Assembly (NCBI GenBank): GCA_017535945.1
Contig: JAFXTJ010000062.1
Span: 1 to 44,225 of the forward strand
Direction of reading: 5' to 3'
DNA: 44,225 nt
From: Lachnospiraceae bacterium
GTDB lineage: Bacteria; Bacillota; Clostridia; Lachnospirales; Lachnospiraceae
Part shown: piece after piece, positions 1 to 44,225 of the stretch
Layout of the letters: every line of letters begins with the position of its first letter
Numbering within the stretch: the stretch's first letter is position 1
Translations under genes and position numbers: made by a program
Notes under the pieces: model-generated
What the model was told of the DNA's origin: nothing
What the model saw: the letters and a program-made list of their open reading frames with translations, nothing else
Database searches by the model: none

Positions 1-138
1 ACCGGGGAACGCCGCAGATGCATGATCTGCGATGACCTGCGGATGTGGGGCTTCCCGCACCTGTATTACGGCTCCCGTCCGGAATGCCTGACGGGATTTG
101 TCAGGGCGGCAAAGGAGGTTGCGGATGGAAAACAGTGA
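1..138 (+). CDS. C-terminal 45 residues of an unidentified protein (5' end outside window)
   Basis: Frame 1 is open from the first base to TGA at 136-138 and gives a 45-residue tail beginning TGERRRCMICDD and ending EVADGKQ. It has a Cys-x-x-Cys pair near the left edge. I do not recognise the family. The ribosome binding site of the next gene (AAAGGAGG, 111-118) lies inside this reading frame and the two genes overlap by 14 bases, so they are almost certainly co-transcribed. The overlap and the intact frame support real coding. Function unknown. Confidence 0.6.
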   Translation, partial: TGERRRCMICDDLRMWGFPHLYYGSRPECLTGFVRAAKEVADGKQ

Positions 139-382
139 GAAATTCTTTGCAAACAGGGAATGCGCGTATTATCCCTGTCATAAGGGCAACACGGAGATCA
201 ACTGTCTGTTCTGCTATTGTCCGCTGTATGATACGGACTGTCCGGGGAATTATCAGATGAAAGAAAAGGACGGCCGCAGGATCAAGAGCTGTGTGGACTG
301 TATATTTCCGCATGTGCCGGAGAACTATGACAGAGTAGTGGAACTGCTGCGCCGCAGATGGAAAGGGGGACAGGATGAATAA
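125..382 (+). CDS. Cysteine-rich small domain protein (85 aa)
   Basis: Small protein with eight cysteines, at residues 13, 18, 27, 30, 32, 39, 56 and 59, arranged as CxxxxC, CxxCxC, C and CxxC. This suggests one or more bound zinc ions. It matches my memory of the cysteine-rich small domain family, which is often found beside cobalamin biosynthesis genes; its biochemical role is not established. ATG 125 is chosen because AAAGGAGG (111-118) sits six bases upstream; an upstream TTG at 98 in the same frame has no such site. It overlaps the preceding gene by 14 bases and the following oxidoreductase by 8, so the three form one operon. No cobalamin gene is visible in this window, so that link is inference. 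Confidence 0.8.
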   Translation: MENSEKFFANRECAYYPCHKGNTEINCLFCYCPLYDTDCPGNYQMKEKDGRRIKSCVDCIFPHVPENYDRVVELLRRRWKGGQDE

Positions 383-1349
383 AGTGAGATGGGGGATCAT
401 GGGGACCGCAAACATCGCCAGGTGGGGGATGATCCCCGGGATGAAGGAGGCCGGCAACTGTGAACGGTATGCCATAGCGGGGAGAGACCCGGAAAAAGCG
501 AAGCGCTTTGCCGCGGACTATGGCTTTGAAAAGGCCTATGGCAGCTACCGGGAACTGCTGGAGGATCCGGATGTGCAGGCGGTGTACATCCCGCTGCCGA
601 ACAACCTGCATCTGGAATGGGTGAAAAACGCACTCCGCACGGGGAAGCATGTCCTGTGCGAGAAGCCGATGGCGCTGTGTGCCGCGGATGCAAAAGAGAT
701 GTTTCAGACCGCGGAAGAGAACGGCGTGTATCTGATGGAGGCGTATGCCTATCTGCACAGTCCCTATGTAGAAAGTCTGCGGAAAGATGTAGAAGGACAT
801 GTCATAGGAGAAGTTGATTATATCGAGACCGCGTTCATCACGCAGGGGTATAAGGAGGATTTCCGGCTCCATAAGGAGCTTGGCGGCGGCGCCATGTATG
901 ATCTGGGGTGCTACTGCACCACCATGATCCTGTCCCTGACCGGTCAGGATCCTGTGTTTGTCAAAGCAAGCGCCGAGTTTTCGGACGAGGGGGTCGATTT
1001 CATGACGGCCGGACTGATCCGGTTCGCGGACGGCCTGAGAGCCTCCTTTAACGTCGGGATGGTCCTGGGGGAGGATACCAATGCCAGATATGACCGGCTA
1101 TATATCCACGGGAGCAGAGGGAGCATCCGCTCGGAAGTGCCCTACAACCAGGCCGGGATTGTCAGGTACCTGATCGAAACGGAAAACGGGACCACGCAGA
1201 GGGAGATCAGCGTCAGGAACAATTACGCGCTGGAGGTCGAACAGTTCGGCAGAAGTATCCTGGGCGAAGAAAAACCCCATATCACGCCGGCTTTTTCGAT
1301 CCGGAACGCGGAACTGATCGACCGGGTGCTGGCGGAAGCGGGGTATTAG
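375..1349 (+). CDS. Gfo/Idh/MocA-family NAD(P)-dependent oxidoreductase
   Basis: 324 aa, the usual length for Gfo/Idh/MocA dehydrogenases, which oxidise or reduce sugars, inositols or trans-dihydrodiols in the cytoplasm. The N-terminal Rossmann fold starts at WGIMGTANIA (residues 6-15). The family lysine motif is at residues 96-98 (EKP, in CEKPMAL), and a C-terminal alpha/beta substrate domain follows (GGGAMYDLGCY near residue 170, with the conserved GxxxDxG-type pattern). A purine-rich RBS (GGGGGACAG) precedes ATG 375, which overlaps the end of the cysteine-rich gene by 8 bases. The substrate cannot be told from sequence; the family is broad. No terminator is evident before the tRNA-like gene downstream. 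Confidence 0.9.
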   Translation: MNKVRWGIMGTANIARWGMIPGMKEAGNCERYAIAGRDPEKAKRFAADYGFEKAYGSYRELLEDPDVQAVYIPLPNNLHLEWVKNALRTGKHVLCEKPMALCAADAKEMFQTAEENGVYLMEAYAYLHSPYVESLRKDVEGHVIGEVDYIETAFITQGYKEDFRLHKELGGGAMYDLGCYCTTMILSLTGQDPVFVKASAEFSDEGVDFMTAGLIRFADGLRASFNVGMVLGEDTNARYDRLYIHGSRGSIRSEVPYNQAGIVRYLIETENGTTQREISVRNNYALEVEQFGRSILGEEKPHITPAFSIRNAELIDRVLAEAGY

Positions 1350-1415
1350 GCTCTGAAAGCTGTATTTCCGGGCAGGGTGGAAAAACAGACGTATTCGTGC
1401 TATCATCTTTCTGTT

Positions 1416-1486
1416 CGAGATCGTGGTGTAATGGTAGCACGCTAGGTTTGGGACCTTGAGGCGCGGTTCGAATCCGACGATTTCGA
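1416..1486 (+). tRNA. tRNA-Pro(UGG)-like gene, degenerate
   Basis: The acceptor strands 1416-1423 and 1478-1485 pair over eight positions (one G-T). The D arm is GTGT/GCAC around AATGGTA, and the anticodon loop TTTGGGA (1447-1453) reads UGG. The anticodon stem CTAGG/CCTTG has a T-T mismatch where functional tRNA-Pro genes usually read CCTAG. The T arm keeps the TTCGAAT loop (1467-1473), but only about three stem pairs form and the stem looks one base short. CCA is not encoded. It ends seven bases from the stop codon of the converging hydrolase gene. It is either a diverged tRNA or a tRNA pseudogene. Confidence 0.55.
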
Positions 1487-1492
1487 TTTCCG

Positions 1493-2968
1493 CTATTCTC
1501 CTCCGCTGTCTCCATCTCCGGAGGTTTCCTCTGTATTCTCCGTTCCGGAGCCGTCGTCGTTGCTGTTTTCTTCACTGTTTTCTCCGCTGTCACCGCCGTC
1601 GTTGCCCGTATCTTCCGTGCTGCCGGTTTCTTCGGTGTTCTCATCGGAGCCGCTGTCCTTGTTCTCTTCCTGCCTGGTTTCCTCCGCAGACTTGTCGCCG
1701 GTCTTCCAGCGGTAGAAGAAGGCGTGGTTGCCGATCATGGTATATTCGCTGATCTTATAGTAATCCGCGTAGTACTTGGTCATGAAGAAGAGGTAGTCGC
1801 CGACACGGGCACCGGCCAGGACCTCCTGCGCCGCACGGACACAGGTGGTATTGGCGCCGCGGGACATGATCAGTTCCACTTTGCCGGAACGGTAGGAGGC
1901 AAACTGCATGTTCTGGGTGATGACGCCGATGATGGTGTTGGGGAAGGCCGAGCTCTTGACCCGGTTCATGATGACGCTGCCCACGGCGAGCTTGCCGGTG
2001 TAGGATTCGCCGTCGGCCTCCGCCTGGATCGTGGCTGCCAGCCACTGGATCTCTCCGTCGCTGGCGGAATAGGAGCCGGAGGTATCTTCCCGTGTCATCT
2101 CGAGACGTTCGGCGATCTGCTGAGCCAGCTGTGCCTGCGCGGCGGCCGCCTTGGATTCGAGTGACTTCATCTTGCCGTCCAGTTCCTTCAGCTTCTGATC
2201 GAAGTCGGCGAGCTTGCCGCGTTCGGATTTGATATTGCTCTTCGTCGTGGAGAGCTGACCCATCACGGAATCCGTGAGATCCGCGAGCATTTCGTAATTC
2301 TCATCCAGTTCGGTCTGATAGGCGTCGAGTTCCTCCTCCTTCTGCCGGACGACCTCGCTCTTGGCCTCGATGTCCGACTGCAGGATGCGGAATTCATTGA
2401 TCTTCTGATAGTCATAACGCACCACGGCCTTGATATACTCAGCCCTGGTGAACAGATCCTGCACGGAATCCGCCTCGAAGAGGGTTCTCGCCATGCCATC
2501 CATGCCGCCGCTCTCATAGGTGATCTGCATCCGCTTCTTCAGCGCCTCGTAGCGGTCTTTTTCTTCTTTTCTGGCTTCCTGCAGCTGCCTGTCCAACTCG
2601 ATGATCTGCGTCGACACATCCTCGAGTGCTTTCTCCGTAGAAGCGATCTGTTCGCTGATGTCCGTGAGTTCGTCGGTATAGTCATCGATCGTATTCTGCA
2701 GGGAATGCTTCTTGTTCTCGAGAGAGCTGACGTTCCGGGCCGTTTCTTCCTTCTGGCCCTGCAGGGCGTTGATGGCTTCCTTGGTCTCCTTGGTCTGCTT
2801 CTCCAGATCGGAGATCGTCCGCCGGGTCTCCTCCTCCCGCTGCTGCATGGCCGCGATGGTATCCGCGGTCGCATATGCCCGTTCCGCGGAGGACAGCACG
2901 ATAAGAGCTGCCGTCAGGACAGCCCCTGCCATCATGCTTCTTTTTCTCAGCGTGCGGAACAAACCCAT
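1493..2968 (-). CDS. Secreted coiled-coil protein with C-terminal SleB-type cell-wall hydrolase domain
   Basis: 491 aa from ATG 2968, chosen because GGGGGAGG lies just upstream and the product then starts with a proper signal peptide: basic RTLRKRS, a hydrophobic core and a likely cut after AYA at residue 33. Residues about 36-290 are a long charged coiled coil like that of PcsB-type wall hydrolases. Residues about 305-425 are a SleB-like hydrolase domain (WLAATIQAEADGE, VGSVIMNRV, a C-terminal YYKISEYTMIGNHAFFYRW stretch), a family of spore and vegetative peptidoglycan hydrolases. The last ~65 residues are an acidic Glu/Asp/Ser/Gly tail with no LPxTG motif. The coiled coil probably controls or targets the enzyme (inference). 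Divergent from the GPx gene, with its own promoter at 3014-3042. Confidence 0.88.
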   Translation of the reverse strand: MGLFRTLRKRSMMAGAVLTAALIVLSSAERAYATADTIAAMQQREEETRRTISDLEKQTKETKEAINALQGQKEETARNVSSLENKKHSLQNTIDDYTDELTDISEQIASTEKALEDVSTQIIELDRQLQEARKEEKDRYEALKKRMQITYESGGMDGMARTLFEADSVQDLFTRAEYIKAVVRYDYQKINEFRILQSDIEAKSEVVRQKEEELDAYQTELDENYEMLADLTDSVMGQLSTTKSNIKSERGKLADFDQKLKELDGKMKSLESKAAAAQAQLAQQIAERLEMTREDTSGSYSASDGEIQWLAATIQAEADGESYTGKLAVGSVIMNRVKSSAFPNTIIGVITQNMQFASYRSGKVELIMSRGANTTCVRAAQEVLAGARVGDYLFFMTKYYADYYKISEYTMIGNHAFFYRWKTGDKSAEETRQEENKDSGSDENTEETGSTEDTGNDGGDSGENSEENSNDDGSGTENTEETSGDGDSGGE

Positions 2969-3000
2969 GTCTCTGCGGCATCCTCCCCCACGGATTAAAA

Positions 3001-3016
3001 AATAACAGGCATTATT
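3001..3016 (+). repeat. Dispersed AT-rich motif, copy 1 (AATAACAGGCATTATT)
   Basis: Matches the consensus AATAACAGNNGATATT at 11 of 14 fixed positions and is itself a near palindrome (AATAA/TTATT). It overlaps the -10 box and the expected start point of the hydrolase promoter, where a bound protein could block transcription. A second half site, ATAACAG, follows at 3018. Confidence 0.5.
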
Positions 3017-3042
3017 ATAACAGATGGCCGTCGGATTGGCAA
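3014..3042 (-). promoter_or_regulatory. Sigma-A promoter of the SleB-type hydrolase gene
   Basis: On the minus strand TTGCCA (3037-3042) and TATAAT (3014-3019) are separated by exactly 17 bases. The hydrolase start codon lies about 45 bases downstream. The -10 box abuts the AATAACAGGCATTATT motif copy at 3001-3016. Confidence 0.75.
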
Positions 3043-3086
3043 TAGGTGCGGGGCCGGCGATCCGGAAACAGAGACGAAAAAACTTC

Positions 3087-3115
3087 TTGACAATATTCAT
3101 TTGACAAAATATAAT
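3087..3115 (+). promoter_or_regulatory. Sigma-A promoter of the glutathione peroxidase/ohrR operon
   Basis: TTGACA (3087-3092) and TATAAT (3110-3115) with a 17-base spacer, a perfect consensus promoter. TTGACAA is repeated 14 bases later (3101-3107) inside the spacer, and the region is AT-rich. An operator for the downstream OhrR-like repressor may overlap it, but I see no clear inverted repeat of the Bacillus type. Confidence 0.85.
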
Positions 3116-3161
3116 ATGACCAAACATAACAAATCGATCTTTTCAAAAGGAGGTATGTGTC

Positions 3162-3704
3162 ATGGGATTTTATGATCAGAGTGTATTGACGGCATCAGGG
3201 GAAGAAGTGTCAATGAGGGATTTCGAAGGGAAAGTCGTCCTCATCGTAAATACTGCGACAGGATGCGGCTTCACCCCTCATTACAAGGATCTGGAAGCGA
3301 TGTATGAGAAGTATCATGACAGGGGATTTGAGATCATTGATGTCCCGTGCAATCAGTTCGCGGGGCAGACGCCGGGGACGGATGATGAGATCCACGAGTT
3401 CTGCCAGCTCAGATATCATACGCAGTTCCCCCAGATGAAGAAAGCGGATGTGAACGGTGAGACTGCGATCCCGCTGTTTAGGTATCTGAAGGAGCAGAAG
3501 GGATTCGGCGGTTTCGGCAAAGGTCCCGCGGCCCTTGCGATGAGTGCGATGCTGAAGAAGATCGATAAGGATTATAAGAACAATCCGGAGATCAAGTGGA
3601 ATTTCACCAAGTTCATCGTGGACAGAAACGGCAATGTGGTCGCGCGTTTTGAGCCCACCGAGAAGATGGAAAAAGTGGATCAATGCGTCGAGGGGCTGCT
3701 GTAA
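3162..3704 (+). CDS. Glutathione peroxidase family thiol peroxidase
   Basis: 180 aa, full length for bacterial GPx-type peroxidases, which reduce hydrogen peroxide and organic hydroperoxides, usually with thioredoxin in bacteria. The peroxidatic residue is cysteine 35 in NTATGCGFT; it is an ordinary TGC codon, so this is not a selenoprotein. The partner motifs are present: NQFAGQ with the active-site Gln, and IKWNFTKF with the Trp/Asn pair. A strong RBS (AAAAGGAGG) precedes ATG 3162. It is followed 12 bases later by an OhrR-like peroxide sensor. The pair has its own consensus promoter and is probably induced by organic peroxides through that regulator (inference from context). Confidence 0.93.
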   Translation: MGFYDQSVLTASGEEVSMRDFEGKVVLIVNTATGCGFTPHYKDLEAMYEKYHDRGFEIIDVPCNQFAGQTPGTDDEIHEFCQLRYHTQFPQMKKADVNGETAIPLFRYLKEQKGFGGFGKGPAALAMSAMLKKIDKDYKNNPEIKWNFTKFIVDRNGNVVARFEPTEKMEKVDQCVEGLL

Positions 3705-3716
3705 GGAGCGGATGTC

Positions 3717-4148
3717 ATGGCACAGGAGTATGAACAGCTGTTACTGCAGAATCAATTATGCTTCCCGATGTATGCCTGCGGCAGAAAGATCGTGGCGGCA
3801 TATCATCCGTACCTGAAACCGCTCGGACTGACATACACTCAGTACATCGTCTTCATGGTGCTGTGGGAAAAGGAGAGCGTCAATGTGGGACAGCTCGGCA
3901 GCATCCTGCATCTGGATGCCGGGACGCTCACGCCGCTTCTTAAGAACCTGGAGAAGGAAGGCTATGTGACAAGGGAGCGTTCCAGAGAAGATGAGAGGGT
4001 CACGGTCATAAGCATCACGAAGAAAGGAAATGCCCTGAAAGAAAAATGCAGGGATATCCCGGCCGGGATGGCAAAAAAAGGCTCTTCGCTTACCTCGGAG
4101 GAAGCAGAAGAGCTCTACAGACTGCTGTATAAGTTTCTTGAAGGGTGA
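3717..4148 (+). CDS. ohrR: MarR-family organic-hydroperoxide-sensing repressor, OhrR-like
   Basis: 143 aa winged-helix regulator. It closely follows Bacillus subtilis OhrR: NQLCF with the sensing cysteine at residue 15 (the same position as Cys15 there), GLTYTQYIVFMVLWE, then HLDAGTLTPLLKNLEKEGYV as recognition helix, and SREDERV in the wing. OhrR binds DNA when reduced and releases it when Cys15 is oxidised by organic hydroperoxides. It lies 12 bases after the glutathione peroxidase gene, in the same operon, where other bacteria pair OhrR with the peroxidase OhrA. That suggests it controls this operon and itself. No separate promoter is seen. The stop is followed closely by the converging tRNA-Lys gene. 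Confidence 0.85.
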   Translation: MAQEYEQLLLQNQLCFPMYACGRKIVAAYHPYLKPLGLTYTQYIVFMVLWEKESVNVGQLGSILHLDAGTLTPLLKNLEKEGYVTRERSREDERVTVISITKKGNALKEKCRDIPAGMAKKGSSLTSEEAEELYRLLYKFLEG

Positions 4149-4160
4149 TGAACCGAAAAA

Positions 4161-4233
4161 TGTGCCACGAGGGAATCGAACCCTCGACAACTTGATTAAA
4201 AGTCAAGTGCTCTACCGACTGAGCTAGTGGCAC
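4161..4233 (-). tRNA. tRNA-Lys(UUU)
   Basis: On the minus strand GTGCCAC pairs with GTGGCAC. The anticodon loop CTTTTAA within CTTGA/TCAAG reads TTT. The T loop TTCGATT is normal. CCA is not encoded. It is the last gene of the five-tRNA operon; a TTTTT run directly after the 3' end could terminate transcription. Confidence 0.95.
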
Positions 4234-4236
4234 GTA

Positions 4237-4308
4237 CTGGGCCAGCGGGATTCGAACCCACGCGTGCAGCAGTCAAAGTGCTGTGCCTTACCGCTTGGCG
4301 ATGGCCCA
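4237..4308 (-). tRNA. tRNA-Gln(UUG)
   Basis: The acceptor TGGGCCA/TGGCCCA closes a normal cloverleaf. Anticodon arm CAGCA-CTTTGAC-TGCTG, anticodon TTG. It starts with T as tRNA-Gln genes do. No encoded CCA. Confidence 0.95.
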
Positions 4309-4314
4309 GCAGAG

Positions 4315-4389
4315 GGTGGATAGTCGGACTCGAACCGACGGTCTCCAGAACCACAATCTGGCGCGTTAACCAACTACGCTATACCCACC
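4315..4389 (-). tRNA. tRNA-His(GUG)
   Basis: Anticodon arm CCAGA-TTGTGGT-TCTGG, anticodon GTG. The extra 5' G (G-1, position 4389) pairs with C73 (4315), the identity feature of tRNA-His. No encoded CCA. Confidence 0.95.
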
Positions 4390-4433
4390 ATATTCATTTT
4401 GCGACGCCGGGCGTCCGCCCCGATGAATCGGGA

Positions 4434-4507
<74 letters not shown>

Positions 4508-4515
4508 AGGCTGAC

Positions 4516-4586
4516 AGCAGATGACGGGAATCGAACCCGCATATCCAGCTTGGAAGGCTGGTGTTCTACCACTGAACTACATCTGC
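4516..4586 (-). tRNA. tRNA-Gly(UCC)
   Basis: Acceptor GCAGATG/CATCTGC. Anticodon arm CCAGC-CTTCCAA-GCTGG, anticodon TCC. First gene of the operon, 14 bases after the promoter -10 box. No encoded CCA. Confidence 0.95.
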
Positions 4587-4600
4587 GCAGAACGCATCTT

Positions 4601-4629
4601 ATTTTATAGGTTCAGCCGCAGAATGTCAA
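4601..4629 (-). promoter_or_regulatory. Sigma-A promoter of the tRNA operon
   Basis: On the minus strand TTGACA (4624-4629) and TAAAAT (4601-4606) are separated by 17 bases, placing the start point a few bases before tRNA-Gly. It drives Gly-Arg-His-Gln-Lys. Confidence 0.85.
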
Positions 4630-4673
4630 GCAGTATCGCAGGGACATGGGGCGGGGCGCACGGAGCATAAAGA

Positions 4674-6734
4674 TCAGCCGCCCGCATATACGGCCACCGC
4701 TTCAAACGGCGCCTTAAGCCCGACAGTGAGCATATTGTCTTCCAGACGGACGTCATTATCCTCCGAGCACATGACGCGCAGGATCCGGGCGGCTTCAAGC
4801 GGAAGCTGGATCTTGTCCGGAAACGCCCCGTCAAAGGTGTGGATCACGATCAGCGTATCCTTGCCCGCTCTGCGGACCACGGCCTGCCATCCCTCCGGGT
4901 GCCGCCAGCTTGCGGAGACCTCTCCGCGGAAGAAACTAACGCCGTCCCGGATCACGTGGCGGACCGCGCGGTAGAAACCGATCCCTTCATCCACCTTGTC
5001 CCATTGCTCTTCAGACAGCTTTGTCACATCGCCGGAGAGACACATCACGCCGAGGTAGGTGCTGATCAGGGAATAATTGATCCTCCGAAGACTGTCATCG
5101 GCGCGCAGGACCGCCCAGATCTGTGACTGCGCGGGGAGGATCACGCGGTGCAGATTGGCCGCGATGATCGGTATTTCCGCGCATTCGTGGGCATCTGAGA
5201 AGGAAGCCATATCGGATACGGCCATCAGGGAAGGCTCCAGACGGTGGCCGCCGGAGGAGCAGTTTTCGATCATGAGATCCGGCAGCGACTCCCGCATATG
5301 TCTGAAGAAGCGTAGCGTCCCCTGCATGTTTCCGCGCAGTCCTTCGCCCGGGCTGTCCGGATCATCGCAGCCGATCCCGATGGTGTCATTGTAATCCACC
5401 TTGATGTAGGAAAAACCGCAGCGCTTTAAGAGTCCGATGACACGTTCGTCAAGATAAGCATGCACCTGCTCTTTCCGCATGTCCAGGAAACGCCGGTTGT
5501 CTGTGTCGATCGGCACGCCGTCACGCGTCAGCAGGAGATCTTCTCTCTGAAAGGCCTCCGATCCGGGCGCACAGGTCTCGGGTTCAAACCACAGGCCCGG
5601 CCTCATGCCGCGGGAACGGATCATGTCCGCCGTGGCCTTCAGCCCCTGAGGGAACATCTCCTGCTCCTCGGGGATCCAGTCGCCGCCGCAGTCGCTCCAG
5701 CCCGCACCGGGCTTGCGGTACCAGCCCGCGTCGATCACCAGGATGTCCACGCCGTGCCCCTCAAGACTCTCCGCGATCTTCTCCAGATTTTCATGTGTGG
5801 GATTTCCCCAGGTGGTACAGTATTCGTTGCACATGACGGGGAGATCGGCATCCGGATGCGGCATTCTCCGGCGATGGATCGAAAGCAGGCGCTGGGACAC
5901 CTCGTCGACACCGCCCGCGCCGACGGTCAGAAAGGCTTCCGGCGTGGTAAAGCTTTCTCCCGGCAGGATGGTTTTGGCCCATCGGCCGTAATCCTCATCC
6001 GGCAGGGATGCCATGAGGTTCAGACAGTCGTCCTTCCGCCGGATCTCCATCTGCCAGGAGGAGGGGCAGGCAAGCTGCACCGCCCATGTCACACCGGCTC
6101 CGCGGTCTTCGATCGCGGCAAAAGGAAAGAACCCCCGCACCGGCATGGAACCCAGCTGGCCGAATTTTACAAGGCGAAGCGCGTGTCCCGTCCAGGAGCG
6201 CTCCAGCATCGCTTCTTCGATGCTCTCGGAGCACAGCCGTCCCTCCGCACTCCACATGCTCTTGATCCGGTGCAGGAAAAGTGCGCCCTCCGCGTCGCCC
6301 TCCATAAAGGGCGTGATGCCGCTCAGGTTGAGACTTGAGAGGAGATTGAGCGTGATCGGAGCTTCACCCGTGTTCTCAAAGGTACAGGATATGACGACAG
6401 CCTGCAGATCCGCCTCCCACTGCACCCGGTGATGCACGGTCCGGCCTTTGCCGTCCCCGACGGTCGTGATCACGTACCCTCCTTCTTCTGTCTGCGAGAC
6501 GAACTTCAGCGTGTCTGTCGCGGATGTGCAGGAGAGTGTATGGCCGTTGCCGTATCCGGCAGGCAGATGATCCCCGCGGGCATGCAGCTGAACGAGCGGC
6601 TCCGGCGAGTGATCCTTCTGCAGCACCCGGTCACTGCATGAGAGCGGGATCAGGGACATGCTGACGTGATCCTGTTCATCAATAAAGTAGGTGAGGAGCA
6701 TATCTCCCATCGTGTATTCTTTATGTGTTTTCAT
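4674..6734 (-). CDS. Alpha-galactosidase, glycoside hydrolase family 36
   Basis: 686 aa, typical for a GH36 alpha-galactosidase, which removes terminal alpha-1,6-galactose from raffinose-type sugars and galactomannan with retention. An N-terminal beta-sandwich is followed by the TIM barrel: VIDAGWY, GLWFEPE, then YIKVDYND with the nucleophile Asp447, ENCSSGGHR, and SFSDAHE with the acid/base Asp514. There is no signal peptide, so it acts in the cytoplasm on imported sugars. AAAGGATG precedes ATG 6734. It is a single gene with no sugar transporter or regulator next to it. The tRNA operon follows on the same strand after about 45 bases with no obvious terminator between. Confidence 0.93.
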   Translation of the reverse strand: MKTHKEYTMGDMLLTYFIDEQDHVSMSLIPLSCSDRVLQKDHSPEPLVQLHARGDHLPAGYGNGHTLSCTSATDTLKFVSQTEEGGYVITTVGDGKGRTVHHRVQWEADLQAVVISCTFENTGEAPITLNLLSSLNLSGITPFMEGDAEGALFLHRIKSMWSAEGRLCSESIEEAMLERSWTGHALRLVKFGQLGSMPVRGFFPFAAIEDRGAGVTWAVQLACPSSWQMEIRRKDDCLNLMASLPDEDYGRWAKTILPGESFTTPEAFLTVGAGGVDEVSQRLLSIHRRRMPHPDADLPVMCNEYCTTWGNPTHENLEKIAESLEGHGVDILVIDAGWYRKPGAGWSDCGGDWIPEEQEMFPQGLKATADMIRSRGMRPGLWFEPETCAPGSEAFQREDLLLTRDGVPIDTDNRRFLDMRKEQVHAYLDERVIGLLKRCGFSYIKVDYNDTIGIGCDDPDSPGEGLRGNMQGTLRFFRHMRESLPDLMIENCSSGGHRLEPSLMAVSDMASFSDAHECAEIPIIAANLHRVILPAQSQIWAVLRADDSLRRINYSLISTYLGVMCLSGDVTKLSEEQWDKVDEGIGFYRAVRHVIRDGVSFFRGEVSASWRHPEGWQAVVRRAGKDTLIVIHTFDGAFPDKIQLPLEAARILRVMCSEDNDVRLEDNMLTVGLKAPFEAVAVYAGG

Positions 6735-6896
6735 ATCCGGTCATCCTTTTTTGTGCCCTGCGGCTGTGGTTTGTAACGATGTTTCAATTGTAGCGCATGT
6801 TCCCGTTCCTGTGTTACTATATTCATGATGTTTTGAGGAAGCGTGTGTCTGTTACCTTGCGGGACGAAAGCATGAAGATGGAGGGGGGAAGGAAGC

Positions 6897-8039
6897 ATGG
6901 GTGACATATTTGAAAGCAGCAGGAAACTCGGATTCGGTATGATGCGGCTGCCGGAAACGGCGCAGAACGGTCCGTATGGAAACATCGACATGGAGACCAC
7001 GAAGCAGCTGGTCGACTATTTTATTGATCAGGGTTTTACATACTTTGACACCGCCTGGATGTACTGCGGCTTCAAGAGCGAGGATGCCGCAGGCGAAGCG
7101 CTGACCGCGAGGCATAAGCGGGACACCTTCACCCTGGCGACCAAGCTCCACGGCGGCTTCTTCAACAATGAGGAGCAGATGGAGGAGGTGTTTCAGACCC
7201 AGCTACGCAAAACGCGTGTCGATTATTTTGATTATTATCTGCTCCACGATCTCGGAGAGGACCATTATAAAAAGTATTCCCGACTGGGATGCTTCGAATG
7301 GCTCGCGGATAAGAAGAAGGCCGGATATGTCAGGCACATGGGCTTCTCCTATCACGACAGGGCGGAACTGCTGGACAGGATCCTCGCCGAGCATCCTGAG
7401 GTGGAATTCGTCCAGCTCCAGTTAAACTATCTTGACTGGGACAGCGAGGCCATCCAGTCGAGGAAATGCTATGAGGTGTGCGTAAAGCACGGGAAGCCGG
7501 TCGTGGTCATGGAACCGGTCAAGGGCGGGACACTCGCCAATGTGGTGCCGGAGGTGGAGAAGCTCTTTAAAGACTACGCGCCTGATAAATCCGTGGCTTC
7601 CTGGGCGATCCGTTTTGCCGCCAGCCAGCCCAATGTCAGGATGGTCCTTTCCGGCATGGGCAATATGGACATGATGCGGGATAATACGGGGTACATGAAG
7701 GAATTTACGCCTTTAAGCGAAGAGGAACTTGCGATCATTAAGAAGGCGACGGATCTCATCAACGCGAGTATCGCCATCCCCTGCACGGCCTGTGCGTACT
7801 GTGTGGACGGCTGTCCGAAGAACATCCCGATCCCGAAATACTTCTCGCTCTACAACGCCGAGAAGCAGGAATATGCCGGCAAGGGCTTTACGCCGCAGGG
7901 CGGTTACTATCACAGACTGACGCAGGTATACGGCAAGGCCGGTGACTGCATCGGGTGCGGCAAATGTGAGCAGATCTGTCCGCAGCATCTTCCGATCCGC
8001 GAGAACCTGAAGCTTGTCAAGGCGCAGTTCGGCTGTTAA
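6897..8039 (+). CDS. Aldo/keto reductase with C-terminal 2x[4Fe-4S] ferredoxin domain
   Basis: 380 aa. The N-terminal aldo/keto reductase barrel has [11 protein letters not shown] (the Asp/Tyr catalytic region), LHDLG and [10 protein letters not shown]. The C-terminal ~85 residues hold two cluster motifs, [12 protein letters not shown] (from residue 296) and [12 protein letters not shown] (from residue 351). Such fusions are common in Clostridia and are thought to couple aldo/keto reduction to ferredoxin-like electron flow; the substrate is unknown. RBS GGAGGGGGGAAGG precedes ATG 6897. An extended -10 box, TGTTACTAT (6812-6820), upstream lacks a good -35. The ABC exporter genes follow after 12 bases, suggesting one transcript. 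Confidence 0.92.
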
Positions 8040-8051
8040 ATGGAGTGATCC

Positions 8052-9017
8052 GTGCCTTTCATTCATGTAGAAAAACTGAATAAGACCTTCACCGTCCTTG
8101 AGAAACGAAAGAAGGGCAGTCTGTTCCGGGAAAAGAAGACCATCGAAGCCCTGCGCGATCTCTCCTTTGATATTGAGCGCGGGGAACTGGTGGGGTACAT
8201 CGGCCCGAACGGGGCCGGGAAATCCACAACGGTCAAGATCCTCTCCGGGATCATGACGCCGGAGAGCGGAGAGGTGACGGTCGGCGGGCGGATCCCGTGG
8301 GCGGACCGCAGGGAACATGTCCGGCGGATCGGTGTTGTCTTCGGACAGCGGATGCAGTTGTGGTGGGACGTTCCGATCCTCGACAGTTTTCTGCTGCTGA
8401 AGGATATCTACAGAATCTCCGATGAAGACTACCGCACCCGGCTTGTGGAGCTGACGGAGGCGCTTCAGCTGGAGGAACTGCTGCGGACGCCCCTGCGTCT
8501 GTTGAGCCTGGGACAGCGGATGCGGGCCGAGCTGTGCGGCTCTCTGCTGCACCGTCCGGAACTTCTTTTCCTGGACGAGCCGACGATCGGACTGGATGCG
8601 GTCAGCAAACTCTCGCTCCGCGAGTTCCTGAAATGGGAGAATGAGAAATACGGGACGACGATCCTCCTGACCACGCATGATATGGAGGACATCGCGGCGC
8701 TCTGTTCCAGAGTCATGGTTCTGGGACATGGGCGGAAGCTGTTTGACGGAAATCTGGAGACGCTGCTGGAGCGTTATGATACGGTCCGTACCGTGAAGGC
8801 GTGCTATGCGGATCCGGCCGTCATGCCGGTACTCCCGGCTTCGGTCAGCGCTTCGCGGGAAGGGGAAGGGATCCTCTTTTCCTATTCCCCGGGAGAAACG
8901 CCGACCGCCGAGGTCCTGCGCCTGCTGCAGGATGCGGGGGATCTGCGGGAGCTGACGATCGAGCCGCAGAATATCGATCATCTCATTGCGGCCATGTATC
9001 GGGAGATGGATCTGTGA
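8052..9017 (+). CDS. ABC transporter ATP-binding subunit (ABC-2 exporter type)
   Basis: 321 aa with GTG start (GGAG seven bases upstream). Walker A is GPNGAGKST near residues 53-61, the signature is LSLGQRMRAEL near 151, and Walker B is LLFLDEPTIGLD near 173, followed by TTHDM with the switch histidine. The signature motif is the L-S-x-G-Q-R-M-R-A type of DrrA/NatA-like exporters. The next two genes encode six-helix permeases of the ABC2_membrane_6 kind, the usual partners of this subunit. GTG of the first permease overlaps this gene's TGA. The transported substance is unknown. Confidence 0.92.
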   Translation: MPFIHVEKLNKTFTVLEKRKKGSLFREKKTIEALRDLSFDIERGELVGYIGPNGAGKSTTVKILSGIMTPESGEVTVGGRIPWADRREHVRRIGVVFGQRMQLWWDVPILDSFLLLKDIYRISDEDYRTRLVELTEALQLEELLRTPLRLLSLGQRMRAELCGSLLHRPELLFLDEPTIGLDAVSKLSLREFLKWENEKYGTTILLTTHDMEDIAALCSRVMVLGHGRKLFDGNLETLLERYDTVRTVKACYADPAVMPVLPASVSASREGEGILFSYSPGETPTAEVLRLLQDAGDLRELTIEPQNIDHLIAAMYREMDL

Positions 9018-9805
9018 AGGCCTATCTTTCGGTTTTCCATATCCGGCGCAAGATGGAGCTGCAGTACCGCGGGGCCATGCTCGGCGGCATCCTCTGTCAG
9101 ATGTTCTTTGGGCTGATCCTGATCTCGCTCTATCGCGCACTGTATGCGTCCAAGCCGCAGGAGCTGCCGATCACGCATGTGGTTTCCTACGTGTGGCTGC
9201 AGCAGGCATTCTTCCGCATGCTTCTGGCTTCGGATCCGGATCTCGGCGATAAGATCCGCACGGGCAGCATCTCCTATGATCTGTGCCGGCCGCTGGATCT
9301 CTACGGGTTCTACTATGTCCGGATCATGGCGCAGAAGCTCACTGGGAGTCTCATGCGCGGGATCCCGATGTTATTGTTCGCACTGCTTCTGCCAGAGGGA
9401 TGGGGGCTTTCGCTGCCGTCATCGGTACCGGGTCTTGTGATCTCGCTGCTTGCGCTTTTCCTCGGCCTGCTCTGTGTATGCGCATTGGAAAATATCACCA
9501 TGGCTTTCACCATGCGGACGCTGGATGCCAAAGGGGTGCAGGCGATGCTGAATCTTCTGATGCTGATCCTGGCGGGCAATATCCTGCCGCTGACGCTCTT
9601 TCCGGACAGCTGGCAGCAGGTGATCACACTCCTGCCGTACGCACAGCTGCTGGATGCGCCGATTCGGTTCTACACCGGCGAATACGGGACGGACAGTGTG
9701 CTGCGGGTCCTGCCGGTGCAGATCGTATGGACGGTCCTGCTGACGCTTCTGGGGAGGTTTCTGTGGAGCCGGAATCAGAAGCGGCTGATCCTGCAGGGAG
9801 GCTGA
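9014..9805 (+). CDS. ABC-2 type exporter permease, first subunit
   Basis: 263 aa from GTG 9014, which overlaps the stop of the ATPase gene (GTGA), so translation is coupled. It begins VKAYLSVFHIRRKMELQYRGAMLG, an N-terminal amphipathic start typical of this permease family. About six hydrophobic segments follow (LGGILCQMFFGLILISLY; MRGIPMLLFALLL; VLISLLALFLGLL region; LNLLMLILAGNILPL; VWTVLLTLLG). It forms a membrane heterodimer with the next gene product. An upstream in-frame extension from 8801 would lie wholly within the ATPase gene and is not used. Confidence 0.88.
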   Translation: MKAYLSVFHIRRKMELQYRGAMLGGILCQMFFGLILISLYRALYASKPQELPITHVVSYVWLQQAFFRMLLASDPDLGDKIRTGSISYDLCRPLDLYGFYYVRIMAQKLTGSLMRGIPMLLFALLLPEGWGLSLPSSVPGLVISLLALFLGLLCVCALENITMAFTMRTLDAKGVQAMLNLLMLILAGNILPLTLFPDSWQQVITLLPYAQLLDAPIRFYTGEYGTDSVLRVLPVQIVWTVLLTLLGRFLWSRNQKRLILQGG

Positions 9806-9808
9806 CGC

Positions 9809-10609
9809 ATGGATACCGCGAAGCTCTACCTGCATTCGATGGGGATGCTGATCAAAAGCCAGCTCCAGTATCCGGTTTCCTTCTTCCTGCAGACACTGGC
9901 GCAGCTGGTGATGGAGGGCGGCGAGATGATGGCGCTCATCCTGGTGATCGACCGGTTCGACCGTCTGGGGCAGTGGGAGGCGGGAAATCTGTTCTTCTTC
10001 TTCGGGATGATGGCCGTCACCTTCTATCTGACGGAATGCTTCGGCAGAGGGATCACCGGCAATTTCCCCTATCTGGTGCGCTCGGGCGGGCTGGATACGA
10101 TCCTGGTCCGTCCCCGCGGTGTTCTGACGCAGGTGCTCTGCAGCGCCGTGGATCCCCGCAGGATCACCTGCATCGCGGTGGGCGTGACAGCGCTCTTCAT
10201 CGGATGCCGCCTGTCTGTGATCCGCTGGACATTTCTCAAAGGGCTGGTCCTGGCGGAAGGGATCCTGTGCGGCTGCGTGCTGATCCTCGGTCTGTTCATG
10301 ATCGAAGCGATCCTTTGCATTCATTCTGTGAAATCCGTGGAATTCGTGAATGCGCTGACCTACGGCGGCCGCAGCGCCTGCCAGTATCCGATGGATATCT
10401 ATCCGCGCCCGCTGCGCATCCTCTTTACCGTGATCGCACCGTTTGCCCTGACCCTGCATCTTCCGGCTTCCTATATCCTCGACAAGCCTCTGTACGGATG
10501 GCCCGCATGGGCGGCGTTCGCTGCACCCCTCTCCGGCCCCGTCGTCTTTCTGATCATCTACGCCTGTTTCCGGAAAGCCATGCGGTTTTACCGTTCCACG
10601 GGGAGCTGA
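9809..10609 (+). CDS. ABC-2 type exporter permease, second subunit
   Basis: 266 aa, about six membrane spans (FFFFGMMAVTFYLT; GLVLAEGILCGCVLILGLFM; ILFTVIAPFAL; a C-terminal FLIIYACF). It starts three bases after the first permease. The two permeases are of similar size and layout but differ in sequence, the usual heterodimer partners of one ATPase. The substrate is unknown. A weak hairpin with a T run follows at 10600-10631. Confidence 0.88.
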   Translation: MDTAKLYLHSMGMLIKSQLQYPVSFFLQTLAQLVMEGGEMMALILVIDRFDRLGQWEAGNLFFFFGMMAVTFYLTECFGRGITGNFPYLVRSGGLDTILVRPRGVLTQVLCSAVDPRRITCIAVGVTALFIGCRLSVIRWTFLKGLVLAEGILCGCVLILGLFMIEAILCIHSVKSVEFVNALTYGGRSACQYPMDIYPRPLRILFTVIAPFALTLHLPASYILDKPLYGWPAWAAFAAPLSGPVVFLIIYACFRKAMRFYRSTGS

Positions 10610-10631
10610 ATGGGATTCCCCTGCCATTTTT
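10600..10631 (+). terminator. Possible weak terminator after the ABC exporter genes
   Basis: GGGGA (10600-10604) can pair with TCCCC (10617-10621) over a 12-base loop, and TTTTT follows at 10627-10631. The stem is short and begins inside the last codons of the permease gene. Confidence 0.35.
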
Positions 10632-10641
10632 CTCTCCGCCG

Positions 10642-10670
10642 TTGCAAATGCCCCGCCATGACATTATAAT
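10642..10670 (+). promoter_or_regulatory. Promoter of the 159-aa gene/TetR operon
   Basis: TTGCAA (10642-10647), 17-base spacer, TATAAT (10665-10670). The start codon of the next gene is only nine bases after the -10 box, so the transcript would be almost leaderless. A near-copy lies at 22309-22337. Confidence 0.8.
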
Positions 10671-10679
10671 AGAAGTGTT

Positions 10680-11159
10680 ATGGCAGACTTGAGGGAAAAC
10701 AGCACGGAGGAGATCGTCAAGCGCTACCGCATCGATGTGATGCAGATGGCCCGGTATCTTTCCTGGCTGGAGAGCCATGCGGCGGCGCCGGTGGCGGATA
10801 CCTATCAGAATGAGGGGATGCAGCACACGATCCCCTTCCCTGTCTATGATTCCACGTTGTTGTCCTTTGTCCGCGAGTTCATGAAGACCGGACTCGTGAA
10901 CCGGAACTATGCCTATGTCTATTCCCGCAACCGTCTGCGGAACGCGCAGGATGAGCATGCCTTTATCGCGCGGGCGGAGCTGGCCCAGATGGGCGACCTC
11001 GCCGGGATCCTCTCGAAGTATGTGCTGGAGGGCAATATCCGCGGCAGCGTGTGGACGGAGGGCGTGCAGAACCGCGTGATGTTCGCGGCGCTGTCCAGGA
11101 TGAAGGAGATCATCGAATTCTGGGGGAAGGAGCCCAAGGGCCACGGTTATGCGGGATAA
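10680..11159 (+). CDS. 159-aa protein of unknown function next to a TetR regulator
   Basis: Predicted cytoplasmic protein, largely helical, with no signal peptide or membrane span. Recognisable blocks are YDSTLLSFVREFMKTGLVN, NYAYVYSRNRL and GNIRGSVWTEGVQNRVM. They recall the uncharacterised DUF6508 family, but this is from memory and not checked. ATG 10680 lies nine bases after a consensus -10 box with no Shine-Dalgarno sequence, so translation would start near the mRNA 5' end. The stop overlaps the TetR start by 11 bases, indicating a coupled pair. The first codons and promoter are duplicated in decayed form before purL. Confidence 0.8.
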   Translation: MADLRENSTEEIVKRYRIDVMQMARYLSWLESHAAAPVADTYQNEGMQHTIPFPVYDSTLLSFVREFMKTGLVNRNYAYVYSRNRLRNAQDEHAFIARAELAQMGDLAGILSKYVLEGNIRGSVWTEGVQNRVMFAALSRMKEIIEFWGKEPKGHGYAG

Positions 11160-11751
11160 GGCCCGCGGGAAGCGCGAGAAGATCCTCAGGGAAGCCGGTG
11201 CTGTTTTTGCCCGCAAGGGTTTCAAGTCAGTGACGATGCAGGAGATCGTCGATGCGTGCGGGATCAGCCGCGGCGGCGTGTACCTGTATTTTGCGGATAT
11301 CAGGGAGCTGTTCCTCGCGGTGCTCGCACAGGAGCGTCCGCCGGAGTACAGTATCGTAATGGAGCGGGTGCTTTCGGGAGATGCCACGGTCACGGAGATG
11401 CTCCGGGCGTTTCTCGCAGATCAGCTGGAGGAAGCTCTGGATACCGGACGGGATCTGCGTCTGGCCGAAGCAGAGTATTACAGCATCTACGCGGATGAGA
11501 CAACGGGGCCGCATCCGCTGAGGATCCGCTTTACGAAGACCGCGGAAATGATCGAGCGGCTGATCATGCTGGGCATACAGAACGGGGAATTCTCCTGTAC
11601 GGACCCGGGTACGGCGGCGGAGGGGATCCTCTACCGGCTGGAAGGGATCCGTTCCATGAACCGTGTCGCCGGCGTGGAACGGGAGAGCGCCGGTGCACAG
11701 CTCCGGCGGATCCTGCAGGAACTGGACGCCGGACAAAGCGGTTTTATGTAG
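11149..11751 (+). CDS. TetR/AcrR-family transcriptional regulator
   Basis: 200 aa. The N-terminal DNA-binding domain (residues about 6-55) has the TetR pattern: ILREAGAVFARKGFKSVTM, then the helix-turn-helix IVDACGISRGGVYLYF. The C-terminal ligand domain is not recognisable. It overlaps the preceding gene by 11 bases and is followed seven bases later by a strong terminator, so the two genes make one short operon. Likely targets are its own promoter at 10642 and perhaps the related one at 22309, or the neighbouring exporter genes; no operator is evident. Confidence 0.9.
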   Translation: MRDKARGKREKILREAGAVFARKGFKSVTMQEIVDACGISRGGVYLYFADIRELFLAVLAQERPPEYSIVMERVLSGDATVTEMLRAFLADQLEEALDTGRDLRLAEAEYYSIYADETTGPHPLRIRFTKTAEMIERLIMLGIQNGEFSCTDPGTAAEGILYRLEGIRSMNRVAGVERESAGAQLRRILQELDAGQSGFM

Positions 11752-11757
11752 AGAGGC

Positions 11758-11792
11758 AAAGGTGCTCCGACGCGGGTCGGACACCTTTTTTG
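11758..11792 (+). terminator. Rho-independent terminator after the TetR gene
   Basis: Stem AAAGGTG/CACCTTT plus TCCGAC/GTCGGA, one bulged C, loop GCGG, then a run of T. The first 14 bases (GCAAAGGTGCTCCG) recur exactly in the terminator at 22413. Confidence 0.9.
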
Positions 11793-11852
11793 TATCATTG
11801 GATGGCGATGGATCGCGTTATGTGAGAACGGAATCTGACAGGAGGATGGAGG

Positions 11853-13118
11853 ATGGATGTGAGCATGACACCCGAAAGAATGTTTGAACCTGAGGATATG
11901 GAGAACTTAAGAACGCTCGAGAAACGGATCCTCGCGTCGGTGGACACCGGTGCCGTGGTAAGGGCCCACAGGATGGAGAACGGCTATCTGAAGGAACTCG
12001 ATGAGGCCATTGAGGGTCTGACAGCCGTGTACAACAGCGCCGTACATGACAGAGAACCCCTTGAGGGCGTCTTCGTGACCAAGATCGATATCCTCCTGGG
12101 GATGGCCAGACGCTTCCATCCCCTCTCGGAGTACGGCAGGGAGACGCTGGATAAGGCGGTCGCGTGCCGGATGGATTTTGAAGAACTGGCGGGGCCGCTC
12201 CTTACCAGGATCACAACGGACAATCTGGACCGCTTCGGATCGGTCCTCTCCCCGGATCTGATGGAGGACATCGCCGTCGGCAAACATCAGGCACTCGGAG
12301 CGCTGCGCAGCTCCGGCCGGGACGTGCATGCCGCCGGTGCCATCGTCTTTGACATCGAGCGCGCGGGTCTCGACGACGAGGAGATCCTCCGGGTCAAGTG
12401 GCTCTATGTCGCGGATGAGTGGCGGGAACGCGGGGTGGCGAATTTCCTCGTTGGGGAACTGGTCCATTTCATGGCAGAACAGGGATCCCCCGCCATGACC
12501 GTGGATCTCTACGTGGATGACAATACGGAGCTCTACGGCGACCTGTTCTCCGAATGGCATTTCCTCTTTGCGGGAAGTGTCTCTCCGGAACTGGCCTTTG
12601 CCCTGAATGACATCTCCGAGCGGAGCGCCTTTGAGAAATATGAGGACAAAGCGACCTCCCTTCTGGAGCTGCAGGATAAAGAGGAGGATGTCCTGGTCAG
12701 AGGATTCCTGGCGGAGCGGGATTACCGGGGGTACCTGTCCGGGGAGGACCTGCCGGGGGATTATATCGAGACGGAGCTGAGCTGTTTCTCCGGCAGCCGG
12801 ACCAGGCCGGACGGCCTGATGCTGGCGCACCGTTATCCCTCCGGACGGATCTCCATCGAATACAACGCATCCTCGTCGGAGGAAGAGGACCGCACGGAGG
12901 AAATGCTCGGGGCTCTCACTCTCACAGCCATGTACAAGTATGACAGGACCACGGAGGTGGTCATGAACGAGCGGTTCATCGAGGACGATGAACTGCTGGA
13001 CGAGCTGTTCCGCAGGCAGAGGGCACAGTACATGATCGAAGGGATACTCACATCGCCGGATGCTCCGATGGATGCGGCGGCGGTTGCACAGTATACCGGT
13101 GTGGACATGGAGGACTGA
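11853..13118 (+). CDS. 421-aa protein with GNAT-acetyltransferase-like fold
   Basis: Soluble, acidic protein. Residues about 158-250 look like a GNAT domain: AGAIVFDIER as central strands, then LYVADEWRERGVANFL matching the acetyl-CoA-binding RxxGxA/G loop, and a later strand VDLYVDD followed by FSEWHFLF. Residues about 270-400 may be a second, degenerate GNAT half. The first 150 residues are helical and unassigned. GGAGGA (11841-11846) supports ATG 11853; an in-frame ATG at 11865 is possible. The giant gene starts four bases after the stop, with its RBS inside this gene's last codons, so the two are translationally linked. Whether it modifies the giant protein is unknown. Confidence 0.85.
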   Translation: MDVSMTPERMFEPEDMENLRTLEKRILASVDTGAVVRAHRMENGYLKELDEAIEGLTAVYNSAVHDREPLEGVFVTKIDILLGMARRFHPLSEYGRETLDKAVACRMDFEELAGPLLTRITTDNLDRFGSVLSPDLMEDIAVGKHQALGALRSSGRDVHAAGAIVFDIERAGLDDEEILRVKWLYVADEWRERGVANFLVGELVHFMAEQGSPAMTVDLYVDDNTELYGDLFSEWHFLFAGSVSPELAFALNDISERSAFEKYEDKATSLLELQDKEEDVLVRGFLAERDYRGYLSGEDLPGDYIETELSCFSGSRTRPDGLMLAHRYPSGRISIEYNASSSEEEDRTEEMLGALTLTAMYKYDRTTEVVMNERFIEDDELLDELFRRQRAQYMIEGILTSPDAPMDAAAVAQYTGVDMED

Positions 13119-13121
13119 TCG

Positions 13122-16100
13122 ATGGGTAACGCGAACGAACAGGAACTTCTTAAGAAGAGGACTGAACAGAAGATCGGAACCGGCTATGCCGATCGGCAGG
13201 AGAGGATGTCCCTGCAGCCGGGAGCTGTCCCGCCCGGGATGGAAATGAACGAGCCGAAGCGCCGCATGACGATGAAGCCGGACTCCGCCCTGAGCCGTGC
13301 CTTCGGTGAGACTTTTGCGGAGGTTCCGCCGGAGGAGATCGTCAAGCCCGACACGAAGCTGCAGGACAGACAGACCGCGAAGACGACGGCCCTGACCGCG
13401 ACGGAAAAGACCGATGCGCAGAAAGAGGCCGGTCAGCAGGTCGTCTTAAAGAAAGGCAGGGAGAAGAAGCAGGAGCCGGAGGGCCCTCATCCCGAATACA
13501 TCGGCCTCGAGGAGAAGTTCATCGGGATCCGGAAGGACGATGACGACCGGATGATCAGGCTGCGCGGCATGGTGGAGAGCTATTTTACCTACAAAAATAC
13601 CCGGTTCAGCGGGGAATATCTGCACCGGGTGATCAAGGAGTGTGATAGCTATTGCTTTATGCGCTGGTCCTGGACGAGACGCACAAAAAGGGGCAAGCAG
13701 AGGCTTCGGGAGGTTAAGGAGTTAAAGCGGAAATGCCAGGAACAGCTGGAAGCCAACCGGCAGATGAATTCGGGCTCGGACATGATCGCCAAAGGCGGAG
13801 ACGGCGATTATGATTATGTGCACGGCCCGATAGGAAACCTTGCGGTCACCGGACTGATGGTGGCCGGCACCTTGCGGTTTGTGGTGGAAAATCCCCTCCG
13901 TCTGGCGCTGGGTGCCGTGGTCCTGCCGTTCTGGGCGGTCAATGAGGGGATCCGCAAGATCCGGATCAAACAGGGCAAGGTCCCCCAGCGTCACATCAAG
14001 CTGCCCGGGCTGCACACGCCCATGACGTACGCCAGGGAGATCATCCGCAGGATCCGCGGCTATCACAGCCGTGAACAGGGCGGCGGGGACAGTTCCGCCT
14101 GGGGGCTTTTCCTGGAGGATTACAAATCCGACAAAGAGACCCTCGCCAGGGAAAAAGCCGAGATGGAGGAATTGTGGGCTTTCGAAACCGGCAGGCGCTA
14201 CCATGATCCGAATGATTCCGAGCTGGATGTTTCCACGACCGAAGAGGAGGAAGACGAAAAGGTCCTGGATGACCAAAAACTCAGCGAGGCGGTTCTGGAG
14301 AAGGAGGAGCCTGACGGAGACAACAGCGCGACCGCGGATCAGCAGGATGATAAGAAACAGATCGACACGCAGCCGGTCACGGAAGAGAAAAAGGGGGAAA
14401 TAAAGGAAGAAAAGAGAGAGGAGAAGAAGGGACAGGCCGCACCGGGAGCGCCCGGGCAGGCCCCCGGGAATCAGCCGGAACCTCAGGCGGATCCTGCCCG
14501 GATCCCGCTCTTAAAGAATATCCTTACGTCCGACGGTCTCGATCCGACGGCCGGCATGGCGATGAATACCCGGTTCATGCGGTATTTCGCGGGGGTCTAT
14601 CGCAATGAACTGTCGATCCAGTTAAAGGGGGTGGTCCGCGGACGGCTGCAGGCCTTTCTGAGCAAGCAGGGAAAGAAGGATCTCAAGATCTCCGACGAGG
14701 ATATCCAGGCCAATATGCCGGTGCTCCTGGAGCAGCCGTCCGAAGAGGCACAGGCCTTTCTGCAGACCTTTATCCAGAGATTCGAGAACAGGGCAACCTC
14801 CAGAGAACTGGATGCCTATCGGAATGAGGTGAAGGAGGCGTGGGAAAAGGAGGGCAAGACCTTCCCTGCCGATCTGAATGCCAAGCTCTATGCTTTCACG
14901 GAGGCGTACCGCAAGTCCGCGTTGGCGGTGGCTCATCGGGACGAGCTCCTGGATGACGCGCAGAAGTCGGGGAATGCCGCGCGTCACGTGGAATACACGC
15001 AGGGGCTTCAGGATGAGCGGCAGGACAAGGATGTCTCCTGCTGGGCCTGTTCTGCGACCATGAATGCCAATTACTATATCTCGAAGCATCAGGATACCGC
15101 GGCTCCGGGATTCCGGATGACCCAGGAGCAGTTCCTGAACACGAACAATATTGTCATCAATCGTGAGGCCAGACAATATGCTCTCAAGAACCAGAGTAAT
15201 CTGAAAGATGTGCGCAGGGAGATCCGGCGCACCGGCGAGATGGTCACCGGCTACGGCGAGATGGGCAATCCCTATTTCCTGGGGGATGCCTTCCTGAAGA
15301 ATATGTCCGATACGGCCATCAAGCGTACCACCTTTACCATCGATAAGGGAAATCCCCTGCTGCAGGATCCGGCGGCCAAGGAGGCGATCAAGACTGAGAT
15401 GATCGCCAGGGTGCAGCAGGCACTGGATCAGGCCGGCGGACCGGTAACCCTGTACAGACCGGGGCATTATATCACCGTCACGGGCATCGAAGGCGGGCTC
15501 ATCCACTATCATGATTCCCTGTCCGAGACTCGTGCGGATCCGGCGTATGTACAGGCAAACCCGAACGTGGACGAGGAATACCTGCCCAAGGCCGCGCTGA
15601 ACCAGAAGTGGACCATGACTTCGGAGAATCTGCTGCAGTACTGCGTCTCCGGCAGCGTGGAGCTGGTGTCACTCGTGCATCTGGACGATCAGAACCTGAC
15701 CGCGCTCAAAAACGAGTACGGGATCGGCGGCGAAGGGCAGCCTCTGTATGATCAGGAAGGCAAACTGACCGAGAGACCCGCGCATGATCAGAATGTCAAT
15801 TTCGCGGGCAATCTGGAGAAGATCTATCAGAATCTGGGGGTGGAATTTACCAGGCCCGAGGAGCGCTCCGGGGCCATGAGAAAACTGGAGCTCGTGCAGG
15901 AATCCGTGTACCTGCCCAAGATCCGCGACCATGTGCGCAACGTGCAGGAGAATCTCCCCGCGCAGGATCTGCTGAATAACGTGAAGCTCTCGGATCTCGA
16001 ATCCTACCGGGAGAAGCAGAAGGAGAAGGCGGGAGAGCCGGCCGGAGAAAAGAAACCGGAAGAGGAAACGAAGAAGCGGACCGAAGAGAAGAAACCGGGG

Positions 16101-19100
16101 GAGAAGCAGGAAGATACCACCGAGGAGAAAAAGACGGAAGACACCATCGAAGAGAAGAAACCGGAAGAGAAAGAGAAAGATACGACCGGAGAGAAATCCG
16201 GCGGGAAGACGGAAGAGAAGACCGAGGAGAAGACCGAAGAGAAGACCGAAGAACAGCGGCTTGAGGAGGAACAGAGAAAGGCACGCCGGGCGGAGAGGAA
16301 AGAACAGCCGTTAAATCCCGGCAGGATCAGACTCAATGCCCTCACGGGCAAAGCATTTCTGGCGTCCTATGGCAGGACCATGGCGGATAAGCAGATGGGG
16401 GTCCGCGAAAGAGAGAATACCCTCAAGGTCCCCGGGTCTGTGCAGGCACGCAAGAAGGCGGCGGCGGATCTGCTGCTTACCAATCGCGATATCACGGCAA
16501 ACCGCATGGCGAAGAGCCGCCGCGCGCTCAAGCTTGCCGACCGGATGAAACTGGTGCCGAACGAGCAGGAACGCAAGGTCTTTGCGGACGCCGATCAGGT
16601 CACGGAAGCGCTCTCCGCCTTTATGCAGAACAATGCGGAAAGCGACAGCGCACTGGTCGCGGATTACGCCGACAGGCAGGAACGCAACGGCGTACTGGAT
16701 GACATCACGCGGCAGATCCTCAATCTGGACGCGGATCTCAATCTGACGTCGGATGAGAAGTTTGCCCAGAACGCCGGAAAACTGGAGGAGATCTCCGCCA
16801 AGGCCAGAGGGTTTGAAAAACTGCTGCTTGCCAATCCGGATTATGTGGAGACGCTGGCGGCGCGGGAAGATGAATCTTCACTGGGCTATGTCAAGGATAA
16901 GCTCGCAAAGCTCCTCGCCATTTCGGATTATTACCGCGCGAGGAAACTTCTGATGACCAACTCCCATGCGATCCTCAGGGAGAACAGCGAACTGGGGCCC
17001 GAAGCCGGAGAAAAGGACGGGCAGATACAAAAGAGAGTGGCGGACCTCATCCGCCTCACGGCCGAGTGCGCCGACCGGTTGAAGAATGCGGACGGGCTCA
17101 AGCGTACGGAACTCGATGTGGACGCACTGCTTACCGCACAGGAAGAGCAGTCCCACCACAACGCCTATCTGACCGGCAAGGCGGACCTCTCGCAGGCCAA
17201 GACGGAACAGGTGGTTGCGCTGCATAAGAAGCTTAGGAAATACTTCAACCTCATCAACCCCAAAGACAAAGAGGGTGAGTGGCTGGAAAACACCTGTCTG
17301 TCCGAGATCGCAAACGAGGAGATCGAGAATACCAAAGCGCTTGCGATGGAGAAGGATCCCGAGTTGAAGAACTGGAAGGATCTCGTCGTACACAGCAGAG
17401 TCTTTAAGGGCGGCACCTCGGAAAAACGACTCAAAGAAGTCGCCTATAACGAAGAACAGCTGGCCACCAGAGAACAGCTCAACAACGTCATGAGGGTGGA
17501 GGGAAAACGTGTCTCCGATTTCAATCTGACCGATCCGAAGACCGGCGAGGTCCTGGGATTCCACCCGACACCGGCCCGCATGCTCACCAACTTTACCCTG
17601 ACCTATGCCCATGAACTGCCGGACGAGGAACTGTTCGAGATCGTCGAGGGACTCATGATCGGCAGCAACAAGGAACTGGATCTTACCAGGGAAGCGGATT
17701 ATGCCTATGCACGCACGCGGTGGCTCTCTTCGCAGGCCAAGCTGTTCAGGCTCATGGCAAACTGCGTCAAGCGGGCGGAGAACACATACGGGTCGCTCAT
17801 GAACAAGCTGCCGATCCCCCATTTCTTCCATTCGCTGGGCGAAGGCCAGAAGGATATCTACCGGAGGATGCTCTTTACGCAGGACCTGACGCAGGTACTG
17901 GACGAGAAGGCCGTGACGACAAAGGACGGAGAGCAGATCTCGACCGCCGATATCCTCGTGCGCGAGGGGTATCTTACGCAGCAGGAGGTCGATGAGGCAC
18001 GCACCGTCGGCTCGGAATACTACCAGAACGTGTTCTACAACGCGTCCTCCTATGTGGCGGGGGATGCCCAGTACTATCAGGCGGAAGGGAAACAGTGCAA
18101 ACCTCTCGCCTCAACCGCCCCTGAGGCAAGAGGATTTTCCGAGCTTGAGAAAAAGCACAAGATCGGGGGACCGGACATCAGCCGGGCGGCTCAGAAACGC
18201 GTGTGGCAGAATACGCTCAAGACCAAGGATCCCGCGCTCATGGAAGACCCCACGGGCCGTCAGAAGATCATGAACGAGGATCTGAATCTGCTTGAGCCCA
18301 AGGATCTTTCCAGGGTCGCGTCCAAACGTGCAAAAGAAAGCAGACAGCTCGAACTGATGGAGCTGGATTATGAGACCCACGTCCAGAAGCTTCTTGCACA
18401 GACGATCCGTGAGATGCCGCAGATCCCGGCGGATGTGCTGCAGAAACTGATCGTATTCCATCCGGATCTGATCGACCGCACGGATGTCGTTGATGCCATG
18501 ATCCTGAACCGGACTGCCTCCGCCAAGAACGAAGAGGAGGCGAAGCAGATCCGGGAGGAGATCCTCGCCGAGGAGGCGAAGGAGAAAGCGCAGAAGATGC
18601 AGCGTTTCCGTTCCCTGCTTGTGGATTACAGCGGGGCCGGTGCACCTGCGGAGGGCAATCTGAAACGCCGGGAGAATGCTGCCAGGGCCATGGTCTATTT
18701 CCTCACCTCGGTCAGGGGAGAGCGGACCGGCGCCGTGGGAGATCCGGACGCCATGATGGAAAAGACGAAGAAGGAGCGCTACAGCCGCTCCCTGCTCAGA
18801 CGGGAAGCCCAGCTCAGAATGGCGCGTGTCGCGGATGAGTATGTCTTTGCCAAGGAGAATGCGGACCTGCACAAGGGTCTCATCGAATCAAAACCGCAGC
18901 AATACTACCATCAGAATACCCTGGTTGCCCTGCGGAATCAGTATCTGGACGCCATCACCTATGATCTCGCCAAGAAGATGTACACCATGGAACTCTTCAA
19001 GAATGCGGGTGATTACGGCAACGCGGAGAAGACTTCCGAGGAGAAGACCCTGGCCCTCCTCAAGAACGCGCAGACTGTGATCGCGGATTGCGCCGGCAAG

Positions 19101-22034
19101 ACGTACATGGAGGACAAGATCACGCCCGAATTGGCAAGGGCGCTCGGCAAGGCCGGCTTCAGTCTGCGCTCGATCAAACAGGAAGCGCCGAAAGCGGGGA
19201 CGGAGAGTGACCCGAAGCAGGGTGAAAAGAAAAAGACCCGTAAAGAGGAGTACGGCGACGCTCTGAAGGCCTTCTGGGGACGCGTCTCCGTTGAGGATTT
19301 CGATGAGAAGGCCTTTGAGAAGGGACTGAAGGACCTGAAGATCGAGGGCGGAGAGCACACGGACGAAGAGGAGAAGGAAAAGGGCGCAGACCTCGACGGT
19401 GACCTGCAGTTTAACGCGGATGAGATGAAAGACGCGGTGCTTTTTGACGGCGGGGATCCCTCCGCTCCGCACGATGAGCAGGAGGAGAAACAGACAGAAA
19501 AGAAGGAGCAGAAAGAAGAAAAAGAGCAGGAGCACAAGGAAACGGACGGGCCGCGTGTCATCTACCGGAATGAGGATGAGGAGGAGCAGGATTTCGAGCA
19601 CGCTAAGGTCTTCCTGGATGAGGAGGAGGCGCAGCAGGCATCTTTAGCGAAAGACAAACAGCTGGCTGCCGAGGGCAAGTTCGATCATGTACAGAGCGCC
19701 GTGACGATCAAGGCGGATGCGGATCTGAAGAGCCTGTCGGGAAAGGCTGTCAGCAAAGGCCGCTTCTCACCGGCCCAGGTGGCCGCGGGAGAGAAATTCA
19801 TGGCCAAAGTCGATAAATGGATCGGAGACGTCAGGGGAGAGAACAGCGCGTTCTACGAGAGCAGGGGGATCAAGGATCCGGTGGATATGCTCTATGTGGA
19901 CGGGATGCCGCTCAGGGAATATGTGACGGCGAACTACGGATATACCGCCGGCCCGTCGAAACAGAAGTATGACGAGAAGACGATCCTCAGGACGTATGCG
20001 GCCATGATCGCATCCAGACAGAATCATGTCATCACACTGGTCAAGCCTCTGCTGGAGGAGGGACGGGTGTCCATGCGGATCAGGAATATGGCGGTGGATA
20101 TGAGAGCCTTTGAACCTGGACGCAGCGGGACAGCCAGATTCATCCGGTATCGTCAGCTCGGAGAACAGATGGAGGATGCCTTCAGGCGGAACAAAGAGAA
20201 GAAGCTCGTTCAGGACACGGCAAAGGCATACCGCGTCGAGCAGGGGACCCAGTTCAAATCCCTGGATAATCTGGACCGCATCGGGGAGCGTGCCGCGACG
20301 GAGAAAGCGGGCTCCCATCAGAACTACGCGGACATGATCAAGGGCATGAATATCTATCGCGATGCCGTCAATGATGTGGCCAACCGGGCGGGCAGGATGG
20401 AGATCGACACCGCGACCGCGCAGAGGCTTCTTACCCTGTGCGAAGATGCCGCGATCCTCGCCGCGGACTATCTGAAGGGAAAGAGCATGAAACTTCCCAG
20501 GCACCGGTTCGCCCAGGTCATCCACAGGGAAATGGTGAGGCAGAGCCGGAATATCCGGCACGCGCTGGAAAACGGGTTTAAGGATAACGCGACCCTGCCG
20601 CTGGAAACGGTGCTTCAGGGACTGTCCGTCAGGGAGGCGGCGGAACGCAAAGCGGCAAAGGCGGACGGAGAGAAGGAACTCTCCGGGAAGGAAACCGAAA
20701 AGACGGAAAAGAAGGGAACGAGGAAGAAAACAGAGAAGAAGACAGCGAAGGAGGGGGAGAAGCAGACCGATAAGAAGACCGCGAAAAAGGCCGGGGAAAA
20801 GAAGATTGAAAAACCGGCCGTGAAGAAGGCCGAAAAGACAGCGGTACCGGCCGTCAAGATCAACAAGAAAATGGAGAAGGAGTATCTGGCGGCCCGGCAG
20901 AAGGTCACCGGCACCCTTCGCAAGACCGAACTCGACGAAGAATACAAAAGTGAACTGCGCCGGAACCTGAAGACCAAGAAGATCGACTGGGCCAAGGAGA
21001 TGGCGGATGAGAAGCTGACCGCAAAAGGCAGATCCGCCCAGCTCAACGAGGATCCGGAGGGTGTGGTCATCAAGGTCATCCTCGTCGATCAGATGAAGAA
21101 GATCCTGAAGAAGTATCCCGATACCACGCCGGATGAAGTGGAAGCGACGGTCAACGAGTATCTGGAACGTCTGGTGGAGAAGTCCCAGTTCCGTTTCAGG
21201 GTGCGGAGCGCGCCGGCCAAGCTGATCCTCAACAGCCGCTACCACAGCAGCAAGGCCAAGAATACGGACAGCTACACATCGCTCGTGCACAAGCAGTACA
21301 GCGCGAAGACCAAACTGGCATCGCATGAGTGCATCGCCTTCGGTTCCCTCGGCGGGGACACGGCTAAGGAACTGGGTGCATACGGGAACAGCTCGGATTT
21401 CCTCGCGGGGTACGGCAAGGTGAGCTTTAAGCTCAACAAAGAGAAGATGAAGGGACGCGTCTCCTTTATGGCGGGCAACTCCATGGGGTACTCCCATACG
21501 GAGTACGGATTGCTTCCCGGCGGAACGAGCTTCTACGACCTCAAGCACGGCCGCAGCGCCTATGTGGACAGGGAGAACGGGGAAACGCCCGACGTGACCG
21601 GCTGCGGAGAGAACCTGATGCCGATCTACGAACGCGCAAGGCAGCTCAAGGCAAACGGCTGGAAGGGCATGAGCAGCGCGGAGCAGGAAGCCCCTCATAC
21701 CATCGTGGACAAGCCGGGCCAGATCTACTATGAGGCGCATTACCACGGCCAGGTGGGCGCCGCCGAGATGGATGAAGCCACCATGGTCATGTCCAAAAAG
21801 GAGGGCAGCGACGATAACTGGGATCTGTCCCATGAGGATCCCAAGGTGTTCAAAAAGCTCTCCTCGCAGATCAAGAAGGACAAGGAGATCAAGGAGATGT
21901 ACGACTGCATCAACATCATCAATGCGCATCCGCAGGAATACGGACGCGAGGGGATGGAGGAGCTGAAGCTCACGCTCTGGGATCTCAAGGGCAACATGAT
22001 CAGCTATGACGAGCTCAAGGCGATCTTTAAGTGA
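13122..22034 (+). CDS. Giant 2970-aa protein with papain-like cysteine peptidase domain; unknown system
   Basis: One uninterrupted frame of 2970 codons. No signal peptide or sorting motif. Residues about 238-273 are hydrophobic and could be one or two membrane passes. Residues about 620-840 resemble a papain-fold peptidase: SCWACS with Cys640, RPGHYITV with His782 and HYHDS with Asp798, in the right order and spacing. Lys/Glu-rich low-complexity linkers at about 365-460, 962-1065, 2023-2172 and 2506-2586 separate helical blocks. A C-terminal domain (about 2700-2970) has FLAGYGKVSFKLN and IYYEAHYHGQVG with Glu2871, recalling DUF3626/ADP-ribosyltransferase-like folds (weak). GGAGG (13109-13113) sits eight bases before ATG 13122. 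It lies in an operon with the GNAT-like gene and the 74-aa gene. No function can be assigned. Confidence 0.9.
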   Translation: MGNANEQELLKKRTEQKIGTGYADRQERMSLQPGAVPPGMEMNEPKRRMTMKPDSALSRAFGETFAEVPPEEIVKPDTKLQDRQTAKTTALTATEKTDAQKEAGQQVVLKKGREKKQEPEGPHPEYIGLEEKFIGIRKDDDDRMIRLRGMVESYFTYKNTRFSGEYLHRVIKECDSYCFMRWSWTRRTKRGKQRLREVKELKRKCQEQLEANRQMNSGSDMIAKGGDGDYDYVHGPIGNLAVTGLMVAGTLRFVVENPLRLALGAVVLPFWAVNEGIRKIRIKQGKVPQRHIKLPGLHTPMTYAREIIRRIRGYHSREQGGGDSSAWGLFLEDYKSDKETLAREKAEMEELWAFETGRRYHDPNDSELDVSTTEEEEDEKVLDDQKLSEAVLEKEEPDGDNSATADQQDDKKQIDTQPVTEEKKGEIKEEKREEKKGQAAPGAPGQAPGNQPEPQADPARIPLLKNILTSDGLDPTAGMAMNTRFMRYFAGVYRNELSIQLKGVVRGRLQAFLSKQGKKDLKISDEDIQANMPVLLEQPSEEAQAFLQTFIQRFENRATSRELDAYRNEVKEAWEKEGKTFPADLNAKLYAFTEAYRKSALAVAHRDELLDDAQKSGNAARHVEYTQGLQDERQDKDVSCWACSATMNANYYISKHQDTAAPGFRMTQEQFLNTNNIVINREARQYALKNQSNLKDVRREIRRTGEMVTGYGEMGNPYFLGDAFLKNMSDTAIKRTTFTIDKGNPLLQDPAAKEAIKTEMIARVQQALDQAGGPVTLYRPGHYITVTGIEGGLIHYHDSLSETRADPAYVQANPNVDEEYLPKAALNQKWTMTSENLLQYCVSGSVELVSLVHLDDQNLTALKNEYGIGGEGQPLYDQEGKLTERPAHDQNVNFAGNLEKIYQNLGVEFTRPEERSGAMRKLELVQESVYLPKIRDHVRNVQENLPAQDLLNNVKLSDLESYREKQKEKAGEPAGEKKPEEETKKRTEEKKPGEKQEDTTEEKKTEDTIEEKKPEEKEKDTTGEKSGGKTEEKTEEKTEEKTEEQRLEEEQRKARRAERKEQPLNPGRIRLNALTGKAFLASYGRTMADKQMGVRERENTLKVPGSVQARKKAAADLLLTNRDITANRMAKSRRALKLADRMKLVPNEQERKVFADADQVTEALSAFMQNNAESDSALVADYADRQERNGVLDDITRQILNLDADLNLTSDEKFAQNAGKLEEISAKARGFEKLLLANPDYVETLAAREDESSLGYVKDKLAKLLAISDYYRARKLLMTNSHAILRENSELGPEAGEKDGQIQKRVADLIRLTAECADRLKNADGLKRTELDVDALLTAQEEQSHHNAYLTGKADLSQAKTEQVVALHKKLRKYFNLINPKDKEGEWLENTCLSEIANEEIENTKALAMEKDPELKNWKDLVVHSRVFKGGTSEKRLKEVAYNEEQLATREQLNNVMRVEGKRVSDFNLTDPKTGEVLGFHPTPARMLTNFTLTYAHELPDEELFEIVEGLMIGSNKELDLTREADYAYARTRWLSSQAKLFRLMANCVKRAENTYGSLMNKLPIPHFFHSLGEGQKDIYRRMLFTQDLTQVLDEKAVTTKDGEQISTADILVREGYLTQQEVDEARTVGSEYYQNVFYNASSYVAGDAQYYQAEGKQCKPLASTAPEARGFSELEKKHKIGGPDISRAAQKRVWQNTLKTKDPALMEDPTGRQKIMNEDLNLLEPKDLSRVASKRAKESRQLELMELDYETHVQKLLAQTIREMPQIPADVLQKLIVFHPDLIDRTDVVDAMILNRTASAKNEEEAKQIREEILAEEAKEKAQKMQRFRSLLVDYSGAGAPAEGNLKRRENAARAMVYFLTSVRGERTGAVGDPDAMMEKTKKERYSRSLLRREAQLRMARVADEYVFAKENADLHKGLIESKPQQYYHQNTLVALRNQYLDAITYDLAKKMYTMELFKNAGDYGNAEKTSEEKTLALLKNAQTVIADCAGKTYMEDKITPELARALGKAGFSLRSIKQEAPKAGTESDPKQGEKKKTRKEEYGDALKAFWGRVSVEDFDEKAFEKGLKDLKIEGGEHTDEEEKEKGADLDGDLQFNADEMKDAVLFDGGDPSAPHDEQEEKQTEKKEQKEEKEQEHKETDGPRVIYRNEDEEEQDFEHAKVFLDEEEAQQASLAKDKQLAAEGKFDHVQSAVTIKADADLKSLSGKAVSKGRFSPAQVAAGEKFMAKVDKWIGDVRGENSAFYESRGIKDPVDMLYVDGMPLREYVTANYGYTAGPSKQKYDEKTILRTYAAMIASRQNHVITLVKPLLEEGRVSMRIRNMAVDMRAFEPGRSGTARFIRYRQLGEQMEDAFRRNKEKKLVQDTAKAYRVEQGTQFKSLDNLDRIGERAATEKAGSHQNYADMIKGMNIYRDAVNDVANRAGRMEIDTATAQRLLTLCEDAAILAADYLKGKSMKLPRHRFAQVIHREMVRQSRNIRHALENGFKDNATLPLETVLQGLSVREAAERKAAKADGEKELSGKETEKTEKKGTRKKTEKKTAKEGEKQTDKKTAKKAGEKKIEKPAVKKAEKTAVPAVKINKKMEKEYLAARQKVTGTLRKTELDEEYKSELRRNLKTKKIDWAKEMADEKLTAKGRSAQLNEDPEGVVIKVILVDQMKKILKKYPDTTPDEVEATVNEYLERLVEKSQFRFRVRSAPAKLILNSRYHSSKAKNTDSYTSLVHKQYSAKTKLASHECIAFGSLGGDTAKELGAYGNSSDFLAGYGKVSFKLNKEKMKGRVSFMAGNSMGYSHTEYGLLPGGTSFYDLKHGRSAYVDRENGETPDVTGCGENLMPIYERARQLKANGWKGMSSAEQEAPHTIVDKPGQIYYEAHYHGQVGAAEMDEATMVMSKKEGSDDNWDLSHEDPKVFKKLSSQIKKDKEIKEMYDCINIINAHPQEYGREGMEELKLTLWDLKGNMISYDELKAIFK
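16206..16253 (+). repeat. 12-bp tandem repeat encoding Lys-Thr-Glu-Glu x4
   Basis: Four consecutive in-frame units of the type AAGACCGAAGAG, differing by one or two bases, in the second charged linker of the giant protein. A site of likely length variation between strains. Confidence 0.85.
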
Positions 22035-22057
22035 TGCCATGATCGGAGGAATGACCT

Positions 22058-22282
22058 ATGAAAAAGTATGTGATCGAAAACAATGACTACGGTCCCGGCT
22101 ATATCCTGCATTTTGAGGATGACACCTATGCCATGGTCAACACCGAGTATGAGACCGTCACCTTCGGCGATCCGGCGGATCTGCAGCACATGGGGTTCTG
22201 GGCGGACGATGAAATGGAGCCCGTATCCGCAGAGGAAAAGAAGAAGATCAATGCCATTCTGAAGAGACATTTTGCGGGATGA
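22058..22282 (+). CDS. 74-aa small protein following the giant gene
   Basis: Small acidic protein, MKKYVIENNDYGPGY at the start and KKKINAILKRHFAG at the end, with no membrane span or signal peptide and no family I recognise. ATCGGAGGAATGACC places a good RBS before ATG 22058. It begins 23 bases after the giant gene stop, so it belongs to that operon. Size and position would suit a dedicated chaperone, inhibitor or immunity partner of the giant protein, but that is inference only. Confidence 0.8.
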   Translation: MKKYVIENNDYGPGYILHFEDDTYAMVNTEYETVTFGDPADLQHMGFWADDEMEPVSAEEKKKINAILKRHFAG

Positions 22283-22308
22283 GGCATGCCTGATTTTTTC
22301 CGAGGACG

Positions 22309-22337
22309 TTGCAAACGGCTGCCCATGACAGTATAAT
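22309..22337 (+). promoter_or_regulatory. Promoter upstream of purL, near-copy of the 10642 promoter
   Basis: TTGCAA (22309-22314), 17-base spacer, TATAAT (22332-22337). Spacer and flanks share CCATGACA and the following ATGGCAGA with the promoter at 10642-10670. It is the best candidate promoter for the purL-carAB-queH operon. Confidence 0.75.
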
Positions 22338-22346
22338 GGAAACGCT

Positions 22347-22400
22347 ATGGCAGAGCGCGGGGAAAACAATACGGTCATCGAGCGGATATTTCGTGAATAA
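22347..22400 (+). pseudogene. Truncated copy of the start of the 159-aa gene (17 codons)
   Basis: ATG at the same distance from the -10 box as in the 10680 gene opens a 17-residue frame ending in TAA. It begins MAERGENNT against MADLRENST, and VIERIFR aligns with IVKRYR. The rest of the gene is missing. It is either a decayed duplicate or a short leader peptide of the purL transcript. Confidence 0.6.
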
Positions 22401-22412
22401 GGTACAGGGAGC

Positions 22413-22451
22413 AAAGGTGCTCCGGCCCGGAACGGCCGGACACCTTTCTTT
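22413..22451 (+). terminator. Terminator-like hairpin between the leader ORF and purL
   Basis: AAAGGTG-C-TCCGGCC pairs with GGCCGGA-CACCTTT over a CGGAAC loop; the T run is interrupted (TTTCTTT). It shares GCAAAGGTGCTCCG with the terminator at 11758. It lies downstream of the 22309 promoter and before purL, so it either ends the leader transcript or acts as an attenuator. Confidence 0.8.
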
Positions 22452-22489
22452 ATGCGCCGGGAATGAGTGACATCTAACAGGAGGAAATG

Positions 22490-25400
22490 ATGGGCGTCAG
22501 ACGGATCTATGTGGAAAAGAAAAAGGAATTTGCCGGCAATGCGCGCGAGGTGCGCCATGAGCTCAGGCATTATCTGGGGATCAAAGGCGTGGACGAGGTA
22601 CGCAAGCTCATCCGCTATGATGTGGAAGGCGTGAGCGACGGGACTTTTGAGAAAGCCTGCCGGACCGTCTTTTCGGAGCCGCCGGTGGATGAGCTCTACC
22701 GCGAGGAGATCGAGGTGCCCGCGGGCGCCAGGATCTTCAGCGTGGAAGCCCTGCCGGGGCAGTTTGACCAGCGGGCGGATTCCGCGGAGCAGTGTGTGCG
22801 ATTTATTAAGGAAGACGAAGAGCCGGTGATCCGGACGGCGGTGACTTATATAATAACAGGCGATATTTCTGATGAGGAATTCGAACGGATCAAGGCGTAT
22901 GAGGTGAATCCGGTGGATTCGAGGGTCACGGATGAGCGCAAGCCCACGACTCTGTCCATGACCTATGACGAGCCGGCGGATGTACCGGTGCTTACGGGCT
23001 TCACGGCGGAATCCGATGAGGCGCTGCGGGCGCGTTACAACGGGCTGTCTCTCGCGATGACCCTGCAGGATTTCCTCTGGATCCGCGATCATTTCCGGGA
23101 TGAAGAGCATCGCGATCCCACGATGACGGAGATCCGGGTGCTGGATACCTACTGGTCGGATCATTGCCGGCATACCACATTCGGCACGCAGTTAAAGGAG
23201 ATCACCTGGGGAGAAGGCGACTACCGGACGCCGATCGAAGAGAGCTACCGGCATTACACTGCGGCCAGGGAAGAGATCTATCCCACTGAGGCGCGCAGGG
23301 AAGAGAAGCCGGTATGCCTCATGGACATCGCGCTCATGGGGATGAAGAAGCTTAAGGCTGAGGGACGCCTCACCGACATGGAGGAGTCCGAGGAGAACAA
23401 TGCCTGCACCATCGAGGTGCCGGTGGATATCACGGAGAACGGGCAGACCCGCACGGAGACCTGGCTGCTCTTCTTCAAGAATGAGACGCACAATCATCCG
23501 ACCGAGATCGAGCCTTTCGGCGGCGCGGCGACGTGCCTCGGCGGTGCGATCAGAGATCCCCTGTCCGGGCGCGGCTATGTCTATCAGGCGATGCGCGTCA
23601 CGGGAGCGGCGGATCCCACGAGGCCGGCTTCGGAGACCCTGCCCGGCAAGCTCTCCCAGAAGAGGCTGGTGCGCGGGGCCGCGGCGGGCTATTCCTCCTA
23701 CGGCAACCAGATCGGTCTGGCGACGGGCTTCGTCCGCGAGATCTATCATCCCGACTATGTGGCCAAGCGCATGGAGATCGGCGCGGTCATGGGCGCGGCA
23801 CCGAAGAGCGCGGTGCGGCGCGAATCCCCGAGACCCGGCGACATCGTGATCCTTTTAGGCGGCAGGACGGGCCGCGACGGGATCGGCGGTGCAACGGGAT
23901 CCTCCAAGGCACATGATACGAGCTCCCTCACGACCTGCGGGGCGGAGGTGCAGAAGGGTAATGCGCCGACGGAGCGCAAGCTCCAGCGTCTCTTCCGTCG
24001 GCCCGAGGTAGCGAGCCTGATCCGCAAGTGCAATGACTTCGGCGCGGGCGGTGTGTCCGTGGCCATCGGCGAGCTGGCACCCGGGCTGGATGTGAACCTG
24101 GATCTCGTCCCCAAGAAGTACGCGGGTCTGGACGGCACGGAGCTCGCGATCTCCGAATCCCAGGAGCGGATGGCAGTGGTCATCGATCCGGCGGACCGGC
24201 AGCAGTTCCTCGCCTATGCGGCCGAGGAGAATCTGGAGGCGACCGAAGTGGCGGTCGTGACGGAGAGCCCGCGCCTCGTCCTGAACTGGCGCGGAAAGAG
24301 GATTGTCGATATCTCCCGGGCATTCCTCGATACCAACGGCGCGCCGCAGGAGACGACGGTCACGGTCAAACTCCCGGATCGCGCGAAGAGCCCGCTCGGG
24401 ATCGTGAACATCAAGGCAGTCCGGGATGCCCTGGAGGCCGGCGATGAGAAGCGGGCGCTCCTGGCTGCGCTTTCCGATCTCAATACCGCCTCGCAGAAGG
24501 GACTGATCGAGATGTTCGACTCCTCGATCGGCGCGGAGTCCACATTGATGCCCTTCGGCGGGGTCTATCAGAAAACACCGACCCAGGCGATGGTGGCGGG
24601 GCTCCCGGTCTTAAGCGGCGAGAGCGATGCCGTTTCCATGATGGCCTACGGCTATGAGCCGGTGATCGCGAGCTTCAGCCCGTATCACGGTGCGGTCTAC
24701 GCGGTCACGCAGTCGATCGCGAGGATCGTGGCAAACGGCGGCGATCCGCGGAAGATCCATTTCACCTTCCAGGAATACTTCCGCCGGATGGTGGACAAGA
24801 CCGACTGGAGCGAACCTTTCACGGCGCTCCTCGGTGCCTTTGAGGCGCAGCTGCGCTACGGGATGGCATCGATCGGCGGCAAGGACAGCATGTCCGGCTC
24901 CTTTAACGAGATCCATGTCCCGCCGACGCTGGTGTCCTTCGCGGTGGATATGGCGAAGAGCGGCGAGATCCTGACACCGGAACTGAAGACGCCCGGGAAT
25001 CTCCTGGCGAGGGTGCGGATCCCGAAGGACGCGGACGGTCTGCCCGTATATGATAAAGTGCTGGAGACCTATGACGCCGTGATCCGCCTCATGCGTGCCG
25101 GCCGGATCGTCTCGGCCTGTGCGCCGGATCTCTCCGGTGTCGCGCCGATGCTCGCCATGATGGCCTTCGGAAACGGCCTGGGGGTTAAAATAACAGCCGA
25201 TATTAAACCGGAAGAGCTCTTTGCCGAAGGGATCGGCGATCTCGTCATGGAACTTGTGCCGGAGGGGGAGCAGGAACTGACGGCGATCCCCGGTGCGCAG
25301 ATCCTCGGCGAGGTCACCAGGGAAGCGGTCTTTGCATTCGGCGCGCAGGGCGCCGCGGTTCCCATGGCAGAGGCGCTGGAGGCCTGGACGGGGACGCTCG

Positions 25401-26299
25401 AGGGCGTCTTTAAGACACGGGCGGATGAGGACCGTTCGCCGGTGGAAACCGGCATCTACGAGGGCGGTCCGGTCTATGTGTGCAAAAACCGCGTGGCGAA
25501 GCCCACGGTCTTCATACCGGTCTTCCCCGGGACCAACTGCGAATATGATACGATGCGTGCCTTTGAACGGGCCGGTGCCGCGGTGAATACCTGTGTCTTC
25601 AGGAACCGCACCGCAGAGGACATCCGTGAGTCGGTCGCCGAATTCGAGCGGGGGATCGAGGAGGCACAGATCGTCATGTTCCCCGGCGGCTTCTCCGCGG
25701 GCGACGAGCCGGACGGCAGCGCGAAATTCTTCGCGACGGCTTTCCGGAATGCCCGGATCCGCCAGGCGATCGACAGGCTCCTGAATGAGAGGGACGGCCT
25801 CGTGCTCGGCATCTGCAACGGTTTCCAGGCCATCATCAAGCTGGGACTTGTGCCGGACGGCCGGATCATCGACGGGCAGACAGCGGACTCGGCGACCCTT
25901 ACCTTTAACACGATCGGACGCCACATCTCCAAGATGGCTTATCTTAAGGTCGTATCGAACAAGTCGCCGTGGCTTGCCCATGTGCGGACCGGCGGGGTCT
26001 ATGTGAATCCCGCGTCTCACGGAGAGGGACGGTTCGTGGCGCCGCGTGAGACGATCGAGGCGCTGTTCGCAAACGGACAGGTGGCGACGCAGTACTGCGA
26101 TCCAGAGGGCCGGATCACGATGGATGACGAGTGGAACATCAACGGCTCCTATCTGGCGATCGAAGGCATCACCTCGCCGGACGGGCGCTGCTACGGTAAG
26201 ATGTGCCACAGCGAGCGCATCGGCGACGGAGTCGCGAAGAATATCGTCGGTGAGCAGGATATGAGGATCTTTGAGTCGGGGGTGGAATACTTCTCATGA
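22490..26299 (+). CDS. purL: Phosphoribosylformylglycinamidine synthase, single-chain
   Basis: 1269 aa, the long form joining the synthetase and glutaminase parts. It converts FGAR, glutamine and ATP to FGAM, step four of purine synthesis. Seen: N-terminal VRRIYVEKK domain, DTYWSDHCRHTTF, the FFKNETHNHPTEI ATP/FGAR loop, FGAGGVSVAIGEL, and a C-terminal class I amidotransferase with FPGTNCEYD, FPGGFSAGDE and GICNGFQ (catalytic Cys1109). AGGAGG (22479-22484) is five bases from ATG 22490 but only two from ATG 22487, so 22490 is preferred. The carA start overlaps the stop (ATGA). Two copies of the AATAACAG motif lie inside, at 22852 and 25189. Confidence 0.97.
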   Translation: MGVRRIYVEKKKEFAGNAREVRHELRHYLGIKGVDEVRKLIRYDVEGVSDGTFEKACRTVFSEPPVDELYREEIEVPAGARIFSVEALPGQFDQRADSAEQCVRFIKEDEEPVIRTAVTYIITGDISDEEFERIKAYEVNPVDSRVTDERKPTTLSMTYDEPADVPVLTGFTAESDEALRARYNGLSLAMTLQDFLWIRDHFRDEEHRDPTMTEIRVLDTYWSDHCRHTTFGTQLKEITWGEGDYRTPIEESYRHYTAAREEIYPTEARREEKPVCLMDIALMGMKKLKAEGRLTDMEESEENNACTIEVPVDITENGQTRTETWLLFFKNETHNHPTEIEPFGGAATCLGGAIRDPLSGRGYVYQAMRVTGAADPTRPASETLPGKLSQKRLVRGAAAGYSSYGNQIGLATGFVREIYHPDYVAKRMEIGAVMGAAPKSAVRRESPRPGDIVILLGGRTGRDGIGGATGSSKAHDTSSLTTCGAEVQKGNAPTERKLQRLFRRPEVASLIRKCNDFGAGGVSVAIGELAPGLDVNLDLVPKKYAGLDGTELAISESQERMAVVIDPADRQQFLAYAAEENLEATEVAVVTESPRLVLNWRGKRIVDISRAFLDTNGAPQETTVTVKLPDRAKSPLGIVNIKAVRDALEAGDEKRALLAALSDLNTASQKGLIEMFDSSIGAESTLMPFGGVYQKTPTQAMVAGLPVLSGESDAVSMMAYGYEPVIASFSPYHGAVYAVTQSIARIVANGGDPRKIHFTFQEYFRRMVDKTDWSEPFTALLGAFEAQLRYGMASIGGKDSMSGSFNEIHVPPTLVSFAVDMAKSGEILTPELKTPGNLLARVRIPKDADGLPVYDKVLETYDAVIRLMRAGRIVSACAPDLSGVAPMLAMMAFGNGLGVKITADIKPEELFAEGIGDLVMELVPEGEQELTAIPGAQILGEVTREAVFAFGAQGAAVPMAEALEAWTGTLEGVFKTRADEDRSPVETGIYEGGPVYVCKNRVAKPTVFIPVFPGTNCEYDTMRAFERAGAAVNTCVFRNRTAEDIRESVAEFERGIEEAQIVMFPGGFSAGDEPDGSAKFFATAFRNARIRQAIDRLLNERDGLVLGICNGFQAIIKLGLVPDGRIIDGQTADSATLTFNTIGRHISKMAYLKVVSNKSPWLAHVRTGGVYVNPASHGEGRFVAPRETIEALFANGQVATQYCDPEGRITMDDEWNINGSYLAIEGITSPDGRCYGKMCHSERIGDGVAKNIVGEQDMRIFESGVEYFS
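22852..22867 (+). repeat. Dispersed AT-rich motif, copy in purL (AATAACAGGCGATATT)
   Basis: Exact match to the consensus AATAACAGNNGATATT. It is read in the gene as ATA-ACA-GGC-GAT-ATT after another ATA codon, unusual beside the GC-ending codons around it. Confidence 0.65.
25189..25204 (+). repeat. Dispersed AT-rich motif, second copy in purL (AATAACAGCCGATATT)
   Basis: Exact consensus match, read as ATA-ACA-GCC-GAT-ATT in the PurL frame, flanked by AAA on both sides. Confidence 0.65.
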
Positions 26300-27456
26300 A
26301 CGCATATCTGATCCTGGAAGACGGGACGGTCTTTACCGGCCGGTCCGTCGGAGCCAGAAAAGAGGTCATCAGCGAGATCGTCTTCAATACCGGGATGACC
26401 GGATACACGGAGGCTTTTACGGATCCCTCCTATGCCGGGCAGGCCCTGTGCATGACCTGGCCGCTGATCGGCAATTACGGCGTGTGCATCGATGACATGG
26501 AGAGCGACCGGCCCTGGCTGGACGGCGTGATCCTGCGCGAACTGTGCACACAGCCCTCCAATTTCCGCTGTGATATGAGTCTCCAGGAATTTCTCGTCAA
26601 ATACGACGTGCCCGGGATCGAGGGGATCGATACCAGGAAGCTGGTGCGGATCCTCAGGGAGAAGGGCACCATGAACGGGATGATCACCACGGTGGAACCG
26701 ACGGAGCAGACGAACCCGCAGCTGAGAGACCGGATCGCCGCCTACCGGGTACAGGGGGTGGTGGACCGGGTGACCTGCAAAAAGAGCTATACGGTCCGTC
26801 CGGGCAGCCATGGCAGCGAGCATGCGGGGGCCAAAGGCGTTGACCACAAGAGTCAAGGCAGTTCTCTGCTTCCCGGTACGGGATTGCGTGTGGCGCTCCT
26901 GGATTTCGGAGTAAAGCGCGGGATCGTCCGCGGACTTGCTTCCAGAGGCCTTGAAGTTACGGTATTTCCGGCGCATACACCCGCGGAAGAACTGATATCC
27001 GGCGGATTTGACGGGATCATGCTTTCCAACGGCCCCGGAGATCCTAAGGAAAATACGGAAATTATATCGGAAATTAAGAAAATATACGCTTCCGATGTGC
27101 CGACCTTTGCCATCTGTCTGGGACATCAGCTCATGGCGCTGGCGACGGGCTCGGATACGAAGCGGATGAAGTACGGCCACCGCGGCGCGAATCATCCGGT
27201 AAAGGATCTGAAGACGGGGAGAGTCTACATCTCCTCGCAGAACCACGGCTATATGGTGGACACGGCGACCGTTCCGGACGGCGTGGCCGCGGAAGCCTTT
27301 GTCAATGTCAACGACGGCACCAATGAGGGGCTGGATTACAGCGGAAAGGAACTTTTCACCGTGCAGTTCCATCCGGAGGCCTCCCCCGGCCCGCATGACA
27401 GCGGGGTGCTGTTCGACCGTTTCATAGAGAGCATGTTAAGAACAAAAGGCAGGTAA
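26296..27456 (+). CDS. carA: Carbamoyl-phosphate synthase small (glutaminase) subunit
   Basis: 386 aa, slightly longer than usual. It hydrolyses glutamine and passes ammonia to CarB. An N-terminal CarA domain (YLILEDGTVFTG, GMTGYTE, QALCMTWPLIGNYG) is followed by a class I amidotransferase with FAICLGHQ (Cys274) and FHPEAS (His359, Glu361). A linker near residues 167-190 is richer in Gly/Ser/His than usual. ATG overlaps the purL stop, and carB starts five bases after the stop, so the three are one operon. A degenerate copy of the AT-rich motif lies at 27060-27075. Confidence 0.97.
   Translation: MNAYLILEDGTVFTGRSVGARKEVISEIVFNTGMTGYTEAFTDPSYAGQALCMTWPLIGNYGVCIDDMESDRPWLDGVILRELCTQPSNFRCDMSLQEFLVKYDVPGIEGIDTRKLVRILREKGTMNGMITTVEPTEQTNPQLRDRIAAYRVQGVVDRVTCKKSYTVRPGSHGSEHAGAKGVDHKSQGSSLLPGTGLRVALLDFGVKRGIVRGLASRGLEVTVFPAHTPAEELISGGFDGIMLSNGPGDPKENTEIISEIKKIYASDVPTFAICLGHQLMALATGSDTKRMKYGHRGANHPVKDLKTGRVYISSQNHGYMVDTATVPDGVAAEAFVNVNDGTNEGLDYSGKELFTVQFHPEASPGPHDSGVLFDRFIESMLRTKGR
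27060..27075 (+). repeat. Degenerate copy of the AT-rich motif in carA
   Basis: AATTATATCGGAAATT matches 10 of 14 fixed consensus positions, inside an AT-rich island (27048-27090) of the otherwise GC-rich carA gene. Weak alone; noted because neighbouring genes carry better copies. Confidence 0.3.
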
Positions 27457-27461
27457 CTCCA

Positions 27462-30400
27462 ATGCCCAAGGATCAAAGCATCAAAAAAGTACTGGTCATC
27501 GGCTCCGGCCCGATCGTCATCGGACAGGCGGCGGAATTTGACTACGCGGGGACCCAGGCGTGCCGCTCCCTCAAGGAGGAAGGCATCGAGGTCGTGCTCG
27601 TCAATTCCAATCCGGCCACGATCATGACGGACCGGGACATCGCGGATGAGGTTTACATCGAACCGCTCACGAAGCGGGTTCTGGAGCAGATCATCGAGAA
27701 GGAAAAGCCCGATTCCGTGCTTCCCACACTGGGCGGACAGGCGGGCTTAAACCTCGGGATGGAACTCGCGGAGAGCGGATTCCTCGAGAAGCATCATGTG
27801 CGGCTGCTCGGGACCACGGCGGAGACGATCCGCAAGGCCGAGGACAGACAGTGCTTCAAGGATACGATGGAAAAGATCGGCGAGCCCTGCGCGCCCTCCC
27901 TCGTCGTGACGAGTGTGGACGAAGGCCGGCAGTTCGCCGAGAAGATCGGATACCCGGTGGTGCTGCGCCCTGCCTATACGCTGGGCGGCTCCGGCGGCGG
28001 CATCGCCTATGACGCCGGTCAGCTGACGGATATCCTGAGCAACGGCCTGCGCCTCTCCCGCGTCGGCGAAGTGCTGGTGGAGCGCTGCATCGCGGGCTGG
28101 AAGGAGATCGAGTATGAGGTCCTGCGCGACGGCGCGGGGAACCGGATCACCGTCTGTAATATGGAGAATCTGGATCCCGTCGGTGTTCATACCGGCGACA
28201 GCATCGTCGTGGCACCCTCCCAGACGCTGGGCGACAGGGAGCATCAGATGCTGCGATCCTCGGCGCTCTCCATCATCGATGAGCTGGGGATCACCGGTGG
28301 CTGCAATGTGCAGTTCGCCCTGCATCCCGATTCCTTTGAATACTGTGTGATCGAAGTCAATCCGCGTGTCTCACGCTCCTCGGCACTGGCCTCCAAGGCG
28401 ACCGGTTACCCGATCGCCCGGGTCGCGGCCAAGATCGCGCTCGGCTATACGCTGGACGAGATCCCGAATGCGATCACCGGCAAGACGATGGCGGATTTCG
28501 AGCCGGCGCTCGATTACTGCGTCGTGAAATTCCCGAGACTTCCTTTTGATAAGTTCCTCACGGCCAAGCGGACCCTCACCACCCAGATGAAGGCGACCGG
28601 CGAGGTGATGAGCATCTGCACCAATTTCGAAGGTGCGCTCATGAAGGCGATCCGTTCCCTGGAGCAGCATGTGGATTCCCTGCTGTCCTATGACTTCTCG
28701 GAGCTGGCGGATGATGAACTCAAGGAACGCCTGTATCTGGTGGATGACATGCGCATCTGGGTCATCGCGGAGGCGCTGCGGCGCGGCTTCACGATGCGCC
28801 GGATCCATGAGATCACCATGGTGGATGTCTGGTTCATCGACAAGCTGCGCAATCTCGTGGAGACGGAGAAAAGCCTGAAGGAAGCGGGAAAATCCCTGGA
28901 TGCGGGGCTCCTGCTCAAAGCCAAGCAGCTGGAATTCCCGGACACGGTGATCAGCAGGCTCACGGGACTCCCGGAGGACCGGATCAGAGCGCTGCGTTAC
29001 GGCAGCGGGATCGAGGCGGCCTACAAGCTGGTCGACACCTGCGCGGCGGAGTTCGCCGCCGAGACGCCGTATTATTACTCGGTCTACGGGGACAGCAGCG
29101 AGGAAAACGAGGCGGCGGAACGTTTGGTAACAGGTGTTACTGAAAAAAGAGAGTATAAAATATCAAGTGATATCAATCAGCCGGATTCGATAACAGATGA
29201 TATTGATAAAACAACAAATATTAAATCAGGAAAAAATAAACGCAAAAAGATCCTGATCCTGGGCTCCGGACCGATCCGCATCGGGCAGGGGATCGAATTT
29301 GACTACTGCTCGGTCCATGCGACCTGGGCCTTTGCCAAGGAAGGCTATGAGACGATCATCATCAACAACAATCCGGAGACGGTCTCCACGGATTTCGATA
29401 TCGCGGACAAGCTCTATTTCGAGCCCCTGACGCCGGAGGACGTGGAGAATGTCGTGCGTCTGGAGAAGCCGGACGGCGCCGTGGTCCAGTTCGGCGGGCA
29501 GACGGCCATCAAACTCACGCAGGATCTGATGCGCATGGGCGTGAAGATCTACGGGACCGATGCCGCGGATGTGGATGCGGCGGAGGACCGCGAGCTCTTC
29601 GATGAGATCCTCGGCGAGACCGGGATCCCGAGAGCGGAGGGCGCCACGGTCTTCACGGCGGAGGAGGCTGTCGCGACGGCCAACCGCCTCGGCTACCCGG
29701 TGCTGATCCGTCCCTCCTATGTGCTGGGCGGCCAGGGGATGCAGATTGCGATCAACGATGAGGAGATCGAGGAGTTCATGGCGATCATCAACCGCTATGC
29801 GCAGGATCATCCGATCCTCATCGACAAATATCTGCAGGGCACGGAGACGGAGGTCGACGCGGTCTGCGACGGCGAAAACATCGTGATCCCCGGCATCATG
29901 GAGCATATCGAGCGCTCCGGCATCCATTCCGGGGATTCCATCTCGGTCTATCCGGCCCAGACATTATCCGAAGCGGCGCGGGATAAGATCGAACAGTATA
30001 CGGCGAGGCTCGCCAGGGCGCTGCATGTGGTGGGACTCATCAATGTGCAGTTCATCGCGGTCGGAGACGAGGTCTATATCATCGAAGCCAATCCGCGTTC
30101 CTCCCGGACCGTGCCATATATCAGCAAGGTGACGGGCATCCCGATCGTGGATCTGGCGGTGCAGGTGATGCTCGGGAAGAAGCTCACGGATCTGGGCTAT
30201 ACGCCGGGCCTGCAGCCGGAATCCGGGCATATCGCCGTCAAGATGCCGGTGTTCTCCTTTGAGAAGATCCGCGGAGCGGAGATCAGCCTCGGCCCCGAGA
30301 TGAAATCCACGGGCGAATGCCTGGGCATCAGCGACAACTTCAACGAAGCGCTGTACAAGGCGTTCCTGGGCGCCGGCTACCATCTGCCGAAGCACAAGCA

Positions 30401-30788
30401 GATGATCATCACCGTGCGCGACGCGGACAAGGGCGAGGTGATCGAGATCGCCAGACGCTATGAGAAGCTGGGCTATATCATCTATGCCACCCGTTCCACG
30501 GCGCAGATCCTGAATGAGAACGGTGTGAAGGCGCGCAAGATCAACAAGATCCATCAGGAGTCCCCGACGGTCATCGACCTGATCCTGGGCCACCGGATCG
30601 ATCTCGTCATCGATACGCCCACACAGGGGCGGGACAAGACCAGGGACGGCTTCCTCATCCGCCGCACCGCCATCGAGACGGGCGTCAATGTGCTCACGGC
30701 GCTGGATACGGCGAGAGCCCTCGTGGCGAGTCTGGAGAACGGCGAGCGGGAGGAGGATCTGACCCTCGTGGATGCCGCGAAACTGTAA
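27462..30788 (+). CDS. carB: Carbamoyl-phosphate synthase large subunit
   Basis: 1108 aa, about 35 longer than the usual ~1070. It makes carbamoyl phosphate for pyrimidine and arginine synthesis from bicarbonate, ammonia and two ATP. Two homologous ATP-grasp halves are clear: VLVIGSGPIVIGQAAEFDYAG at the start of the first and ILILGSGPIRIGQGIEFDYC at the start of the second, each with its NPRVSRSSALASKATGYP / NPRSSRTVPYISKVTGIP block. A C-terminal MGS-like regulatory domain holds DLVIDTPTQG. The extra length is an AT-rich, polar linker (residues about 555-592) between the halves, packed with copies of the AATAACAG motif. queH follows 17 bases later. Confidence 0.97.
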   Translation: MPKDQSIKKVLVIGSGPIVIGQAAEFDYAGTQACRSLKEEGIEVVLVNSNPATIMTDRDIADEVYIEPLTKRVLEQIIEKEKPDSVLPTLGGQAGLNLGMELAESGFLEKHHVRLLGTTAETIRKAEDRQCFKDTMEKIGEPCAPSLVVTSVDEGRQFAEKIGYPVVLRPAYTLGGSGGGIAYDAGQLTDILSNGLRLSRVGEVLVERCIAGWKEIEYEVLRDGAGNRITVCNMENLDPVGVHTGDSIVVAPSQTLGDREHQMLRSSALSIIDELGITGGCNVQFALHPDSFEYCVIEVNPRVSRSSALASKATGYPIARVAAKIALGYTLDEIPNAITGKTMADFEPALDYCVVKFPRLPFDKFLTAKRTLTTQMKATGEVMSICTNFEGALMKAIRSLEQHVDSLLSYDFSELADDELKERLYLVDDMRIWVIAEALRRGFTMRRIHEITMVDVWFIDKLRNLVETEKSLKEAGKSLDAGLLLKAKQLEFPDTVISRLTGLPEDRIRALRYGSGIEAAYKLVDTCAAEFAAETPYYYSVYGDSSEENEAAERLVTGVTEKREYKISSDINQPDSITDDIDKTTNIKSGKNKRKKILILGSGPIRIGQGIEFDYCSVHATWAFAKEGYETIIINNNPETVSTDFDIADKLYFEPLTPEDVENVVRLEKPDGAVVQFGGQTAIKLTQDLMRMGVKIYGTDAADVDAAEDRELFDEILGETGIPRAEGATVFTAEEAVATANRLGYPVLIRPSYVLGGQGMQIAINDEEIEEFMAIINRYAQDHPILIDKYLQGTETEVDAVCDGENIVIPGIMEHIERSGIHSGDSISVYPAQTLSEAARDKIEQYTARLARALHVVGLINVQFIAVGDEVYIIEANPRSSRTVPYISKVTGIPIVDLAVQVMLGKKLTDLGYTPGLQPESGHIAVKMPVFSFEKIRGAEISLGPEMKSTGECLGISDNFNEALYKAFLGAGYHLPKHKQMIITVRDADKGEVIEIARRYEKLGYIIYATRSTAQILNENGVKARKINKIHQESPTVIDLILGHRIDLVIDTPTQGRDKTRDGFLIRRTAIETGVNVLTALDTARALVASLENGEREEDLTLVDAAKL
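29126..29141 (+). repeat. AT-rich motif copy 1 in the CarB linker, palindrome GTAACAGGTGTTAC
   Basis: GTAACA/TGTTAC arms around GG form a perfect inverted repeat. It matches the left half of the dispersed motif and is read in frame as Val-Thr-Gly-Val-Thr. Confidence 0.55.
29159..29174 (-). repeat. AT-rich motif copy 2 in the CarB linker
   Basis: On the minus strand GATATCACTTGATATT matches 11 of the 14 fixed consensus positions, and the plus strand also matches 11 of 14, because the site is nearly palindromic. It lies 33 bases from the copy before and 30 from the copy after, about three helical turns each. Confidence 0.5.
29189..29204 (+). repeat. AT-rich motif copy 3 in the CarB linker (GATAACAGATGATATT)
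   Basis: Matches 13 of 14 fixed positions of AATAACAGNNGATATT. Read as ATA-ACA-GAT-GAT-ATT in the carB frame. Confidence 0.6.
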
Positions 30789-30805
30789 CGGATCCGGCCG
30801 CGGTC

Positions 30806-31507
30806 ATGAACAAAGTCAATCACGACAGAGCCATGCGGGAGCAGATCGCCGCGCTCCCTGCCGGAGAGAGACCGGGGCTGCTTTTACATGCCTGCTGCGC
30901 CCCCTGTTCCTCGGCCTGTCTGGAACGGCTCGTGCCGGATTTTGCGGTCACGGTCTTCTATTATAATCCCAATATCGATGAAGCATCCGAATATGCCAAA
31001 CGCCTGGAGGAGGAAAAACGTCTGATCCGGGCTTACAATGAGCGGATCCGGGATCCGCGGGCGGGCACGGAGGATGCGGTATCCCCGGGCCTGCGCATCC
31101 CCGCGGGGGCGGAGCCGGTCCCGATCGGGATCCTGGAGGGACGCTATGATCCGGCGGAGTTTCATGGGGCAGTGCGCGGGATGGAGGACCTGCCCGAGGG
31201 AGGGGAGCGCTGTGCGGTCTGCTTCCGGCTGAGACTGGCGGAGACGGCCCGGATCGCGGCGGCGGAGGGTTTCCCGTACATGACGACGACGCTCACCATC
31301 AGCCCGTTAAAGGACGCGGATCTCCTGAACGCGATCGGGGAGGAAACCGCCCGGGAGCACGGCGTGCGATGGCTTCCCTCGGATTTCAAGAAACGGGACG
31401 GCTACCGCCGCTCCATCGAGCTGTCGCAGGAATACGGCCTGTACCGGCAGGACTACTGCGGCTGCGGGTATTCGAGGCGGGAGAGGGAAACAAATAATAA
31501 CAGTTGA
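30806..31507 (+). CDS. queH: Epoxyqueuosine reductase QueH
   Basis: 233 aa. QueH performs the last step of queuosine synthesis in tRNA, reducing epoxyqueuosine, and is the cobalamin-independent replacement for QueG. Seen: LLLHACCAPCSS with the vicinal cysteines, FYYNPNI, RCAVCFRLRL, TTTLTISPLK and DYCGCGYSRRE with the C-terminal cysteines used for the metal/iron-sulfur site. The start MNKVNHDR suits the family N-terminus. There is no clear Shine-Dalgarno sequence; the start lies 17 bases after the carB stop, so re-initiation from carB is likely. Its stop codon lies inside an exact copy of the dispersed AT-rich motif. Confidence 0.92.
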   Translation: MNKVNHDRAMREQIAALPAGERPGLLLHACCAPCSSACLERLVPDFAVTVFYYNPNIDEASEYAKRLEEEKRLIRAYNERIRDPRAGTEDAVSPGLRIPAGAEPVPIGILEGRYDPAEFHGAVRGMEDLPEGGERCAVCFRLRLAETARIAAAEGFPYMTTTLTISPLKDADLLNAIGEETAREHGVRWLPSDFKKRDGYRRSIELSQEYGLYRQDYCGCGYSRRERETNNNS

Positions 31508-31511
31508 TATT
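31496..31511 (+). repeat. Dispersed AT-rich motif at the queH stop/argS upstream region (AATAACAGTTGATATT)
   Basis: Exact consensus match; includes the queH TGA (31505-31507) and extends into the intergenic region, about 30 bases upstream of the argS -35 box. Flanking AATA/TATATT extends the symmetry. Here the reading frame differs from that at the other genic copies, so no common peptide explains it. Confidence 0.65.
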
Positions 31512-31541
31512 ATATTGAAAACGTGCCCGTCCGGCGCACAT

Positions 31542-31570
31542 TTGCTTGCACAGGAACGCTTCTTTATGCT
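31542..31570 (+). promoter_or_regulatory. Promoter of argS
   Basis: TTGCTT (31542-31547), 17-base spacer, TATGCT (31565-31570). An overlapping alternative is TTGCAC (31546-31551) with TAAACT (31570-31575), 18-base spacer. About 60 bases of leader precede the argS start. Confidence 0.65.
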
Positions 31571-31630
31571 AAACTGTTTTCTTGTCTGTCAGTCAGTCAT
31601 TCACGCAAAAAACTGTGAGGTATCCCGATC

Positions 31631-33433
31631 ATGAAGAAACTGCCGGAACTTATCACGGCGCAGGTACAGGAGGCATTTGCCGCGGCGGGCTTTGATCCTG
31701 CCCAGGGGCAGGTGGTCGTATCCAACCGCCCGGATCTGTGCGAGTATCAGTGCAACGGAGCCATGGCGCTCGCCAAGTCTCTCCATAAGAATCCCTTTGA
31801 GATCGCGGAGGCGGTGAAGGAACAGCTTGCGGGAAATGAGATCTTCGCCGCGGTGGATGCGATCCGCCCCGGCTTCATCAATCTCACGCTGCAGCCGGAT
31901 TTCGTGCGCGACTATCTGGTGAAGATGCTGCACGAGAAGAAGTTCGGCCTGGAGCTGCCCGCACATCCGAAGAAGATCATCCTGGACTTCGGCGGTGCCA
32001 ATGTGGCGAAGCCGCTGCATGTGGGGCACCTGCGTCCCGCCATCATCGGCGAGGCGGTAAAGCGGATCCTGCGCTATGCCGGGAATGACGTGACCGGCGA
32101 TATCCATATGGGCGACTGGGGCCTGCAGATGGGCCTGGTGATCACGGAGCTGCAGGAGCGCAAGCCGGATCTTCCTTATTTTGATGAGAACTACACGGGC
32201 GCTTATCCCAAGGAAGCCCCTTTCACGCTGGAGGAACTTTCGGAGATGTATCCCACCGCGAGCGGCAAGTCCAAGGCGGCTGAGGACGCTTCTCCGGAGG
32301 AGAAAGAAGCGGCCGCGGCCTATAAGGCCCGGGCACTCGAAGCCACGCGGCTCATGCAGGACGGTCACCGCGGCTACCGTGCCATCTGGCGGCACATCAT
32401 GAACCTCTCCATCCCGGATCTGAAGAAGAACTACGACAGCCTGCATGTCAGCTTTGATCTGTGGCGCGGCGAGAGCGATGTCCATGAGGTGATCCCGGGG
32501 ATGGTGGACTATTTCCGGCAGAACGGTTACGTTCACGAGAGCCAGGGTGCGCTCGTGATCGATGTGACGAGAGAGGATGACGCCAAGGAGCTTCCGCCCT
32601 GCATCGTCCTGAAATCCGACGGGGCGGCCCTCTATGCCACCACGGATCTCGCGACCATACAGGAGCGGATGCGGGAATTTCATCCCGATGCCATCTATTA
32701 TTTCACGGACAAACGGCAGGCCCTGCATTTTGAGCAGGTCTTTCGCGCCGCGAAGAAGACGAGGCTTGTAATGCCGGAGACGGAGCTGCGCTTCGTGGGC
32801 AACGGCACCATGAACGGCCCCGACGGCCATCCGTTCAAGACCAGGGACGGCGGGACGCTGCGCCTGGAGGCGCTGGTCAACGACACGGGGGAGGAGATGC
32901 TCTCCCGGATCCGCGAAGGCAATCCCGACATGCCGGAGGAGGAAGCGCTGCGGACCGCGCGGACAGTCGCGCTGGCCGCCATCAAATACGGCGATCTCTC
33001 CAACCAGCCCGCCAAGGACTATATCTTTGATCTGAAGAAATTCATGTCCTTTGAGGGAGACACCGGTCCGTACATCCTCTATACCATCGTGCGGATCAAG
33101 TCGATCCTCCGCAAATACGAGGAGCAGGGCGGCGATGTGAAAGGTGCGCTCCTGTCGGATGCGGCATCCGCCTCGGAGAAGGCCCTCGCGCTGCAGCTGA
33201 CCCGCTTCACGGAGGCGGTGGAAAGCGCGGTGTCGGAGCTTGCGCCCAACCGGATCTGCGCGTATATCTATGAGCTCGCCAACGATTTCAATTCGTTCTA
33301 CCATGAGACGAAGATCCTGGCGGAACCGGACGAGGGGAAGAAGCAGAGCTATATCGCGCTGATCGCCATGACGAAGAAGATCCTCGAAACCGGCATCGAC
33401 ATGCTGGGATTTGAAGCACCGGAAAAGATGTAA
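31631..33433 (+). CDS. argS: Arginyl-tRNA synthetase
   Basis: 600 aa class I synthetase that charges tRNA-Arg. The N-terminal Add-1-like domain is followed by GGANVAKPLHVGHLR with the HIGH-type motif at residues 130-133. FTDKRQALHFEQVF and the degenerate KMSKS-like loop PFKTRDGGTLRL come next, and then the all-helical anticodon-binding domain, whose last residues (TGIDMLGFEAPEKM) are intact. ATG 31631 follows GTGAGG at a rather long spacing, so initiation may be modest. It is monocistronic or shares a transcript with putP: there is no terminator in the 42 bases between them. Confidence 0.97.
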   Translation: MKKLPELITAQVQEAFAAAGFDPAQGQVVVSNRPDLCEYQCNGAMALAKSLHKNPFEIAEAVKEQLAGNEIFAAVDAIRPGFINLTLQPDFVRDYLVKMLHEKKFGLELPAHPKKIILDFGGANVAKPLHVGHLRPAIIGEAVKRILRYAGNDVTGDIHMGDWGLQMGLVITELQERKPDLPYFDENYTGAYPKEAPFTLEELSEMYPTASGKSKAAEDASPEEKEAAAAYKARALEATRLMQDGHRGYRAIWRHIMNLSIPDLKKNYDSLHVSFDLWRGESDVHEVIPGMVDYFRQNGYVHESQGALVIDVTREDDAKELPPCIVLKSDGAALYATTDLATIQERMREFHPDAIYYFTDKRQALHFEQVFRAAKKTRLVMPETELRFVGNGTMNGPDGHPFKTRDGGTLRLEALVNDTGEEMLSRIREGNPDMPEEEALRTARTVALAAIKYGDLSNQPAKDYIFDLKKFMSFEGDTGPYILYTIVRIKSILRKYEEQGGDVKGALLSDAASASEKALALQLTRFTEAVESAVSELAPNRICAYIYELANDFNSFYHETKILAEPDEGKKQSYIALIAMTKKILETGIDMLGFEAPEKM

Positions 33434-33442
33434 CCTGTTATC
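33427..33442 (-). repeat. AT-rich motif-like site between argS and putP
   Basis: On the minus strand GATAACAGGTTACATC shares the left half ATAACAG. The plus strand GTAACCTGTTAT is nearly palindromic. It overlaps the argS stop codon. Right half poor. Confidence 0.35.
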
Positions 33443-33475
33443 AATGTTCATGTAGTCAAGAAGGGGGGAAAAACA

Positions 33476-34987
33476 ATGAGTACCGGATGGATCGTGCTTT
33501 CCTTTACCATCTACCTCGCGGTAATGGTGCTGGTGGGCGTCTACAGCCTGAAGCAGAACAATTCTTCGGAGGATTACTTCCTGGGAGGGAGACGCCTGAA
33601 CGGTTTCGTGGCGGCGCTCTCGGCGCAGGCCTCCGACATGAGCGGATGGCTCCTCATGGGCCTGCCCGGATCGATCTACGCGCTGGGCACGGGTCAGATC
33701 TGGATCGCGGTGGGCCTCTTCATCGGCACCGTGCTGAACTGGCTCTTCATCGCCACGAGGCTGCGCAGATATACGATCCGCGCGGGCAATGCGGTGACGC
33801 TGCCCCAGTATCTGGGCAACCGCTTCCATGATGAGAAGAGAGGACTGCTCCTCGTCTCCTCTCTGGCGATCATGATCTTCTTCCTGGTCTATACCGCTTC
33901 GGCGCTTTCCGCCGGCGGCCAGCTCTTTACCACGGTCTTCGGTATCGACTACAGGCTTTCGCTCACGATCGGCGCAATCGTCATCCTGACCTACACGCTG
34001 CTGGGCGGTTTCACCGCGGTGTGCGACACGGACTTCATCCAGGGGACGGTCATGCTGGTGGCGCTGCTCGCGGTACCGATCGCGGCCTTTGCGCTGCTGG
34101 GCGGCGATGTGAGTTCCGCTGCCACGGCGGATCCGGCTTTCTTAAGCCCTCTCTACGACGGCGGTGAAAAAATAACACTTGTTTCTGTATTATCCCAGCT
34201 GGCATGGGGCCTCGGCTACTGCGGCATGCCGCATATCCTGGTGCGGTTCATGGCGGTCCGGGATGATAAGGAGCTCAACAAGGCGAAGTCGGTCGGCATC
34301 ATCTGGGTGGCGCTGTCCCTGTTCTTTGCCTGCGTGATCGGCATCATCGGCCGGGCGTATCTGGCGAACGATCTGACGGCGAGCGGCGAGAGCGAGCGCG
34401 TCTTCATGTACATGATCATCGATGTCTTCACGCGCGATATCAAGGCGCCCATCATCGCCGGCATCTTCCTGTGCGGGATCCTGGCGGCCATCATGTCCAC
34501 GGCGGATTCCCAGCTGCTCGTCACGGCCAGCTCCGTGACGGAGGATCTCTATCAGGGCTTCCTGCGCAAGAAGCAGAGTGACGCGAAGATGGTGTGGTAC
34601 TCCCGTGCCGTCGTGGTGGTGATCGCCATTGTGGCCTACTTCATCGCACTCAATCCGGACAATTCCATCATGGGTCTCGTGTCCGATGCCTGGGCGGGGC
34701 TCGGCGCCGCATTCGGCCCGACCGTTCTCCTGTCCCTGTACTGGAGACGCACCAATACACAGGGTGCCATCGCCGGTATCGCGGTGGGCGCGCTGACCGT
34801 GATCTTCTGGGATTATCTGCCGCTCTTCGGCGGCCAGACCGCAGGCAGTGTGACAGGGGTCTATTCCCTGCTGATCGGTTTCTTCTTAAGCCTCCTCGCC
34901 ATCATCATCGTGAGCCTGTGCACCAAGGCACCCGATGAGGAGATCCTGCGCGAGTTTGAGGATGTCCGGTCCGGCCGGGCGGGTTGA
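33476..34987 (+). CDS. putP: Sodium/proline symporter
   Basis: 503 aa, the standard length for PutP, which imports proline with Na+. It has about 13 membrane spans in the SSS (solute:sodium symporter) family arrangement. Family blocks: SSEDYFLGGRRLNGFVAALSAQASDMSGWLLMG split across the first spans, GLGYCGMPHILVRFMA, and AAIMSTADSQLLVTASSV carrying the Ser/Thr residues of the Na+ site. A strong RBS (AAGGGGGG) precedes ATG 33476. Its TGA overlaps the TTG start of the next gene. Specificity for proline is inferred from overall resemblance; a related solute is possible. Confidence 0.9.
   Translation: MSTGWIVLSFTIYLAVMVLVGVYSLKQNNSSEDYFLGGRRLNGFVAALSAQASDMSGWLLMGLPGSIYALGTGQIWIAVGLFIGTVLNWLFIATRLRRYTIRAGNAVTLPQYLGNRFHDEKRGLLLVSSLAIMIFFLVYTASALSAGGQLFTTVFGIDYRLSLTIGAIVILTYTLLGGFTAVCDTDFIQGTVMLVALLAVPIAAFALLGGDVSSAATADPAFLSPLYDGGEKITLVSVLSQLAWGLGYCGMPHILVRFMAVRDDKELNKAKSVGIIWVALSLFFACVIGIIGRAYLANDLTASGESERVFMYMIIDVFTRDIKAPIIAGIFLCGILAAIMSTADSQLLVTASSVTEDLYQGFLRKKQSDAKMVWYSRAVVVVIAIVAYFIALNPDNSIMGLVSDAWAGLGAAFGPTVLLSLYWRRTNTQGAIAGIAVGALTVIFWDYLPLFGGQTAGSVTGVYSLLIGFFLSLLAIIIVSLCTKAPDEEILREFEDVRSGRAG
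34171..34186 (+). repeat. Weak copy of the AT-rich motif in putP
   Basis: AATAACACTTGTTTCT keeps the left half (7 of 8) but little of the right half. Read as ATA-ACA-CTT-GTT within an AT-rich island (34166-34196). Confidence 0.3.
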
Positions 34988-36831
34988 GCGGCAGAAAGAA
35001 AAAGAGAATAAGACGGGAGACCGTACGGAGCAGGAACCGGCTCTTAAAAGGTAAGGATCTCCTGTTTCTGCGGATCCTGTCCGCGGGGATCATGTTTGCC
35101 ATCGTGGGTGTCTGCGTCCTATGTACGTGGATGCTCCTCAGGCATACGGATGAGGAACCCGGACAGGATCTGCTGTCGGAGCAGATCGAGCCCGTCGCGG
35201 AGGAAGTCTTCACGGCGGAGGTGCTCCATGAAGATGTGCTGGAGGGGATCGTGCTGGCCGGCACGGGGGTGCGCGATGCACTGGCGCTGCGCCCGGAGGA
35301 GATGGAACTGTCGGCGGAAGCCGCTGCTGAATTTGCGGAAGTGGATTCTGTCCGCGTGGGCAGCGGCAATGTGACGATCTCCGTGACCTCGCCCGGTCTG
35401 CTCAAGAGCGACGACAAGTATTACTACCTCTTTGAGGAGATGATCTGGGAGGACGGCCCGGCGGCTGACGCGGAGCCCGTGAGCAAGTGCTACAAGGATG
35501 CGCAGGTCTCCTTTACTCTGGATATGAAACGCGGGACGACGGCCTCGCGGCTGTTTTCCCGTTTCTATGTGGCGGTGAAGCAGGGAGGCAGCTATCTCCC
35601 GGTGAGCGCCTCCAAATATGTGGAGAATCCGGAAGCACTCGCTTCCTTCAATTATTCCGGCAGCAAGCACCGGTCCAAGAAAGGTCTCCTGATCGATCCG
35701 CTGAAGACCGGCGGCAACGAGTGGGATGATCTGGGCGTACAGTACGCGACCTACAATTTCCCGCTGTCGCACATCCTCGGCGGGACCTCCAACGCCGCCT
35801 ATCCCACGGTGTCCTACACCTATCACGGCAAGACCTGGTATTTCAACGGCGCCCATCTGCACGAGTACGATTATCTGTTCTCGACGATGACGAAAAAAGG
35901 CATCGACATCACCGGGATCATCCTGGACAATGCCCCGGTGTCCGCCTATCCGGAATTCACGCATCCGCAGGCCCGCTCCGGTTCCACGGCACCGTATTAC
36001 ATGTTTAACGGGGCGACGGCGGACGGTGTCGAAGCGATCGGCGCGGTGGCGTCCTTCCTCGCGAGCCGTTACTCCGATACGACGCACGGCCGCGTGCAGA
36101 ACTGGATCATCGGCAACGAGGTCAACGCACGCCGGGAATGGAACTATATGGCGAGCGGGACTTCGCTGGAGGCCTATACCAATGCCTATGCAAAAGCGTA
36201 TCGCGTCTTCTACAACGCGATCAAGTCCGTCAACGGCGGCGCCGGTGTCTATATCTGTCTGGACCAGCAGTGGGACAGGAATAAGAGCAACAATCCGGAC
36301 TACGATGCCAGGGATCTGCTGGATCTCTTCGCCGCGGACATCCGCAAGCACGGAGATATCGACTGGGGACTGGCTTACCATCCGTATTCCGTGCCGCTGA
36401 CGCAGACGGCCTTCTGGAAATCCAATTCGCTGGTGACGAACGGGGCGGATACCTCCTTCATCACCATGAAGAATATCGGCGTGCTGACGAACTACATGCA
36501 CGGGGAGCACCTGTTAAAGAAGAACGGGGAGGTGCGCTCGATCATCCTGAGCGAGCAGGGGTATTCCTCCACATCCGGACAGGAGCTGCAGGCGGCGGCC
36601 TTTGCCTATGCCTACAAGATCGCGGCGGCCAACCCCGACATCGACATCTTCATCTATGCCAGGGAATCCGACCATTCGGTCGAAGTGGCACAGAATCTGG
36701 CGCTGGGCCTCAACGGGATCGGCGGCGGACATAAGCGGGTCTACGAGGTTTACAAGCACATCGACAGAGAGGACAGTGCATCATATACCGATTTCGCGTT
36801 GGGCATCATCGGCATCTCGGGATGGCCGTAA
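34984..36831 (+). CDS. Membrane-anchored DUF5722-like glycoside hydrolase
   Basis: 615 aa from a TTG start that overlaps the putP stop (TTGA). The N-terminus is strongly basic (SGRKKKRIRRETVRSRNR), followed by one hydrophobic span (residues about 26-52), so the body is anchored outside the membrane. Residues about 90-230 form a beta-rich domain. Residues about 250-610 look like a (beta/alpha)8 barrel of the DUF5722 family, with WIIGNEVN (Glu379) and ILSEQGY (Glu524) in the positions of the acid/base and nucleophile of clan GH-A enzymes. The substrate is unknown. The start is weakly supported because no good RBS is seen; coupling to putP would explain that. Confidence 0.8.
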   Translation: MSGRKKKRIRRETVRSRNRLLKGKDLLFLRILSAGIMFAIVGVCVLCTWMLLRHTDEEPGQDLLSEQIEPVAEEVFTAEVLHEDVLEGIVLAGTGVRDALALRPEEMELSAEAAAEFAEVDSVRVGSGNVTISVTSPGLLKSDDKYYYLFEEMIWEDGPAADAEPVSKCYKDAQVSFTLDMKRGTTASRLFSRFYVAVKQGGSYLPVSASKYVENPEALASFNYSGSKHRSKKGLLIDPLKTGGNEWDDLGVQYATYNFPLSHILGGTSNAAYPTVSYTYHGKTWYFNGAHLHEYDYLFSTMTKKGIDITGIILDNAPVSAYPEFTHPQARSGSTAPYYMFNGATADGVEAIGAVASFLASRYSDTTHGRVQNWIIGNEVNARREWNYMASGTSLEAYTNAYAKAYRVFYNAIKSVNGGAGVYICLDQQWDRNKSNNPDYDARDLLDLFAADIRKHGDIDWGLAYHPYSVPLTQTAFWKSNSLVTNGADTSFITMKNIGVLTNYMHGEHLLKKNGEVRSIILSEQGYSSTSGQELQAAAFAYAYKIAAANPDIDIFIYARESDHSVEVAQNLALGLNGIGGGHKRVYEVYKHIDREDSASYTDFALGIIGISGWP

Positions 36832-36896
36832 GCGCGGAAGACCGGTTGAGAGACGTAACAGCCGTATGAACGGCGGATCATGAAAGGAGCAGCAGC

Positions 36897-38063
36897 ATGA
36901 ACACAGCGGAAGAAGCATTAAAGCGTCACGAAGAATGGCAGGGGAAGCTGACGGTCACCTCCAAGGCGGCGGTGAAGAGCGCGGAGGATCTGGCAATCGC
37001 CTATACGCCCGGTGTGGCGGAGCCCTGCAAACTGATCGCGGAAGATCCGAAGCTGGCCTATAAGTATACGATCAAATCCAATACGATCGCCGTCGTCTCC
37101 GACGGGAGCGCGGTCCTCGGACTCGGCAACATCGGCCCCTACGCGGCGATGCCCGTCATGGAGGGCAAGGCGGTGCTCTTCAAGGAATTCGGCGGTGTCA
37201 ACGCCGTGCCGATCTGTCTTGACACGCAGGATACCGAAGAGATCATCAAAGCGGTGAAGCAGCTGGCCCCCGGTTTCGGCGGCTTCAATCTGGAGGACAT
37301 CAGCGCTCCCAGATGCTTCGAGATCGAGGAGCGGCTGAAGAAGGAGCTGAATGTGCCCGTCTTCCACGACGATCAGCACGGCACGGCCATCATCGTGCTG
37401 GCCGGACTGACGAACGCGCTGCGGCTCTTAAAAAGAGAGAAGAAGGACACCCGCGTGGTGGTCTCCGGCGCCGGCGCAGCCGGTGTGGCGATCTCAAAGC
37501 TCATGATGCGCGCAGGAATAACAGATGTTATTTTATGCGACCGGAAAGGTGTGATCTGCAGGGAGACCGCCGGCAGCAACAAGACAAAGCTCGAGATGAT
37601 CGAGATCACCAATCCGCGCAGCGTACAGGGGAGTCTGGCGGATGCTTTGAAGGATGCGGATGTCTTCGTGGGCGTCTCCGCGCCCGGCATCGTGACCCGG
37701 GAGATGATCGCCTCCATGCGGCCGGATCCCATCATCTTCGCCATGTCCAACCCCGTGCCGGAGATCATGCCGGACGAGGCCAAGGCAGGCGGCGCCAGGA
37801 TCATCGGCACCGGCCGGAGTGATTTCCCCAACCAGGTCAACAATGTCCTGGTCTTCCCGGGCATCTTCAAGGGCGCACTGGAAGGACATGCCAGACAGAT
37901 CACGGAGGAGATGAAGCTCGCGGCGGCGGATGCCATCGCCTCTCTCGTGGACGACGCGACGCTCGATGAAGATCACATCCTGCCCGCAGCCTTTGATCCG
38001 CGCGTTGCCGATGCGGTCTCCGCCGCTGTCCGGGCGCATATCACGGAGGATAACAGGATCTGA
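36897..38063 (+). CDS. NAD(P)-dependent malic enzyme
   Basis: 388 aa, the short bacterial malic enzyme that decarboxylates malate to pyruvate. Malic N-domain: LAIAYTPGVAEPCK with the catalytic Tyr36, GLGNIGPYAAMPVMEGKAVLFK split across the metal and lysine regions, then FHDDQHGTAI with the metal-binding Asp pair. The NAD domain has VVSGAGAAGVAI. FAMSNPVPEI is the substrate loop. RBS AAAGGAGC precedes ATG 36897. A hairpin terminator follows, overlapping the rho promoter. The gene holds a perfectly palindromic copy of the AT-rich motif at 37517. Cofactor preference cannot be read with confidence. Confidence 0.94.
   Translation: MNTAEEALKRHEEWQGKLTVTSKAAVKSAEDLAIAYTPGVAEPCKLIAEDPKLAYKYTIKSNTIAVVSDGSAVLGLGNIGPYAAMPVMEGKAVLFKEFGGVNAVPICLDTQDTEEIIKAVKQLAPGFGGFNLEDISAPRCFEIEERLKKELNVPVFHDDQHGTAIIVLAGLTNALRLLKREKKDTRVVVSGAGAAGVAISKLMMRAGITDVILCDRKGVICRETAGSNKTKLEMIEITNPRSVQGSLADALKDADVFVGVSAPGIVTREMIASMRPDPIIFAMSNPVPEIMPDEAKAGGARIIGTGRSDFPNQVNNVLVFPGIFKGALEGHARQITEEMKLAAADAIASLVDDATLDEDHILPAAFDPRVADAVSAAVRAHITEDNRI
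37517..37532 (+). repeat. AT-rich motif in the malic enzyme gene, perfect palindrome AATAACAGATGTTATT
   Basis: AATAACA and TGTTATT are exact inverted arms around GA, the most symmetric copy in the window. Read as ATA-ACA-GAT-GTT-ATT-TTA, codons rare in this gene. Confidence 0.65.
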
Positions 38064-38094
38064 CGAAAAAAGCCTGTTGCTTTTCGTGTTTTCT
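38064..38094 (+). terminator. Terminator after the malic enzyme gene
   Basis: ACGAAAA pairs with TTTTCGT, and AGC with GCT inside, with two bulged A; GTTTTCTT follows. The right arm overlaps the -35 box of the rho promoter. Confidence 0.6.
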
Positions 38095-38105
38095 TGCGCT
38101 ATAAT
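38077..38105 (+). promoter_or_regulatory. Promoter of rho
   Basis: TTGCTT (38077-38082), 17-base spacer, TATAAT (38100-38105). It leaves a leader of roughly 145 bases before the rho start, with no ORF or strong hairpin that I can see. Rho genes are often self-regulated through such leaders. Confidence 0.7.
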
Positions 38106-38255
38106 ACGACCGTCTAATTCTTACGGCAGTAAGGGAGCCGGTCGAACATTTACCCAGAAGAGACGAGAACAGTACAGTACAGAGATACAGGTTAACAGAA
38201 ACAGATCCATCAGGACAGAACAGGCATATCCGGGCATTATGCAGAGAGGAAGTGT

Positions 38256-39698
38256 ATGACTAATCTGAAAGAGAAACTCGAGTCCCTCCCGTTGACACAG
38301 CTCAAGGAGATGGCGAAAGCATGCGGCTTGAAAGGCGTATCGGTGATGAAGAAGGCCGATGTGATCGAGCTGCTGCTGGCGGAGGAGGCAAAGAGAGACA
38401 CGGCGGCCGCCAAGCCGCAGGAGAGCGCGGCACCCGCGCCCGCGCCGGCACAGAAAAGCGCGGCGCCGGAGCGGCAGGCAGCTGCCGCTGAGACGGAACC
38501 GGCATCCGCCGAGAAGAACCAGGAGGGCAGCTCCGCCGGCGAGGTGGCAGCGGAGAAGAGCGATCTGGACAGCGGGATGGAGGCCAACGGGATCCTCGAG
38601 GTCATGCCTGACGGCTACGGATTCATCCGCAGCGCGAACTATCTGCCCGGCGAGAACGATGTCTATGTGGCACCCAGCCAGATCCGCCGGTTCAATCTCA
38701 AGACGGGGGATATCCTCGTCGGCAATACCAGAGTCAAGACACAGGGTGAGAAGTTCAGCGCCCTGCTCTATGTGAAATCGGTCAACGGCTATCATCCCGA
38801 AGCGGCTTCCAAGAGACGCAACTTCGAGGATATGACGCCGATCTTCCCGGAGCAGAAGCTGGTGCTGGAGCGCCCCGGCTCCTCGATCGCCATGCGCATC
38901 ATGGATCTCATCTGCCCCGTCGGCAAGGGACAGCGCGGCATGATCGTCTCGCCGCCCAAGGCCGGCAAGACGACTCTGTTAAAGGATGTGGCCAAATCCG
39001 TTAAGGCGAACAATCCCGATATCCACATGATCATCCTCCTGATCGACGAACGTCCGGAGGAAGTCACGGATATCAAGGAGACGATCGAGGGTCCCAATGT
39101 AGAAGTGATCTATTCCACCTTTGACGAGACGCCCGAGCATCACCGCCGCGTCTCGGAGATGGTGATCGAACGCGCCAAGCGTCTGGTCGAGCACGGACGG
39201 GACGTGATGATCCTGCTGGATTCCATCACGCGTCTCACCCGCGCCTACAACCTGGTCGTGACACCCTCCGGCCGCACACTTTCCGGCGGCCTGGATCCCG
39301 CGGCACTGCACATGCCCAAGCGCTTCTTCGGCGCGGCGCGCAACATGCGCGAGGGCGGGAGCCTCACGATCCTCGCGACGGCGCTCATCGAGACGGGCTC
39401 CAAGATGGACGATGTCGTCTACGAGGAATTCAAGGGCACCGGCAATATGGAGATGATCCTCGACCGCAAGCTGCAGGAACGCCGTGTCTTCCCTGCCATC
39501 AACATCCCCAAGTCCGGAACCCGCAGAGAAGATCTGCTGCTGTCCAGACAGGAGATGGAGGCGGTGGCCATCATGCGCCGCGGTTACAACGGCATGAAGG
39601 GTGACGAAGCGGTGGATCAGATCATCAATCTCTTCTCAAGGACTAGGACAAATCCCGAATTCGTCAACATGATCCTGAAGCAGATGGTGAGATTTTAA
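38256..39698 (+). CDS. rho: Transcription termination factor Rho
   Basis: 480 aa, longer than the ~420 of E. coli Rho because of an insertion. Residues 3-45 are the Rho N domain ([21 protein letters not shown]). Residues about 48-108 are an Ala/Pro/Glu/Lys-rich disordered insertion, common in Clostridia and Actinobacteria. The RNA-binding cold-shock-like domain follows ([15 protein letters not shown]). The ATPase domain has Walker A PPKAGKTT (residues 233-240), [12 protein letters not shown], Walker [11 protein letters not shown] and the R/Q loops. Rho is a hexameric RNA translocase that ends transcription. It follows its own promoter; GAGAGGAAG lies before ATG 38256. Confidence 0.97.
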
Positions 39699-39729
39699 GC
39701 CTGTTTTTCCACCTGTTCTACATTTGCCG

Positions 39730-39758
39730 TTGACATGCGATTTGGCAAGTGGTAGAAT
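39730..39758 (+). promoter_or_regulatory. Promoter of tRNA-Thr
   Basis: TTGACA (39730-39735), 17-base spacer, TAGAAT (39753-39758), about 38 bases before the tRNA. It may also serve the SCP2-domain gene. Confidence 0.75.
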
Positions 39759-39796
39759 ATCCGCGTTGACCCGGCGTGATTATCTGACCGGATCAG

Positions 39797-39869
39797 GCTG
39801 GCGTAGCACAGTCGGTAGTGCGTCGCATTGGTAGTGCGGAGGTCACGGGTCCGATTCCCGTCGCCAGCT
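39797..39869 (+). tRNA. tRNA-Thr(GGU)
   Basis: Acceptor GCTGGCG/CGCCAGC, anticodon arm TCGCA-TTGGTAG-TGCGG with anticodon GGT, T arm ACGGG-TCCGATT-CCCGT. CCA is not encoded. A run of T follows the acceptor stem directly. Confidence 0.93.
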
Positions 39870-39935
39870 TTTTCCACAGCCACAGAACCGTATAAGGAAG
39901 CATGAAGAGTTTACAGATGCAGAAAGGGGACAATC

Positions 39936-40430
39936 ATGACCTATGAAGAAATCGTTGCCAAAGTAAAAAAGCATTTCCAGGGCTTCAAGCCTGCGAGCGC
40001 GGAGGACCGCCTTGCTGTACAGGTTGATATCACCGGTGAGGGCGAGGGTGCATTCTACATCGAGATCGCGGACGGCAGGATCGCCGTGGAGCCTTACGAG
40101 TATTATGAGCATGATATTAAGGTGACGGCTCCCGCGGACGCGCTGCTTGAGGTGGTGGACGGCAAGACGGATCTGATCAATGCCAATCTCACCGGCAAGC
40201 TCCATGCGGAGGGTGACCTCGGCAAGGCCGAGATCCTCGGCAATCTTGTGAAGAGTGCCGCGAAGAAGGCATCGGCTGCGAAGAAGCCCGCTGCCAAGAA
40301 GACAACGGCCGCGAAGAAGCCCGCCGCGAAGAAGACGACGGCTGCGAAGAAGCCTGCCGCCAAGAAGCCTGCGGCCAAGAAGACAACGGCTGCGAAGAAG
40401 CCCGCTGCAAAGAAGACTGCGGCGAAATAA
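39936..40430 (+). CDS. SCP2 sterol-carrier-like domain fused to a histone-H1-like Lys/Ala/Pro tail
   Basis: 164 aa. Residues 1-105 resemble an SCP2 lipid-carrier domain (GEGAFYIEIADGRIAVEP, then DIKVTAPADALLEVVDGKTD and the glycine-rich GKLHAEGDLGKAEILGNLVK end), a fold that binds hydrophobic ligands. Residues 106-164 are repeats of AAKKPAAKKTT, a basic tail like that of bacterial H1-like nucleoid proteins. The tail would bind DNA or RNA, or another acidic surface such as phospholipid. AGAAAGGGGAC precedes ATG 39936. It stands between tRNA-Thr and metF, both on the same strand. The cellular role is unknown; I know of no characterised protein with this pairing. Confidence 0.85.
   Translation: MTYEEIVAKVKKHFQGFKPASAEDRLAVQVDITGEGEGAFYIEIADGRIAVEPYEYYEHDIKVTAPADALLEVVDGKTDLINANLTGKLHAEGDLGKAEILGNLVKSAAKKASAAKKPAAKKTTAAKKPAAKKTTAAKKPAAKKPAAKKTTAAKKPAAKKTAAK
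40270..40427 (+). repeat. Tandem 33-bp-type repeats encoding AAKKPAAKKTT
   Basis: Imperfect tandem units (33 bases, one unit shortened or rearranged) form the basic tail of the SCP2-domain protein. Prone to length change between strains. Confidence 0.8.
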
Positions 40431-40461
40431 GGACCGCTTATTGCGGATGCGAACTGTGACG

Positions 40462-40486
40462 ATTCCCACGGCTTTGCCGTGGGAAT
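40462..40486 (+). terminator. Perfect 11-bp hairpin between the SCP2 gene and metF
   Basis: ATTCCCACGGC pairs exactly with GCCGTGGGAAT around TTT. There is no U tract after it (TGCTATACC), so it may be a Rho-assisted terminator, an mRNA 3'-end stabiliser or a leader element of metF rather than a classical terminator. Confidence 0.5.
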
Positions 40487-40511
40487 TGCTATACCTGCGG
40501 GGGATAACGGG

Positions 40512-41384
40512 ATGAAAGTATCGGAGATTCTGAAGAACAATGAAGTGACTCTTTCGTTTGAAGTCTTTCCGCCCAAGACGGATGCCTCCTTTGCGGATGT
40601 GGCACGGGCGGCCGGGGAGATCGCGGCGATGAAGCCGCATTTCATGAGTGTGACCTACGGCGCCGGCGGCAATACGGCGGCCAATACGGCCCAGCTGGCG
40701 GAGCAGCTGCAGAAAGAGCATGACGTGACCGTGCTGGCGCATCTGACCTGCGTCGCGGCGTCCAGAGACGATGTCCGCCGGATGCTTACGGATTACAGGA
40801 GCCGCGGGATCGAGAACATCATGGCCCTGCGCGGGGATATCCCCAAGGACGGCAAACGGAGTGAGGATTATCTCTACGCCGTGGACCTGATCCGTGATAT
40901 CCGCGAGATCGCGGGACCGGACACCTTCTGCATCGGCGGCGCCTGCTATCCCGAGGGACACGTGGAGTGCGAGCGCCAGTCCGAGGATATCGCCCACTTA
41001 AAGGAAAAGGTCGAGGCGGGCTGCTCCTTCCTCACGACCCAGATGTTCTTTGATAACAATACGCTCTATAACTTCCTCTACCGGATCCGCGAGGCCGGGA
41101 TCGAGGTCCCCGTGCTGCCCGGCATCATGCCGATCACCAACAAAAAGCAGGTGGCGCGGAGCGTGGCGCTCTCCGGAGCGACGGTCCCGCAGCGCTTCCG
41201 CACGATGGTGGACCGCTACGGCGACGATCCCCGTAAGATGCAGCAGGCGGGTGTGATCTACGCCGCGGAGCAGATCATCGATCTCATCGCCAACGGCGTG
41301 AACCATATCCATGTGTATTCCATGAACAAGCCCGAGATCGTTGAGGGGATCCTGAACAGCTTCTCCGCCATTCTCGGGAGGTGA
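40512..41384 (+). CDS. metF: Methylenetetrahydrofolate reductase
   Basis: 290 aa, usual for bacterial MetF, a flavoprotein reducing 5,10-methylene- to 5-methyl-tetrahydrofolate for methionine synthesis. Landmarks: TLSFEVFPPKTD, MSVTYGAGGN, HLTCVAASRDD, ENIMALRGDIPKDG, then the TTQMFFDNNTLYNFLYRIREAG split near residue 180, and PVLPGIMPI. ATG 40512 is preferred; an in-frame start at 40479 would place the N-terminus inside the upstream hairpin. The stop overlaps or abuts the K+ channel gene, whose ATG lies 12 bases later, so the two are likely co-transcribed. Confidence 0.95.
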   Translation: MKVSEILKNNEVTLSFEVFPPKTDASFADVARAAGEIAAMKPHFMSVTYGAGGNTAANTAQLAEQLQKEHDVTVLAHLTCVAASRDDVRRMLTDYRSRGIENIMALRGDIPKDGKRSEDYLYAVDLIRDIREIAGPDTFCIGGACYPEGHVECERQSEDIAHLKEKVEAGCSFLTTQMFFDNNTLYNFLYRIREAGIEVPVLPGIMPITNKKQVARSVALSGATVPQRFRTMVDRYGDDPRKMQQAGVIYAAEQIIDLIANGVNHIHVYSMNKPEIVEGILNSFSAILGR

Positions 41385-41395
41385 CGGGACATTTT

Positions 41396-42625
41396 ATGAA
41401 GGGATCCGCCGGTACAGGGAAACAGCTCTTTTGCAAGATCCGTGCACAGATCTTTGATCTGGTTTCCGTTAAGGTCATCAATGACCGCGCCAACCAGATC
41501 TATGATATTGTGAGCACTCTTGTTCTTATCCTGAACCTGGCGGTCAGTTTTGCACTCACCTTTGATACCGTTGCTCAGGCGCACGGCGGTCTGCTGCGCG
41601 GCATCGAATCGGTGACGGTCTTTCTTTTCGCCGTGGACTATGTGCTGCGGCTTCTGACCGCGGGACTGCTGTATGAGGAGCAGAAGAGCGAGATCAAGTC
41701 CCTCCTGCTGTACATCTTTTCCATCGCGGGGCTTATCGATCTGCTGTCGTTCCTGCCCTATTATCTGCCGATCTTCTTCCCGGCGGGGACGGCCGCCTTC
41801 CGGATGTTCCGTGTGGCCAGGATCTTCCGCCTCTTCCGGATCAACGCCTATTATGACTCCCTCAATGTCATCACGGAGGTCATCGTCTCCAAGAAGCAGC
41901 AGCTGCTCTCCTCGGTTTTCATCCTCGCGGTGCTCATGACGGCCTCCAGCCTGTGCATGTATTCGCTCGAGCACGAAGCGCAGCCCGAGGTCTTCACCAA
42001 CGCCTTTTCCGGGATCTGGTGGTCGGTATCCACACTGCTGACCGTCGGCTACGGCGATATCTATCCCGTGACCTATGTGGGCAAGCTCTTCGGGATCTGT
42101 ATCACCTTTCTGGGAGTCCTGGTAGTGGCGGTCCCCACCGGTATCATCAGCGCCGGCTTCGTGGAACAGTACACACGGCTGAAGCGGATCGGCGAGATCG
42201 CCCAGGAAGAGGACGTCAAATTTGTTAAATTGAAATTGAATAAAGACGATGCGTGGTGCAGCAAAGCCATCTCCGACCTACGGCTCCCGCACGGAATCCT
42301 GATCGCGGGTGTGCAGAGGAACGGAGAGATCCTCATCCCGCGCGGAGATCTGGTCCTGCAGATGACCGATCTGGTCATTCTTGCTGCGGAGGCGGTACAG
42401 GATGATCAGCCGGTCAACATTAAGGAGGTCCTCCTGAAAGCGAATCATCCCTGGAACGGATGCGAGATCCGCAACCTGGATATCTCCAGACAGAGTTTTA
42501 TCGTATTGATCAAGAGAGGGAACGATTCGATCCTCCCGAAGGGCAGTCTGATGCTCCGGGAGGGAGACAGGGTGTTTGTCTATTCCGTGGGTGCCGCGGC
42601 ACGCCACGATATGTTCGAATTCTGA
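41396..42625 (+). CDS. Six-transmembrane voltage-gated-type K+ channel with C-terminal RCK/TrkA-C domain
   Basis: 409 aa. S1-S4 occupy residues about 35-160; S4 is RMFRVARIFRLFRI, with arginines every third residue as in voltage sensors. S5, pore and S6 follow, with the selectivity filter TVGYGD (residues 216-221) and an S6 rich in Gly/Val (GICITFLGVLVVAVPTG). After a charged linker, residues about 285-405 form TrkA-C-like ligand-binding lobes (LPHGILIAGVQRNGEILIPR; GSLMLREGDRVFVYS), one apparently repeated. It conducts K+ across the cell membrane, gated by voltage and perhaps a cytoplasmic ligand. ATG 41396 is taken; GTG 41381 overlapping the metF stop is the alternative. Confidence 0.9.
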   Translation: MKGSAGTGKQLFCKIRAQIFDLVSVKVINDRANQIYDIVSTLVLILNLAVSFALTFDTVAQAHGGLLRGIESVTVFLFAVDYVLRLLTAGLLYEEQKSEIKSLLLYIFSIAGLIDLLSFLPYYLPIFFPAGTAAFRMFRVARIFRLFRINAYYDSLNVITEVIVSKKQQLLSSVFILAVLMTASSLCMYSLEHEAQPEVFTNAFSGIWWSVSTLLTVGYGDIYPVTYVGKLFGICITFLGVLVVAVPTGIISAGFVEQYTRLKRIGEIAQEEDVKFVKLKLNKDDAWCSKAISDLRLPHGILIAGVQRNGEILIPRGDLVLQMTDLVILAAEAVQDDQPVNIKEVLLKANHPWNGCEIRNLDISRQSFIVLIKRGNDSILPKGSLMLREGDRVFVYSVGAAARHDMFEF

Positions 42626-42649
42626 GGAATGCCGGTTCCGGCGTGAAAG

Positions 42650-43513
42650 TCAGCTCTTTTTCTTCTCCATGATGGCATCGATGGAAGCCATGCAGGCGGC
42701 ACGGAAGCCGTTTTTTTCGAGCGCCTGCACGCCGCAGATCGTGGTGCCTGCGGGTGAGCAGACCCGGTCCTTGAGGACGCCGGGGTGTTCCCCGGTCTCC
42801 AGAGCGAGTTTTGCGGAGCCCAGTACGGACTGGGCGATGAGACGGTAGGCGTCGGCGCGCGGGATGCCGTATTTGACGGCCGCGTCCCCGTAGGCCTCGA
42901 GCAGCAGATCCACAAAAGCGGGAGAGCAGCCGGTGAGCGCTCCGCCGATCCCCATGAGGGAAGAGGGGAGCTCGTGAACGAGCCCAAGGGCAGAGAGCAG
43001 GAAGAGAAGTGCTTCCCGCTCTTCCGGTGTCAATGAGTTTTCCTGCTCCACGAGGAAGACGCCTTCCCCGACCATGGCGGGCGTATTGGGCATGATGCAT
43101 TGCACGCGCACGGTATCGATGAGGGCTTCGGGCTCTTCGGCGTCCTCTTCACTGTCCGTCTCCGCGCGTAGCGAGACGGAGAGGGAGGCGAGGAGGTAAC
43201 TGAATCTGTTGTAGTCCCAGCCGGCGGCGACGGAAACCAGCGCCTTGCCGGAGAGCGCTTCGCCGATCTCCCCGAGAACCTGCTCGATCTGATAGGGCTT
43301 GCATGCGATGAAGATCATGTCGGAAGCTTCTGCCAGCGCAACGGGGCTGTCGGCCGGCGTGAAGCCGATCCGCTTCGCGTTACTTTCCAGCTTGTCCCTG
43401 TGCGGCGCATAGGCCAGAATATCCGTGCCGGGTATGTTGCAGGTGTTGATGAAGCCCTCGCAGAGCGCCTGGGCCATATTTCCCATGCCGATAAATCCGA
43501 TCTTCATCTTCAT
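42650..43513 (-). CDS. proC: Pyrroline-5-carboxylate reductase
   Basis: 287 aa. ProC makes proline from pyrroline-5-carboxylate with NAD(P)H. The Rossmann start is KIGFIGMGNMAQAL (from residue 4), then IFIACKPYQIEQVL, VQCIMPNTPAMVGEG, and a C-terminal dimer domain with GIGGALTGCSPAFVDLLLEAY and the SPAGTTICGVQALE end motif. The middle carries an acidic insertion (DSEEDAEEPEA, near residue 120) not usual in the family. AGGAGG lies seven bases before ATG 43513. It follows the nucleotidase gene by 11 bases on the same strand, so they are co-transcribed. Confidence 0.95.
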   Translation of the reverse strand: MKMKIGFIGMGNMAQALCEGFINTCNIPGTDILAYAPHRDKLESNAKRIGFTPADSPVALAEASDMIFIACKPYQIEQVLGEIGEALSGKALVSVAAGWDYNRFSYLLASLSVSLRAETDSEEDAEEPEALIDTVRVQCIMPNTPAMVGEGVFLVEQENSLTPEEREALLFLLSALGLVHELPSSLMGIGGALTGCSPAFVDLLLEAYGDAAVKYGIPRADAYRLIAQSVLGSAKLALETGEHPGVLKDRVCSPAGTTICGVQALEKNGFRAACMASIDAIMEKKKS

Positions 43514-43524
43514 TTGGTGGCCTC

Positions 43525-44136
43525 CTATGATTCCTGTCTGCCGATCAGTTCGTCCAGTGTATTGCCGTAGGAGGGCAGGAAATCAATGAGGAAATCACGC
43601 ACCTCCGGCAGCTCCCGGCTCATTTTCTCGATGGATTCTCTGGTGGTCAGCTCTGCCGTGCGGAATTCCAGATTGCCGGCTTCCTTCTCCTCCATGCACT
43701 TGATCAGTGCGGAAAACTTGTCGGCTGCTTTGACCAGTTTCCTGAGATACGCCTCGTCCGCGTCCGTTTCTTCATAAGAAAAGATCTCGGCATAGACCGG
43801 ACGCAGATCCTCGGGCAGCATGCACAAAAGCTGATCCTCCGCCACGGCCTCCACCTCCTTGTAGGCCTTGCGGAGACTTGTGGTGCGGTACTTCACCGGG
43901 GTTGGCATATCACCTGTTATTATTTCAGATGCGTCATGATACAGACCGATCAGAGCGGCCTTTTCCGCGTTGAGATTTTTACCATAACGCTTGTTACCGA
44001 TCGTGCAGAGCGCATGGGCGATCATCGCCACTTCCAAAGAATGCTCGCTCAGGTTTTCCTCCCTGGCGTTGCGCATGAGCGCCCAGCGGTCGATGTATTT
44101 CATACGGGATAAAGTTGCAAAAAAGGAATAGCTCAT
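43525..44136 (-). CDS. HD-domain 5'-deoxynucleotidase, YfbR-like
   Basis: 203 aa. An HD-fold phosphohydrolase that resembles E. coli YfbR, which removes phosphate from deoxynucleoside 5'-monophosphates. Seen: NLSEHSLEVAMIAHAL with His32, LYHDASEIITGDMPTPVKY with His67-Asp68, and a later Asp in VKAADKFSALIKC. TGAGG six bases before ATG 44136 decides the start; an in-frame GTG at 44148 overlaps the upstream gene's stop. A 15-of-16 variant of the AT-rich motif overlies the EIITGD codons. Substrate range is by family analogy. Confidence 0.88.
   Translation of the reverse strand: MSYSFFATLSRMKYIDRWALMRNAREENLSEHSLEVAMIAHALCTIGNKRYGKNLNAEKAALIGLYHDASEIITGDMPTPVKYRTTSLRKAYKEVEAVAEDQLLCMLPEDLRPVYAEIFSYEETDADEAYLRKLVKAADKFSALIKCMEEKEAGNLEFRTAELTTRESIEKMSRELPEVRDFLIDFLPSYGNTLDELIGRQES
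43906..43921 (-). repeat. AT-rich motif copy in the yfbR-like gene (AATAACAGGTGATATG)
   Basis: Minus-strand match at 13 of 14 fixed positions. Read as ATA-ATA-ACA-GGT-GAT-ATG in that gene, again with rare ATA codons. Confidence 0.6.
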
Positions 44137-44144
44137 GTCAGACC

Positions 44145-44225
44145 TCACTCGCCTCCGCCTTCTTCGGCCGGGGGCGGTTCCGGAGGAGGTGCGGCGGCAG
44201 CTGCGGCAGCGGCGGCAGCGGCAGC
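44145..44225 (-). CDS. Ala/Pro/Glu-rich C-terminal tail of a gene truncated by the window edge
   Basis: An open frame enters from the right edge on the minus strand and ends in TGA at 44145-44147. It gives 26 residues: twelve alanines, then PPPEPPPAEEGGGE. The stop overlaps the upstream in-frame GTG of the nucleotidase gene and lies eight bases before its ATG, so the genes are coupled. The tail is low complexity and cannot identify the protein; other frames here would be equally repetitive, so coding is likely but not certain. Confidence 0.5.
   Translation of the reverse strand, partial: AAAAAAAAAAAAPPPEPPPAEEGGGE

Follow-up and report, generated by a model that had tools for sequence, protein, structure and literature searches.

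The window, a stretch of 44,225 nucleotides from a Lachnospiraceae bacterium, is colinear with relatives from 22487 to 44148, where it carries purL, carA, carB, queH, argS, putP, a DUF5722 gene, a malic enzyme gene, rho, metF, a K+ channel gene, proC and a 5′-deoxynucleotidase gene. This part of the window belongs to a site-rich domain in which one short word recurs. The refined site is AATAWCRNNYGWTATT, flanked on each side by approximately four A/T-rich bases. A logo built from 61 sites in the fetched parts of the window's own assembly (G000) and 27 sites of G033 is palindromic, with a free centre and A/T flanks; it stops approximately four A/T bases outside the palindrome, and the sites have no common sequence past approximately 24 bp. 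An earlier note, made from the window alone, recognised the word as a 16-mer, but in its consensus position 8 should be free, position 7 R, position 10 Y, and positions 5 and 12 W.

The three exact and two one-mismatch copies reported in that note are all in place. Two exact copies lie in purL on the forward strand: AATAACAGGCGATATT (22852..22867), which is present with at most one mismatch at the same position in all three aligned relatives, and AATAACAGCCGATATT (25189..25204), which is kept in place in two of four. At the latter position, the third relative has two mismatches and a further copy 60 bp away, and the fourth has four mismatches. The remaining exact copy, AATAACAGTTGATATT (31496..31511, forward strand), runs across the queH stop codon and has a counterpart no more than 11 bp from the aligned position in three of four relatives. 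The one-mismatch copies are GATAACAGATGATATT in carB (29189..29204, forward strand), kept at its place in G033, displaced by 12 bp in G061 and missing from G062, and AATAACAGGTGATATG in the 5′-deoxynucleotidase gene (43906..43921, reverse strand), found with at most one mismatch at the same position in two of three aligned relatives. Site AATAACAGATGTTATT (37517..37532), in a malic-enzyme-like gene and at the same position in both aligned relatives, had been called a perfect palindrome; its seven-base arms are fully complementary, but its central GA is not.

The weaker copies listed earlier fared unevenly. In carB, AATATCAAGTGATATC (29159..29174) has one mismatch to the refined pattern, lies 30 bp before the site at 29189 and is found at the same position, with at most one mismatch, in two of three aligned relatives. 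The word 33 bp before it, GGTAACAGGTGTTACT (29126..29141, forward strand), is a poor member of the carB array, with more than one mismatch and no copy within one mismatch at the aligned place in any of three relatives. A possible copy, AATAACAGGCATTATT (3001..3016), differs from the refined pattern at one position and lies outside the conserved block, without an aligned relative. Positions 33427 and 34171 are not sites, as neither has a copy with at most one mismatch in any of five aligned relatives, and position 27060, which reads AATTATATCGGAAATT, is rejected on its letters only. The reported lack of good copies in the accessory block holds.

The excess of sites is confirmed, and is stronger than could be seen from the window. 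Within the window there are 13 matches with up to three mismatches, near-palindromic ones being counted on both strands, compared with a mean of 1.18 in dinucleotide shuffles, none of which reached 13 in 100 trials. The exact 16-mer of the earlier note occurs five times in the 2.65-Mb genome, three of them in these 44 kb. The genome-wide count which that note proposed gives 77 matches with up to two mismatches on both strands, versus seven for the reversed pattern. Among 79 genomes from the genus in which Butyrivibrio falls, six hold 14–23 strict copies each versus no control matches; the other 73 hold at most ten, and 18 of these have none.

Could chance and a conserved peptide, Ile-Thr-x-Asp-Ile, account for these copies? 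A single phase is used by seven of the nine listed window copies and by ten of the 15 genic copies on the best relative contig (G062:C138), which speaks for a peptide. This explanation is refuted by codon-preserving shuffles, of which none in 300 produced as many copies in two gene sets. The codon-aware test suggested earlier gave a clear result: the 13 genes at 22.4–44.2 kb hold six copies of the refined pattern with at most one mismatch, against a shuffle mean of 0.01 and no shuffle in 300 as high as six. The 12 reading frames at 0–22 kb hold one copy, with a mean of 0.48 and 145 of 300 shuffles as high. Because copies occur in more than one reading frame and between genes, as well as across a stop codon, the pattern is not a peptide effect, in agreement with the earlier view that a shared peptide is not the whole explanation.

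Many copies hold their position within genes, in more than one reading frame, in relatives at approximately 55–82% identity. In aligned sites the free bases vary and the W positions swap A and T. The ten sites of contig C101 are kept in 17 of 27 comparisons with relatives; turnover is seen in the other ten comparisons and at three sites of contig C5. Thus, when copies are examined for loss at synonymous positions in relatives, as the earlier note proposed, most are kept but some are not. Together, these observations show strong selection on the DNA letters within core genes, beyond what the proteins explain. The copies in carB speak for a small palindromic element, dispersed or selfish, that has inserted many times: they sit in A/T-rich sequence that shows alignment gaps against some relatives, and their number varies. 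Alignment gaps are also present at C15 and some other places; most copies, however, differ by point substitutions in place. Base-by-base change of this kind, and flanks that are unshared beyond approximately four A/T bases, make such an element very unlikely.

The copies are mainly clustered in one chromosomal domain, and the right half of the window forms a flank of a 92-kb stretch that peaks at addAB–purH, outside the window. Contigs C15 (40–56 kb), C101, C5 and C116 of the window's assembly adjoin the window on a single relative contig, the 91,896-bp G062:C138, which carries 21 sites, 11 of these within 48–64 kb. There is no GC-skew flip on this contig, and no convincing dif was found on the site-rich contigs scanned. 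Site orientation showed no polarity relative to GC skew on the site-rich contigs, since both orientations are found on contigs of a single skew sign. Among the single-contig Lachnospiraceae records listed, the distance of addA, measured from the record start rather than a mapped origin, is variable.

This distribution also bears on whether the word is an operator of a global transcription regulator. It is a quasi-palindrome of operator size, and two genes, both named by eye, have triplets of sites directly upstream: on C15 a glycoside-hydrolase-like gene, and on C130 a larB-like gene. Against this, at least 15 of the 21 copies on G062:C138 are intragenic rather than mostly at promoters, so an operator fits poorly; moreover, the site-bearing genes share no common pathway, the copies cluster by region, and the C15 triplet, kept in G033, is not kept in G062 or G063. 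An operator role is improbable.

A second concentration of sites is found on the chromids of Butyrivibrio. B. proteoclasticus B316 has 45 copies, of which 21 are on its 302-kb chromid BPc2, compared with 3.1 expected; 16 of these 21 fall no farther than 62 kb from the GC-skew origin of BPc2, where 8.6 would be expected. Of the BPc2 sites that can be aligned, four of eight are retained by one or more other chromids. The B316 chromosome is not enriched, with 20 copies of at most one mismatch in 3.55 Mb and 37 control matches genome-wide. Its cluster of four weak sites at 3.14–3.18 Mb was predicted to correspond to addAB–purH, and this prediction failed: 30 kb of the cluster region contain, by eye, genes of uvrAB, ftsX and flagellar type, and none from the clade's domain. 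Genome G316, which bears a chromid, also has purH sites, one of them at the same intergenic place as in the window's clade.

In 15 genomes taken together, the contig carrying the chromid parB has 23 of the 51 strict copies listed, compared with 2.0 expected; the listing covers genomes up to G033, and the count leaves out five genomes whose ParB matches are all weak, in which three of seven listed strict sites are on that contig. Ten of 20 chromid-parB windows, however, hold one or no copy with at most one mismatch, two of these none. When half-sites were permuted, a count of 33 copies was reached by three of 600 permutations, namely the site itself, a close variant, and one unlike it, which probably catches an array upstream of parA. 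The strict count on the same test, nine versus no control matches, is a cleaner measure. The chromid gene order here is MATE–HU–ParB–ParA–Rep; correspondingly, a passage on the Butyrivibrio chromid pINBov266 places repA, parB and hbs together at the GC-skew switch (PMC6249431). The portions seen of the literature on BPc2 and pINBov266 mention no dispersed site.

These observations raise the rather doubtful possibility that the chromid's own partition protein uses the word as a secondary, dispersed centromere; the window's clade would then encode this protein on a chromid missing from the bins, or in a form too diverged to detect. Sites co-occur with the chromid parB contig, three clade genomes have MATE, a neighbour gene on chromids, at their site peak, and secondary replicons may be missing from bins of uncultured genomes. 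The chromid ParB, a ParA partner of about 180–320 residues with a conserved C-terminal domain, is matched in 34 of the 79 genomes. Neither a protein search nor a profile of 16 C-terminal domains, however, detected it in any of the six site-rich genomes (78–97% complete), a weak match in G346 (E 0.08) being MurG-like by eye; nor was a parAB of the chromid kind found on the core-gene contigs that bear kept sites. In addition, the chromid's own array upstream of parA, first indicated by a de novo palindrome scan (with zero background for unseen words) and then checked directly, is a different repeat, TATAACATA in A/T-rich context, although it has the hexamer ATAACA in common with the palindrome half-site. 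The chromid ParB looks like a ribbon-helix-helix protein by eye; sequence searches of Pfam, of the solved structures in the PDB and of plasmid records found no clear relative of it.

Canonical parS was ruled out as the identity of the site, whose letters differ from TGTTNCACGTGNAACA. One exact and two one-mismatch copies of parS are present separately on contig C121 of the window's assembly, beside its single ParB-type match. The palindrome is absent from C121 and does not cluster around the chromosomal parB.

We infer that AATAWCRNNYGWTATT is bound by a sequence-specific protein, that this protein is a dimer and that it acts in segregation or domain organisation, a prediction about as likely to be right as wrong. 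Of the roles offered earlier, a chromosome-organising site is the best supported, owing to regional clustering, the conservation of intragenic positions and enrichment on chromids, whereas the operator and the dispersed element fare as described above. The putative binder would mark a limited stretch of DNA, not single promoters. In the window's clade, that stretch would be the core-gene domain peaking at addAB–purH; in chromid-bearing Butyrivibrio, it would be mainly the chromid, and more its origin half. As with parS or matS, many moderate sites over tens of kilobases may allow the protein to coat, bridge or position the stretch. Since no chromid ParB is detectable in the site-rich clade, the gene for the binder would more probably reside on the host chromosome, its product serving both replicons.

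Selection at fixed places in one stretch, and concentration on the second chromosomes of relatives, give the word the look of an address label. Tentatively, one host protein may read a single 16-bp word both on the chromid, chiefly in the origin half, and in the addAB–purH domain, coupling the folding or segregation of the two replicons; in the window's clade, the chromid would be gone, with MATE left in the domain peak and the address spread over core genes. If so, this clade shows a centromere-like domain moving from chromid to chromosome. Domain-marking sites are known from few bacteria. For the question of how a secondary chromosome segregates and keeps step with the main one in Clostridia, a site common to chromids and a core-gene domain offers a direct handle, as the word and its places in several genomes are established and the palindrome can serve to fish for its putative binder.

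The titles, abstract openings and passages searched on chromids, on matS/MatP and Firmicutes, and on ribbon-helix-helix centromeres contained no description of this palindrome; those combining ribbon-helix-helix, centromere and chromid concerned Thermus only. The RacA ram and Noc sites of Bacillus are regionally clustered and serve DNA anchoring or division control; their sequences are different, and this assembly has only one ParB-type match. Type Ib plasmid centromeres pair parA with a small centromere-binding protein, such as ParG or Omega, and the known examples are arrays beside parA. Butyrivibrio chromids, on which the site is enriched, similarly have a parA–parB pair with a repeat array next to it; unlike type Ib centromeres, however, the palindrome is dispersed over tens of kilobases, also outside chromids, and the cognate chromid-type binding protein was not detected in any of the six site-rich genomes. 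The parS sites of ParB (Spo0J) are likewise clustered 16-bp palindromes, whose role in segregation is one of those predicted here, but canonical parS exists separately, beside the single ParB of the assembly, on a contig without the palindrome. The matS site is GTGACRNYGTCAC, which is not matched here beyond a centre of C-R-n-Y-G type; arms, spacing and phylum differ, and the present site also occurs on chromids. The likeness lies in the arrangement, a short palindrome with tens of copies over one chromosomal domain, as for matS/MatP in the Ter macrodomain of E. coli, with 23 copies in 800 kb (PMC3330122).

The palindrome was found in the window at the positions that the earlier note had given for its exact and one-mismatch copies; matches at ≤3 mismatches number 13, where dinucleotide shuffles average 1.18. 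The weak copies proposed at 27060, 33427 and 34171 are not sites. Across the whole G000 assembly to which the window belongs (2,649,334 bases, 144 contigs, 81.9% complete), there are five exact copies of the original 16-mer, three of them in the window, and 77 matches at ≤2 mismatches versus 7 for the reversed pattern used as control. The refined consensus drawn up from these matches, AATAACRNNYGATATT, has 64 matches at ≤1 mismatch versus one control, both strands counted. A logo was built from 61 sites in examined stretches of G000 and 27 of the site-rich genome G033, with variant contigs C58 and C3 excluded. It gives the palindrome AATAWCRNNYGWTATT, its central two bases free, flanked on each side by ~4 A/T-preferring bases, beyond which these sites have no common sequence. 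Contigs C58 and C3 overlap C101 and C116 at 81–82% identity with the same genes (stretches L061 versus L064 and L069 versus L068); judging from these overlaps, the G000 bin includes variants of a second strain or species, which bears on the copy counts.

Coding constraint does not explain the site. On the 91,896-bp contig G062:C138 of RUI489, 10 of 15 genic sites lie in a favoured phase that often spells I-T-x-D-I, the remainder falling in phase 0 (n = 3) and phase 1 (n = 2); copies are also intergenic, and one crosses a stop codon. When synonymous codons were permuted inside each gene, the 13 genes at 22.4–44.2 kb of the window held six sites (≤1 mismatch) against a shuffle mean of 0.01, and none of 300 shuffles scored as high, which bears out the earlier view that a shared peptide is not the whole explanation. 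The same codon-preserving shuffles gave a mean of 0.03 for 12 reading frames of C101, which hold eight sites (0/300 as high), and a mean of 0.48 for 12 reading frames of the window's left accessory half, which hold one. The accessory block includes a single 2970-aa open frame (13122–22034) with a strong skew of A over T and no ≤1-mismatch site within it. In CarB, an A/T-rich low-complexity stretch of ~40 aa (29120–29240) contains a site array; it aligns with gaps to some relatives, among which site number differs.

Positional conservation was assessed by aligning relatives' segments at 52–82% identity around each G000 site, a site being kept at ≤1 mismatch. The supposition that relatives keep the motif held for most window sites (22852 in 3/3, 37517 in 2/2, 43906 in 2/3 and 29159 in 2/3) and in part at 25189, which is kept in two of four relatives, a third having another copy 60 bp off. 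At 31496, three of four relatives have a copy at the aligned position or within 11 bp. The ten sites on C101, in addA, addB, valS, purN and others, were kept in 17 of 27 comparisons; the C101 site at 12358 was kept in 0/3, and sites 223, 1638 and 1678 of C5 have no ≤1-mismatch counterpart in any aligned relative. Between relatives, the free positions vary and W positions swap A and T. Sites also turn over: a triplet on C15 is retained in G033 but not in G062 or G063.

Among 79 genomes of the genus, six have 14–23 copies of the strict palindrome (0 mismatches) and no controls: G000 (23), G344 (22), G343 (19), G346 (18), G033 (17) and G349 (14). The other 73 have 0–10, those with at least five being G316 (10 versus 2 controls), G327 and G336 (7 versus 1 each), G028 (6 versus 2), G315 (5 versus 0), G350 (5 versus 2) and G351 (5 versus 3). 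A window protein whose only match is DUF5722 has an equivalent locus in five Lachnospiraceae bins, RUI489 (L114), RGIG1458 (L115), RUI086 (L116), RUI315 (L117) and RUI060 (L118). With a looser pattern, the genomes of four of these bins gave 90, 78, 85 and 52 matches versus 2, 4, 3 and 2 controls; a Butyrivibrio record (L119) gave 34 versus 21, and a more distant one (L120) 7 versus 2.

The sites are regional. Contigs C15 (40–56 kb), C101, C5 and C116 of G000 and the window adjoin on G062:C138, where 11 of 21 sites lie within 48–64 kb across the addA, addB and purH region and its neighbours; the window's right half is the flank of this stretch. A second group lies on C114/C96, the counterpart of G062:C42; C130, whose counterpart is G062:C25, carries a smaller group. 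The gap between IMP cyclohydrolase and AICAR formyltransferase (L065:3940–3985) holds, in G000, a tandem triplet in 15-bp steps with 1, 1 and 2 mismatches, and G316 has a single copy in the same gap. Because GC skew is single-signed along G062:C138 and no convincing dif was found on the site-rich contigs scanned, the domain cannot be assigned to the origin or to the terminus. The parB-parS contig of G000 (C121) has no site.

The site is also concentrated on chromids. Butyrivibrio proteoclasticus B316 has four replicons (3,554,804, 302,358, 361,399 and 186,325; PMC2914790, Table 1). As a whole, the B316 genome is barely enriched, since it has 45 sites at ≤1 mismatch versus 37 control matches. 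Of these 45, however, 21 lie on the 302-kb chromid BPc2 (3.1 expected by length; control pattern 4), as against 20 on the chromosome, 3 on one megaplasmid and 1 on the other. Sign changes of GC skew on BPc2 fall at position 0 and around 165 kb. A 62-kb radius from position 0 takes in 16 of the 21 BPc2 sites (8.6 expected), a 40-kb radius 12 (5.6 expected) and a 75-kb radius 17 (10.4 expected), all radii picked post hoc. Thirteen of the 21 have no aligned counterpart in the stretches examined, and four of the other eight are kept in at least one other chromid (280898 in 3/4 aligned, 287448 in 2/2, 290576 in 3/8 and 279481 in 1/4).

BPc2 encodes ParA, an adjoining 286-aa ParB-like protein and a Rep3-type initiator. 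The 286-aa protein is matched in 34 of 79 genomes; in 15 that have both a strong match and listed strict sites, 23 of 51 strict sites among those listed lie on the contig carrying its gene (2.0 expected from that contig's share of the genome), and 11 of the 15 have at least one listed site there. Twenty windows of up to 20 kb around the chromid parB gene gave 9 strict sites versus 0 controls and 33 versus 8 at ≤1 mismatch; ten of them have one such site or none. Every one of the 20 contains MATE, HU, the ParB-like protein and ParA; Rep is present in 19, the exception ending at a contig edge there. For a B. fibrisolvens chromid, PMC6249431 describes repA, parB and hbs as grouped at the skew switch. 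Each of 20 chromid regions (L199–L212, L214–L218 and BPc2) has, upstream of parA, 2–9 copies of TATAACATA in an A/T-rich context, and together they have 94 AAAAGGGAA repeats; between parA and rep lie repeats of this second kind. The TATAACATA array is a likely centromere of the ParB-like protein, and the two arrays are probably centromere and origin iterons, respectively. The TATAACATA array and the palindrome half-site have ATAACA in common.

An orthologue of the chromid MATE gene, which adjoins parB there, lies at the domain peak in three clade genomes (L132:18148–19494, L095:12433–13767 and L065:299–1630) at 67–71% identity, other MATE genes being at 24–29%. In G001, whose chromid has MATE, a separate contig carries valS, addA, addB and purine genes in clade order, with no MATE and no ≤1-mismatch site in 80 kb. 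Together, these arrangements suggest that chromid material may have moved into the clade's chromosome. Chromid ParB, Rep, DUF815 and HypA gave no match in the examined clade stretches (tblastn, E 1e-8; 1,004,019 bases including overlaps). The sole HU match in those stretches is a gene of RUI315 (L117:16536–16811), 82% identical to chromid HU, between a K+ channel gene and proC.

Chromid ParB was found in none of the six site-rich genomes by protein search or by a profile of 16 C-terminal domains; as positive control, B316 (G315) was recovered at E 2.5e-39. Two other genomes, G336 and G028, show a strict-site excess and no chromid ParB match. Chromid-bearing G316 has four ≤1-mismatch sites within 9 kb at addB-purH, on a contig other than the chromid, one of the four being the copy in the gap between the two purine genes; in G327 a single strict site adjoins valS, on a contig of 814 kb. 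Chromosomal and chromid sites can thus co-exist. A direct look for a cluster like that of G316 on the B316 chromosome failed. From this co-existence and the failure to find chromid ParB in the site-rich genomes, we infer a putative host-encoded binder that would serve both replicons.

The element is real, acts at the DNA level, is selected and regional, and is common to chromids and the core-gene domain. If the inference is right, it would work in a parS- or matS-like manner; by sequence, the site belongs to neither.
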